Origin: Phorcus lineatus
Lineage: Eukaryota; Mollusca; Gastropoda; Trochida; Trochidae
Direction of reading: 5' to 3'
Assembly: GCA_921293015.1 (NCBI GenBank)
Contig: OV121090.1
Span: 15,035,304-15,099,303, forward strand
DNA length: 64,000 nt
Shown here: positions 1 through 64,000 of the stretch, one piece after another
Numbering within the stretch: the first letter of the stretch is position 1
Layout: every line of letters begins with the position of its first letter
Translations under genes and position numbers: made by a program
Notes under the pieces: generated by a model
What the model saw: only the letters and a program-made list of their open reading frames with translations
What the model was told of the DNA's origin: nothing
Databases searched by the model: none

Positions 1-2030
1 AAAGGCTTTTGACACTGTGGACTGGATTTTTCTAGATAAAACCCTTCAATTCTTTAATTTCGGAAACTCAATAAGAAAGTGGGTGAAAACTTTTTATAAT
101 GATATTGAAACCTGCATATTGGTTAACGGATTTGGCTCTGATTTCTTCAAAATTTCAAGGGGATGTCGTCAGGGAGATCCCCTATCCCCTTACTTGTTTA
201 TATTATGTGTTGAAATATTAGCTAATATGATTAGAAATGACCCAAATATAAAAGGCATACAAATTGATAATATTGAGTATCTATTGGCACAATTTGCCGA
301 TGACACTACCTGTATGCTTGATGGCACTGAGCGTTGTCTGTATGCTGTTATGCAAACACTAGAACAATTTGCACGTTTCTCAGGATTGAAAGTTAATGTT
401 GACAAGACTAGGATTTTGTGGTTGGGATCAAAGAAACGTTCTAGAATGAAGCTGTGCCCTCAGTGGAAATTAAATTGGGACCAAGATTCATTTACATTAC
501 TGGGAATCCATTTTAGTTTAGATCTTGACGATATGACCAAAATGAATTATGATGAAAAGCTCCTAAAATGTCAAACAATAATGAACTTATGGTCGGCCAG
601 AAATCTCACTCCTTTCGGCAGAAACACAGTACTAAAATCACTTATTCTTCCAAAACTAAACCACCTCTTTTCAACAATCCCAGACCCACCGGAAAAAATC
701 ATTAATGATTTTCAAAGTAAATGCTTCAAATTCATATGGAAAAATAAACCCGATAAAATAAAGAGAGGCCAGGCCATATGTAGTTCAAAAGACGGAGGTT
801 TCAAAGTTCCTAAGATAAAAGAGATAATCCAAGCCCAAAAACTGTCCGTTCTGAGACGTTACTATAAAAAGCCAACACTTTGGGCGAACTTAATCGATCA
901 AAACTTACCAAAAATAAACTCCTTAAGCATTTGAGAATTAAACTGTTATCATTTGAAGAATGAAATCATCTCAAACATCAGAAACCCGTTCTATATAGAC
1001 CTAGTCTCATCCTGGTTTGACTTTATAAAACATATTACACCTCAATCGGAAACAGACATTCTAAATCAAACAATCTGGCATAACCGCAACATTATGATCG
1101 GAAATAAATCCATTCATTACTCAGATTGGAACTCGAAAGGAATTCACTTTATAAATGATCTCTTTGACAAAAATGGCTCCTTTCTAGAACTGAAAGACCT
1201 AAACAAACAACACGATATTAACACAAACTTCATTCTATATTATGGCTTGATACAAGCAACAAAAACATATATAAAATCAACTGGATACACAGTAAAGGAA
1301 AGGTTAAATTCCCCAATTTTCCCTCTTTTCATAAAACATCTCTGCAAAGAAAACAAAGGATCCAGATATTATTATTCAATTCTCACAGAGAAACAATGCA
1401 TCAAAAACAAACATACTAACAAGTGGAATTTCGAATTACAGTGCAACATTCCTGTCGAAACATGGTCCAAATACAACATGATACCTTTCAGATGCACTTC
1501 CCATACAAATATTCAATGGTTCCAATACAAAATCCTGCACCATATCTTGCCAACAAATGCTCGCTTATACAAAATGGGATATACAAAATCAAATCTATGC
1601 GACTATTGTTCAGACAAAATAGATACAGTTCAACATTTATTCTGGGATTGTGTTTTTGTGAAACCATTATGGGAAAAACTGGAAGATTGGCTCTCAGACA
1701 AAGCTCAAATTAAAATTCATTTCACTAAAGCAAATATATTAATTGGTTATCCGGAGAGAAACAATGATCCATTAAACATAATTATCCTGATTTTCAAAAA
1801 AAAACTATTTTTGATTATAAACAGAAGAGACTGCCAGACTTCCAAACTTTAATAACAAAAGTCAGAGATTATTATTATATAACTAAATGTGCTGCCGAAA
1901 TTTCAAATAGAAATGATGTGTTCTTTAAGTTTTGGTCATCATGTCATTTTTTGTTTATGTAATTATCTTGTGTGATTGATACATGTATATATTCTTGGAA
2001 ATAAAACTATAAATAAAAAAAAATAAAAAA
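1..2030 (+). mobile_element. L1/Tx1-like LINE, 3' half, running in from the left edge
   Basis: The window opens inside the reverse transcriptase of a non-LTR retrotransposon and follows it to its 3' end. The coding part ends near 1962 and is followed by a short 3' UTR and an A-rich tail (about 2010-2030, A8 and A6 runs around a T). The order of RT, thumb, long linker and C-terminal zinc knuckle, and the 'GRNTVLKSLILPKLNHLF' type thumb, match the L1/Tx1 group. Related copies lie at 37188-40027 and 55252-56495 on the minus strand. The 5' end and the left target-site copy are outside the window. Confidence 0.9.
2..1962 (+). pseudogene. LINE ORF2 C-terminal part (reverse transcriptase and zinc knuckle)
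   Basis: The protein would be the endonuclease/RT polyprotein that copies LINE RNA at the nicked target. Visible in order: KAFDTVDW (RT motif with the first catalytic Asp) at the very left edge; RQGDPLSPYLF; FADDTTCML with the catalytic Asp pair near 295-310; the thumb GRNTVLKSLILPK; and a CDYC...HLFWDC zinc knuckle near 1600-1650. One in-frame TGA (932-934) splits an otherwise continuous frame. A frame change in the A-run near 1798-1804 moves the last ~50 residues, ending FWSSCHFLFM, into another frame that stops at about 1962. With two lesions in about 650 codons this is a fairly young dead copy. Confidence 0.88.
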
Positions 2031-2208
2031 TTTCTGTTGATTTTTTGTCCCATAAAACTACCCCTAGTAGGGTCCTCTGTAGGGGATCCTGTTGGAGGGA
2101 TTGTTGTTGCCAGGTCCGCGGGAGTACTCACGTACAGGACCATGTCTCCATCCCGTGAATCTAGCTAAGATAATTTGCTGTACATTGATTTATAACATAA
2201 AACCTTTT
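2031..2208. other. Short unassigned spacer
   Basis: This lies between the LINE tail and the next element. It has a slightly GC-richer stretch around 2055-2155, but I recognise no gene or repeat in it. Confidence 0.5.
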
Positions 2209-2368
2209 GAGTATGGTTGCTGACCGATTTATCACATTGAAAACGTCTAATGTTCAGGTTTGGTTGCAGTTGCCTAGCTATAGGCAACTGCAACCAAATT
2301 CATGAAACCATCAAAATACACGTTTTCATAGAACAGAAAAGTCTTGACTAAACATAATTTGGTTGCAG
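2209..2368 (+). repeat. Left terminal inverted arm, with an internal perfect palindrome
   Basis: It contains an 18-bp perfect inverted repeat (TTTGGTTGCAGTTGCCTA and its complement, about 2259-2298) around a four-base centre, then a second GGTTGCAG motif at 2361. Its inverted partner is 8768-8910. Confidence 0.7.
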
Positions 2369-3024
2369 AGAGAAACTAAACCATGATATCGCAAATGTAG
2401 GAACTATACCTGGCTGTTTATTTACTTTTTAATGAAACATCGGCAACTTGCTAAAAGCTACCGAATCCCGTTTTTGATCATGTCGTGTCCCGCTTCGCTG
2501 TCGTTTCTGACAAAGTGCATGGAAAATTTCTACTAACCTTGTTAAATCTTACATTCTCGATAGTTAATCATGTCTTGGTAAGTATTTATGACATTCTTTG
2601 ACCAAATTATTCCTAAATTGCCATTTGTTTTTACAACGTGGCCCCGAAACGATATCGAATTGTTGTCAGATCTCAACACAATTCTCATTGGCTGTAACAG
2701 ATGCCTCTGATTGCAAACTAATAGAAACTTGATAGAAAATAAACATCAGCAAGTAAGTTTAATGATTAGTTTCTGTCAAAAAAACGATGAAAATCAATCG
2801 TGAGTAAGTAAAAAGGAATGTCAAAATTTTATTGAAAATGTTTTATACTGAATTAGCCAATTGACGACGTGTTACGTAGTGCATGGCATTACGTCACACT
2901 ATGTTTCAGAGGGAACATGTCAAACTGAAACTGTTGATTTGATCGTTTTCTCTTTAGGTAAATTTGAAGTCTGCTGCAACCAAATTGATCTGATAAGCTT
3001 TTAAAAAAATAATTTTATTACCTG

Positions 3025-3293
3025 AGTATAGCACTATTGACCATATATTTTCACTAAATGCTGTAGTAAAAAAGTATGCTCATAAGAGAAGGGGCATATT
3101 CTAATTTGTCTTTATAGATTTTGCGAAAGCCTTTGATACTATTAATCATAAAGTTCTCTTTGATTGTCTAACTGGTAAATACTTCAATATCTTAGTATCA
3201 ATGTATTCGAAGCTGGTAGGTTGTTTTAGGACTCCAAGTGGCCTCACTGATACTTTCAAATGTAACCAAAGTACCCGTCAAGGATGTATTTTA
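3025..3293 (+). pseudogene. LINE reverse transcriptase fragment, 5' side of the insertion
   Basis: Reads PEYSTIDHIFSLNAVVKKYAH..., then FIDFAKAFDTINHKVLF (RT motif with the first catalytic Asp), and ends at NQSTRQGCIL, exactly where RT families continue SPLLF. There is one in-frame stop, TAA just before the FVFIDF segment. The right part of the same protein is at 7356-8662. Confidence 0.82.
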
Positions 3294-3295
3294 AA

Positions 3296-4423
3296 GATAA
3301 TATATCCACATAGGGGGTACAATTAGCGGAAATACTTCATAACACAGTTAAGAATAAATATCAACAACTATTTAGGTTCACATTCACCTGAAAAAAAGCA
3401 GAAAAAACGTGTTTTATAAACACTTCCGGAAAACAGACGCGAAACGTTTTATTAGCCAATCAGATGCTAGGAGGGTTGTGACGACATAGACAGGACTCGT
3501 TAACGACTGGCTGACCTGTGTCATTGTTTACATTATAGATTCCAGCTGTCGTGAACGTATATATTTTCACTGATTGTACTTATAAAAAAAGCCCCTAAGT
3601 CACCAAAGCTATTGATATCAATACATCGACATATTCTGTTTCACATTATTTAACTTGTTATTTGTTTGGGTTGTTAATCTCCGATAATGCCGATCGAGTG
3701 AACCCAAACTGGTATCTGCCGCCATTGTGACTGTTTTTTGTTTGAACACCTAGACAGATCGACTATCCCCCTGTGTAGTTGATTGACCATTGTATATGTA
3801 GAATATTTGTTACTACTTTTCTGCCATTTTAAAGTGTCAACTCAATATCGTAACTCTTTGTTTCTGTTTTGCATAACTGTAACAATGAGATCTTGCTTTT
3901 GATGGACTGCCTCTCGGCAACTTCCGGATCTCGTCATTGGGATACGACGGTTCCGAGCAGCTGATTTTGGCCTTATTAACCAGTTATTAGTGATAATGAA
4001 GATCAAATCTTTGATGTGTTGTAAATGTACCTCTTGATTCGCTATTTGCCACCTTCATAAAAAATTAGAGTTACGTACTAATGTATTTTGCATAGTAAGG
4101 ATACAGATTATTGTTGTTTTGTGTGAGTTAATGTTTGAGATAAAGAGTGTTGTACTAATCTAGAGGGACGTAGGCCAATATTGTTAATAATAACACAACA
4201 TTTATTGTTGATTGTGATGTAAGGTAAAGCCTGCTTGGAAATGCATTGTAAATATGAAATTCTTTTTCAGTTTTAACTATTTCAAACAAATAAAAACATT
4301 AAGGCTGAAAAGCATATCATTTCCATTTCCGTCAGTACTTAAGTACCGCTATTTTACCAGAGAGAGGTTTTTAGCTACCTAACACTACTTTTTCACACCA
4401 GACAATATAGTCATAAAGTTATT
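3296..4423. other. Left non-coding part of the TTAA element
   Basis: AT-rich sequence without a convincing open frame. The only notable parts are the 13-bp terminus at 3295 and a somewhat GC-richer stretch around 3420-3500. Confidence 0.5.
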
Positions 4424-6004
4424 ATACCCCCGCCTTACAGCGTAAGCGGGGGTATATAGCGTTCATTCTGTCCGTCCGTCTGTCCGTCTGTCCGTCTGTC
4501 CGTCCGTCACAAATCTTTGTCCGGAGCATATCTCCTAAACTATACATGCTAGCTTCACCAAACTTCATACACTTATCAACCATGATCCCTAGATGTGCCT
4601 TTTGAGGGTTACACCAACAAATGATTTTTATTTTTTGCGGTTTCCATGGAAACATGACTAAAACAGTGACTCTATGACCAAGTCCTTTGTCCGGAGCATA
4701 TCTCCTAAACTATACATGCTAGCTTCAACAAACTTCATACACTTACCAACCATGATCCCTAGATGTGCCTTTTGAGGGTTACACCAACAAATGATTTTTA
4801 TTTTTTGCGGTTTCCATGGAAACATGACTTAAACAGTGACAAAGTCCTTTGTACGGAGTATATCTTCATAACTATACATGCTATCTTTACCAAACTTCAT
4901 ACACTTATCAACCATGATCACTTGATGTGCCTTTTGAGGGTTAGACCAACAAATGATTTTTATTTTTTTGGCGGTTTCCATGGAAACATGACTAAAACAG
5001 TGACTCTATGACCAAGTCCTTTGTCCGGAGCATATCTCCTTAACTATACATGCTAGCTTCCCCAAACTACATCCACTTATCAACCATGATCCCTAGATGT
5101 GCCTTTTGAGGGTTAGACCAACAAATGATTTTTATTTTTTGCGGTTTCCATGGAAACATGACTTAAACAGTGATAAAGTCCTTTGTACGGAGTATATCTT
5201 CATAACTATACATGCTATCTTTACCAAACTTCATACACTTATCAACCATGATCACTTGATGTGCCTTTTGAGGGTTAGACCAACAAATGATTTTTATTTT
5301 TTTGGCGGTTTCCATGGAAACATGACTAAAACAGTGAATCTATGACAAAGTGCTTTTTCCTGAGCATATCTCCTTAACTATACATGCTATCATCCCCAAA
5401 CTACATCCACTTATCAACCATGATCCCTGGATGTGCCTTTTGAGTGTTGGATCAACAAAAGATTTATATTTTTCTCGGTTTCCATGGAAATATGACTAAA
5501 ACAGTGAATCTATGACAAAGTCCTTTGTCCGGAGCATATCTCCTAAACTATACATGCTATCTTCACCAAACTTCATACACTTATCAACCATGATCCCTAG
5601 ATGTGCCTTTTGAGGGTTAGACCAACAAATGATTTTTATTTTTAGCGGTTTCCATGGAAACATGACTAAAACAGTGAATTTATGACTAAGTCCTTTGTCC
5701 GGAGTATATCTTCTAAACCGTACATGCTATCTTCACCAAACTTCATACACTTATCAACCATGATCCATGTTTGGTGCGCCTTTTGAGGGTAAGACCAAAA
5801 AATTGTTTTTATTTTTTGCGGTTTACATGGAAACGTTACTAAAACAATGACTATCTGACAAAGTACTTTTTCCTGAGCATATCTCCTAAACTATACATGC
5901 TAGCTTCAACAAACTTAATACACATATCAACCATGATCCTTAAGTGAGCTTTTTGAGGGTTAGACCAACAAAGAAAACCAGACTATAGTTTGAAGCGGGG
6001 GTAT
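4424..6004 (+). repeat. 170-bp tandem array bounded by inverted GC-rich ends
   Basis: Nine units of 162-173 bp, each starting near CTTTGTCCGGAGCATATCTC, begin at 4515, 4685, 4847, 5019, 5181, 5353, 5523, 5693 and 5866. Units 2-5 alternate 162 and 172 bp and form a higher-order dimer of 334 bp (4685-5018 and 5019-5352). Each unit carries the palindrome TTTCCATGGAAA. The array opens with ATACCCCCGC followed by a (CCGT/CTGT)n run and closes with AAGCGGGGGTAT, so the whole looks like a discrete element. This layout is similar to bivalve 'pearl'-type elements, but that comparison is unverified. The apparent open frames across the dimers are not genes. Confidence 0.85.
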
Positions 6005-6607
6005 GTGAGCTGTGCTCACTTCTTTACTTGTTACCTAACAGTCTACATGAAATGCCACACACGTGTACATTATGGCAGATAAGCAATAAACTTAATGACC
6101 TCAGCACCTGGCACATTTCCAATAGGTAATACACAAGGCACTGATTAGTTATCTAAACTTTATCCTCACACATGATCAACAGCCTTTATTGAAACTTGAC
6201 AATATATTAACAAATCTGTATTACTAAATATCTTATTTCATACTGCAATGTTTATCAATATCAAATAGGTTATAAATTATCCACTGTAAGGCTACATAAA
6301 ATGGTAAATGTTTCTCCGGGGCAGCTTTATGACTCTAATTTTACTTTTTGTTGCTTCTAAAATGACGGTGTAGCCAGAAATTTTAATTTTTCATAATTGT
6401 TATAACCAAAACTGTAGTGTCAACATACAAACATAAGTGACGTGCCCCATATGCAATCAAATACTAAAAGTTCAAACAATTGTTGGGGTTTGAATTAATA
6501 ATTTCTGCGACTTATCTAAAGAGATATAAATCTATACTGCAGATAAAAAGTCAAAATTCGTCTGCAAAATCATCAATTATAAAACTCCCCAAAAGTTTTA
6601 TGATTAT
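6005..6607. other. Unassigned AT-rich stretch downstream of the THAP gene
   Basis: This lies 3' of the minus-strand THAP frame, where a Kolobok transposase exon would be expected. I see no coding similarity, so any catalytic domain is missing or unrecognisable here. Confidence 0.5.
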
Positions 6608-7213
6608 TTATCCCACCTCCTCCTGAATAGAATTTTGAATTAGCCTTTCTTTGAAATTCCTTACCCTCTTTCGTTCCCTCTTCTCAAAGTATTCCGTCCG
6701 TTTTCTCTTCCGATATGGTTGACTGTCATATCTCGCTGGACAGACGGGTAGCGGGCCTGTTATCATCCTCATCTGTTTATTAACTGTTAGTACGGCATTT
6801 TTGACGAGTTTTTTCCTTTGTGGGGCAAGTCCAAAGTCCGTTTCGAAATCGTAGGAAAGATCATAACAGTGCTCTGTGAAATGATCGGAGCAGATGACAG
6901 ACCTGTCATTGGGACTCCACTTCGCTCTTTTCTGACTAACAAACTTTGTCCAATTCGCGAATTGGACAGGATCGTTCGGAAACCGATGCAGTTGAATGTC
7001 TCCTGATTTCTTATTAGTACAGTTGGCAGCAACGCAGGAAGAAGTAACGTCTCTTTCGCAATGAAAACGTAGACGAATGCGACCCATATCTGCATTGATA
7101 TATACTTGTTTACAAACAAACGCGGAGCGAGTCCTGTCTATGACGTCACAGCCGCCGAAGGAGAGCTCAGGCCACTCTAGGGACTTTTTTAATTGGGCTT
7201 TCGAGGTGGCCAA
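6608..7213 (-). CDS. THAP-domain protein, probable DNA-binding part of a Kolobok-like transposase
   Basis: 201 codons. THAP domains are C2CH zinc-dependent DNA-binding folds used by several transposases and by host factors derived from them. The signature is visible: Cys60 and Cys65, Trp88 (FANWTKF), Pro101, then Cys108 and His111 in CSDHF, followed by a basic linker and AVLTV. The C-terminus (about 164-195) is strongly basic (RKRKRTEYFEKRERKRVRN), like a nuclear localisation or DNA-contact segment. Met43, just before the domain, is a more natural THAP start than the first Met, since THAP domains usually sit at the N-terminus. The frame ends in EEVG just before a GTGGGATAA stretch that could be a splice donor. 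It lies about 140 bp inside the right terminus of a TTAA-flanked element, which supports a transposon origin. Confidence 0.75.
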   Translation of the reverse strand: MATSKAQLKKSLEWPELSFGGCDVIDRTRSAFVCKQVYINADMGRIRLRFHCERDVTSSCVAANCTNKKSGDIQLHRFPNDPVQFANWTKFVSQKRAKWSPNDRSVICSDHFTEHCYDLSYDFETDFGLAPQRKKLVKNAVLTVNKQMRMITGPLPVCPARYDSQPYRKRKRTEYFEKRERKRVRNFKERLIQNSIQEEVG

Positions 7214-7355
7214 TTTCTACGCACTTTGAACCATTATATCTTTTTAATTAAATGACGCATCGAAACTCTGTTTGGTGTTTTATTTACTTGAATGTATTGT
7301 CTTTATGAAAATGGGGATTGAAGTCGGATACAAAACTGGGATATAATATCTTTAA

Positions 7356-8662
7356 GTCCTTTAATATTCACTATCTTCATTAACAAGCTTTTTACAGTTT
7401 TAGAAAATTTTGGAGGAAAGCGTGTAAATATAAGTGTTAATGTGGAAAATTTTTATGCATTAATGTTTGCAGATGATGTGTCAGAGGTTGCTGATACAGC
7501 ACTTCAGTTGCAGAAAAGGTTAAATGCACTAGAGTTATTTTGTAGGCACGCTGGCATGAAGGTAAACTTAGATAAAACAAAGATTATCGTGTTTCGCAAT
7601 TCAGGATATTTGAGGCATTATGAAAAATGTTTTTTTTTGAAGGGAAACAGATTGAGGTTGTATCTTCTTATAGGTATCTTGGCATAGTTTTCACACCTAC
7701 ACTTTCATGGACTAAGGCTAAACACTGTCTGACTTCCCAAGGTAATAAAGCACTTATCTCTATATATTCTTTTCAAAGAACTTTTAGAACTTTGTTGCCT
7801 AATGATCTATTTAAAATGTTTGATTCTATTATTCTGCCTATTTTGTGTTATGGATCTGAAGTCTGGGGAAAATCTTATTGTAAAGTTATTGAAAGCCTCC
7901 AGATTAAAGTTTGTACGCAGTTGGTAGAAATGTTAGTAGCAGTATTGTTTTTGGAGAATGTGGTCGGCTTCCATTACAGTTTAATTATATGTCTAGAGCG
8001 GTCAAATATGGGTGTAGGTTAATTCAGCTAGATCCACAAAGACTTCCATATCAGGGTTATAATATGTTAAAATATCTTGATGATTCGTGTAGATCCACTT
8101 GGGTTACATACATAAAGAATATCTTATATCCATATGGTTTTGGATTTGTATGGCTCTCACAAGATGTTGGGGATAGCAAGGCTTTTTTTTAATAATTTAA
8201 ACTTAAACTTTCTGATATTCTGAAACAATCATGGTCTGCCAACATTCATAATCTTTCAGATTCATTTATTTATAAACAATTTAAAACATTACTACAAGTG
8301 GAGAGCTATCCTTCATTATCAATATCTCCTTATCTTAAATCTCTCTTAGCAAAATTTAGGTGTATCATTTTGGGCTAGGCATAGAAACAGGATGATACAA
8401 AAATTTATCAATTCCTGACAGAGTATGTTCTTACTGCTAAATAAACAATATGACCATCATTGAAGACGAATTGCACATTCTATTTTATTGTAAATTATAT
8501 GATGATGCTAGAAATAAGTTTATTACTCCATTATTGTACTGTACTGTTAACAACTACAATTTCATCTACCTCCTTAACAATAAAGATAGAAATATTATCT
8601 TAAATGTATGTACATTCCTAAAATGTATTAATAAAACCAGAGCTAAAATTGTAAATGCATAA
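7356..8662 (+). pseudogene. LINE reverse transcriptase and C-terminal region, 3' side of the insertion
   Basis: It resumes the RT split at 3293: SPLIFTIFINKLF, then LMFADDVSEVAD with the catalytic Asp pair near 7470, MKVNLDKTKIIVF, YRYLGIVFTPTLSW, LPILCYGSEVWGK, then FGECGRLPLQF. Frame changes lie near 7635 (T-run), near 7910 and after 8190. A last open piece, EDELHILFYCKLYDDARNKF, keeps part of the zinc-knuckle region. The residue pattern matches the LINE at 31640-35050. Confidence 0.8.
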
Positions 8663-8767
8663 AACCTGTAAACTTTTATGTGCGCTTGTAAAAAAATTGG
8701 AAAAATAGTTTGCATTATGGGCCTGTGGCCTCTATACTGAATAAAATGTCTGTCTGTCTTTTATTAC

Positions 8768-8910
8768 CTGCAACCAAATTATTATTAGCCAAGACATGAA
8801 AAATTATGAATATTTGACAAAAAAATAATTTGGTTGCAGTTGCCTATAAGGGACTGCAACAAAACTCGAAAATGACTTTCATGATGATTTACCATTTTGC
8901 AACCAAACTC
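8768..8910 (-). repeat. Right terminal inverted arm
   Basis: Read on the minus strand it shows the same ordered blocks as 2209-2368: GAGTTTGGTTGC, a degraded palindrome half, TATAGGCAACTGCAACC, GTCTTGGCTAA, then AATTTGGTTGCAG. It is more diverged on its outer side, where TTGCCTATAAGGGACTGC replaces the perfect palindrome. Confidence 0.7.
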
Positions 8911-9019
8911 CATGATTCCTAATAATACGATAAGTTACAGTCAATTATTTCAGCTTTCAGAATATCTTCATCTGAACTATTTTCAAGGACTAGGTAGCAT
9001 ACGTTCTAGATACCCCGTC
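8911..9019. other. Short unassigned spacer
   Basis: Between the nest and the Penelope-like remnant; nothing recognised. Confidence 0.4.
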
Positions 9020-10385
9020 ATTTGGATCCCTCAATTACTTCGTCCTCGGGCTCGGAATGAGCCTCGGTATGAGCGGTTTGCGTAATCAGAGGGTTCTCTG
9101 ATATTTGATTCTTTCTATAGTTTAATCTTGATCGGGATCTTGATCGAGAATTTTGTCTTTCTTCAACTTTTGTTGGTTGGTTGCGCCTGTTTTTTCTTGT
9201 CCCGAAATTAACAGTAAGTCTGTTGGTAATTTGTGGTTTAGACGTTACCGCCTCTGCATAACTTTTCTTTGCATCTTTGTTTGCAGTTACAAATCAATTT
9301 GTAGAGCTTTCTGTCTCCTTTGAGGCGTATTTGGTGAGCCACTTTTCAAGTCGCTCTGCAGAAATGTCTTCCTGTAGTTTGCAGGATTCATTCCACATTT
9401 CCTGAACTTACCTTTTTCCTGAACTTATATATATTCAAAGACAAATAATAACACATGGCCAACATTACTCCAACATGTTTCATTAATAATCAGGGAGTCT
9501 TACAAAAATAGGTATGACGTTATGATGTCACAATACAATTGACGTGGTATGGCGTCACAATGTAGTTAGCGATAGGATGGACACAATATTGACTTGATAG
9601 AGGAAATAAATATTATAATTCTTTAGCTTAAAGTTGAGGTTTTAACATTTTAATGGCAAAGTCTTCTTTCAACTGACGCATTATTCTGTCATTTTTATCC
9701 ACTTTGTTGAATGGGAATATTTTAAATTTAATGTCTTTGTCTTTTGCACAGGTATCCAAGTGGGCACTAAGTGGTATACAACGCGTCCCAGGACATATTA
9801 TTTCAGCTCAACGAGCCTCTTCAGGCCATACATACAACGGATAATGCCTTGCCAAGCAACGTCATCGTGTACAATATGACGTCATGACATTCTTACGTCA
9901 CAATATAGGTTACTATAAACATGTACAGCAAAACATTAAGTTCTCGAATTTAACCTAGGTGAAAACATTTTGATAAATCTGCTTTCTTTCGTTTCTAAAA
10001 GCTTATTGTTATCACAATTTAATGTATAAATTGGGACATATGTAGGTCTTTCAAGAAATCATTATCTTGTGTCCATAATATAAAACAGTCACCCAAAAAT
10101 CTTTTCCAACCTTCGTTTTCGATTTCATCTCCAAACTTTTGGCCAACCTTACGGTTTAATCACTCTTCTAGGTATCCTAGTACAAGTGTAGCGTTTCCAT
10201 GGCTGTCCCCTTTATTTGTTAGTTTCATTAAAATGAAAATTATTTGTAAGGATTGTTTCACACTTTCTATGATGAAATCTTTTGAAATCCTCTCAGGTAA
10301 CTCTTGTGAGTGTTTATCCAACCAATAATGAATTGCTTCTTTACCTAAGTCAGAGGGATATTTGAATAAAGGTTAGTCACATCAA
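9020..10385 (-). mobile_element. Penelope-like element remnant
   Basis: Old, broken minus-strand retroelement. Its RT side (10060-10385) shows DVTNLYSNIP and WKRFLGDCFILW, both typical of Penelope RT. Its C-terminal side (about 9625-9860) shows CIPLSAHLDTCAKD and KIFPFNKVDKNDR, typical of the GIY-YIG nuclease tail of this group. A separate open-frame remnant at 9020-9415 has an SRSRSRSR run and KKSYAEAV; I cannot place it, and it could belong to a tandem partner copy. The RT side is cut off at 10386 by copy A of the large TIR element. Confidence 0.7.
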
Positions 10386-10738
10386 CATTCCCGGGAAGCC
10401 GGTGACTGCTAAAATGAGATTAAAGATCGACTGAAATGGCAACTTTCGTGATTCATAAAATAGGTATTCTAATTTGCCAATATCTTGACTTTAAATTTTC
10501 GAAATCGGCCCATAAACAACTTTAATACGTCTTTTTCGAATCACCAGCTAATTAGCACCAGTGAACAGAACTGAACTGGCCAGTGGTCACCGAGGCGTGT
10601 CTTGCCGCGTTTCCTACCGCGTGACGTGCTAGTTGGCGGAAATATAACCTTCTTAATGAAAAAACAACAGTCTTAACAACTGTTTAAACATATCTAAAGT
10701 CATCCAAACAACTCAAACCTCCGATAAATTGATGTTTA

Positions 10739-10980
10739 TGATGATGATGATGATGATGAGGTTGATGAGATGAGATTTTACAAGCACTTCCAGCACAGCT
10801 GAATTCGCACTTGGGTCCGTTAGGACCTTTAGTAAATTTATGTTTAACGTGATGTTTAATATATCTTTTATTATTTGTATTGTTCCAATGATGATGATAA
10901 TAATGAGGTTCGAGATTTTACAAGCGCTTCCAGCACAGCTGATTTCTTACTTGTGTCCGTTTGGACCTTTTGTAAAGTTC
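10739..10980 (-). repeat. Duplicated LINE 3' end
   Basis: Two copies of about 90-100 bp, each with a GAT-rich run, then GAGATTTTACAAGC(A/G)CTTCCAG, CACAGCTGA and GTCCGTT(A/T)GGACCTTT, start near 10739 and 10891. The block is the LINE's terminal UTR with its tail, repeated in tandem. Confidence 0.75.
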
Positions 10981-11134
10981 CGAAATTGTTTAAAAAGTGG
11001 TAAATTTTGAGCCAAGTGCCAAAAGGGGTAATTTTGAAATTTTGAATGATATTTTTAGTAGAGAGGGGGAGAAGGAAGGGGGCCGGGGATGGGGGAGGGT
11101 GGGGGTTAATTTATGGTATATGATTGTGAGGTAT

Positions 11135-14100
11135 TTAGATATGAGCCAGAAGGTCCGTATCTTTGATGTATTTGCCTAGAGCATGGAATATTTGTGGTTT
11201 GTTGTGTGGGTTGACGATGTGTTGTATGTTGTGTTGGTTGATGTTGTGTTGTGAGAGAGTAGTCTTTATGGTTTTGCGGTGTGTATTGTAGTGTGCACAT
11301 TGTGTCAGTATATGGATGATTGTTTCTGTTTGTTTGTAGCGTGGACATGTGGGATGCTTGTGTCTGGTCTGTTGTGTTTTTGCGTTTAGTTGTATGTGTC
11401 CTGTTTGTAGTTTCGTGATTGCCCTATCTATGTTTGTGTTTTTGCTGTATGTTTTGAATTTAGTGAGTGGTTTGGGGGAGAAGTGTTTTGGTGTGTTTAG
11501 CAATAGTAGAATTAGTGTATTGTTTATGCCATACGGCCCTGATGTGTAGTTTAGCGAGGCTTTTAACCTCTTGTTTAGAGTGTGGGAGTGGATGTGTATT
11601 GGTATCTAGTTTTAGGCCCTCTTTTGCTGCTCTGTCGGCTATTTCGTTGCCGAAAACGCCGACGTGAGCAGGAACCCAGAGGAGTTTTATGGTTTTACCC
11701 TGATGGTAGTTGTATAGTGTTTAGTATTTGAGATATAATGCCAGGGCAGTTTTTGGTAGATTTAGATTTAAGTGCTTCCAGCCCACTAAGTGAGTCTGAA
11801 AGGATTAAAATTCTAGGATGGTTGAATATATTTGATTTTGAAGAGCTACCAAAATAGCCATAAGTTCCACCGTGAAGATGGATTGGTCATTAGGCAGCTT
11901 GTGTGATGTGGGTGTGTGGTGTGTGTTCTGTATGTGGTAGCCGAAGGCTGTGGTGGGTGCCTCAGGATCCGTCGGTGTATATGTGGCACCAATCGTGCCA
12001 GTTGTCTTGTATGTATTGAAGTGTAGTTGATCTAGCGTGTAGTGGGTTGTGTTTGCTTGTGATTTTGGTTAGATGCAGGTTAATGCGGGGTGGTGGGAGT
12101 TGCGAGTGTGAAGTATTGTAGGATGTTGTTTTGTGGGAGTGAGATGTGGTTGAGATTTGCTTGTTTGATAAGGTTTATGATGAGTAGAGATATTGGAGAT
12201 GTGAGAGGGTATTTGTTTGCATATGCCGTTTTGTGTTTAGATAGTTTAGAGTTTAGGAGATTGGAAATTAGTGTATCATCCGAAGAAGCGGCCCAGAAGT
12301 TTAAGGTGAGTTGGTCCCTTCTGAGTTTGAAGGGTATTTCACCAGTTAGGGCTTGAAGCGCTTCATGGGAGGTCTCATGTTGTATGCGTGTTGCTAGTTT
12401 AAGTGATTGGTATTGTATAGAATTAAGCTAAGCAGTAAGTTTGGTGTTGAGAGTATTATAAATGGGGGCGCCGTAGTCCAATTTGGACCTAATAAGTGAT
12501 ATATATAGGTTGATAAGGGTTTGCTTATTTGCACCCCAGCTTGTGCCAGAGGTGGCACGCAGGACATTAAGGTCCTTTGTGCACCTAGTGATTAGATCTT
12601 TGATGTGGGCATCCCATGAGAGATGTTCGTCAAAGATTAGCCCTAGAAATTTGGTTTGTTTTAGGAAATTTATTTTGTTATTTTTAAGATATAAGTTTGG
12701 GGAAATAGGGCGCATTTTTAATGTTTAAATACTACTCCAGTGGCTTTTCCGCGTTTAGTTTAAGTCCCCATCAGTCGGCCCATTTTTCGACCTTATTTAA
12801 TGCGGACTGGAGTAGTTTTGAAGAAGTTTTAATATTATTACAACGGACCCAGAGCGCACCATCGTCTGCAAATTTGGAAGTATTTACTTTTTACTTGAGA
12901 TTCCCTCGAAGAGGTCGTCTACCATTATGTTAAAAAGAGTAGGGCTAAGGATGCTGCCTTGTGGGGTGCCATTTTTGAGGGGGAAATTTTCCGAAAGTTG
13001 GTTGTCGACCCAGACAGTTATTTGCCTATTGTGTAGGAAATCCTGAATGAAATTAATTATGTTGTCGTTTAGGCCTTTAATTAGTAGTTTATGGATTAGG
13101 CCATTATCAAAAGCTTTGGAAAAATCCAGGAAGATTGCTAATGTGTAATGTTGGTGTATTTGCCCGTTTTTATTTCTTGCTCGAGGCGAGCAAGATTGTT
13201 TAGGGTAGAGGGACCTGGAGTGAAGCCACTCTGGTTCCTCTTTAATGGGTGAATTTTTAGGTGGTGCTGTAGGCAATTTTTTACCATCGCTTCCTTTACC
13301 TTACATAGATTAAAGGCTAGAGAGATAGGCCTATAAGAATTTGGATCCCAAGAGGGTTTATTTGGGTTAGGGATTGGTATGATTAGTGCTTTCTTCCAGG
13401 AGGAGGGAAGTGTGCCTAATTGCCAAATGAGGTTATAGAGGTTAAGAAGTATGTTGGTGGTATTTGGAGGTAGCTTCTTAATTAGTTGGTAGGAAGTTTG
13501 GTCCAGGCCAGGAGCCGTACCATTTTTTACCAACAAATTGAAGCTCCTCCATTGTGAATGGTTGGTTGATGGGTTGGTTGTTGTTTTGTTGTTTAGGTGG
13601 TATAGGAAAATTTTGCTTGTTTTGTTGGAATTTTTGCTTGTTGTTGTTGTTGCTACTAGCATTAGCAAACTGCTCTGCCAGAACGTTTGCCTTTAATTTA
13701 GGTGTGGTGTGGTTATTTATAGGTAGGAGTTTACTTCTGCATTTGCCGCCACGAATGACTCAGAGCTTATTCCAAACTTGTTTAGAGTTTGTTTTACTAT
13801 TCAGCTCCTCACAGAAGTTTTCCCAGTGTTGTTTCTTTGTTTCTTTAATGAGTGTTTGAACTGCATTTTCTAGGTGTTTTGCATGTGGTAGGTGAGAAAT
13901 GTCGCGTTTTGCTTTGTTAAAAGCTGTTTTGCGTAGTTTGCACACTGTTTTTATTTCCTCAGTCAACCAGGGTACTGAGGCTTTATAGGGTTTAGGATTA
14001 GTTAATGGATTAGATGGTTTGGCAGCATTTATAATAGCTTGCAGGAATTTGTTGCAAAAAATTTGGGGGTCGTTATTTTCAAGGTCTGCTGGTTTTAGGA

Positions 14101-14860
14101 GTTCACAAAGATTTTGGAGTTTATCCAAGTCAGCCTTGTTGTAGGAGATTTTGGGGGCAATTTTTATCCTGAGTTTTATTTGGAAGGAAGTGGTTTAGAG
14201 TGATAAAAATAGGGAAATGATCACTTCTCCACGGATCATCGAAGATCGCCCATTCGATCTGGCTAACAATGTCCGGGGTGCTGATCGTTAAATCGATTGA
14301 GGACATTCCTTGATGTCCCCAAGCGTACCTAGTTGGAGAGTTTTGATTATGTAGTACATAATCATTATTTATGATCCAGTCGTCGATTAGTTCTCCGCTT
14401 CTCGGCCTTATCTTTACAGCCCCACAAGGGGTGATGGGAGTTAAAATCACCCAAAAACTTTGTGTGATTAGGGGATAAATTTTGTAGGTCCTCTCTTTGA
14501 AATTTTTGAGTAACCCTTTGATAGATATTATAAATAGTTAGATTTTGGTTTTTATGTGTTATGGTTATGGCTTATGCCTCTAAGTTAGGAGTATTTACCG
14601 GAAAGATATTATAATTTAAATCTTCCTGGATAAAAATTGCTAGACCTCCATGTGCTCGACCAGGATTGGTTTTGGGCCGGTCGTGTCGTAGCGTTTTATA
14701 CCCAGGAATGTTATATTTAGAGCGAGGGCCGAAATGGGTTTACTGAATGCTTATGATTTGGGGGTTAAGTTTTTGGAGTTTGATTAGAGCTTTAAGCTCG
14801 TGGCCGTGAGCCGAAAGGCCCCAAGCATTCCGCTGTAGAATTTGCATAATGAGAAGAATT
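11135..14860 (-). pseudogene. I-like LINE ORF2: endonuclease, reverse transcriptase, RNase H, zinc knuckle
   Basis: Endonuclease start near 14850 (NAWGLSAHGHELKALIKL, GGLAIFIQEDL) and its end at 14130-14450 (SSIDLTISTPDIV, DPWRSDHFPIFITL). RT at 12730-13668: GTAPGLDQ, FLDFSKAFDNGLIHKLL, NGTPQGSILSPTLFNIMVDD and KFADDGALW near 12870. Thumb-like piece at 12428-12715 (FLGLIFDEHLSWDAHI). RNase H at about 11580-11900 (SIFTVELMAILVALQNQ, LILSDSLSGLEALKSK, LLWVPAHVGVFGNEIADRA). Zinc knuckle at 11135-11503 (CPRYKQTETIIHILTQCAHY). The reading is split into at least seven frames by stops and frame changes, so the copy is dead. An ORF1 is not recognised. Confidence 0.85.
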
Positions 14861-16170
14861 AATAGTGGAGAAAATTGGAAAAGGCATATAGGTTTCAGCT
14901 GCATGTTTGGTTTATATAGAATTGTAAGTGGAGAAGTGTTGGTTTAGGTTTTTAATCCTGGAGGAGTTCCTCCAAGAGTTAGTTAAATGTGGATGGTGAG
15001 CGCTGCTGTGATGAATGTTGCGATTGCAAGATTTTGAGGGATTTTAGTTTTTGGGCTGTTGGGAATTGTTCTAAGCGAAAGACAGTGTTTTAATATGATG
15101 CTATGCGCACTATCCCATAGCATGTGTAGATCAATTACGACATCTGCCATATGTTGTCACAACAATCAGACTGGTTTTACTGGTCTTATTCTTTTATGAC
15201 ACACAGGTGGCCGTTATGTAATCCTATCGCATTCAATTTAAATTCTTGATTTAATGGTCTTTAATTATACCTTTTGAAATTTCACGCCTTGGACCCACCA
15301 TGTGGAATATATGTCCTGTCATAATGGCGTAACTCTTGGCATTCGACTGCTACTTGGTTTATTGTCACGGCGTCCAGTCATTTTGAACCAATGAATTTGT
15401 AGAATATATATTCAACCAATAAATTAAGAGAAGTAGATTTGGCTTATGCACTTCTACCGACGATGACACTCATTTAAAAAAAAGTACATCGTTAATAACG
15501 TGTACCAACATTTTTTAGGATTACATAGGATGTTTCTCACGCTTGCGCCAGGTATGTTTTCATGCCATTGATTGTTAAGTTCAAAGACAGAGATATTGCA
15601 ATACGATGTGGGATGTTATACTAGATAACAATATATTATATGTTAGTTAAATACAAACGAATTATCCACTAAGTACAAAGTTGTCATGAAAGTGAAGTGA
15701 AAGAAAATAATTTTATCTAAAGTAAACATTAATTTTTTTTGTATGTAAACCCACCCAAGAAAACCGCGTCAAAGGATTGTCACAGTCCAATCAAAATAGA
15801 TTTGACGACTGAGAAGGAAAGTTGATATCATCTAGCAGATACATATCCTATTTAGGAATTCTTTCGGTCATGCTATTGCCTCTATTTTGGTGTTGAATTA
15901 GCTTAAAAATACAGAGAAAATCAAAAGCCTGGAGTTTCAGCTGACCACTAGCACGTTACACACTGGGCGTGACTTCGAGTCATGCTTCGATGATTTTGTC
16001 TAAGCGTTGGCGGTCTCATTAGGCGGTTATCCAAAACAGGGGTATAAAAGGTCTCTTAGTAGTCTAATTAAAGCGTATATATTCTCATTTTTTGGCTCTA
16101 TTGATTCTTATAAGTGAAGGAATACAGATAATAATTTGTAATAATCAAAAGTATGCGTTACGTCTCCTCT
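14861..16170. other. Right non-coding part of the second TTAA element
   Basis: The first part near 14861-15060 may still be LINE 5' UTR. The rest has no coding similarity, only the CGTGCTAGT-type block near 15945 mirrored at 10630 and the AGA terminus at 16170. Confidence 0.45.
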
Positions 16171-16807
16171 TTAAACGGAGCCCTGATACCAATTATAGTA
16201 ACGGTTCCTTCACAACATGAGCTAAGACCCCCACCAGTCTGAAAGTAAGCCTTTGTTTTCTGAAATTATGCTTATTGATGTACAAATATTGATTTATACA
16301 GACTCAATATAGATCGAAGAGTATCTCATGCAAACTTTTCATCAATTGACAGTTTGTATAAGTGAGAGGGTTTTGATTTGTTGACAATCTCAGTCAAATT
16401 TTCATGTTTTCGTCGCATTTCTGCTTCGGAAAGTCACTGTGCATCTAATTCTTCCTATCAATCTACCGTTCTGTTACCCAGATAAAGTTTGAAATGCACA
16501 TATATTAATTCTAAAGCTTTAAAACAGAAATATCAGCATGCAACATTTCACAAATGGTTACGCATTTGACATGAGATAAAATCCTGACTGTTGCGAATAT
16601 AAACGGAGGATGCGCTAACACGAGGAGGACAATATCTATCTAATATCTCTTTAGTTTTCATTTATGACAAGTGCACGTAATAAGTGATAAATTTGCAGCT
16701 GGAATTACTCGAAATATCAGCTTTGGAAGGCAGTGTCAATGACATAACATAAAAAATTGGAGCATAAAATATATATGTCGCGAGGGGGCCTGAGACATCA
16801 TTCTGCT

Positions 16808-16887
16808 GTTAAACATTCAATAAGTCCTGTCAAATGCCATCAATGTGAGATGAAATTTCATCATTACCTTACAACCCACCTAAATGG
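16808..16887 (+). pseudogene. C2H2 zinc-finger coding remnant in copy A
   Basis: The frame reads KHSISPVKCHQCEMKFHH then YLTTHLNG, a C-x2-C...H type zinc finger. The same finger occurs in copy B at about 47998-48050 on the minus strand (VKCHQCEMEFPHN). Copy B keeps a longer upstream stretch that copy A has lost after the CATAACATA motif near 16750. Confidence 0.55.
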
Positions 16888-17033
16888 TAATCTAAACCTT
16901 TAAGGCACGACAGCATGGTTTTTCGGTTCAATTTGGCTATTTTAAGGCATTTGAGGGTAAAGGCACTCACTATAGCTTTCTACTGGTGCAATGAAGTGCT
17001 TACTATCCTTTACAATTGACCTGTAATCAATAA

Positions 17034-17992
17034 TGGGGCACAGAGTACAATTTATGTTGGTTGGGTCAAATATGTCAAACTTCATAAATGGTGTTATTTC
17101 ATCGACAAGTAGTGGTAGTTTCTTAAAATAAACATCGCAATGCTTATCAGTTAGGATGGTGACAATAAACAGGGGAAAAAGTCTAAATTAATGATCGAAA
17201 ACCGGACAATGGCGCGCGCCAATGATTCAAGCGAAATCTCGGAAACTTAGAAGACATAACAAGAAATATATGTTTTTATTACTCATATGGTTTATCATAA
17301 GCGGGGACATATTTTCAATATGAGCACATGTGCACATATCACTTTTGCCTAGCAACGATTGTTTCAGCGCGAATGATCTTATTTTGTCGTAAAACCATTG
17401 TTCATGACGTCAATGTAGCGGGCCGACGCAAAGGAAGGAGACCGTTTTCTGAATATTTCCATGCGTTTAAAATGGAATAGAATCGGTAATAAAGAAATTA
17501 TTACCCTCGGAAGTGTTTCATATGACTTTTACGAAACTCGTGCGAATTAGTGTATTACCCTCGCTCTCGCTCGGGTAATAAAAAAATTCACACTCGTTTC
17601 GTAAAAATCATATGACACACTTCCTTGGGTAATAATCTCTATATATTGATCAGAAGATCATTTAACTAACACAGTTGTACATTGGACGCAGAATTCCAAC
17701 TTCTTAACATTCATATGTCCGTTTATAATTTACAGTCGAAATCAAGAAAATGTCATAATGTTGGCATTTAAGAGATAATATGCAACTTAAAGGGGCATGC
17801 ACATAGTATGATGTTAAGGTCAAACATGTAAAACTCTATAAATGGTGTTATTTTATTCAGGAAAAAAGTGTCTGTTTCAGAAAATCCGCATCCTTCATTT
17901 TATATTGTAAGAGTAATAAGCATTGTGATTTTTTATCGAAAATCGGACAGTGGCGCGCACCTATATCTCAAACGTAATTTTGAAAACTAATT
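17034..17992 (+). repeat. Internal direct duplication within copy A
   Basis: Segments at about 17034-17258 and 17795-17992 are diverged copies in the same orientation. Both run through CATAAATGGTGTTATTT or a close variant, a TTTCTGAAA-like block, an AAGCATTG-like block and TCGAAAAYCGGACARTGGCG. Copy B shows the same pair, so the duplication is older than the split of A and B. Confidence 0.65.
17273..17643. mobile_element. Small insertion with a foldback core, absent from copy B
   Basis: Copy B reads straight from AACAAGAAATATAAG into ATATTGATCAGAAGATC (47415-47440, reverse), whereas copy A has about 370 bp between the same flanks. The insert ends in a near-perfect foldback: arms 17497-17560 and 17573-17636, 64 bases each, around TCGCTCTCGCTC. 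Arm ends are ATTATTACCC. No coding sequence. Confidence 0.75.
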
Positions 17993-18595
17993 TCGGTATT
18001 TTAGAGATAAAGATTCAAGTTTAGATAGGCGATTTGTACTTATCTCAGGACATTAATTTTTTTCATACCTCATAAAAAATTATAAAACATACCCTGTGTC
18101 ACCTTAAGATAGGCGATTTGAGCTTATACCTTAGTTTAATGGCTCTATCTAAACCACATACAAAACTAATGAAACATACTCTGTGTCAATTTAAGATATA
18201 GAAAATCTGTAGTCAGGGGTGTACAAAATGGGAAAAACTATGGACAATTAAAAACGGATAAAGAATTTATGTGTGCAGCTTTTGAATATAAACCTTAACT
18301 CTGAACTGAAAGTAAAGGATATCAATCTTGTAATTTAGACAATTTTGAAAAAGCTATGGAAGCATCGCTACTGGATTAATATAGCGTCTTCCGTTTTCGC
18401 TCTTCGGGCTGTAAGCAAAATTTGAATATTGCCGATATCGTAGTTCATGCGTCTTTAATGCAACAATTCAATTATTTGGTCATTTGAAATCAACTTCATA
18501 GCCTGAATACGTACATATTACACGTACACGTACACCTTACGAGGTAGATTACCTAAGTGACGATCGTAAGTAATATCGAGAGATAGGCGTGATCT

Positions 18596-18853
18596 TTGCA
18601 TTCGTTGTATAGACAAAATATGACGTACACCAGAGCTTTAAAACCCTACCGTTGCTTAGCATGCAAACAACATTACCAGGGAGTCTCTACGCGCACACGA
18701 AAAGGTTTGCTATGGCGCAGATTGGTGTGTGAACTTTGTTGGCGTTGCTTTAGTCATGTACGTTCACTGCAGGACCATAAATGTTGCCGCCAAACACATC
18801 GGCCTTCCACGCTAACGCCTGTGGGAAAAAAAGATGCAGCGATGTGCTTTTAG
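18596..18853 (+). pseudogene. C2H2 zinc-finger coding piece in copy A
   Basis: 85 codons open, starting MHSLYRQNMTYTRALKPYRC. Visible Cys/His pairs: CLAC near residue 21, then CELC near residue 46 with spacing to DH and TH (CELC-x12-H-x6-H), a C2H2-type finger. The C-terminal LTPVGKKDAAMCF has no recognised motif. Copy B contains the same coding stretch on the minus strand near 46070-46310 (CELC...LQDHVADKH), broken there by stops and frame changes. The true start is unclear, since a related finger lies 1.7 kb upstream and introns are possible. Either the element's own DNA-binding protein or a captured host exon. Confidence 0.5.
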
Positions 18854-20943
18854 CAGCTGATTTATCAAGGATACATGTACATCATATCCAAGTAGTTCTG
18901 CTTTGCTTTTGAACTTGCAGTCATAATTGTGTTTTTAGTTCCGTTGGTTAAGAAAAATCAAAGCAACATTATAGAGAACATTTGCAATTATTTTCAGTTT
19001 TGTTTAACTTAACAGTTATTATCGATTTATTATTTCTCGATTTTCCTTCCATGAAGCCTACCATGTTCATTTGTATTTTGAGTTTACATTCAGTAATCAA
19101 TATGTAACAATAAATCGTTTCTTGAAGCTTCCTTTTACAGAAAACATATATTATCGTATCATGATTAATTTCATTTCCTAATTATCTTGTAAATTAATGT
19201 ACCTATTATAAATACGAGTACGCCTATCTATATCTTTATTTCCGTACTTAAAATGCCACAGGCCTGTGGTACATTCATGGGTAGATCACATTATTTGTTT
19301 TTACATTATTTCTTCTAAATAACATTGCATAATAAATATACATTGCGAGAATCTGTCAATGACAATAGTTTTGTTCTATCTGGGTATTTATAAAAGTATG
19401 GTTTAAGATTATTAAGTGCGTAGACTTCGATAGATAGGGAAGATTAAGAGGAAGTGTAGCTCATCTTCCACGGCTTTCATATCACAAATTTTACATATTA
19501 ATTTTTTCTTCTTCCAACACTCACACATCTACCTGTTTAAAAAAAAATTCATGAGATGAACAACGAAAACGGAATAAAGCACTACGGAACGTTTTCACAT
19601 CAACTTTTGATAGATAACTTTCAAGGCATATTTCAGATTTCCATTGCCTATAATACAGACATTTAGTTGATAATGACATTGATTCTGTCCAGGATTGTAA
19701 GCGTATATCTTTCATTCTTTGTGTTATTGAAAAGATAAAATCTGATTAAAAATGTTTATTCGATTTGTTTGTACAATTTCAACCTAAAATCCATTCTCAT
19801 TTTTATTTCAATCAGCTTGTTCGGAAAAAATTAATTTCATTTCTTGAATAAAAGGTGCATGTTTTTCCTTATTCTTTGGAATAAAAGAGAATCAGAATAT
19901 GAAACGTTCGAACTGTTTATATACTTTAACTTCCCGACTGTTTAGTCTTACCATACACTCTAGTGCAGTTTGTACTAGAAACTGATGATACTAATACAGA
20001 ACAGTTGTATCAGTCTTGTTGCGACAACGACGTTGAGAAAGTATTGCTCACCTTCAACGATTAACAACTTTGTTACATGCATATGCAATTAATACGATAC
20101 TGGAACCATTACGTGGCTGTGAAATAATAACATTTTGCAACGTAAATTCGAAGACATTTTGAATTCAAATCATCCAATAATGTTATTTCTTTGATGGGCA
20201 TGGTTGGTTTTTGACAATTTCAACAAAACCACGGGTAAGAGAAATTGTATTTCCTTTAAAGCAGAAAAATCTGTTTTACTTAAATCATCCATGTCTTCTT
20301 CGCAGATATCACAGATATCACTTCAATCTGCAGATGCTGTCGTGTAATGGTCTCTCGAAAAAATGATCCGATTCTTTTTAACTTTCACACTTATCAACAA
20401 GATAGCAAAGTTTACTGTTCTTAAGCTTAACTGTTATTTCATAACTAACAGGGACATTTTGTTCAATAAACTAAATGGTTTTATATGATGAAGTTTCCCC
20501 CTTAAGATAACGTACTTCCTGCTCACTATGCTAATTAACAAATTGATGTATTGCTTGTGTTTGATTGCCATGATGTTTTCCACAAAAATAACAATTACAG
20601 AATGTTCTGTAACGCAAGATAAAAAAAGTTAATGAAATAAGTGATCCTGTAAAGTTCGTAACAGTTCACTTTAAACTCTGTTTATATTCGTAACACTCCT
20701 CTTTAAAACTCGTAACATCCGAATACTCTTTGAAATAACTTTGTCTTGTAAAAGAAGTGTTTGGACACTATTTTTACTACTGAATCATAGGATAACGTAT
20801 TTTTATTTAAATGTCCGTCACTACTGAGAACGAAAACATTAATTAGATTTAAAAAATTGACTTATTTCCACCCTAACTACACAAAACCATTTAATGTTGG
20901 AGAAAAGCTAAGGTATTTTATTCACAATACAAATCAACATATT
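18854..20943. other. Non-coding right half of copy A
   Basis: AT-rich and matched almost throughout by copy B in reverse. It includes a subterminal cluster at about 20655-20720 with repeated TTCGTAACA and TTTATATTCGTAAC motifs, mirrored near 16588 at the other end. No protein recognised. Confidence 0.6.
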
Positions 20944-21439
20944 CATTGCAACATATGAAATACCTTTTTACAAGATCAGATTCTAATCACATTCATGTTA
21001 ATTCCGCCGATAACCTACGCCTGTCGGCTTCCTAGCCCCGGCAGTGATGTAACAACTACTAAAAATAGTATCAGGGCTCCGTTTAATCTCATTTTAGCAG
21101 TAACCAGCTCTCCGGGAGTGTGCATACCTCATCTTCTTAAACTTGATGTTTTCAATGGATTTTGATTCCCTTTTCCGTTTACTGGGTTTATTCCACTCAC
21201 ATGGTTTAGATGTGCACGGTACCTCACTATCGGCATCATTGCAACATATGAAATACTTTTTTACAAGATCAGATTCTAATCACATTCATGTTTATTCCGC
21301 CGATAACCTACGCCTGTCGGCTTCCTAGCTCCGGCAGTGATGTAACAACTACTAAAAATAGTATCAGGGCTCCGTTTAATCTCATTTTAGCAGTAACCAG
21401 CTCTCCGGGAGTGTGCATACCTCATCTTCTTAAACTTGA
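20944..21439 (+). repeat. 293-bp tandem duplication spanning the right end of copy A
   Basis: Segment 20944-21146 recurs at 21237-21439 with only a few differences. It holds the last ~175 bp of copy A including the TIR, plus TGCATACCTCATCTTCTTAA of the flank. The 90 bp between the copies (21147-21236) carries the YqaJ-like coding piece. The second copy runs straight into the Gypsy-type fossil, so the duplication seems to predate that insertion. Confidence 0.8.
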
Positions 21440-22723
21440 CATTCCAAACACCCACTCAACCATGGCAATGGTTGCTACAGACTTGTTTGAGTTCAACAAA
21501 CAGAATTACATTGTGATAGTTGATTACTACTCCAACTACCCTGAAGTGATCTCCATCAACAGTCAAACAGGTTCATCACTAATCAAAACTCTAAAATCTA
21601 CATTTGCAAGACATGGCATCCCTAACAAACTAGTGAGTGACAATGGTCCATGCTATGCATCAGCTGAATTCGAAATGGTCAGTCAAGATTTGGGTTTCAC
21701 ACACGTCACGTCAAGCCCTAGATATCCACAGTCAAATGGACTTGCTGAAAGAACTGTGCAGACCATATTGAAGAAATGCAAGCACAGTGGTGAAGACCTT
21801 CTCCTCGGGTTACTTTCATACAGAAGTACCCCTCCTTCTCACCCAGCTCAACTACTCATGGGACGGCGGATACAGTGCAACCTGCCAGCAACAACAAAAG
21901 CTCTAAAACCTAAAATACTACCTAGAGACAATATCCTCCAACAGAAAGAAGCTCTGAAGGAAAAGCAGAAAACCTACTATGATCGAAGGGCGAGACAGGA
22001 AGAGCTTCCTCACCTCGACGCAGGTACAACAGTGCGCATACAAGACAGCGACAAGCTCCAAGGTGAAGTCCTGAAGGAAGTAGCACACAGATCATACCTT
22101 GTCAAGACTGACATGGGTAATGTGATGAGAAGAAATCGTCGCGACCTACTTGCAACGCCAACAACAACGTCACCACCATCGTCTGATCAGGCGATCAGCG
22201 ACAACGCCCCGTCTACCACTGAAAAGACTGACTATGCAGCAAGCAGTAGAGTGACGAGAATTGGTTGCTCAGTGATGGCGCCTAGGAGGCTGATCGAAGA
22301 GAAATAATGACTTTTAACTGTTCATGTTTCCATTAATAGTTTCGTTAATGTTCACTGTTTTAACAAGGACAGTTAACTACTTTTATCCAGCTGTGAATAA
22401 TTTCATGCTTATTCTAGATTCAAGTTTTATTCTTCTAAAGTTCTAAATCAGTACCAATTCAAGTTAAGACATGGACTGAGTAATTCTTATCTCACTTTTC
22501 ATTCTAAGGGGAAAGATGTAACGTAATGTGTCAACAGACGCTCATGTCTTAATTCATATATATCTAAAAGTTGCTTCTAACAGTATCAACCAATAGCATC
22601 AAGGGGAATAGCTCTCATTACTTCCTGTTGCTGCATGCCATGTGCTTTGAGTCAGCACTGAGTGTAACTGTCCAGAATAAACAAGCTTTTTAACACAGAA
22701 GCTATGTTTGTTCATATATTACA
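21440..22723 (+). mobile_element. Gypsy-type LTR retrotransposon fossil: integrase end plus 3' LTR
   Basis: Fossil of the Ty3/Gypsy family, strongly 5'-truncated, so it is broken; only the 3' part is present. The integrase core is recognisable (ATDLFEFN, VDYYSNYPE, LVSDNGPCY, SPRYPQSNGLAERTVQ) and ends near 22307. A purine tract (about 22506-22516) precedes a 207-bp LTR (22517-22723) that begins TGTAACG, ends ATTACA and holds an AATAAA signal. No 5' LTR, gag, protease or RT is in the window. The coding part is still well kept, which suggests a moderately young insertion into the YqaJ-like gene. Confidence 0.85.
22517..22723 (+). repeat. Solo-side 3' LTR of the Gypsy-type fossil
   Basis: TG...CA ends, purine tract directly upstream, polyadenylation signal near 22677. 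Its 5' partner is not in the window. Confidence 0.75.
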
Positions 22724-22950
22724 AGATGTAACACCCTATGAAAATGACGTACAGTAAAAGTTGTAAAATGAATGAATGCACGTGATTGTTATGAATGAAA
22801 AAGTATTTCCGTCAGAACATGACCTAAGTAAAAGGTCAATGGTTATCCAATCAAATCGTTAGGATACGGGTCAAATGGTTACGACACAGGTCAATGCGAT
22901 ACGACACTCGTGTGACGTACGGGATTAGAATGCAACTGCCTATATGCCGA
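22724..22950. other. Spacer between the LTR and the YqaJ-like coding piece
   Basis: Probably intron or diverged flank of the minus-strand gene. It has several short GGTCAATG / GGTCAAATGG-like near-repeats (22835-22895), otherwise nothing recognised. Confidence 0.4.
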
Positions 22951-23510
22951 TCACTTGGGTAATAAAGTGCAGTATGCTTTACACATGACAGTTGGTAAAT
23001 CCTTGGTCAGCGGTATCCACTGGTCGTATGTACCTTGCTTCATGGAAGGAAAACACTTGGATCGAACATAACAATACTTGCTTGAGTCGTCGATGAGATT
23101 GATAATAATTTTATGCAGATATTTTTCTTTGAAAAAACTAATCCCACGAATATACTGGCGGTAACAGTTCATCTTCTGTTTATCATCAGACCTATGGGTA
23201 CTCTCTATCAAGTAGGATTCCACATTCTTGTGAGTCAGCTTGGGTAGAGATCGTAGCTCACTTGTCCATCCAGAGGTAAGTTCTGATATCGGAGGAAACT
23301 CGGAGTCAGACTCTACAGTCACACGTGGTTCTTTAAACGTACATGCCTGTTTAGCGGTAAAACACGTTTAACTAAATCCACTTTCCTGCCCGTAGTTTTC
23401 TCTCCAACACTTTTTAGATGAGCCTGCAGTTCTATTTTCTTGAAATTCAGGAAATCTTCAACGGTAGAACATTTACTTATTTCACAGTTTGGTAAAGAAA
23501 AGGAAGCCAT

Positions 23511-23942
23511 TTCACGTTCGACGTTCAGGTTATAAACCGGACGTAGGTATACCTGTTCTCAAGGGCGGATAACTCTATCGATGAGGAATAACTCCAACTA
23601 CAGAAAGTCGGAATACCATTAGCAACACAATGTATAACACGGTCGTTTACTCGGTAGGGACACATCCTGTAATACGCTACTGCGTGAGGACGTTTGTTTG
23701 TTACTGGCCGTTACGGCAACAGCGCGCTATGGTATTGTCAGTTTTCCCGATGATGTATCGCAACTGATTGTGTGTAAGTGAAGCCATTTTTTTAACTCCC
23801 CTGAGATAAATTTATTGTAATATGTTAAAGTAATAAGTAAAGATGTATTAGATCTGAAAATCTGTCTTAATAAAACTTGAATTATTAAAGTATGCGACGT
23901 TATATGATAAACCATGGCATGGAAAGGAAATATGACTGTTTT
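23511..23942. other. 5' flank of the YqaJ-like gene
   Basis: Contains a ~65-bp block (23673-23737) that recurs inverted at 30386-30455. No TATA box can be assigned with confidence. Confidence 0.4.
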
Positions 23943-24040
23943 CAGTGGCGGATCCCCTTCTGTTGACAAGTTCTGGATATATATCGTAACAATCCCCCCC
24001 CCCCCCCCCCCCCCTTTCATAAATCCTGGATCCGCCACTG
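23943..24040. mobile_element. 98-bp hAT-like MITE with a 21-base C tract
   Basis: Perfect 13-bp terminal inverted repeats CAGTGGCGGATCC (23943-23955 and 24028-24040), flanked by a perfect 8-bp target duplication ACTGTTTT (23935-23942 and 24041-24048). CAG-type ends with 8-bp duplications fit the hAT superfamily. The interior has an uninterrupted run of 21 C (23994-24014). Confidence 0.9.
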
Positions 24041-24811
24041 ACTGTTTTTATGGTCTAAATAACATACATTTGACTAATTTATCTGGCAATATAAAACAAG
24101 TATTACAGAACGTGTGTGTGTAAATTGGCATGGATTGTTTCAATCAAATAATGAAGTTATAAGGACAAACATAATTTCACGTGTTACGGTTGCTACCTGT
24201 CGAGGAAACGGTCTCTAGCGGCACATTTTCTTTGATGAAACGGTTCGCTACATATACTATGAATAACGGAATCCAACAGCTAAATTAACATAATAATTGA
24301 TGTTAAAAGTGACTGTTTTAATGACATAAACGAACATTTCTGCTGTAATCATCCAGAAAATGAACTGAAAATAAGAGTAGTACGTATGACCATGCATGTG
24401 TCTAGTATGGTGCCTTCTCCATTTTGTTATTTAGCCGTAGATGTAGCTTCTGAGGAATTTTCATGGCGTTGTTTCGCCTTAGACGTACTGTTTACTACCG
24501 TTTCAATACTTGAAACATCCAGGATTGACTCTTCTAAACCTGACAATTCTTCGCTGATGGTTTAACTTTCTGTAATGTTAGATATGTTTGATGTAAATAC
24601 CATTAGCAGATAGTTCAATACACTAATGATTCATTCAAATAGCTTTTTTGAATTCATTGAGATTTTAAAGAGACACCATTGATGTCATTTGCGGCGATAC
24701 AATTTCAAAACAGCTAAATTTTCAAACCCAAGTGACAAGTATTTATATTAAATATTGGCGTTGCAAGAAAATCTAAAGACAGACATAAATTCACACGTTC
24801 AATGTACATGG
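24041..24811. other. Unassigned AT-rich stretch
   Basis: No gene or repeat recognised apart from the flanking target copies. Confidence 0.45.
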
Positions 24812-25692
24812 GGCTTGCAGTGATTTCGTAGACAAAACCATTTCGTAGACACGGGGATTTCGTAGACAAAACAATTTCGTAGACAGTGATTTCGTAGACA
24901 GTATTAAATTTGTATTTCTTAGTCACTATTGACGATTATTTTTAATTATTATTATCTTTTATAGTAGTTCATAACTTGTATGAATATTGATTACGAGAAT
25001 GTTGCTAGCTTTACGTAGAATGTTATTAGCTTTACGAAACTAACGGGTTTTTACGTAGAATAGATACGAATTGCTGTATGATGTTATTATTTTCATATTT
25101 TGAACTTTTGTAATGATTAAATTTGTTTCAGGTATTGAAGATGACGAAGCAGCAGAAATAATAACAGACACGAGTAAATCATTTGTAAATAATATATGAT
25201 ATCATTTATATATATATTATTGTTATATTTTTCATTTTAGTTCAGTCTAACGAAAGGCAAAGCATTATACAGGAGGGCCGTTGATTTGGGAAATCTCCCT
25301 GAATCTTATCGTCTTTCATCTTCCCGGATGTCTTCTCGTCTCTATGCTGGTGTTGATTGTGTAGTTGTTGATAAATATAATCATACTTACCTTAATTTAT
25401 TTTATTAAAAGATCAAACAAGAACTAAAAGAATTGAAAACAACACATAAATATTGGATTACTTTAATCGTGTCAAAACACAACAAAATTGACTATTTATA
25501 GTTTGTATTCACTTTATTTCTTTAATCGGACGTATTAGTGTTCAAATCCTTGAATTTGATAAATAAAAGTTTGTTATTATGACTTATAATCCTATTTTAA
25601 AACCTGTCTACGAATTCACTGCTCGATTTGTCTACGAATTCACCGGATTTCGTGTCTACGAAATGGTTTTGTCTACGAAATCACCGCATCCC
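24812..25692. mobile_element. 881-bp hAT-like MITE with iterated TTTCGTAGACA ends
   Basis: Flanked by a perfect 8-bp duplication GTACATGG (24804-24811 and 25693-25700). The ends are inverted: GGCTTGCAGTGATTTCG on the left, GGGATGCGGTGATTTCG inward from the right, and stay near-identical for about 42 bp. Each end repeats the core TTTCGTAGACA or ATTCGTAGACA four to five times in about 90 bp, like arrayed transposase sites. Inside are TTACGTAGAAT motifs and a short coding-like stretch near 25240-25410. Part of the interior is duplicated at 26012-26230. Confidence 0.88.
25240..25410 (+). other. Coding-like stretch inside the 881-bp MITE
   Basis: After a possible splice acceptor (TTCATTTTAG) the frame reads FSLTKGKALYRRAVDLGN then LPESYRLSSSRMSSRLY, and on to VDKYNHTYLNLFY and a stop: 56 open codons with unremarkable, protein-like composition. 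A second possible exon lies just upstream (TTTGTTTCAG then IEDDEAAEIITDT), but the two do not join in frame with the splice sites I can see. No family recognised; could be a captured host exon or chance. Confidence 0.25.
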
Positions 25693-26011
25693 GTACATGG
25701 AAACTAGTTGTATCAACATCAAATCGTAACTGTCCTATCAGTTTTTGATAAGTTAAATAACGTTTGACTTACTAACAATCTGGGTTTCGATTATAGATGA
25801 GACTTTACATATTTTTTTGTACAAATCAATAAGCTTTAAATGAATATACTTTTAGCAATATTATCGAAACTTCTCAAGAAAATGACACAATTTGATAAAG
25901 TTTGGCATATGCGGCTCAAACAACTCATGTAGTGGCTCTTTTTCACAAATTCTAAAGAATTTTCACAAATCAATCTCACATGGCAAGCCGTAACAAAAAT
26001 CCTAGCAAACC

Positions 26012-26230
26012 GTTTCTAAGTCACTACTGACATTTATTTTTAATTATTATTGTCTTTTATAGTAATTCATGTGTGAATATTGATTACGAGAATGTTGCTA
26101 GCTTTACGTTGAATGTCATTAGCTTTACGAAGAATAGCTACGAAACTAACGAGTTTTGACGTAGAATATTATTATGTTATATCATTATTTTCATAATGAT
26201 TAATGATTAAATTTGTTTCAGATATTGAAA
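26012..26230 (+). repeat. Diverged duplicate of the MITE interior
   Basis: Matches 24917-25132 in the same orientation through AATATTGATTACGAGAATG, GCTAGCTTTACGT and GATTAAATTTGTTTCAG. It lacks the inverted termini, so it is a fragment of a second copy or a local duplication. Confidence 0.7.
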
Positions 26231-27395
26231 TGGTAATTAATTTTGGGCAAATAGTTATATAGGTTGCAGTGTTCTTTGCAATATATATGTATCATCCCAA
26301 CTTGGGATCGCGTCCCATCTTGAGATGGGACGGCGGATACTTTAACATGTTCATAATATTCTTATTCTAATGTTGAATTTAGTAATACCATGATAACATG
26401 TATCATTTAGATAAGCGCTTTAAGGCCCTCGAAAGATATTTTGATTTTATGTTGATTTTCATGACTTATTGGCTATATCTATCTCTCATCGCATACGAGT
26501 CTTTCATCATAGTACAATACGATTTCAAAAGTAATTCTTATACAAAATTTTATAAATTATTTCATTATATTCTTAAATATTTTTAATTGTGACAGCATGT
26601 TAAGCACATAAAAAAAAATATACACTCAAAACCCACTCTTAGTGAATACCAAGAATGCTAATGCCTTGTAATCAGTTCAAATTCTTACACATAAACCGTT
26701 CCGTTAAGCAAGACTTCAATGTACTCATTGTGTTTGATAGTCGAATCTAAGACTTTATGTTTCTTAAACATAATTCACAAACACTTACCTATAAGTTGTG
26801 TTCCGTCAATGCTTATAAGATGTCCAGTAAATAAATCCAGTTATGCCTCCTCATATTTCCGATCTAACCTGATCTGATCAGTGTCGTGGTGCAAATGGCA
26901 AACATACCTGCTTGGTAGTTCAGAGAAGGGTGTGGGGTGGGTGGAGGGGGGAGGGGGGTCTGAAAGAAGGGATTTTGGTTAACATCCGGTTCGGTTATGA
27001 CACTAATACCTGTGTGTCACCTTCCAATTAGTGACAAGGATGGGTACTAATTGTACATGAGCATGCTTGTAACACTACAAAGGTACACGCCGAGCGTTTG
27101 TTGTTTTAGTCAATGATTATCATTCATATTTATCAAGGCATTGGCCCCTATCGGCAATATCTCTGATAGGAAGCAGACGTGGTCAAATGTTTATGTTTAT
27201 TGTTATTGTATTGTTATTCGATGAAAGTTTTTTGGCCAAACTGAATATATTCAAAATATTTTTTTCATAAACTGAACGATTATCATGTAAAGTACCCAAA
27301 ATGAAATCTAACATCATCCATTGATTATTTATGGCGAAATAGCAGGCTTTTTAATAGAATTTAAAAAAATTTAGAACTTAGTTTCCAAGATTTAC

Positions 27396-27517
27396 TCACC
27401 GTAATGCATAGCCACAGTGGTGTTGCGGGCTTTCTCCCTGCACTAATACTAGCAGCCGCGATATAAGTGAAATAATCTTGAAAGCGTCGTTAATCCCCAA
27501 CTCACCTCACCTCACCT
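27396..27517 (+). mobile_element. SINE, 5'-truncated, with perfect target duplication
   Basis: 122 bp between two copies of CCAAGATTTAC (27385-27395 and 27518-27528). Its 3' part, ATATAAGTGAAATAATCTTG followed by AAAGCGTCGTTAA, resembles conserved SINE tails seen in molluscs and other invertebrates, and it ends in a (CTCAC)n-like tail. No A/B-box promoter remains, so it is truncated at the 5' side. Confidence 0.75.
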
Positions 27518-27768
27518 CCAAGATTTACATAAGAGGTTATGGTTTAAACATATTTTGTTCATTTAAAAAAGAGAAAATAGATTTGCAAGCAAGCTGGAAG
27601 CTTATATTAATGCCGCGCCAATAACAATTATATTTTGAAACCATCAAACATACAACACAAATTTATGTCAAACCAATACGATGTACAGTTGCAACACAAT
27701 TCGGTTAAGATATTCAATATTGCAAAGGCAATTTCTTCATGCTAATTTAGGGTATCGTCCCAAAAGAC

Positions 27769-27905
27769 AGAATTCCCAAAAGACAGAAAGCTTAAAACAA
27801 CACTTTTCATGGTTGACTAAATATGTGTAACATGGGCTCTACCCTTTGGAAATATGGGAACGGCCCAGATAAATAAAGACAGAATTCCCAAAAGACACCA
27901 TTAAG
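27769..27905 (+). repeat. Short direct repeats of CCCAAAAGACA
   Basis: GTCCCAAAAGACAGAATTCC / CCCAAAAGACAGAAAGC and AGACAGAATTCCCAAAAGAC recur three times within about 130 bp. Inside the 3.9-kb element; role unknown. Confidence 0.5.
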
Positions 27906-30385
27906 ATATAACAGTTGTTTTTTTCACTCGATGGATGATAATAACATATATATAAACTTTATTACATGAAGCACCATTTTATTCAATTCACATAGGGTCT
28001 CTGTTAACACATATATGGGTTATTTTCAAAATTGGTAGCATATTCTGCTCAATCAAGATTTTTTGAAAAATAACTTGTATTAAAGGGTTATTTTAGGAAG
28101 AAAACAATTATTCTTGTCATTTAGAAATACAATATTTCAACTCATTTCTTATCAATACTACAAGAAGATTATAAACGGAGTTTGTTGACTTTGAGTTCAT
28201 TAATAAACCATCTTTACCTTCACAAGATATTTTGACACAAACCAGGGTACAGAGTTGAGAAAAAAAATTTTTTCTACTTAACCCGAGGTAACATATGATT
28301 TCGATCAGTATAAAAAGGTTGTTTTTATATGTACAAGCGTCTATCTAGGCTTGTTAGAAGCGTTGAATTGGGAGAATTGTTGTGTGTTGTTACTGCTAAT
28401 AAGTTAATCAACTGATCAACTGAGTCAAATAAGATGAGTAGGTGAGAGGGAAGAATAACATTTCAGTGTAATATTGTTGTTTTACAGCTGAAAGTTTACT
28501 TAACTAATCGTTTTGTTATCTTAAATATGCTACTTAACATGTCCCCCCGAAAAAAGGCATTAGGTTTGTAAATACACATCAACGAAGTTTTATTGATATA
28601 CTAACAATTATCGAGTTATTTTGTGCTGACATAATGTACTAATGTATTATCTTCAGAGGACTAAATGATTCATATTGTTATTGCTTATACAAATTTGATA
28701 TAGAAACTGACATTTCTTACACAAAATTGATATTGAAACTGTCATTGCTTATTGTAAAATATTATCATATTTCATTGTATGAGAATATGCAATATGTGTA
28801 ATCATATAATGGTTAGTAAGTATAATACTATGATGTAAACAATATTTATTTTCCATAAATGTGTTACACAAAATTCAGAATATATATACAAAAAGGAAAA
28901 AGGATGAGCAAACAGGCAGCAAATGCCTATGTAAATTCTTTTCCTGAAACAAACATAAAACGTTTTAGATATCAAGTACATTGATGGAAATATACATTTG
29001 CAATTATTCTTACTAAACTCAAATTTATATTAAGCTTTGTCTACCTTACATTTGGTAAAAAATTTAGGAAAGAGCTTTAAAAATCAGTTGGTATCATTTA
29101 TGAAATGATAAACAGATATTATTAGAATTCGTTAACACTCTGTGACAAAGATTTGTCGCCGTTAAGATAGATTTTAGTATATTGATATGATTTACTAGGG
29201 AATATTCAAGCCCTGAGTTGGCACTAGTGGAAAATATCTAAAATGTTGGGAAACCAGACTTTGATAATAGGAACTTTTAATTATTTTTACATTTGATACA
29301 ATCAACCAAGTCGCCAAGTAGATAAACAAGATAATAATTTGTTAAAACAACATGGGCTTATGGTGTCTCCATATGTTGTTTTAGCCTAACACTACCTACG
29401 GTGGGCAAATTGGTGCCCAATCATGCGTCCTCTGTCATGCCAAGCTGTCACATTAACATATTCAGTCTATTCAGTGCTGGATTGTAACGATGGAGAGTAC
29501 CTTAATTTCTTCTTATAGAAGGTTTTTGCATGGATTATTCATTTCTTTGTATCAGGTACGTTTTTTAAATATATATTTTTAAAAAAGCAATTTATCACTA
29601 GTGTTGTAAAACTTGGATCTGTATTAGAATAACTTCATATCTTTGATTGTTAAAAGTTTATACCACCATTTTGTAAAGAAACTAAGATACAAATATGTCT
29701 CTGTGAAATGTGGAGCCGTTTGGTTTCTCTATGTTTACAGCAGTTCGATCTACGCATGTATTGGTCGTTTAAAAAATGCTAAAAAATATTATCTAAATAT
29801 AAATCTATATATTGATCTGATTTTGTTATGTCGCTTAACAAATGTGATTCAATCAGTAATCAAATGGGACTTTAAATAATTGTTTGAGTAGTGTTGAATC
29901 GTTCGTACTCGATAACAGATGAAACCGAATCAGAAAGTGAAGTAAATGAACATCAAATCAAATTTTCTTCGTAGGTGTGAAAAGAATAGAACAAAATTAT
30001 CTAAAAACATGTTTTACTGATACTATTCATTATAAAATATGAATATTATTAACATGTTTTAGTATCCCCCGACCCATCTCAAGATGGGACGTCCCAACTT
30101 GGAATCCCAAGTTGGGACGCGTCCCATCTTAAGATCGGGCGGATCCGCAGTTGGGATGATACATATATACATGGACATAAACCTATGAAATCGAAAGTAT
30201 CAAAAGTGTTTGGAATAAAACAGCTATAGACTTGATTATTTCATATTTAAATAATCTCTCGGACCAAATTTACTTTCTTGAGAACTTTAACGAAATACTG
30301 GCAACCTTTGATTAACATTAGTCGTCGGTGTAAGGAATAATCTGATATTGTGTACCTGTTTCATGAAGCAGTTGATGTATTCGGG

Positions 30386-30455
30386 CCATAGCGCGCCGTT
30401 GCCGTGAACATAGCAAACCGTAACGGCCAGAAGCAAACGTCCTCACGCAGTATAC
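30386..30455 (-). repeat. Inverted copy of the YqaJ-gene upstream block
   Basis: Read on the minus strand it shares ACTGCGTGAGGACGTTTG, CTGGCCGTTACGG and GCGCGCTATGG with 23673-23737, with a short extra stretch in between. Confidence 0.65.
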
Positions 30456-30544
30456 GTCTGCTTACCCAGTGACCCAGGGCATTCGACGCCGATGACGTCA
30501 CTGTCAGGAAGCGGTTTCTGAAGTGTAACGTTCACAGGTATTGG

Positions 30545-30712
30545 TCCTCCTGGTGGGTTGTGAATATCGGCCTGATCTTGGTCTGTATGAGGTCTGTCCC
30601 GAATTGTGATAACGTTGTATTAGTCTTGTGACAGTTGTAAGGTGACAAGCGTTCTTGCAGCATGGGTGTGGGTGGATCCCATTTCAATCATCCTGATTGC
30701 TCGCTCACGTTG
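30545..30712 (-). pseudogene. Tc1/mariner-like transposase fragment (helix-turn-helix region)
   Basis: Minus-strand frame RAIRMIEMGSTHTHAARTL followed by a degraded second helix and TIRDRPHTDQDQADIHN. The pattern resembles the bipartite HTH start of Tc1-type transposases (ERAIGML...HVARTLG...DRPRSGRPR). At least one stop and a shift; no DDE domain nearby. Confidence 0.45.
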
Positions 30713-30737
30713 TTGTATTCCTCAAGTGATAATGATC

Positions 30738-31020
30738 ACTAAAGAAGTGTCCCAAAAGAGACTGTTTGATTTTTGACCAAAAATAAGAATATGATCTGTT
30801 AGTGTATTTGAGGAAGGTGATATACGAGTAGGGTGATTAATCTGTTTCAAACAGTTTAGTCTTTCCAAATAAGTGATGTTGTTGTCAGTAGAGCTGTACA
30901 TAATTATGTTAAAGTCGCCAAGGACAATTAGATTTGACTGGCTATCATTTGCTAAAGCTTCTGTTTTATATCCGCTTCTATGAACTCATTAACTCCCCCT
31001 CGTCAATAAGTTCATAGAAG
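30738..31020 (-). pseudogene. LINE endonuclease fragment
   Basis: The minus-strand frame contains SNLIVLGDFNIIMYSSTDNN and RISPSSNTLTDHILIFGQ. The GDFN motif and the TDHI segment are characteristic of APE-type LINE endonucleases. It is an orphan piece, with no RT joined to it. Confidence 0.75.
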
Positions 31021-31639
31021 TGTATGTAGCGTCCTTGCTTAACTATGTGACTTTAAAAATAATTCTTTTTAGCAGAAGTAAGATATGGGCATCGCCTTTG
31101 ATTTTGGCCAAATAATACATGAGAATTTCGAATTCGGTACAAATCTTGGCATTTGCAAGTCAATATCTATATTTATCATTTCCGCAACTCACACGTCGAA
31201 CTTCAGTAAAAACCTTAAGAATAAATTCATAGGAGAATATTTCGTGTCATTTTCATGCCAAACTATGCTTTTCAAGGCAAGTTATAGTATACAAATGAAG
31301 CGTAATCTAAAACTATAACGAATATACTTTGAAAACTTTTTATGAATCTATTGTCTTTTATCAATTACATCCTATGTGATACCGATTAAATTTAATTTTA
31401 ATTGTCAAAGGTTTTTACGGGTTAGTATGTTGTCGATTGTTTAAATCGTCTTCGGTTGCAAGTGCTGTGGGGTGCTTATCTTCCTCATTGAGGATAATGT
31501 AGTGCAAATGTTATTGGGCATTTTACGTGCTAAATACCATTTTTGATGTTGCTAATTTTATTCATCCACAGAGACCACTAGGGGGGTACAGTTTTATATA
31601 AATCTAGCAACGCATAAAACATGTTTTTCTATTTCAGAT
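31021..31639. other. Unassigned AT-rich spacer
   Basis: No coding similarity and no repeat recognised. Confidence 0.45.
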
Positions 31640-34600
31640 TCTTTATTTCAGTACGTGTGGCCTCCGGCCCATATACAGGTTACAGTGAGCAGGTTGGATA
31701 ATCTTATAACAATTGTCGTCTTAGACGTAATGCATGATGGGTATATAACTGTAGAGCTTTTATAACATTCACTTTACAAGATGCCATTAAATTGATGAAG
31801 CTAGTTTTTAAGTTATATGAGGTACAAATAAATGGTAAATATTTAAATCTAAGTTTCCTAAATGCTGGACACATCATAACAAAATGAAATTCATCTTCAA
31901 CCATATTTAAATCACATACTTTACACAACCTCATTGTTTTGATAACATTACAATATCGCCCAAGTTCAACTTGCAATCTGGCCATGCCAATACGCAGTTT
32001 TGTCATATCACGACGGTAAAGAGAGCAATCACCATTAGTTAAGTATATTTCTGGTTGTAAATTTAATTTAAAAGATGAATAACATTCATATCTACTACTA
32101 ACTGCATTGTAAGGTAGAATTCCATTCCTGAGTTAAGACATCAGTAACCCGTTGCTTGAATTCTGCCAAAAACAATTCAACACTGCCAACACCTTGAAAT
32201 ATCCAGACGTAGCCAAAGCCATAACTATACAAGACGGATATCGATGAGCAGGCATGCGAATAACTCTGAGCCAAAATTTAATGCACCTCATCAAAGAGGT
32301 CAAGTATACAGGCAATCTGCCACATTCGCCCATAACTAAAACGTTTGGAGCCCTTTTACCAATATTAAGAAAACGTTTACAAGCCAAAGTATGTACTCTC
32401 TCTATGCTCTCCATACGTTGGAAGCCCCACAACTCCGAGCCATATAACAAGATGGGCATAATCTGCAGATCAAATATTGTAAAAAATACCTTGTAGGAAA
32501 ACTGTCCATAAGAATACATAGTCTTCAGAACTTCAAAAAGTGCTTTCTTGGCTTTTATAGCAATATAATTACAACTTTGAGAAAAACTAAGTTTACTTGT
32601 CAAGACCATACCTAGATAATTATAACTAGTAGCTACATTAACATTACTTCCACAATCTGTCCATTTCTCGAAACGAGACAACCTTCCCCCTTTTCTAAAG
32701 ACCATTATTTTAGTTTTTGACATATTAACTGTTAAGTCCCATGATCCACAGTAATTTTGAAGAATATCAAGCCGCTTTTGTAAACTATTAACACTATCTG
32801 CAACAAGAATTACATCATCCGCGAAAAGAAGCAAGAAAATTTCAATGAGGTCAGGATACAACTGAATACCTCTGCTGTCCGAATGAATCATTTCCTCTGC
32901 CAACTCATTAATGAATAAGGAAAACAATACAGGACTCAAGACACAGCCTTGCCTAACTCCATTCGGACACTCAAAGAAATCAGAAAACCCTTCATTTGTC
33001 TTAACACAGGATCTAAAAGCACTGTACATACTCTTAACACTTTCGAATAACCTTCCCTTCAGACCAATTTTATGAAGAAGTAACAACAGCTTATTTCTAT
33101 TGACAATATCAAAGGCCTTTTTGAAGTCTACAAAAGCTACATAAAGTCTACCCCTGTTCTTTGATAAATACTTTTGCACAAGTGCGCATAAAATAAAAAG
33201 ATTATCAGCCGTAGCATAACCGGCTCTGAAACCAGACTGGGATTCTGAAATAAGTGACTCATCATTAGCCCATTTAGTTATCCTACTGTTAAGTATTCCA
33301 ATATATATTTTACTAAAGATTGATAATAATGTTATGCCTCTATAATTATCTGTGCAGTCACGAGGACCTCCTTTGTGCAGCGGAACAATGATACCCTCTG
33401 ACCACTTTGAAGGGAAAACACCTGTAGCGTAAATAATATTGAACAATTTAACCATGTAGTTTATCAAAAATTGATTTCCATATAAAAACATCTCTGCCAA
33501 AAGTTTATCAGTACCTGCCGATTTACCAGACTGTATAACCTCATCCTCACCTATAGGACAATCAAACCGCTCGCACACATCCTCACTATCAACGACACCT
33601 GTACCCGAGTAACTCTCACGCTCCTCGACAGAGATGTCAATTTCACCTGACACACTCCCAGCGACGTTATATAACCTAGTGAAATGAGCAAACCAGTCTG
33701 CACGTGAAATCGGTGCAGGGACAGACCTCTTACGCATACGTCTTAAACAGGACCAAAATAGACAGATGATCTTTATTTGAGGCTGATATACATAATTTAT
33801 CCACCTCTTTCTTATTAAATGCCTGTTTTTTATCTTTAACTGTTGACTTATAATTATTCAAGACGAATTTATACTGAATGTAAGTATGGTGAGATTTACA
33901 GTTTCTATGTCGCCTGAGCAACCTTCTACTATTCAACTTTAGATTATAACATTCTTTGTCATACCATAAATTTTTAACATGTTTGTATTTACAAATTGAA
34001 GGTTTGAGAAAACGTTTTGATGCATCACAAATAACATTATTAAACATTACTATAGATGAATCAATGTTGGTATGAAGCATATCAATAGCATTGTTTATAG
34101 CAGACAATGATTCATCACATGACAGATTGTTCAGATATACATCCACATTCGATTCATCCCAGACATATTTATCAGTCTCTGTATGTACAGTATTTAACTC
34201 TAGAGTACCTGTAGAAAATGTCACTGGTAGATGTTTAGACTCTGATCTGTTTACAAGCTTAAACTCGTGGATAGCGGATAACAGTTCAGAGGATGCAATG
34301 CAATAATCAATTGCACTTGCACCGGTTTCACAAAAGAACGTGAATTTACCAGTAGATGTGGACATTCGACCGTTGAAAATAGATATATTAAGCGTCTGGC
34401 ACAGTTCCAAAAGAGAATGACCAAACTGGTTGACATTGTTGTCCTCGTTTGTTCTCAGTGTTGATAATCCATCGTTGAAAATATCATCTTCTTCAACATG
34501 CCTGTTTGGTTCAATATAATCAAGCAATTGTCCAGTCCTAGAGTTAAAGTCACCACATAACAATATTGGAGGGTCTGATTTAACTTTTTGTAATATATCC

Positions 34601-35050
34601 AAAATAAATTCTTCCAACATAATTATTCCATTTTTGATAACACTTTCATTGTAAAACGATGCATACCTAGGTGGAATGTACAAAAATCCTAGTAAAATGT
34701 CATTTTCAACACCAAACAAGTGCTTGTCAACTATAAAGAATACACCCAAATGACATTGATAGATACAAGTGAAATATTTAACGATATTTGTCCTAATAAA
34801 TACAGTTATTCCACCACAATAACGACCCTTGTCATAAAACCTGGTAGCTTTCTGAGTAAAGCATTTATAGTCCCCAAAACTTGGGTAGTTAATATCTTTC
34901 TCCGTCCATGTCTCAAGGAGAGCAATAACACTATATTGTAATATAAAATCAATGAAATCTACATCATCTAATTTTGACATTAAACCCTCAATGTTCCAAA
35001 TTATATAATCACATTTTACGGCATTAGTACACAAGCCTTGACCACACCCC
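31640..35050 (-). mobile_element. Near-intact CR1/jockey-like LINE
   Basis: Minus-strand LINE of about 3.4 kb with endonuclease, RT and C-terminal zinc region in order, and a 3' end with the GGGCC...GGCC motif and AATAAA (about 31645-31690). Only two coding lesions are visible, making it the best-preserved LINE in the window. The 5' UTR and 5' limit are not certain, and no ORF1 is seen upstream to 35600. Confidence 0.85.
31704..35034 (-). pseudogene. LINE ORF2: endonuclease, reverse transcriptase, zinc region
   Basis: Endonuclease in 35034-33730: IIWNIEGLMSKL, ILLCGDFNSRTGQLLDYI, SAIDYCIASSELL, ESKHLPVTF. RT in 33737-32133: SAGTDKLLAEM, IIVPLHKGGPRDCTDNYRGI, VAFVDFKKAFDIVNRNKLL, GVRQGCVLSPVLFSLFINEL, LLFADDVILVAD with the catalytic Asp pair, YNYLGMVLTSKLSF, MGECGRLPVYL. 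C-terminal zinc-type segment in 32006-31704: LCKVCDLNMVEDEFHFVMMC. The endonuclease and RT frames overlap by 8 bases and are offset by one base. RT and zinc segment are in the same frame, separated by one TAA at 32133-32135. Everything else is open over about 1,100 codons. Confidence 0.88.
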
Positions 35051-35585
35051 TACTTAGTTGTTCCTTTATTTTTAGTGTTAAAAAGTGTTAAAAAATAACT
35101 GAGTTGAGAGTAGAGCAGAGTTACCGCCCTGAACGTGACATCTTACACTCTGTCTCAAAAAAATTATTATAAAGGACATTTTTGGTTAAGGTACCAGCAA
35201 GATGCAGAGATAGAAATGGGTATCGATATAGCCAAAAGTCGTGAGACAGGTAGCCAAAGTGGAGAGGTAAATGGACGCCAGCAATGGATCTCAGATATCG
35301 ACAGTTTGCTGTTTTCACAACGCTAACTATCAAATGCTGTCCAGCAAGACATTATGCAGTATGTATTCAAAATCGAATATTGCGTTGAATATATATTATG
35401 AACTTCCACATACAAACAATTATGATAAAAGCGCGTGCGAAGCGTGCCACTCTGGAAGTTTGATGTTGTCTGACCCGCTTCTCAAATGATCATTGCCGGT
35501 GACGTTGACTGAATCCGGGACTTCCAAAGAAAACAAAAGCTACAGGATCTGAGGAACCAGACGCTGGTGACTTGAGTGTGAAGGA
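35051..35585. other. Unassigned spacer, possibly LINE 5' UTR
   Basis: Short open frames on both strands cancel each other out. No protein family recognised. Confidence 0.4.
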
Positions 35586-35960
35586 ATCAAGTCAAGTCAA
35601 GTCAAAGAGTTTATTGTATTTAAGGCCTTCGGCCCACATATAAAATTACATATACAAATAGTGAAGACACAAATAATATACAATTCAACAAATGACAGTT
35701 GAAAAATCCCGTTACTAGTTATTTTTTAACAGTTCATCTCTAAGTCTTATACTATGCTTGATAAATAATGATAAATGGAGAATAACATTTTCGTTTTGAG
35801 AGGACATTAAGGATGTAAAGGCAACATTAGGTGATTTTGATAATCTATTGATGCTCTTTCCCAACAAATTGACTTTGAATTCAACTATTCGCTTTATGAG
35901 CGAAACACTTACTTCCTTGAAAACCGTCATAGACCAGAACACAATCAACACCAATACGCA
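35586..35960 (-). mobile_element. LINE 3'-end fragment
   Basis: Minus-strand C-terminal piece ending SLFIKHSIRLRDELLKNN, then a 3' UTR with GTGGGCCGAAGGCCTT, AATAAA and a (TTGAC)n tail (35586-35612). It shares the GGGCC...GGCC hairpin motif with the LINE ends at 8715-8735 and 31655-31680, so all three belong to one broad family. Confidence 0.7.
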
Positions 35961-35997
35961 ACTGGAAAGGATCTAAACAGAGAACAGTGAATCAAAG

Positions 35998-36220
35998 ATG
36001 ACCATTAAAAGACAGTCAACAATTATTTCATCCTCAGAAAACAAAATTGACAAAACCGAATCCTACTTTACTCATAACAATCGGCTATTATTTGGTCTGA
36101 AATTGAAAGATAAAGAAAATAATAAGAACACAAAAGTGATTTTTCAGAGGTTTTTGAAGGATGACCTGTAGATTGAAGATGCAGATGATATACTGTTTGA
36201 CGCTGTACATGGACTTTAAT
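35998..36220 (+). pseudogene. LINE ORF1-like fragment
   Basis: The plus-strand frame reads NRLLFGLKLKDKENNKNTKV, FQRFLKDDL, a stop, then IEDADDILFDAVHGL. The pattern (short hydrophobic strand, acidic loop, I..A..I...HRLG-like end) resembles L1-type ORF1 RNA-binding proteins. Short, so only moderately sure. Confidence 0.45.
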
Positions 36221-36309
36221 TGTTTTTAAATTTGTGGGCCCATGTCAAGATATAAGAAATTCTACTTTAATGGCAATTCTATGGAAACTGTTAATGCATA
36301 TACATATTT

Positions 36310-36678
36310 GTGTTCATATCAGAATTTGCATTCTTTGAGAGCGATTCCCCCAAATTTTATAAAACCCATAAGTCTTTACTTACCTGTGAACATAGACGTG
36401 TATTCCCCTTATTTATAAGTGGATTTCTGAGCAGAAAAAAAAACATATATAGTAATGACGCCAACATATGTAAACACTGTAATGTGCCACTAGGTGAAAA
36501 ACATGTATTGTATGACTGTGTTTATTTTGCAAAAGAGAGAGAACGTTTCATCCCATAATGTAAAAGCATCAGGAATATTAATGCTTCAAATTTATGCCTT
36601 TTGAATGATAATGATTTTATCAGTCTTGCAAAATTCTTTAAACGTGTATTTGAATGTGAAAAAAAAGTAACTCTGTAA
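36310..36678 (+). pseudogene. LINE C-terminal zinc-region fragment
   Basis: The plus-strand frame has TCEHRRVFPLFISGFLSRK, then ICKHCNVPLGEKHVLYDC and VYFAKERERFIP, a stop, and a same-frame tail ending FECEKKVTL. The CKHC...HVLYDC spacing is the zinc knuckle of a LINE ORF2 C-terminus. The RT is missing. Confidence 0.65.
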
Positions 36679-37187
36679 CATATTCTTGCAATCTAATTTG
36701 TACTTTGAGTCATTGGCCTTTCTACAAATTAAATATCTTGAATCTTGATCATGAATTTTTAATCTTGAATATCAACGCCAAAAACAATTTTATGGATCTT
36801 TGTTGCATGTTATTATGTATGAAATATGCTCTAAATATTATAAAAGTACTGAAGTTGATAAGCCACGTGTACCCACTACTGTTGCACAAGTGGTGATTCT
36901 TTCACATCTTATTGGAAGCAGTATCAATAGGAGGGATATAAAAGGAAGAATTTTATAATGAAATTGATAAAAATTAACACTTTTTTTTTATTACACAGAA
37001 CTTACCACGATTTTACATTGACTTCGACTCTATGTGGTGAAGAGTCGTGTAGTGTTCTTATTAGTAATTAAATGTACATCGTGTGTAAACTTATTACCTA
37101 ATATAGAAAAAGAAAGAAGTGAGGAGACAGAGATCACATAAAGAGGATAGAGAAAAAGTGGAAAGATAGGGGAGATAATAGAAAGGG
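36679..37187. other. Spacer between LINE fragments
   Basis: AT-rich. The right part (about 37020-37187) is probably the 3' UTR of the minus-strand LINE that follows. Confidence 0.45.
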
Positions 37188-40027
37188 TTAAGTAGAGAAG
37201 CAGCCAGTCCACTTCTTCAAAAAAGTTTCATTATCTTCACCAAATATATATTTTTCAACATCATAGTGAAACTTTATAATGTTCTTTAAATGTTTAAAGT
37301 TTAATTCTTTGGTCATACACTTACATCTGTAGATGTACTTTTTAATGATAGTAAATAGAAAGTTGACAAGAATGCTTTCGTTGGGGTCGCCAAGGAGAAA
37401 TGAGAAGAGATTAAAATCAATATTATGACCGGTTTCATTTTCAAACCATATCCGACAGTTTTCTAAATGTAACTGCACTTTGTAGCAGCAATAAAACAAG
37501 TGTTCAATCGTTTCATTTTCCCATTCACATAAACAGCATCGCTGATCTTCATTTTGCCCAATGGTGTAAAGAAAAGATTTAGTCACAATATTAATTGTAG
37601 AAGTCGATATTGAAAGTTTCGGATTTTGTTGTCGATAGATGATTTTTGCTTAATCTCGAAGCACTTTGACATGTGCTTTTTCCTAATGACATGGTTAATT
37701 TTGCTTTCCCATTTATGGCAGAATATTTCCAATGAGACCTGATTTTGTTCACACAAGAGTTGGTATATGAATTTGCACTCTTCGGAGCGAATAAGACGTT
37801 CTAATAAGTTGCAATTCCGCACAGGAATGATCATAGGGAGAATCTGGTGTTGATAGTGGAAATATGTTCATTGGGAAGATATTTAAGCAATTTGAAATAA
37901 GCTAGATATGTATCGCATATATTGAATTTATTTTGAATTAATTTATACTCTTTGATTTCACATGTTTTTGTGAAAATTTGATAGACATGTTTTAGTCCTT
38001 TATCGTGCCATGAGATAAAGAAATTTACATCTTTGTTTGCAACAAAATTCATCATTGGGTTTTCTAAGAAAGAACTGATATCAGATATATCGTCACTTCG
38101 CAGTTCTGCGTAACTGGTTATAACATCTCTCCAAAAAGAATTTTTTATCAGTTTACTTGTTCTTTGTAACCCTCGTTTTTGGAAGTTAACCAAAGTGAGA
38201 TCATTACATGGATATAAACATAATTTAGAGAAGTTTTGCTAAAGGCCATCTGTTGATATTCGTTTGATCCACTTGATTTTAAGATATTTATCTAAATTAC
38301 GAAAGTCTTTATTTTGTCTCCTTTTCCAGACCATATAAATCTATGTAGAATAGTATCTAGACATTTAAAAAAAGTCATTATCTTGGTCTGGGAGGGATGT
38401 AAAGAGATGTGTAAACAATGGGAGTATTTGGGACTTTATTATTGTTACCTTTCCTCTTAAAGTTAGTATCCGTGTGGACTATAAGAATAGACGTATTCTA
38501 GCTTTTTCAAATTGTTTTTCGAAATTCGACTTTATCATATTTTGAAGATCAAAATTGAAGATGATGCAAAGTATTTTAAAGGGTTCTTTTGACCAGCGTA
38601 AGGGGATACGCGGGCAAATTTTTTCAGTGCTATTTTTCTTAGACCCAATCCAAATAAGCATACTTTTATCGTAATTAATGTTTAAACCTGAGCATGCAGC
38701 GAACTTCTTCAAAATGTCAATTAATTCTGATAGGCTTGTCTCTGATCCATAGAGTGTAAAATTTGTATCATCTGCATATTGAAAGATACAATATTCCACT
38801 CATTTGACATTTATACAGTTAATTTTTTTGTTTTTCTTAATGCTTATAGACAGGAGCTCGGCACATATGATAAAAAGGTATGGAGAAACGGGATCACCTT
38901 GTCTACATCCTCTCCCTAGATTGAAGTACTCAGAGATATTACCAGCATTTATCATTGCACTTACAATGTTATTTTGAAAAATTTTGAATGAGATACCAAA
39001 AATGAAAGTTTCTAATGCCTTATCGATATATTTATATCTAAATATGATTCCTTTTATTTTCTCTGTTCTTAGATTTTCCAACAATTCTGTGCAAGATTCG
39101 AGCTTATTTTTATCCTCATTGCTTGAGTCATACGATTGTGATTCTAAATTGCGGACACTTTCTTCTAGGAGTTTTTCTCTTTTTTTGTTTTCCTTATTCT
39201 TATTAATAGAGTATGAAATTGTTTCACCTCTTATTTTCATCTTCAGTAATTCGAAAAAGGTTTGATTGTTTATATTGTATTTCACATCTTCTAAGTCAGA
39301 AGGATCACCTGATAACTGTTTGTTGAATGACATCTTTTACTAATTTTACATACTGGGTATCATGTAGGAGTAAAGAGTTAAATTTCCAATAACCTGGTCC
39401 TCTTTCTACTGGTTTCATGGATAACTCCAATGTTATGTAAGAGTGGTCAGATTCATACCTTATTCCGATAGAACATTTCTTAACAATAGATACTAGATCT
39501 TCTGTGATAAGAAAGTAATCTAATCGGCTTTGTTTAATAGGCGATTTTTGTCGCCAAGTGAATTGGATTTTATCAGGATTGAGGAATCTCCAAGGATCGA
39601 CGAGTTCTAATTTGTCTTTCATTTCTTTTATGGCATTATTAGCTTGTAAGTTGTTTTTATGTTTGTAATTGAAGGTGTCGAGATTATAATCTTGAACAAC
39701 ATTCCAATCACCGGCAAGAATCGGGCTTCCTGGGAGTTGAACTAGTTGTAACATAAGTTTTGTAAAGAAATCAGGTGAGTCGGGATTTGGGCCGTAGAGG
39801 TTGACTATAGACATACGCGTATCTTCTACATCAATGTCGAGGATAATAAAACGACGGTTTTCATCGTTTTTAATTTCATGAACGTGATAGTCAAAGTTAC
39901 TTGTACCGTGTGAAAAATATGCGCAAAATCCCCATTCTGTCGCCCAGGTTTGTTCATTATTAATTGTGCTATGTGTTTCTTGTAGGAAAATAATTGAGGA
40001 TTTTTTACTCTTAAGAAAATTAAACAA
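37188..40027 (-). pseudogene. L1/Tx1-like ORF2: endonuclease, reverse transcriptase, zinc knuckle
   Basis: Endonuclease in 40027-39305: IIFLQETHSTINNEQTWATE, IVNLYGPNPDSPDFF, GSPILAGDWNVVQDYNLD, SRLDYFLITEDL, YESDHSYITLELS. RT pieces in 39333-38479: [53 protein letters not shown]-terminal pieces in 38193-37188 include CCLCEWENETIEHLFYCCY. Between YKYIDKAL and ETFIFG the usual RT finger and AFD region is missing, so there is an internal deletion as well as at least five frame breaks. Homologous in order and motifs to the LINE at 2-1962. Confidence 0.83.
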
Positions 40028-40799
40028 GTCTCTTCTCTTCAGTGGAGACCGCTAGCATTCTTAGAAATAATAGTTAAATCAGCCATGTAGGTTATCGTCA
40101 GTTGTTATTTGAAAAGGTTGAATATATGTGAGAAGGAGGAATGTTCAATTTCAAATTCGAGCAAAGACTGGAGGAAGACTTAATATAACCGTTGCAATAA
40201 AAGAAAAAAGAATCACCATGAAGAGTGTCAGTGAAAGTGAAAGAAAGAGCGATAAAGTGAAAAGGAAAGATATAGAAAAATAAAAATAAAAAACCTGCAG
40301 AATTACCATCTCTTGGGTACATTCCATTTGTGTCCATGTATAAACACAAAAATCATAACAACTTTTACAGTGTAATTGTAAACTGAAAGTTTTGGGAGTG
40401 ATCTGAAAGAAAAGAAAAAACAACAACAAAAAACCCTAAAAAAAGATAAAAAGAAAAAAAGAAAACCACAAAACAAAACTCAAGTCCTTTCACATGTTGA
40501 GATTCGATTATCTCAATATTATTAAGGGGAGAGAACTTCTGGAGAACACTATTATATTGACCTTTTCTCTCAAGGAAAACGAAACGTTCATAAAATATGT
40601 TAAATTATACCATATTTCTATTGAGTTTCTTTTGTAGTCTCTGTCCAAAAGAAAGTAGGGGTCTGTCTTTAAATTATCAATAATATGAAAGTTAAGATAT
40701 TTGTATATATCATTCAGATCGTTCAGACTTGAAAGAGTTTGTTGTAATTTGGTTGTCTCACATCGTCCAGAAGTTGCGCATATCCACTGAATCGTGTAG

Positions 40800-41581
40800 A
40801 TCTCACAGTTACCTGCATGGTTACAGAACACAATCAACGACTGAGAGTAGCATCTATGTCGTCATGCGGGTAGAACTTGAACTTTTGACCTTGTTTGGTT
40901 TGACCATATACACGACCATTAAATTACCATGCATTCTCAATGTTTTTGTGTGCATTCAGTCTGTTAATCAGCAAAACATTAGCCTTTGTCACGTCGTCAG
41001 ACAGACTGAAAGAGCGACTTTCTTTAAGTTGCCTCCTAGCTCTCAACACACGCATCTTTATATCTGATGAGGCGAGCTTCACCAACACAGGTTTTACGAT
41101 CGACTTGTCACGGTGGTCAATCCTGTGAATAGCCAGAATTTCATATTCTGTAATCACTACTCCCCCCTTATCTTTCATGGTACTGATGAATAATTCCTTG
41201 AGATTCTCCTCTTTTTGTTCTGGAAGATTAAAGATTTTGACATTGTTCTTCCTAGAGAATTGTTCATTTTGATTAGCCAGAGAGAATGCAGATTCGGCCA
41301 TTTTAGAAGTGTTTTCAAGCTTTAGACTTCAGTAGCAACTCGTTTTGAAGCTGGTCATTTTGAGTTTTTAACGAAAAAAGCTCATTTGACATTTTGTCGA
41401 CATCAAGTTCCTTACAGATTTCTCTCTTTATTTCATTCTTTAGAGATTCGCGAATGGAATCTATAACGCTAGTGACAGCTGTTTTTATGTATTCTTCGAG
41501 TTCGGAGTTCTTTGGTATTTCAAGTAGAGTTTTCTGTATTTCAGCCAACTCTTCACTATGGTCAACTTTTTTCGGCCCCAT
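40800..41581 (-). pseudogene. L1-type ORF1 (coiled coil, RRM, C-terminal domain)
   Basis: ORF1 proteins coat LINE RNA and act as nucleic-acid chaperones. The start is best placed at MGPKKVDHSEEL (41581). The first ~90 residues are a heptad-like coiled coil (LAEIQKTLLEI, ELFSLKTQNDQLQNELLLKS). After a frame change near 41310 follows the RRM-like part: NNVKIFNLPEQKEENLKELF, ILAIHRIDHRD, PVLVKLASSDIKMRVLRARR. A degraded C-terminal domain continues with FNGRVYGQTKQGQKFKFYPH (near 40900), with stops on both sides. At least three lesions. Confidence 0.75.
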
Positions 41582-41608
41582 ATTCAAAAAATGATGCGTG
41601 ATATTCAA

Positions 41609-42250
41609 AAGTATGTTAACAGTTTCATATGAATATATATCTGCTTGAGAAAGAACTATATTGAAGTCAGTCTTCGCACGAAGTACACAAGCTGACCTTT
41701 GACCTTACGAGAAACGTGGAGTAAATATTTTCTTGGGAAGTGTTAATTAAGTCACTTTTTTTTACATACAGTTGAACGAACGTGATAATTATGATGTCAA
41801 CTTACATCGAGGCTTGAAAACGTTCAGTAGTTCATCTTCTATGAAGAGATATATGGGCGTTTAGCGAGAGCCAAATTGAAGCACGACTCACATGTCGCCA
41901 ACCAAGGGAGGCAATTAACACTTGATAACACTATGGAACAATGATTTGACATGTTGCAAGGGACATGTTAAAGGGGATCACAAACCCAAGCTGAATCTGT
42001 TAGCAGCGTCTACTACTTATGATTGGGAAAAAAGCAGCAGAGTATTGACAATACTAATATGTAAATATAGTCGCAAGCGACGACAAAAGGATTCAGCGCA
42101 TAAAAAGCACATTCAGTACAAAGATAGTGATGTTAGCTAGCTTCACTGAAAATTTCATGAAGATTGATGCACACATTAAGCTTCAGGGGCATGTTTTACC
42201 TGAAAATTGCGATAATTGCAAAGAAGTTGATAATGTGCAAAAAGAATGCT
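41609..42250. other. Spacer between the L1-like LINE and the 42-43 kb repeats
   Basis: Likely LINE 5' UTR at first, then unassigned sequence. An AAAGGATTCAGCG at 42087 resembles half of the hairpin at 43373. Confidence 0.4.
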
Positions 42251-42257
42251 ACTTAGG

Positions 42258-43330
42258 AATTCGCCGTGATTTGCTTTTTTGCTCGTGATGTAATTGCCTA
42301 TCGTTTAAAACAACTTACAGGTCTCCAAGTGCATTTTGAAAAAAATGTCCCATGTTAATTTTTCGAAATTTGGATCGTACTGTGCCTTTAAGGCTTAAGC
42401 CGATTAAGCCCAAAAGCTTATTGTGGCTTCGTCTCATGCAGTTCTATCAGACTGGTAACTTTGGCTGAAATAGCTTGAGCGGTTTTGGCTGAATCGTGTT
42501 AACAAGAATCGTCGAATCATGACAAGCAATTTCTGGAACAAATAAGTTGATATTGTGCAAAAACTATAATAGTTATGAAATCGTCATGATTGACTTTTTT
42601 GTTCATACTGTTATTACGCTTCATTCAAAACAAGTTTCAGGTCTCTAAGTGCATTTTGAAAAAATTGCCCATGTTATTTTTTTGTAACCATATTTTTGAT
42701 GTTTTTGATCGTTTATTGTGAACAAAATTGACTGTTCGCGATCAATGTTTTAACAGTTTCTGTAAGTGAACATACTGGTCTTACATTCCTGAAAAAATAT
42801 TGCAATTGTGAGTCTAACTTTTAGAGTTATCTTCCTTTGAACATGCTTATATGAGCTATGTCGCCCGACTTTGAAGGGTTGCTGAGAAAAAAGTTTTAAT
42901 GTTAGGACCTTGAAAAATATAAATTCAAAATTACAATGCTTCAGCTACATTGAGTATGAATTTCAGCTCTTAGATGCAAGTATCTTCAGAGAAGAAGATT
43001 CTCAAAGATGCATGGGGTCCGTAAATTTCAAAAAGTTAATTAAAGCAATATGGCGGCCAAACTGCTGATGCTACGAATTTGCCATGATTGACTTTTTTGC
43101 TTACAATGTTACTGTGCATCGTTTAAAAAAAGTTGCAAGTCTCTAAGTGCATTTTGAAAGTTTTTCCCATGTTAATTTTTCGAACTTTGGAGGGTACTGT
43201 GCCTTTAATGCTTAAGCCGATTAAGCCCAAAAGCTTATTGCGGCTTCGTCTCATGAAGCTCTACAAGACTGGTAAGTTTGGCTTTAATAGCTTGAGCGGT
43301 TTTGGTTAAATCGCGGCGACAAAATCGGTG
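42258..43330 (+). repeat. Three diverged direct repeats
   Basis: Blocks starting near 42258, 42576 and 43072 share TGCTTTTTTGCTC-like, CTCTAAGTGCATTTTGAAA and CCCATGTTAATTTTT. The first and third continue for about 250 bp through AAGCCGATTAAGCCC, CAAAAGCTTATTG and GGCTTCGTCTCATG to TAGCTTGAGCGGTTTTGG. No coding sequence. Likely the body of an unnamed repeat family. Confidence 0.7.
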
Positions 43331-43372
43331 GAATAAAAAAAAAAATAATAATAAAACACGCCAATAACAATA

Positions 43373-43403
43373 AGGATTCAGCAAAATTGCTGAATCCTTA
43401 ATA
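43373..43403. repeat. Perfect hairpin at the end of the repeat block
   Basis: 13-bp perfect inverted arms AAGGATTCAGCAA and TTGCTGAATCCTT around two A bases, preceded by an A-rich stretch with AATAATAATAAAAC. It looks like the terminal stem-loop of the repeat family to its left. Confidence 0.75.
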
Positions 43404-44769
43404 AAGTTATTAGCTAATTTAATTGCAGTTTAAAGATGTTCCGAACGTTTGTCAGTGCGCATCTTTTCGCGCATCCGAAAAAGTGCCGCTAACAAACTCA
43501 AGTTGTGTAAACGTTGTAGAAAAAATGACACTGAGGCTCTATCGATGTTCGGAAATAAATGAAATTTTAACTGTGGAATGATGAGTTGTCTATTATTCCA
43601 TCCATGCACCTTTGGTCATAGATTTTAAGAATCACATGCATATGCATTGGTCATAATCGGCAGAGATGTTCTGACACAATTGTTGGTAATAATTAGATTG
43701 CGGCTTTCCAAAATGTACTCCAATTATTATTTTGCAACAGAGAAAATGTCACTGATAACTTTTATGTGTTTACATTCGGCATAAAACCGATTGTTAATGA
43801 AAAAATACAAGTTATCCCTTGCAATCACTTTGTTGAACATTGTTGAAATGACGTCATTGACACACGAGGTGCGGAAAAATAGACTGTGTATGGAAGGTCC
43901 TCGTAATTTTTCACAATATATGACTAGTAACGGAACATTTATGTACTAAGAAATACTTTTCCATCTTGGAAATGATGTAACTTGTAGAAAAATTAGAACA
44001 GAATATTAAGTTACCCTCATTAGGCCGTAAACAGTAGCAGTTTCCGTAAGTAAAATCCTATTTTGAATAGCTCAATGAAAATGAAGAGTTACCTCCCCTT
44101 ATGAGTTTGTTCATAAGTAATTTAACTTCAGCTTCAAATATCTCGGAAGATAGGTCCGTGACATATCTTTTTTGTTTCAAATTATTTCTTTTCAATATGT
44201 TTTATTCTATCTAAAACAAATTTGAATTATTTTTCATTTATTTTTTATTACTGAACGCGTCTTTTGAAGCTATTTTTGTAAAGATCATCATCGAAATTGT
44301 ATCTTTAATATTTGCAGATAAGTTACAAAAGACAAAAAAAGAAATACGAGACATCAATTTTCTATTACATAATCATCTCATTAATTGGGAAAAAAGTAAA
44401 CTGAACTCTAAATGTTTTTATTTTTTGTTTTAAGATTAAATAAGCAAAATTGGACATTTCCCCATTTTATTAAACAAACCCTCAAAAATCATAATTTCTC
44501 TGAAAAGGAAGGTCCGTGACATGACTTTTTTATTTTTGAATATTGAAGAATACATATTCAACTTTCACCATGCAAATTTACAGCAATTATTCATTTATTT
44601 TGTTTATTGGTACGAACCTCTTTAACTCAATCGAACAAATAACCAAGTTTGTTGATGTATTCGATGTAATCTAGGCACAGTTTTGAACTGACGAACACCA
44701 TTATTTCCTTCTTCTGGGGGCCCAGCTTGTACTTAGCAATGTTTAAATTTGGTCCAACCAGTCCTTGCC
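43404..44769. other. Unassigned AT-rich stretch
   Basis: No gene, element end or tandem repeat recognised. GGTCCGTGACAT recurs at 44153 and 44511. Confidence 0.45.
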
Positions 44770-46059
44770 CAATCCCGGGAAGGTGGTTACTGCTAAAATG
44801 AGATTACAGGGAGCCCTGATACTATTTTTAGTAGTTGTTACATCACTGCCGGAGCTAGGTAGCCGACAGGTGTAGGTTATCGGCGGCATAAACATGAATG
44901 TGATTAGAGTCTGAACTTGTGAACAAGTTGAACCATTTCATATTTTGTAATGAATATATTGATTTGTATTGTGAATAAAATACCTTAGCTTTTCTCTAAC
45001 ATTAAATGGTTTTGTGTAGTTATGGTGGAAATAAGTCAATTTTTGTAATCTAATTAATGTTTTCGTTCTCAGTAGTGACGGACATGTAAATAAAAATACG
45101 TTATCTTATGATTCAGTAGTAAAAATAGTGTCCAAACACTTCTTTTACAAGACAAAGTTATTTCAAAGAGTATTCGGATGTTACGAACTTTAAAGAGGAG
45201 TGCTACGAATATAAACGGAGTTTAAAGTGAACTGTTACGAACTTTACAGGATCACTTATTTCATTAACTTTTTTATCTTGCGTTACAGAACATCTGTAAA
45301 TGATATTATTGTAGAACACATCATTTCAATCAAACACAAGCAATAAATCACTGTGTTGCTTAGCATAGTCAACAACCAACCATGTCCATCAAAGAAATAA
45401 CATTATTGGATGATTTGAATTCAAAATTTCTTCGAAATTATGTTGCAAAATGTTATTATTTCACAGCCACGTAATGGTTTCAGTATCGTTTCAGTATCGT
45501 ATTTATTGCATATGCATGTAACAAAGTTGTTAATCGTTGAAGCTGACCAAAACTTTCTCAACGTCGTGGTCGCAACAAGACTGATACAATGGTATCATCA
45601 GTTTCTAGTACAAACCGCACTAGAGTGTATGGTAGGGCTAAACATTCTAATTCTCCTTTGTTCCTTTTATCACAGAAAAATAGGACGCACACATTGAAAA
45701 AAAATTCCGAACAAGCAGATTGAATGAAAAATGATAATGGTATTTAGGTTGAAATTGTACAAAGAAATCGAATAGACACGTGCAATATGAAGTCATATTA
45801 AATTATTGGTCTTTTCTTGTAAATAAGATTGTAAAAAGATTTTGGTTTTGAATCAACAAAATTCCTGACATTCTTGTAACTTTGATTGGTGAACGTACTC
45901 GTATTTATTATAGTTACATTAATTTACAAGATAATTAGGAAATGAAATTAATCATGGGACGGATAATTATATGTTTTCTGTAAAAAAAAGCTTAAAAAAA
46001 GAACGCAGAACTACTTTAAGATGTTATTAGGATATGATGTATCCTTGATAAAACAGCTG

Positions 46060-46315
46060 CTTGAAGCATATCGTTGCATTTGGTGATAGCGTGGAAGGCC
46101 GTTGTATGTTTGTCGGCAACATGGTCTTGCAATGGACTTGCATAATTAAAGCAACACTAACACAGTTCACACACCAATCTGTCGCCATTGAAAACCTTTC
46201 CTTGTGTGCGTAAAGTCGTGACTCCCTGGTAATGTTGTTTGCATGTTGTTTAACGGTAGGGTTTTAAAGCATTATTGTACGCCATATTTCGTCTATACAA
46301 CGAATGAAAAGATCA
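46060..46315 (-). pseudogene. Zinc-finger coding remnant in copy B (C-terminal finger)
   Basis: Counterpart of 18596-18853 in copy A: ALKPYR, then CKQHYQGV, then LVCELC...LQDHVADKH, a C-x2-C-x12-H-x4-H finger. Here it is broken by stops and small frame changes. Conservation of the finger spacing in both copies suggests it was once a functional protein. Confidence 0.5.
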
Positions 46316-47997
46316 TTCGTATATATCGATATTACTTACGATCGTCACTCAGGTAATCTACCTCTTTAAACAATATGTACGTATTCAGGTTATGATTTTG
46401 ATTTCAGATAACCGGAAGTATTCTTTGAATTGTTGCAATAAAGCCGCATGAACTACGATATCGGAAATATTCAAATTTTGCTTACAGCCAGAAGAGCGAA
46501 AACGGCTGACGGTCTCTTAATCCAGTAACAATGCTTATATAGCTTTTTCAAAAGTGTCTAAATTACAAGATTGATAAACAATAATTCATCCTTTATTCTC
46601 GGTTCAGAGTTAAGGTATAATCAAAAGCTGCATACATAACTTCCTTAGCCGTTTTTAATTGTCCATATTTTTTTCCAATTTTGTACACCACTGACTATAG
46701 AATCTTTAATTGATACAGAGTATGTTTCATTAATTTTGTAAGTGGTTTAGATAGAGCCAAAATATCATTAGACTGAGGTAAGATCAAATTGCCTATCTAA
46801 AAGTGACACAGGGTATTTTTATAATTTTTTATGAGGTATGACAAAAATACAAAATACCAAAGATGTCCTGGGATAAGTTCAAATCGCATATCTAAACTTG
46901 AATCTTTATCTCTAAAATACCGAAATCATGACATTTACTATTTTCAAAAATAGTCGGAAAACAGCCATATCATTGTTAATAAGTCGAATATCTGCGCCCC
47001 CTATAAATAAACATTAGTTAAATGATCTACTGAACACTTCCAACCCATCTTTTCCTTTGTGTCTGATGTAAATTAGTTTTCAAAATTACGTTTGAGATAT
47101 TGGTGCGCGCCACTGTCAGGTTTTCGATAAAAAATCACAATGTTTATCACTCTAAAATATAAAATGAAGGATGCTGATTTTCTGAAACAGACAATTTTTT
47201 CTGAATAAAATAACACCATTTATAGAGTTTTACATGTTTGACCTTAACAACATACTATGTGCATGTCCCTTTAAGTTGCATATTAACTCTTAAATGCCAA
47301 CACAATGACATTTTCTTGTTTTCGACTGTAAATTATAAACGGCCATATACATATTAAGAAGTCGAAATTCTGCTTCCAATGTACATCTATGTTAGTTAAA
47401 TGATCTTCTGATCAATATAAACTTATATTTCTTGTTATGTCTTCTTTAAATAAGGTTCCATAATTTCGCTTGAGTCATTGGCGGGCGCCATTGTCCGGTT
47501 TTCGATCATTAATTTTGACTTTTCCCCATAATTATTTTCACTATCCTAACTGATAAGCAATACGACGTTTATTTTCAGAAACTACCACTACTTGTCGATG
47601 AAATAAGACAATTCATGAAGTTTGACATATTTGATCCAAACACCATAGTACATTGTACTCTGTGCCCCATTATTGATTACAGGTCAATTGTAAAGGATTA
47701 TAAGCATTTCATTGCACCAGTAGAAAGCTACAGTGAGTGCAATACCCTTAAATGCATTAGCATAGCCAAATTGAACTAAAAAATCTGCCTTTAAGGTTTA
47801 GATGACCATTTAGGTAGGTTGTAAGGTTATGATAGTCAATTAGACAATATGACAATTAGACTCTGAAATGAAAATGTATCAGTTAATCGAAAAATTTTAA
47901 AAATATTAAATGAAATGAAAAGGAGAATCAAGCTCTAATGTCTTTTTATATACTTGCTAAGGCTTCTACCTTATTTCAGGGTCTGGCCTACAGACTA

Positions 47998-48400
47998 AGG
48001 TTATGAGGAAATTCCATCTCACATTGATGGCATTTGACAGGAAATATTGAATGTTTAAGAGCAGAATAAAGTCACAGATCTCCTCGCGACATATGTTTTA
48101 TGCTACAATTTTTCGAAAACATGACCACCTTTGTGTTCCCCTTGCTCATGGTCAAGTTTGTTTGCTTCAGTTTTCTTACAAATTTATTACAGGTTTGGCG
48201 ACATACACTTGGCCTATATCATTCAAATTGTATTATGTTTGGTTTTATAGAAGCAGCCAGGAAATGTGCAGGAGTTGGTTCTCTGTCCATCTTATTCGGT
48301 TTCATTAGGGTGCTGGTTGCTAGATTGCTTTCTAATTTTTCAATGGGTTTGTCATATTCGTTTCACATTTCATGCTCTAGGCTTTGGTATGTTATGTCAT
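47998..48400 (-). pseudogene. Zinc-finger coding remnant in copy B (N-terminal part)
   Basis: One frame stays readable for about 400 bases with three stops: NEYDKPIEKLESNLATSTLM, REPTPAHFLAASIKPNIIQF, then VCRQTCNKFVRKLKQTNLTM and HSIFPVKCHQCEMEFPHNL. It has two Cys-pair clusters of C2H2 character. Copy A retains only the last of these at 16808-16887. Confidence 0.5.
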
Positions 48401-49431
48401 GGACACTGCCCCCCAAAGCTAATATTTCGAGTAATTCCATCTGAAAATGTATCACTTATTACGTGCACTTGTCATAAATGAAAACTAAAGAGATATTAGA
48501 TAGATATTGTCCTCCGTTTGTTAGCGTAACATCCTCCGTTTATATTCGTAACATTCAGGATTTTATCTCATGTTAACTGCCTAACCATTTGTGAAATGTT
48601 GCATGCGGATATTTCTGTTTTTAAGCTTTAAAATTAATATATGTGCATTTCAAACTTTAACTGGGTATCGGAACGGTAGATTGATAGGAAGGAAGAATTA
48701 CTAGTAGCTGCATTGTGACTTTCCAAAGCAGAAATGCAACGAAAAGATGAATATTTGACCGAGATTTTCAACAAATCAATCCCTTCTAACTTATACAAAC
48801 AGTCAATTAATGACAAGTTTGCATGACATATTCTTCGATCTATATTGAGTATTTATCAATCAATATTTATACATCAATAAGCATAATTTCAGAAAACAAA
48901 CGCTTACTCTCATATTGGTTTGGGTCTTAGCTCATAATGTGAAGTAACCGTTAGTATAATTAGTATCAGGGCTCCGTTTAATCTCATTTTAGCAGTAACC
49001 GGCTTCCCGGGAGTGATTCATGTTGTTGTTTCATTTGTTCAATACATAGGAAATTCCTAGGATTCAAGGATTGGAACAGATTAAAAGAAGCAAATCAAAT
49101 AGATCCTGGAGCTTGTTGATTAATCTGGTGATGTCGAAAATTAAGGAGTAAGTGTCTGGGGAATGAGCAACCATGGGAATTTGGGCACCGCATCAACTCA
49201 ATATTTCTTTTTGTTAAATTTTAAGTGATGTTTATCACTTTTGTCAGTGTAAAAATATTTACACATTTTCACAAAATCATCAATAAAAATACTCCATTTA
49301 TAAATGATATATCCTAATATCATAGCTCAAGTATACGACTCATAATTTGATGGGAATCAGTTGGTTAATGGAATAAATTCATCGTTAATGTGGTTAAAAA
49401 CCAAATAAGACAAAAGAAACTAGTTCAATGT

Positions 49432-50275
49432 GGAAGACAATGATAGTATGGATGAACAACTTCTTTACTTTCACAATGGCGACATTTCTGTATAGATCCT
49501 TTTATCTTTATCTAGCATGTGGAAAGTGATGATGATGATGAAGATGGAGATTTTACAAGCGGAGTTGGTTTAATTTGCGGTATGTGGTTTTAGATAAGGG
49601 CCAGAAGGCCTGTATCTTTGATGTTTGTGTCTAAGGCTTTGAATATTCGTGTTGTTTTTTTTGGGGTTGAGGATGTATTGTATGTTGTGTGGGTTGATGT
49701 GGTGTTGTATTAGTGTGGAATCTGTGTGCGATTGTTTCTGTTTGCAGTGTGGGCATGTCAAGTGTTATGTGTTCTACATTGTGGTTTGCTCTATCTATAT
49801 TTTTGTTTTTGCTGAAAGGTTTTGATTTTGGTTAGTGGCTTAGGGAAGAGTGTTTTGGTGTGTTTAGCTACAGTGGAGTTTGTATATAGTTTGTGCCATG
49901 TGGCCATAATGTGTAATTTAGCGGGCTTTTGACCTCTTGTTTAGAGTGTGGTAAGGGGTGTGTTATTATATTGCATTTTAGGCCCTCAATAGCCGCTCTG
50001 TCGGCTGATTTTTATCCGATTACACCGGCGTGAGCAGGCACCAAGATGAGTTTGATAGTTTTGTCCTGATGGTTTAGTTGTTGTATACTTTTTAGGATGT
50101 GGGAGTCTAGAAGGATCAGATTTTAGAGTGGTTTAATAGAGGCAAAACCAGAGGATAAACCAGCTTACAACCACTTACTGCGTCCATAGTCAACTCACCC
50201 TTTGGCATTTTGCCCAACCCCTATTACGATTGTGAAAGTAAAGAAGTTGTACATCCTTACTAGCATTGTCTTCCT
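49432..50275. repeat. Inverted ~50-bp arms around a LINE fragment
   Basis: Left arm 49432-49482 and right arm 50226-50275 are inverted copies: GGAAGACAATGATAGTA, GGATGAACAACTTC and TTTACTTTCACAATGG on the left, nearly identical inward from the right. The CAACTTCTTTA...CACAATGGCGAC style resembles ends of Penelope-like elements, but that is only a resemblance. Confidence 0.6.
49535..50130 (-). mobile_element. I-like LINE, 3'-terminal fragment
   Basis: Same family as the LINE at 10739-14860. It begins at a GATGATGATGATGAAGATGG tail (about 49528-49548), then GAGATTTTACAAGCGGAG, then a degraded zinc-knuckle region (MTCPHCKQKQSHTDSTLIQ at 49761) and remnants of the RNase H end near 49990-50050. 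Strongly 5'-truncated. Confidence 0.75.
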
Positions 50276-52080
50276 TATACTAGCAACTTCTAGAATGCCA
50301 CTGAAACAAATCCTTTAAATTGAGAAATTCAAGGGTTGTCTTGATTATTTTCTGTTACCATAATTGATTTCAACAACGGATATAGGTTCTCCTTATTTGA
50401 ATGACTGATGACAAGATCAGGTCAGAGTGTCAATGAAAATCTCGACACTTACAATAGAGACATGTTCCAATCTTCAAAAAGATATGGTTGATTATTGTAA
50501 TATTTTCAGTGCCCTGTTGTTATATTCAAAAGTCTGTCAAAATGTGAAAAAACACGCAATTAAGTTTATATGCCAGTGTTTCGGATAGTATATGGTATAT
50601 TGCATATACAAGCCTAAACATCTTCATATCAATGGACATTTTTCAAGAATCATAAGCCTGTAATTAAATAATGGCTCAACTAATCCCGCCCACCTCTACT
50701 ACACAAAAATTGCAACATGATAAAAAATTCCGAGATACATCACAAAAGATATATAAACTGAATGGAAGTTAAATATAACAATATTTTAGGATAATTAAAG
50801 GTTGTTTTGGAAACCTCAATATTTCGATACCACAATGAATTTCATTGAAAAAAAAATATAAAATGCTATTACACAATCCCAAATTGTTCGAATTAAAAAA
50901 ATAACTGATTATTTTGACAGTGATTCGTTGATTAGTCAGTTTTGGAAAGATTTGTTTTGAGAAAGGCTACCCTTTAATAATACAGATTTCGTCTTTCCAA
51001 ACTTGGAAAATTAAGGAAATGTCAAACGTTTCTCCAGGGCGAGGAAATATCTTATTGTCCCGAGTCAGGTTGAGTGCGAAGTCAAAATCATTAGCGAGTT
51101 CAACTTACAACTCAGCACGTGCATTTGATGGTCAGATACTTATAAAACCAAACCAACAGAACAGATGTAATAAACATCCAGCGTTGTGTAAACTTATCAT
51201 AGGGTGTTATATATTTCAAATTATGAGAGAAAAGGGCCCTAGAATGTAGAAAGTTGTTTTCTTAAGATTAATGTGTATTTTTCTGATAAATGAAAATCAT
51301 TCCAGTTTTATATCTGCCTTAATCTTTTATTAAAGTTTTTTGTGTAATCAAAAAACACCCCTGCAATATTTCTTTACCGTTCCACTTTTAGATAATAAAC
51401 TGTTTAATAGAAGTCTTTCTTAAGTAAATATGACTGATGGTTTTTCAATATATATTGTTTCAGCTAATAAAGCCGTAAATCAAATGTCCGAAAGCACTTA
51501 TTCACTTATTATTTTTTAATACTATTGTTACCTTTTACTCATGAAAGGTGTCGATATTGATAAATTTTAAATGTAAGCAACCACTTTGAACAAAAACAAA
51601 AACAATGCATTTGTGATGTAGAATAACAACGTTTGATGCTAAAATTCGTCATGGCAGCGGATTTTTCCAAACGTTTGAACTAAAAATTCAGTAACTTGAA
51701 CAAGTGCATGAACACGAGTATCTATTCTGCTGTCCATGACACTACTGTCAGGAGACCTCGACGGTATACAGACCAACAAGGGACGTGCATATACAACAGT
51801 TACAAGTGATCTAAAATGCAACCGAAATGAACGTTAACCGATTAAAATCATCTACATAAAGTGTTAACTTTGGCCTTTTGTTTTAACATCAGTTTAAAAT
51901 GAAACTCTCGCAATACTTTCTCTTTATCATTTTGTAAACCAAACTTGTAAAAATATATTCAATATATTGCTATTGAAAAAAGAAAAATGTTGGTGTGTAC
52001 CTTTCATTGCTATTCCGCTTACGTTCTTATATTATGTATATAGGTATTGTATTGCCATGTAAGGATGGCATGTAGAGTGT
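50276..52080. other. Unassigned stretch
   Basis: 1.8 kb of AT-rich sequence without recognisable genes or element ends. A 76-codon open frame at 51019-51249 has no recognised motif and I do not call it a gene. Confidence 0.45.
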
Positions 52081-52089
52081 ATGACGTAT

Positions 52090-52140
52090 ATGTGTGTGTG
52101 TGTGTGTGTGTGTGTCTGTGTGTGTGTGTGTGTGTGTTTG
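52090..52140 (+). repeat. (TG)n microsatellite
   Basis: About 24 TG units with one C interruption. Confidence 0.95.
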
Positions 52141-52373
52141 TATGTTGGGTAGCAGCCACTGATAGGGCCACAAAGTTTGGATCCCGGCTTTTGTTTAAGG
52201 AAGGCGATCACGTGGGTCTGGGTCCATGTCAATAGTGCAACACCTAACATTGCATTTGTTCGCCCGACCTGATAGCTAACACATCAAATCAACTGAAAGG
52301 TAAGACGCGGTGTATCTAATACATATCAACAGTTTCTGATAAGTTCTTAATTGAATGTGGATAATAAATCAAG

Positions 52374-52375
<2 letters not shown>

Positions 52376-52423
<48 letters not shown>
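52376..52423 (+). repeat. (AT)n microsatellite
   Basis: About 23 uninterrupted AT units, with further ATATAT runs to 52480. Confidence 0.95.
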
Positions 52424-52425
<2 letters not shown>

Positions 52426-52689
52426 AGTATATATATGTACTTGATTTATTTATATATGAATAATATATATATATATATATCAATTTTTGAAACGAAAACC
52501 GTTTTCGTGGATGTGTGTTTTATCATTTTAAGAAGTGAATGAATACATGTACTTGCTTTTCAATTGTGGTTAAATTGTAAATATGGTTAGAAGGATAGAC
52601 GAAGGAGCGAGAAAGCGCAAAAGAAAGAGTGGAAGAAAATGCTCTGACACTGAGAACGAGACTCAGAAACTATGAGTGCAGACGTCTGA

Positions 52690-55030
52690 TCGATTAGATA
52701 ACATTGTTTCACCTTTTAACATTGCTACATTGGGTTTAAACTGTTTGTGTGTCTAAAGGAGTAGACAGTGTGTCATCTAAATCAATATTACGTCTCTTCA
52801 TAAGCTGACATCCTCAGAAAGGTGTGTGTTCATCTTCAATTACATAATAAGCATGTATGTGTGTCCATCAGTAGACAAAGGGTCACCTGGATTAGCTGTT
52901 TGTGTCACCTACAAAAACTTCTTGTGTCCTTCAGTTGGTGGTGTGCTACCAAGATTACCTGCGTGTGTCTAATCTTAGTGCTAAGTTGACGGTGTGTTAC
53001 TTAGGTAGACTGCGTTGTATTAACTTGTTAGACTGTTTCTGTCCATGACGTGATGCCTAGATAAGCTGCATGTGTCCATCGGCGAAAAGAGTGCTATAGA
53101 TAAACAATGCTTCTGTCAATGGGTAGATGTTGTATTACCTAGATAAACTGCTTTTGTTCATCAGTTGATGGTGTTCTATCTAGATAAACTGCATTGTCCC
53201 AACAGTAGACGGTGAGGTACGTAAATAGAATGTTTATCAGTAAGCGGTGTGTTACCTAGAAAGACTGTGTGTGTCCATAACTAGACAATGTGTTACCTAT
53301 GTGTCCATCAGTAAACTTAGTGATATCTGGATTGCCGTATATAGGCCCACGCGAAATTTTGCCCAGTTGAAGTTGTATAAATTTGAATTGATATTCAACT
53401 TGTTCAGAGTGATGTCCTTTTTTGATAGACGGTTTGTGTCCATCAGTAGACAGTGTGTTACCTAGATAGACTGCGCATGACCATCAGTAGACTTAGTGCT
53501 ATCAAGATAGATTGCGTGTATCCATTAATTAACAAAATGTTATCTATATAAAATGATTGTGTCAATCAGTAGAAAGCGTGTTACTTAGATAAATTGAATC
53601 TGTTAATCGGTAGATGGTGCTAAATCTAGATAAACGGCATTATCCCCAAAGTAGACGGTATTCATCAGTAGGCGGTGTGTTACATGTACTAAGATAGACT
53701 TGATATTCCATAGGTTGACGGCGTGTTACCTAGATATACTGCGTGTTTCCGTCAGTTAACTTAGTTATATCTAGATTAGCTAGTGGTATCCATCAATAAA
53801 CTGATTGCAAACTAGAATAACCACGTGAGTCCATAAGTTTACATTGTGTTACGTGGGTAGACAGCGTTTGTCACTCAGTTGATAGTTAGCTATTAGCTAG
53901 ATAGAATGCATGTGTTCGTCAGTAGACGGTGTGTTATCTAGATAGAATGCATGTGTTCGTCAGTAGACGGTGTGTTATCTAGATAGAATGCATGTGTTTG
54001 TCAGTAGACGGTGTGTTATCTAGATAGAATGCATGTGTTTGTCAGTAGACGGTGTGTTATCTAGATAGAATGCATGTGTTCGTCAGTAGACGGTGTGTTA
54101 TCTAGATAGAATGCATGTGTTTGTCAGTAGACGGTGTGTTATCTAGATAGAATGCATGTGTTTGTCAGTAGACGGTGTGTTATCTAGATAGAATGCATGT
54201 GTTCGTCAGTAGACGGTGTGTTATCTAGATAGAATGCATGTGTTTGTCAGTAGACGGTGTGCTATCTGGATAGACTGCATGTGTTCGTCAGTAGACGGTG
54301 TGCTATCTGGATAGACTGGATGTGTTTGTCAGTAGACGGTGTGCTATCTGGATAGACTGCATGTGTTTGTCAGTAGACGGTGTGCTATCTGGATAGACTG
54401 CATGTGTTCGTCAGTAGACGGTGTGTTAGCTAGAAAGACTGCATGTGTTTGTCAGTAGACGGTGTGCTTCCTGGATAGACTTCATGTGTTCGTCAGTAGA
54501 CGGTGTGCTATCTGGATAGACTGCATGTGTTCGTCAGTAGACGGTGTGCTATCTGGATAGACTGCATGTGTTCGTCAGTAGACGGTGTGCTATCTGGATA
54601 GACTGCATGTGTTCGTCAGTAGACGGTGTGCTATCTGGATAGACTGCATGTGTTCGTCAGTAGACGGTGTGCTATCTGGATAGACTGCATGTGTTCGTCA
54701 GTAGACGGTGTGCTATCTGGATAGACTGCATGTGTTCGTCAGTAGACGGTGTGCTATCTGGATAGACTGCATGTGTTCGTCAGTAGACGGTGTGCTATCT
54801 GGATAGACTGCATGTGTTCGTCAGTAGACGGTGTGCTATCTGGATAGACTGCATGTGTTCGTCAGTAGACGGTGTGCTATCTGGATAGACTGCATGTGTT
54901 CGTCAGTAGACGGTGTGCTATCTGGATAGACTGCATGTGTTCATCAGTGAACAGAGCGTATCTAAAGTAACTGCGTGAGTCAATAACTTTGACAGTATGT
55001 TACCTTGATAGACTGCATATTTCCATAGGT
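52690..55030 (+). repeat. 41-bp minisatellite with a homogeneous core and degraded flanks
   Basis: Core 53890-54955 holds about 26 units of 41 bp. One unit reads TGCTATCTGGATAGACTGCA then TGTGTTCGTCAGTAGACGGTG. The first third (to about 54250) has a different type, TTATCTAGATAGAATGC; the rest has CTATCTGGATAGACTGC. Outside the core, degenerate copies with the same TCAGTAGAC...TGTGTTACCTAGAT skeleton run back to about 52690 and on to about 55030. No gene is encoded. Confidence 0.93.
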
Positions 55031-55251
55031 ATATGTTCCACTTCCTTAAGTCCTTTTGACGTATAAATGTGTGAAAATAATTGACATAATTACCCAGATT
55101 GGGTTGGAATCTCTGCGAGATTATACTGATCGGTCATGTTGTTTACGTGACGCCATCTACGGAAGCACGTTCTTTCCGTATCAGATATATTTGAATTGGC
55201 ATTTAATGAATATTTTTTTCTTTTGGAATACATAGACAAATACAGGACATT
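55031..55251. other. Short spacer
   Basis: Nothing recognised between the minisatellite and the LINE 3' end. Confidence 0.4.
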
Positions 55252-56495
55252 TCATTTATAGATAAAAAATTTCAATATGAACACATATAAACATGGGTAC
55301 AGACAAACTGCAGGGAAAAGAGCTTGACAACAGGGTAGAGATTTCATAGTACATTTCATTATACATTTCATGAGTTGCAGTGTATCTTGATTAAAAAGAT
55401 TATGGCATACCGACCAGAATTTCATGAATTCAGAATACTTGCATTGTGAGTAACAAATGAATTTGTCATTTTCATAAACGTTCTTTATAGCTTGTTTTAT
55501 GAAATTGAAATGTGGTAAAACTCGATACATATATGTGATATTTAACTGTTGTTATTATCAGGTTTAAAATCGTATTTCGTCTTTCAGGATATCCGAGGCA
55601 TACATTGCGTTTTGAAAAGTTTAATTTTGAATCTGTTTTTTGCTCAATCCATGTTTTTAGTCCGTCCAAAATATTGTTCACTATCGGGCAATCAATGAAA
55701 AAATGTAAAATAGTTTCTGCAGAAGCTAAAGGTACATTTGTTTGTGTCGTTCAGTTTCGTTAAATAGGAGGTCATTCAATGGAAGAATTCTATGTATTAT
55801 TGAGTATTGAAACCAAATTTGCTTTGTACCAAGGTTACATGAAAAGGATGTATTCTTTATTTCGTTCGAATCGTTTTTTGCTATCAAGTGATATAGATCA
55901 GTTTCAAATTTAGGTTTTCCAATTTATATTTAGGTTTATTATGCGATCTTATTTTTCCGGCAATCCGATTGGTCGAGAAGCGGTCACGTGTCAGTCGACA
56001 GAAAAGCATATTGACTTCACTCGAGTCCGACCAAAAGTGATATTGACTTGAAATAGACATAATGACGTCAAACCGTTGTTACATGACGTCATCCTATTGT
56101 TATCGTGACGTCATTTGACCGTCATGTTGAACAATTGATCAAAATTGCTGTTCATGACTGTAGTTTTTTCTTTCCTTTTCGTATTTTTTTCGAAACATAA
56201 TAACATTGGTAGCGTTCAGGACGTCGTAGAAAAGCCTGCAACCTTTTTCTGTTTTTAAGATATCTTCTATGAAGTATAGCAGGATGGGATTTGGTAAGTT
56301 ATCTGACAGTTTGAGAATTCTATTTTTGATGTATGAATTAATTGACTTTATTATACAAGCATATTTAAAAAAATGTGTTTTGCAAGAGTTGGAACGGGAA
56401 AAGGTTTCGAAATCTTGAAAGTCTCCACGTTCATCCAAAAAATCATTAATGAATATCATTCCATGTTTTTTAAATGCTTGCAAGATAGATAGATC
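55252..56495 (-). mobile_element. L1/Tx1-like LINE, C-terminal third
   Basis: Minus-strand pieces in the order expected for the family at 2-1962: GMIFINDFLDERGDFQDFET and FFKYACIIKSINSYIKNRIL (56460-56139); WFQYSIIHRILPLNDLLF (about 55780); NVCLGYPERRNTILNLII (55620); PHFNFIKQAIKNVYEN...KYSEFMKFWSVCHNLF near 55500-55400. At least four frame breaks. About 190 bp of foreign sequence rich in TGACGTCA motifs lies inside at about 55930-56125. Its 5' side is cut by another LINE at 56495. Confidence 0.75.
55930..56125. other. Insertion in the LINE, rich in TGACGTCA motifs
   Basis: It interrupts a readable LINE frame between HEQQF and KPKFETDLYHLI. It contains four GACGTCA occurrences in about 70 bp. 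Inverted ends cannot be defined, so only an insertion is claimed. Confidence 0.4.
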
Positions 56496-57305
56496 GTCTT
56501 TATTTCCTCCAAAATTGAAGATAAATATGCATGATACAGTTGATAATACATTATTCAAACAAATATGATTGTTACATGCTAAAAAGTATATACATGTATA
56601 TCAATAGGTATAAATAAATATGAATATGAGAATCTAGAAACATATATTTAGTAATTGCTTCCATTTACGAAGCGCTATACTTGTTGTTTTCATACATTTG
56701 ATCCACAAATTGGTATCAAGATTTTTAACATAATCATTTGGTATACCTCCAAGTAGAAAACTTAATAGAACATCGTCATCATCATTCCAAATACTAACAA
56801 AGGTTTCTACATCCAGGATATCAATGAGAGAGTCAAATAGACGATCTCTTTCACAAACTGTTTCTTTACAATATAAGATGATGTGTTTAACAATGTCATA
56901 GGCATGTGTGCCGCACAGGCATTCATTAGATTGTATAGCAAAAGTCCCTACTCGAATAAGGTAGGATATGTCGTAAAAGCAATCAGAATCATTGAGATTG
57001 ATTAACCAAAGTCTATTTCCAGATTGGTTACGTATAAGAGAGTATCTATGGAGATTTACCCTGTAATTTAGTTCAAAGGTAACATCATTTGATTCAAATA
57101 TTGAAATTTTCTGATTCACAAGTTTTGACCATTCATTTTTAGTGATAAACACAGACGATTTGCGATACATATCAACATATTCAGTAAGATCATATTTATG
57201 GGCCAGGTTTAACATATGGTGCATAGGAGAAGATTTACATTTCAGCATATTTCTAAATTTCTGAACTTTTTTTACTGCCGAATTTTGCCCATGCTCTGAG
57301 CACAT
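56487..57305 (-). mobile_element. 5'-truncated LINE nested in the previous one
   Basis: One long open frame (57305-56634) of 223 codons is the C-terminal region of a LINE ORF2: SSPMHHMLNLAHKYDLTEY, ISYLIRVGTFAIQSNECLCG, YDIVKHIILYCKETVCERD, then DDDVLLSFLLGGIP and a C-terminus RKWKQLLNICF. The CLCG...DIVKHIILYC spacing is a zinc knuckle. A 3' UTR and an AAATAAAGACG (ATCT)n end at 56487 abut the interrupted LINE. RT and endonuclease are absent. Confidence 0.7.
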
Positions 57306-59509
57306 CGCGCCAGAAGATTTCTCAAATGCCTATACTGAACTATAGAAATTTTATTTTATAAACTGTGTATACACATAATGGAGATTTTGTCATTTATACA
57401 AACCGCTGGTTTATAGGTAGCCTGCAATACATTGAGAGCTACAAGACATTTATGTGAACAGTGCCGTTTGAGTTACACAATTTATGTGTTGTTTATAATG
57501 ATGTGATAGTTAAATAAGGTTAACGATGGGCGGCATTTAATGTATCAAGGGTTTGACATTGATAAGTATATAAAGTGAACCTACTGACACATGTTCTTAG
57601 TAACTTTACTATGTTATCAGCGAACCAGGATGTTAGCTAGTCTCTCCTCAGAAACATTTTATCTTATCGCAAATGGTCATATCAAAGCTATTTAGAAAGT
57701 GGTATAGTATATTCTTGATTATAACTTGATTGACACATCGAAATAAAGTCAACCATTAATTGTTCCGTCTCCCTGAAATCTATTGATTCATAGCGTGATT
57801 TTTATATGTAGATAAGTCTGTGCTATTTACATATGTATATATATTTAATGAGAACTCTGGCCCTATCAATATCTGAATATATCAACACTCACATCTCTTC
57901 GATCGTGCTATTTCTTAACAAATTTCTGTAAATGTCTGTACATTTTTCAATGTATAGATATTGTTAAAACATATCTGATGCATTGCATCAAATAGTCCAG
58001 TCAATGCGAACTTGATATTGTTCAAATTCGAAAAGAATATTAAAAGATCGGGCCATTCGTAACCTTTTTTGCCAATACGCTTCGGGAAAAACATCATATG
58101 AAGCATCAAAGGTAACAGGTCATAGTTGAATATTAAAGTCCCATTTAACAATGATTGAATCCAACAGCTCATCGAAAGATCTAAATGAAAACCTTACCCC
58201 CGCCCATTAGTAAACTATTTTTTAAACACCATTGCCGATAGTTATACACAAGACCATCCCCTTCCAACCCTGAGCTACAAGTCAGTTAATATAAGACTGA
58301 TTTTTCCTTGCTTCCGATATTCTGACGAATGTGATACTAATCTGAGAGAATTCACAAGATGACTTTGTGATTAGTTTAAGAACGTCAAGATCTAAACAAG
58401 TATGCACCGCGAAAATACGCCTTTGAACGGCTATATATTTACCAGGAGTACGACATTTCTGTGTTGAATAATTGACTCGTATGCCGTTTCAATTTGGTCC
58501 AACCTGTTAAATGATATTTTTACTATTGTAAATTTTTTAAAGCGACAGAAAATTTCCAATTTTGTAAAACGTATGTTCAATAGGAGCTATATTTTTTTTT
58601 AGTCATATCAAAAAAAAAAAATATCATTCTATGTTTTTATATTCTCTTTAGTGTTTTCCAGCCATTAAAGTATTTAAAAAAAGCAAATGTCTTTCATTAA
58701 AAATTACCAAATCATGACAACTTACTATAACACATCCCAAAAAGAACTGTCTGTTCCAAAGTGAATAACATTTGATTAAGCCACCTGTCGGTTGTTTCAG
58801 TTCAAATGTAAATGTACATCGACGCATGAAGGAAGGTGGTTTTCGATGTATCTAAGAGTTGTTCACTCGGTGTGAAACCTGGAGATAATTATAATCAATA
58901 GAAAGCTTGGCAATTATACAACAAATCAGCGCTGCGGCGACGCATGCTATTTTCAATATGTGAACGTTTAGTTGTTTATATAATAAACTGAGCAGTCCAT
59001 AGCTCTGAATAGACGTGCAATGTGTCCTGGTTGATAAGTGCATACCTAGATGCCGACCAATAGGCTCTCTTAAGATTACATCACGAATATTCATGAGCTT
59101 CCCTAAATGAGGCTTAGCCCCCATGAACGAGCTCAAAGAACCCGGAAGTCATTAACCAACTATAGTACAGATATTTCAACTCAACATTTGCCAGAAATCA
59201 ACGATCTAAAAGAACTTTCAATAGTTTAATCCATACGCCTAGTTACTTCCGGTTTGTTGTTTACAAACATGACCCCATATGGTATATGCGTTCACTGTTG
59301 CTTCTAGTTCTACTTGTGAAAGGACCAATCTTGAACAAAACTACGAACCTGATCTGAAGTAACTTGTAACCTTGCTTCTCTGGAAAGCAACCAGCATAGC
59401 ACGAGTATACACATTTCATGTATCCCTAGTCACTTACCCAGCAGTCTGACAGGTATACATTTCTGGGTAACCACTGGTCGACGTAAAGTACAATCCTATT
59501 GTTGTGGCC
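57306..59509. other. Unassigned stretch
   Basis: 2.2 kb without recognised coding sequence. There is a T-run near 58590 and an A-run near 58610. Short open frames here (57915-58172 and 58852-59136, minus) have no motif I recognise. Confidence 0.45.
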
Positions 59510-62500
59510 AAGTTGCACTCAACCACCTGTACCTACACCCAAAAATACCCGTGTCAAATATGCAACAAAGCAGTGAAATGGGGCCAACGTGGACGTCCCT
59601 TGCATGGCTATGTCATCTGGTGAATACGACATCCTTGCCAACAAATCAATGATATGGAATTGTATTGACTGTGACTCGCCAAAGCACACCACCATGTTCA
59701 GCTCAATATGTGCGAGCAACTCACTTGCATCCAATCTTTCAAACTCGATTACTATTTCACAGAGCCTGAACTCATCATCCAATACTAGCAATCCAACTGC
59801 TATAGGTGACCCGATTGCTTCCTCGTCCTCTTACATCAGCACAAACACAACTCAGCCAGCCAGAACAGCACCTACCAACTCCACTCGTACAGTTATTGTA
59901 AAGTTTCAGAGTATCAAAAACAAAGATCCTGAAGTTCAAGTGCTAGGTTATAACACCAACCTTGACATCATAATCGGAACTGAGACCTTGTTACAAGCCG
60001 GAGTTCACTCATCAGAGGTGATACCTAAGAACTTTTCTACCTTCAAGAATGACAGAGCGACGAGCTAATTGTGGTGGAGTCCTCATTGTTGTCAAAGACA
60101 ACCTAATCAGTACTCCTGACATCTGGTGTGTGAGCTCGTGTGTGTCAAAGTGCAAACAAGCAAGAACATGTACATACTTATCTCATCACTTTATAGCACT
60201 CCAAACAACACTAACATCGCTGCAACCAGAGAGTCAATAGATGAAATCATCAAACTTCGAACCAGCCATCCGCGTTGTCAATTCTGGATTGGAGGGGGGA
60301 TGAATCTCCCAGATATTGAAAACATTATATCCATCACTGGGTCCCAGTACCCGAAAAAGATGACCAAGCAGTTTCCCGACCTAGTTTCATTTTGTTCTCT
60401 GGAACAAGTTGTCACGATGCCAACATCTTGGATGTCTTCATAAATAGCCTTCCATCCCTAATCACAAAATGCAAGACCATCCCAGGAGTGTGAGACCATT
60501 TAGTTAGACTCAAAGACGACAGCTTCACGCTAGATACCACAGAGGAGAACAGTCTACCTATGGAACAAGGCTAACCTGCTCGCCTTTCAACGAAGGTCTT
60601 TGCAAACCAGTTCATCTCAAAGACACATAACAGCATTAATGATATGTGGAATTACTTCCAGGAAGAAGTGACCAAATTGGAAACTCGTAACATTCCTAGC
60701 AAATTAACAAGAAGTTGTTACAGTAACCCATGGATGAACACTAACTTGAGACATCTCATACGACGTAGAGATCGAGCTTACCTCAAGGTGAAATCCACCA
60801 AATTAAATCGTGACTATGATAGATTTCATTTCCTCAAGACAGAAACCAGACCGAACATCAGACAAGCAAATAATGCATTTGTACCTGAAGTTATCAGCGC
60901 CGACAACACCAAGAACCAAAAACGGATCTGGTCATTATTAAAAAGCAAAAGGCACGAATCTTCCAGAGTTGCCCCTCTCAAAAACCACGACAGACTCCTG
61001 TAAAGTGACCCAAAATCATAATCAGTCTACACAAAAGAAAACACATCCTTTATCCCGCCCATGAAAAATACTAAATTTCCTAAAATGAACCGATTGACAG
61101 TGAATGTTGCAAGACTTAGTAAGTTATTGAAAGGCCTGAAACCACACAAAGCGACCGGTCCGGATTCTATCTCGACCCGACTTTTGAAAAAACTCCATAT
61201 GGAACTAGCACCAGCACTAGCCTACTTGTTCGAAGCGTCTCTTGACTCTGGATCTGTACCTGATGCATGGAAACAAGCAAACATAGTCACAGTATTTAAA
61301 AGAGGTGACAAGTCCACAGCTGCAAACTACAGACGCGTGTCTCTCACGTCGATATGCTCTAAGACTTAAGAACACATAATCCACAGCTCGGTAATGCAAC
61401 ACCTCGAAGCAGAAATCATCCTGACAGACACTAATCATGGATTCCGGAGGAGACGGTCGTGCGAGACACAGCTTGTCCTTACGATACATGGCCTCTGCAA
61501 GTCACTCAATAATGGAAAATAAATTGACATGATACTCTTGGATTTTTCCAAGGCGTTTGACAAGGTGCCCAACCAACGCCTCCTCTCCAAGCTGAACCAT
61601 TATGGGATTCAGGGATCACTTCACCAATGGCTGGCAGATTTTCTCAGCAACAGAAAACAAAGGGTGATCATTGACGGATCACAATTAGCAGAGGTGATGT
61701 CATCTCAGCAGTACTTCAAGCAACCGTCATTGGACCCCACTTATTTCTCCTCTACATCAACGACCTACCGAGCTCAGTAAAATCTCAAGTCCGCCTCTTC
61801 GCAGATGACAGCATTACCTCTCCTAAGGCCAGCAAAATGCTGCAAGAAGATCTTGAATCGCTCACCCAATGGGACTGGCAGATGGCTTTCAATCCAACCA
61901 TATGTGTAGCAATGCATCTCAAAGAAAAAGAAAATCTGCCACCATACCTACCAGCTTAACAATGTCTCTGTCGAAGACATCAAATACTGCCAATACCTCG
62001 GCATCACCATCAGCAGCGATCTGTCCTGGAATGACCACATCAACCGAACAACATCCAAAGCATCAAAATCCATTAGCTTTATGCGGCGCAACCTAAGAGC
62101 AAGCCCAGAACAGGTCCGTTCCAGAGCCTACACTACCCCTCTCTCCAACATCAATTAGATTCGGTCGAAAAAGTTCAACGACAGGCTGCCCGCTTTGCTA
62201 CCAACAACTACTCCACTCGGGAACCATGTTGTGTCAGTGCCATGCTCAAACATCTAAACTGGGAGCCCCTTGCCATTCGCTAGAGCAAGAGCTACCTTGA
62301 TGTATAAAAATAATAAACAACCTTGTTGACGTAAACCTTGTCAACGACATCAAGATAGTTGATTCAAGAACTCTTGGTGCCACCATCGCAAGCATCCGCC
62401 AACCTCCGTAGAGATGTATTCCAACACTCCTTCCTTCCTCGTACCATGATAACCTGGAACCACATCCCTGGGCACATAAGATTATCCAGCACAGTGGAAG

Positions 62501-62548
62501 ATTTCAAGGCGCTTTTAACAACAGAGGAAATAACCAGAAGTCACCAAT
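59510..62548 (+). pseudogene. LINE proteins: PHD finger, endonuclease, reverse transcriptase
   Basis: PHD-like part: YPCQICNKAVKWGQRG (59560), then in a shifted frame CMAMSSGEYDILANKSMIWN and CIDC. Endonuclease: VIVKFQSIKNKDPEVQVLGY, LDIIIGTETLL, GVLIVVKDNLIS. RT: LKPHKATGPDSISTRLLKKL, WKQANIVTVFKRGDKSTAAN, LLDFSKAFDKVPNQRLLSKL, GIQGSLHQWLADFLSNRKQR, and a shifted FADDSIT near 61800. The C-terminal end is at 62359-62550 (STVEDFKALLTTEEI). Many stops and frame changes throughout. Confidence 0.8.
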
Positions 62549-62647
62549 AAAACACTAACCTTCTCTCAATCTGATGGTCATGGGCATTAATTCCTCACGC
62601 TGGAGCAGCAACACTCGTCTACGGGTTTGCCCCTGTCAAGGAATATG

Positions 62648-62700
62648 ATGATGAAGATGATGATGATGATGATGATGATGAAGATGATGATGATGATGAA
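62648..62700 (+). repeat. (GAT)n LINE tail / microsatellite
   Basis: Run of GAT and GAA triplets at the 3' end of the LINE. Confidence 0.9.
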
Positions 62701-63397
62701 GTCATGACTATCATCAAATTTGGCCAAAAATAAAACATTATCTCTCGTGTGAAGTTGTTGTTGTTGTATTTTTCCCAATAAAGCATTGGTTAAGGTAAGT
62801 TATCATATTTTAAAAAATATAATTTGAGTGCATATTTACGCAATTATTTACATCCTTTAAAAATAAAATTTCCTAAGAATATTAATCCGAGTGGGTGAAT
62901 GCTGATATTTTGCTTATAATTGATTATTTTGACATGTCAGAGTTGACATGTCAGAGTGAAACATAAACTAACATTGAGATAAAATATGCCTACTGTAAAC
63001 AATGTTTATACATGTAGACTCTATATTTCCTTTTTCATTATTAAAGGGTAAGTCCAAGAAAGATTCAAGTTAATTCTATCGAAAGTTTGTGTCATAAGAC
63101 GATTTCTCACAATTTTCTAAATTTTTTGGTCATTGGGTTAATTAGTTACATAATTTTAAACCTGTGCATTTCGACGATGAAGGGGGTCGCCATTTTCTGT
63201 GAAAAAATGACGTCATCGACACACCACAAGGAATCGGTGTAAGGAGCTTTGATTTGTAATCTCCGAACATCTTTGTGCTGTAGAGTTTGCGAACGAAAAC
63301 TAGAGTTGCTGTATATACGCGCTGCGCACTTGTAAAGAAACATAAACATTGAGTCATATTGCAAAACTCAGTCGCGTGTTTTCTTTTACAACCAGCT
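62701..63397. other. Spacer and upstream region of the last gene
   Basis: AT-rich up to about 63050, then a GC-richer part with AAAAATGACGTCATCGAC (CRE-like TGACGTCA core) near 63206 and a TATATACGCGCTGCGC stretch near 63313, which could be promoter elements of the gene at 63398. Confidence 0.4.
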
Positions 63398-63663
63398 ATG
63401 GCGTTTAGTTTAAAACCTTACATATTTGAACCTCATGCAGGTTGTGGAAGGGGAATGTCAGGAAAGCGATAACAGCAGTAGCGACTCGGATACTGAATCC
63501 GGTGATCGTGGTCGATTCGAAGACATGGCATGTTGCCCAAAAGTTTCGTACTTGCACGATCGAACCGTTGGCATTTCGTGTATTACTGAGCACATAGACT
63601 TTTCAACGATTTGCCATAACCCAGCAGTATTACTCATGTCTAAGGGGAGGGACGGCCGATATT
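63398..63663 (+). pseudogene. P2X7-tail-like zinc domain protein, 5' part
   Basis: Starts MAFSLKPYIFEPHAG at 63398. The frame then changes near 63440 to ESDNSSSDSDTESGDRGRFE, DMACCPKVSYLHDRTVG and CITEHIDFSTICHNPAVLL. The serine/acid stretch followed by CC...CITEH...F..IC.NP..L is the pattern of the C-terminal cysteine-rich domain of P2X7-type receptors, which occurs as stand-alone, expanded genes in molluscs (family knowledge). The expected WCxCGxC part between the acidic stretch and CC is not seen, so the piece is shortened or broken. An intron instead of a frame change cannot be excluded. Confidence 0.5.
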
Positions 63664-64000
63664 GATGTAAATTTTGGCATGGTTTTTTTTGGGTTTCAAC
63701 GATGATGATAATTTGAAAACGGAATAATAATTGTAAAACTGTCATTTCTGTCAAAATTTTCATTTCCTTTTCTTATAAACCTTCAATACTAATAACTGGC
63801 TGCTTGTCTTTTAAATCAAAAGTAAGTCGTAGTATGATATTCAGCATCAAAAGTATATGGATTATCAATGTTTAGCTGCTTCCTTATTCGTGAGAAACTA
63901 GCGTTGAATAATAAAATAACATTAACAACAAAAATACAAATAAATTAATAAATTAATTTATATTTTATTTACGTATTATTGCTAATTAATTGGCGAATTT
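63664..64000. other. Unassigned AT-rich right edge
   Basis: Could be an intron of the preceding gene; nothing recognised. Confidence 0.4.

Follow-up and report, generated by a model that had tools for sequence, protein, structure and literature searches.

Copies A and B, two large inverted elements in the genome of Phorcus lineatus, are best read as decayed members of a family of cut-and-paste DNA transposons that is very probably non-autonomous (probability about 0.8). The family has terminal inverted repeats (TIRs), is dispersed through the genome and is flanked in half of its complete copies by exact 5-bp target duplications. The kind of element is known, but the family is new and its resident gene, which codes for C2H2 zinc fingers, is unusual. 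Going by titles and the starts of abstracts, none of the papers listed in searches of the open literature describes the family (subscription journals and Repbase lie outside this scope). The window analysed here, i.e. the whole stretch of 64,000 nucleotides, is C16:15035304-15099303 in a 958-Mb genome of 74 contigs, and positions given without a contig or locus are counted from its first letter.

Structure of the two copies

A search for inverted repeats of at least 60 nt returned 25 pairs, of which 22 link A (16171-21417) with B (44766-48981); complementarity was 81-96% in 22 pairs and 72-75% in three. The two copies are inverted relative to each other and 23.3 kb apart, which confirms the preliminary description of two inverted copies separated by about 24 kb and having common termini. 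Family termini read CACTCCCGGGAAGCCGGTTACTG... and were found in the window at 10386, 21120, 21413, 44770 and 49015 (Table 1). The second end of A is duplicated, and the terminal C of its CAC occurs twice, 293 bases apart, with part of the flanking DNA repeated too. The whole extent of A is 10386-21413, including an outer tip that a nested insertion separates from the main body. No target duplication is visible at B, and by eye the flanks of A and B are different.

Table 1. Positions of copies A and B and of the features within them (window coordinates)
Feature	Position	Strand	Remarks
Outer 38 bp of one A TIR (CATTCCCGGGAAG...GAGATTAA)	10386..10423	+	Severed from A by nested insertion
Nested TTAA-flanked repeat element in A's TIR, holding LINE frames	10420..16174		Relatives' boundaries and Pfam matches
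Reverse transcriptase frame (RVT_1) in nested element	12884-13692	minus
Endonuclease frame (Exo_endo_phos_2) in nested element	14130-14537	minus
Copy A, main body	16174..21120	-	Reverse orientation relative to B
A zinc-finger fragment 1	16766..16900	+	tblastn with L061 ORF, 79% amino acid identity, E 5e-18
A zinc-finger fragment 2	18593..18850	+	86 codons open; motif search and tblastn
Extra 293 bp: second copy of A's other TIR end and a little flank	21121..21413	-
Copy B, complete from TIR to TIR	44770..49015	+
B left TIR (77 bp)	44770..44846	+	Terminus mutated to CAATCCC; 84% inverted match to 48939-49015
B zinc-finger fragment 2	46103..46312	-	Two stops; 56% amino acid identity to A fragment 2
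B zinc-finger fragment 1	47991..48174	-	Stops and frameshift; tblastn with L061 ORF, E 1e-12
B right TIR (77 bp) (CACTCCCGGGAAG...)	48939..49015	-

The terminus at 10386 was considered as a third copy and rejected, as it forms A's outer tip, severed by the insertion of 10420-16174. Only 38 bases of it are present before the other repeat starts at 10420. When these are joined to 16174 onward, the alignment is unbroken to the right end of another copy, L043 (217/237, 92%), and to that of B (210/234, 90%). The inserted piece has TTAA at both sides and is a high-copy repeat, with short relatives from which the middle part is missing. Six of its seven relatives besides the window's own were compared (L003 left out; first four pieces per locus listed). 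In all six the match begins at 10420, stops at about 10722-10736 and starts again at 15065; it extends to 16174-16176 in three, and in one (L005) it also covers 11152-11917 (69%). These boundaries, together with the reverse transcriptase and endonuclease frames in the middle, place LINE frames inside a TTAA element that itself lies inside A's terminus. The window thus offers a clear nest of LINE frames in a TTAA element in a TIR element.

A dispersed family with 5-bp target duplications

The preliminary description proposed using the terminus to find further copies and derive the target duplication, and both steps were productive. With up to three mismatches, the 23-base terminus occurs at 53 genomic sites and the 33-base terminus at 47, against none for the reversed-pattern control in either case. 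Copy B as a genome query gave at least 220 matches (40 of 12,699 candidates scored). The loci sampled comprise 20 that were fetched and three further pieces, besides loci from the search with B and from an earlier one that gave the relatives of the nested element. Both ends are present in 12 copies, B among them, and elements without a long later insertion mostly measure about 3.6-5.3 kb end to end. About 163 bp of B (47833-47995), with about 11 bp common to the two edges, are missing from many copies, and L050 has part of this segment. The 22-base piece of the terminus had no exact match in viral_contigs, and a literature search with the letters of the terminus returned, among the matches listed, titles unrelated to transposons.

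An exact 5-bp target duplication flanks six of the 12 complete pairs (CACGT, CAATG, TAGCT, GTGTT, TAAAC and AACAG). Exact flank matches of 2-4 or 6-9 bp occur in none of the 12, and the 132 cross pairs gave 11 matches at 2 bp, three at 3 bp, one at 4 bp and none at 5 bp. The pairs with no exact 5-bp duplication are L039, L040, L048, L051, B and L041, the last matching at four of five bases. Further, 23 of the 24 ends carry the CAC terminus, the exception being the left end of B (CAA). Comparison of the 500-bp flanks of the 12 pairs revealed no homology from one locus to another, the sole match being that between L051's own two flanks. Dispersed copies with inverted repeats at both ends, target duplications of constant length and unrelated flanks support a TIR transposon family, as had been proposed for A and B.

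In the preliminary description, homology running past both ends in other copies was named as the sign of a segmental duplication; none was found between the 12 complete pairs. L039, L055 and L057 have 17 bases of one flank in common, the latter two standing outside the flank test, and these three are probably part of a larger duplication. All three are near contig ends (C25, C41 and C19), which suggests that end-of-contig segments were exchanged or duplicated. This common flank could be taken to mean that A and B are themselves a segmental duplication and no transposons, and so could their left ends, which are nearest neighbours at a distance of 7.9% (mean 10.1% among 17 copies). At the right end, however, where the mean is 7.9% among 13 copies, A and B are 10.9% apart, a greater distance than A has to nine of the other 11 copies compared (B not counted). 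Given also the different flanks of A and B and the 5-bp duplications at other copies, a segmental duplication is very improbable.

The zinc-finger gene

An antisense C2H2 region lies near the right end of the element in both A and B, as seen by relaxed motif search and tblastn. A strict C2H2 pattern run on the window missed this remnant, and a Pfam scan of 147 stop-to-stop frames of A and B gave a best E of 0.0044, with the zf-C2H2 type at only 0.098; the 86-aa fragment of A had no Pfam match. The resulting view that A and B have no zinc finger was overturned by the looser motif search, by tblastn across copies and by the divergent copy L061. Looser motif matches numbered eight in A, three in B and 2.4 on average in shuffled B, and the motif count alone is weak. 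The C2H2 coding remnant that had been noticed in both copies is therefore real, and it is broken in each. As to whether every copy has it, C2H2 fragments were recovered in 15 of the 20 fetched loci (12 by tblastn across copies, 14 by tblastn with the L061 ORF). L043, L044, L055, L057 and L058 yielded no tblastn fragment; for L055, L057 and L058 the sequence read came mainly from one end, and in L043 56 codons align to the gene at the DNA level. Another 86-aa frame, at L060:3315-3572, was rejected as a C2H2 gene; by eye it resembles a LINE C-terminus, and a matching stretch was found in A (19410-19655) and none in B.

L061 has an open frame of 162 aa (L061:1539-2024, minus strand) with two complete fingers (zf-C2H2 E 4.5e-11, 43 bits against a curated cut-off of 25.2). 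It forms with a sister a divergent pair of direct copies about 4.2 kb apart (C16:32752-32760), the sister having 97% identity over 121 aa and one stop. L061 is decayed itself, its frame departing from that of the family past finger 4. Finger 3 passes into finger 4 via HLNLKPYRC, which resembles the usual finger linker. The stretch of 1.5 kb that separates the two zinc-finger fragments in B is missing in L061, which continues through the break as CCTTAAACCTTACC; A and L021 read CCTT(T/A)AAGGC and then, further on, GCTTTAAAACC. In A and L021 a TTAA-like word stands at both sides of the break and no GT..AG lies exactly there. These features speak for an insertion, made in the main family's ancestor, more than for an intron; L012, with TTCAAAACC instead of TTTAAAACC on the far side of the break, counts against this reading. 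The main family would accordingly have gained the stretch of about 1.5 kb, although L061 may instead have lost it, or shifted splice sites may be in use. Wherever a row of the tblastn with the L061 ORF spans finger 3, that finger is two residues shorter than in L061.

Conservation is higher at zinc-ligand codons, with 166 of 186 cases retained against 716 of 1059 for other codons (position permutation p 0.017; 101 codons, 14 of them ligand codons, in 21 copies). This better conservation suggests past selection on the zinc ligands and is indicative only, the copies being related and the ligand list our own. Mismatches to L061 at the three codon positions number 339, 331 and 421 of 1958 each, a weak third-position excess in a set of 20 sequences that takes the whole window as one and holds one locus twice (L010 and L050). 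Overall, the zinc-finger DNA is not better conserved than the adjoining non-coding DNA. Our reading is that the gene worked once and then decayed as a passenger.

Transposase search and mode of mobilization

The preliminary description recognised no transposase in A or B, and this holds for the frames scanned here. With Pfam, no transposase domain common to copies appeared in 147 frames of the two copies or in 88 of 146 frames from other loci and these (at least 75 aa, 22 loci). The autonomous relative that was to be looked for likewise did not emerge from these frames; the longer copies on C9 (13 kb) and C1 (12.7 kb) were read in part. Matches across the 88 frames were Transposase_1 in one member, RVT_1 in two and a weak Phage_integrase in one. 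Frames in L055 match reverse transcriptase and RNase H, and a tyrosine recombinase weakly and below the cut-off. A 626-aa frame in L047 matched no Pfam family, and the insertion there is DIRS-like by our reading only. Mariner elements make TA duplications, so the mariner-type Transposase_1 of L050 (E 2.6e-23), present in one of the 88 frames, was rejected as partner. Since the frames scanned hold no common transposase, the family is probably non-autonomous, and it probably relied on the transposase of another element.

In its ends, the family resembles Transib, and we class it as a TIR family of unassigned superfamily. ProtoRAG and Transib have 5-bp duplications and CAC-initial, heptamer-like ends, according to excerpts of two papers (PMC8289069, PMC4411706), and the wider CMCT clade has CA..TG termini and 2-5 bp duplications in an excerpt of a third (PMC12730594). 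The family agrees with them in its CAC start and its 5-bp staggered insertion. In contrast, the rest of its heptamer differs, TCCC following CAC (positions 5-7 are CCC) where the excerpts give CACTATG for ProtoRAG and CACAGTG for the RSS. The six duplications have 12 of 30 G+C (40%, n=6) against 35% in the window, so there is no clear GC bias. In addition, the body of the family is mostly non-coding with a C2H2 gene, and the frames scanned contain no transposase of this type; the RAG1 profile PF12940 gave no match and was equally silent on its control. Mobilization by a Transib-type (RAG1-like) transposase is thus a serious candidate at somewhat under even odds. A hAT5-type transposase, from a hAT lineage with 5-bp duplications, is a rather improbable one. 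Elements of the hAT type usually start with CA(G/A), and the family shares the CA and departs at the third base, which is C; no hAT family is among the Pfam matches of the frames scanned. The length of the duplication does fit, since hAT families with 5-bp duplications exist according to the excerpt of PMC12730594.

For a Polinton-like partner the grounds are an integrase ORF (rve, E 2e-10; L059:3396-4334) and a polymerase-like frame, no more than 5 kb away from the C7:21053423 terminus. The polymerase likeness was judged by eye, and Pfam gave nothing. However, judged by eye, a terminus is found within 20 kb of only the C7 and C15 members of the 133 integrase matches, at C15 11 kb off and in the wrong orientation, and from L059:432 onward the sequence is another repeat, with many copies starting exactly there. 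The locus does not hold integrase and polymerase inside termini of its own and was set aside as a nested mosaic, which leaves such a partner extremely improbable. As a separate observation, the stretch L059:3396-4999 is a Polinton-type integrase by eye with 133 genome matches (fragments counted), many of them at 92-96% with open frames, and elements of this type were perhaps recently active; the adjoining frame is polymerase-B-like by eye only.

Source of the zinc-finger gene

The preliminary description suggested a transposon that had captured a zinc-finger gene, and asked for a host source outside the family. That the transposon carries such a gene stands, whereas no close parental host gene is identifiable among the matches listed in two protein searches of the genome. 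With the 162-aa L061 query, family members come first (46-100%) and the best match outside the family, among those listed, is 42% over 81 aa (C12:28358868, an ORF of 450 aa); with a 61-aa two-finger query it is 38%, again among those listed. One of the matches counted with the family (46%) is at C41:14537671, away from any listed terminus.

Capture from a host gene by Pack-type transduplication nevertheless comes close to an even chance, given that the genome has many C2H2 genes, many of them on C15, and that the fingers are of ordinary type. Against it stand the low identities outside the family and the presence of the gene in both the divergent L061 and the main family, so that any capture must be old. 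Pack-type or transduplicating non-autonomous transposons are best known as the Pack-MULEs of plants. Like them, the family is a TIR element that bears gene-like sequence and no transposase; it differs in having the gene in both branches, with no recent genomic source found and with signs of past ligand selection. Similarly, the fungal DNA transposons that carry TET/JBP genes have an accessory gene, but transposases are described for them in the excerpt of PMC12730594, while the family has none found and its cargo is a C2H2 protein.

A more speculative reading, which we consider unlikely, is that the C2H2 gene is the transposon's own long-resident factor, partnering a CAC-end-recognising, Transib-like transposase from a separate element, and that its ligands were kept by selection while the two branches diverged. 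Such a factor could, for example, bind the element ends or counter silencing. Should the gene have served the element, we would have a testable two-component system; should it have been captured, the family would be a route for dispersing DNA-binding domains. To our knowledge, few animal DNA transposons are documented to have kept a transcription-factor-like gene through the history of a family, and, going by titles and the starts of abstracts, none with a C2H2 gene is among the papers listed from the open literature.

Proposed history and neighbouring elements

For the cut-and-paste family that we favour, the following course can be proposed. A transposase encoded elsewhere would have recognised the CAC...GTG ends, excised the element and inserted it at cuts with a 5-bp stagger. 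A working C2H2 gene would once have been part of the element. Two changes in the main family's ancestor presumably broke it, about 1.5 kb entering at a TTAA site and 6 bp being lost from finger 3. The ends may then have gone on amplifying with the broken gene as passenger, and later repeats would have nested in the copies, in A the TTAA element holding LINE frames.

Other elements lie near the two copies in the window. An integrase core frame (21486-22304, plus strand; rve 3.7e-13) directly adjoins A's end; a retroelement may have been the site into which A inserted. Between A and B are long LINE frames (32133-35049, minus strand; RVT_1 6.5e-36 and an endonuclease). Finally, a THAP-domain frame at 6608-7216 (minus strand; Pfam THAP 5.4e-15) possibly comes from a P-type or Kolobok-type transposon.
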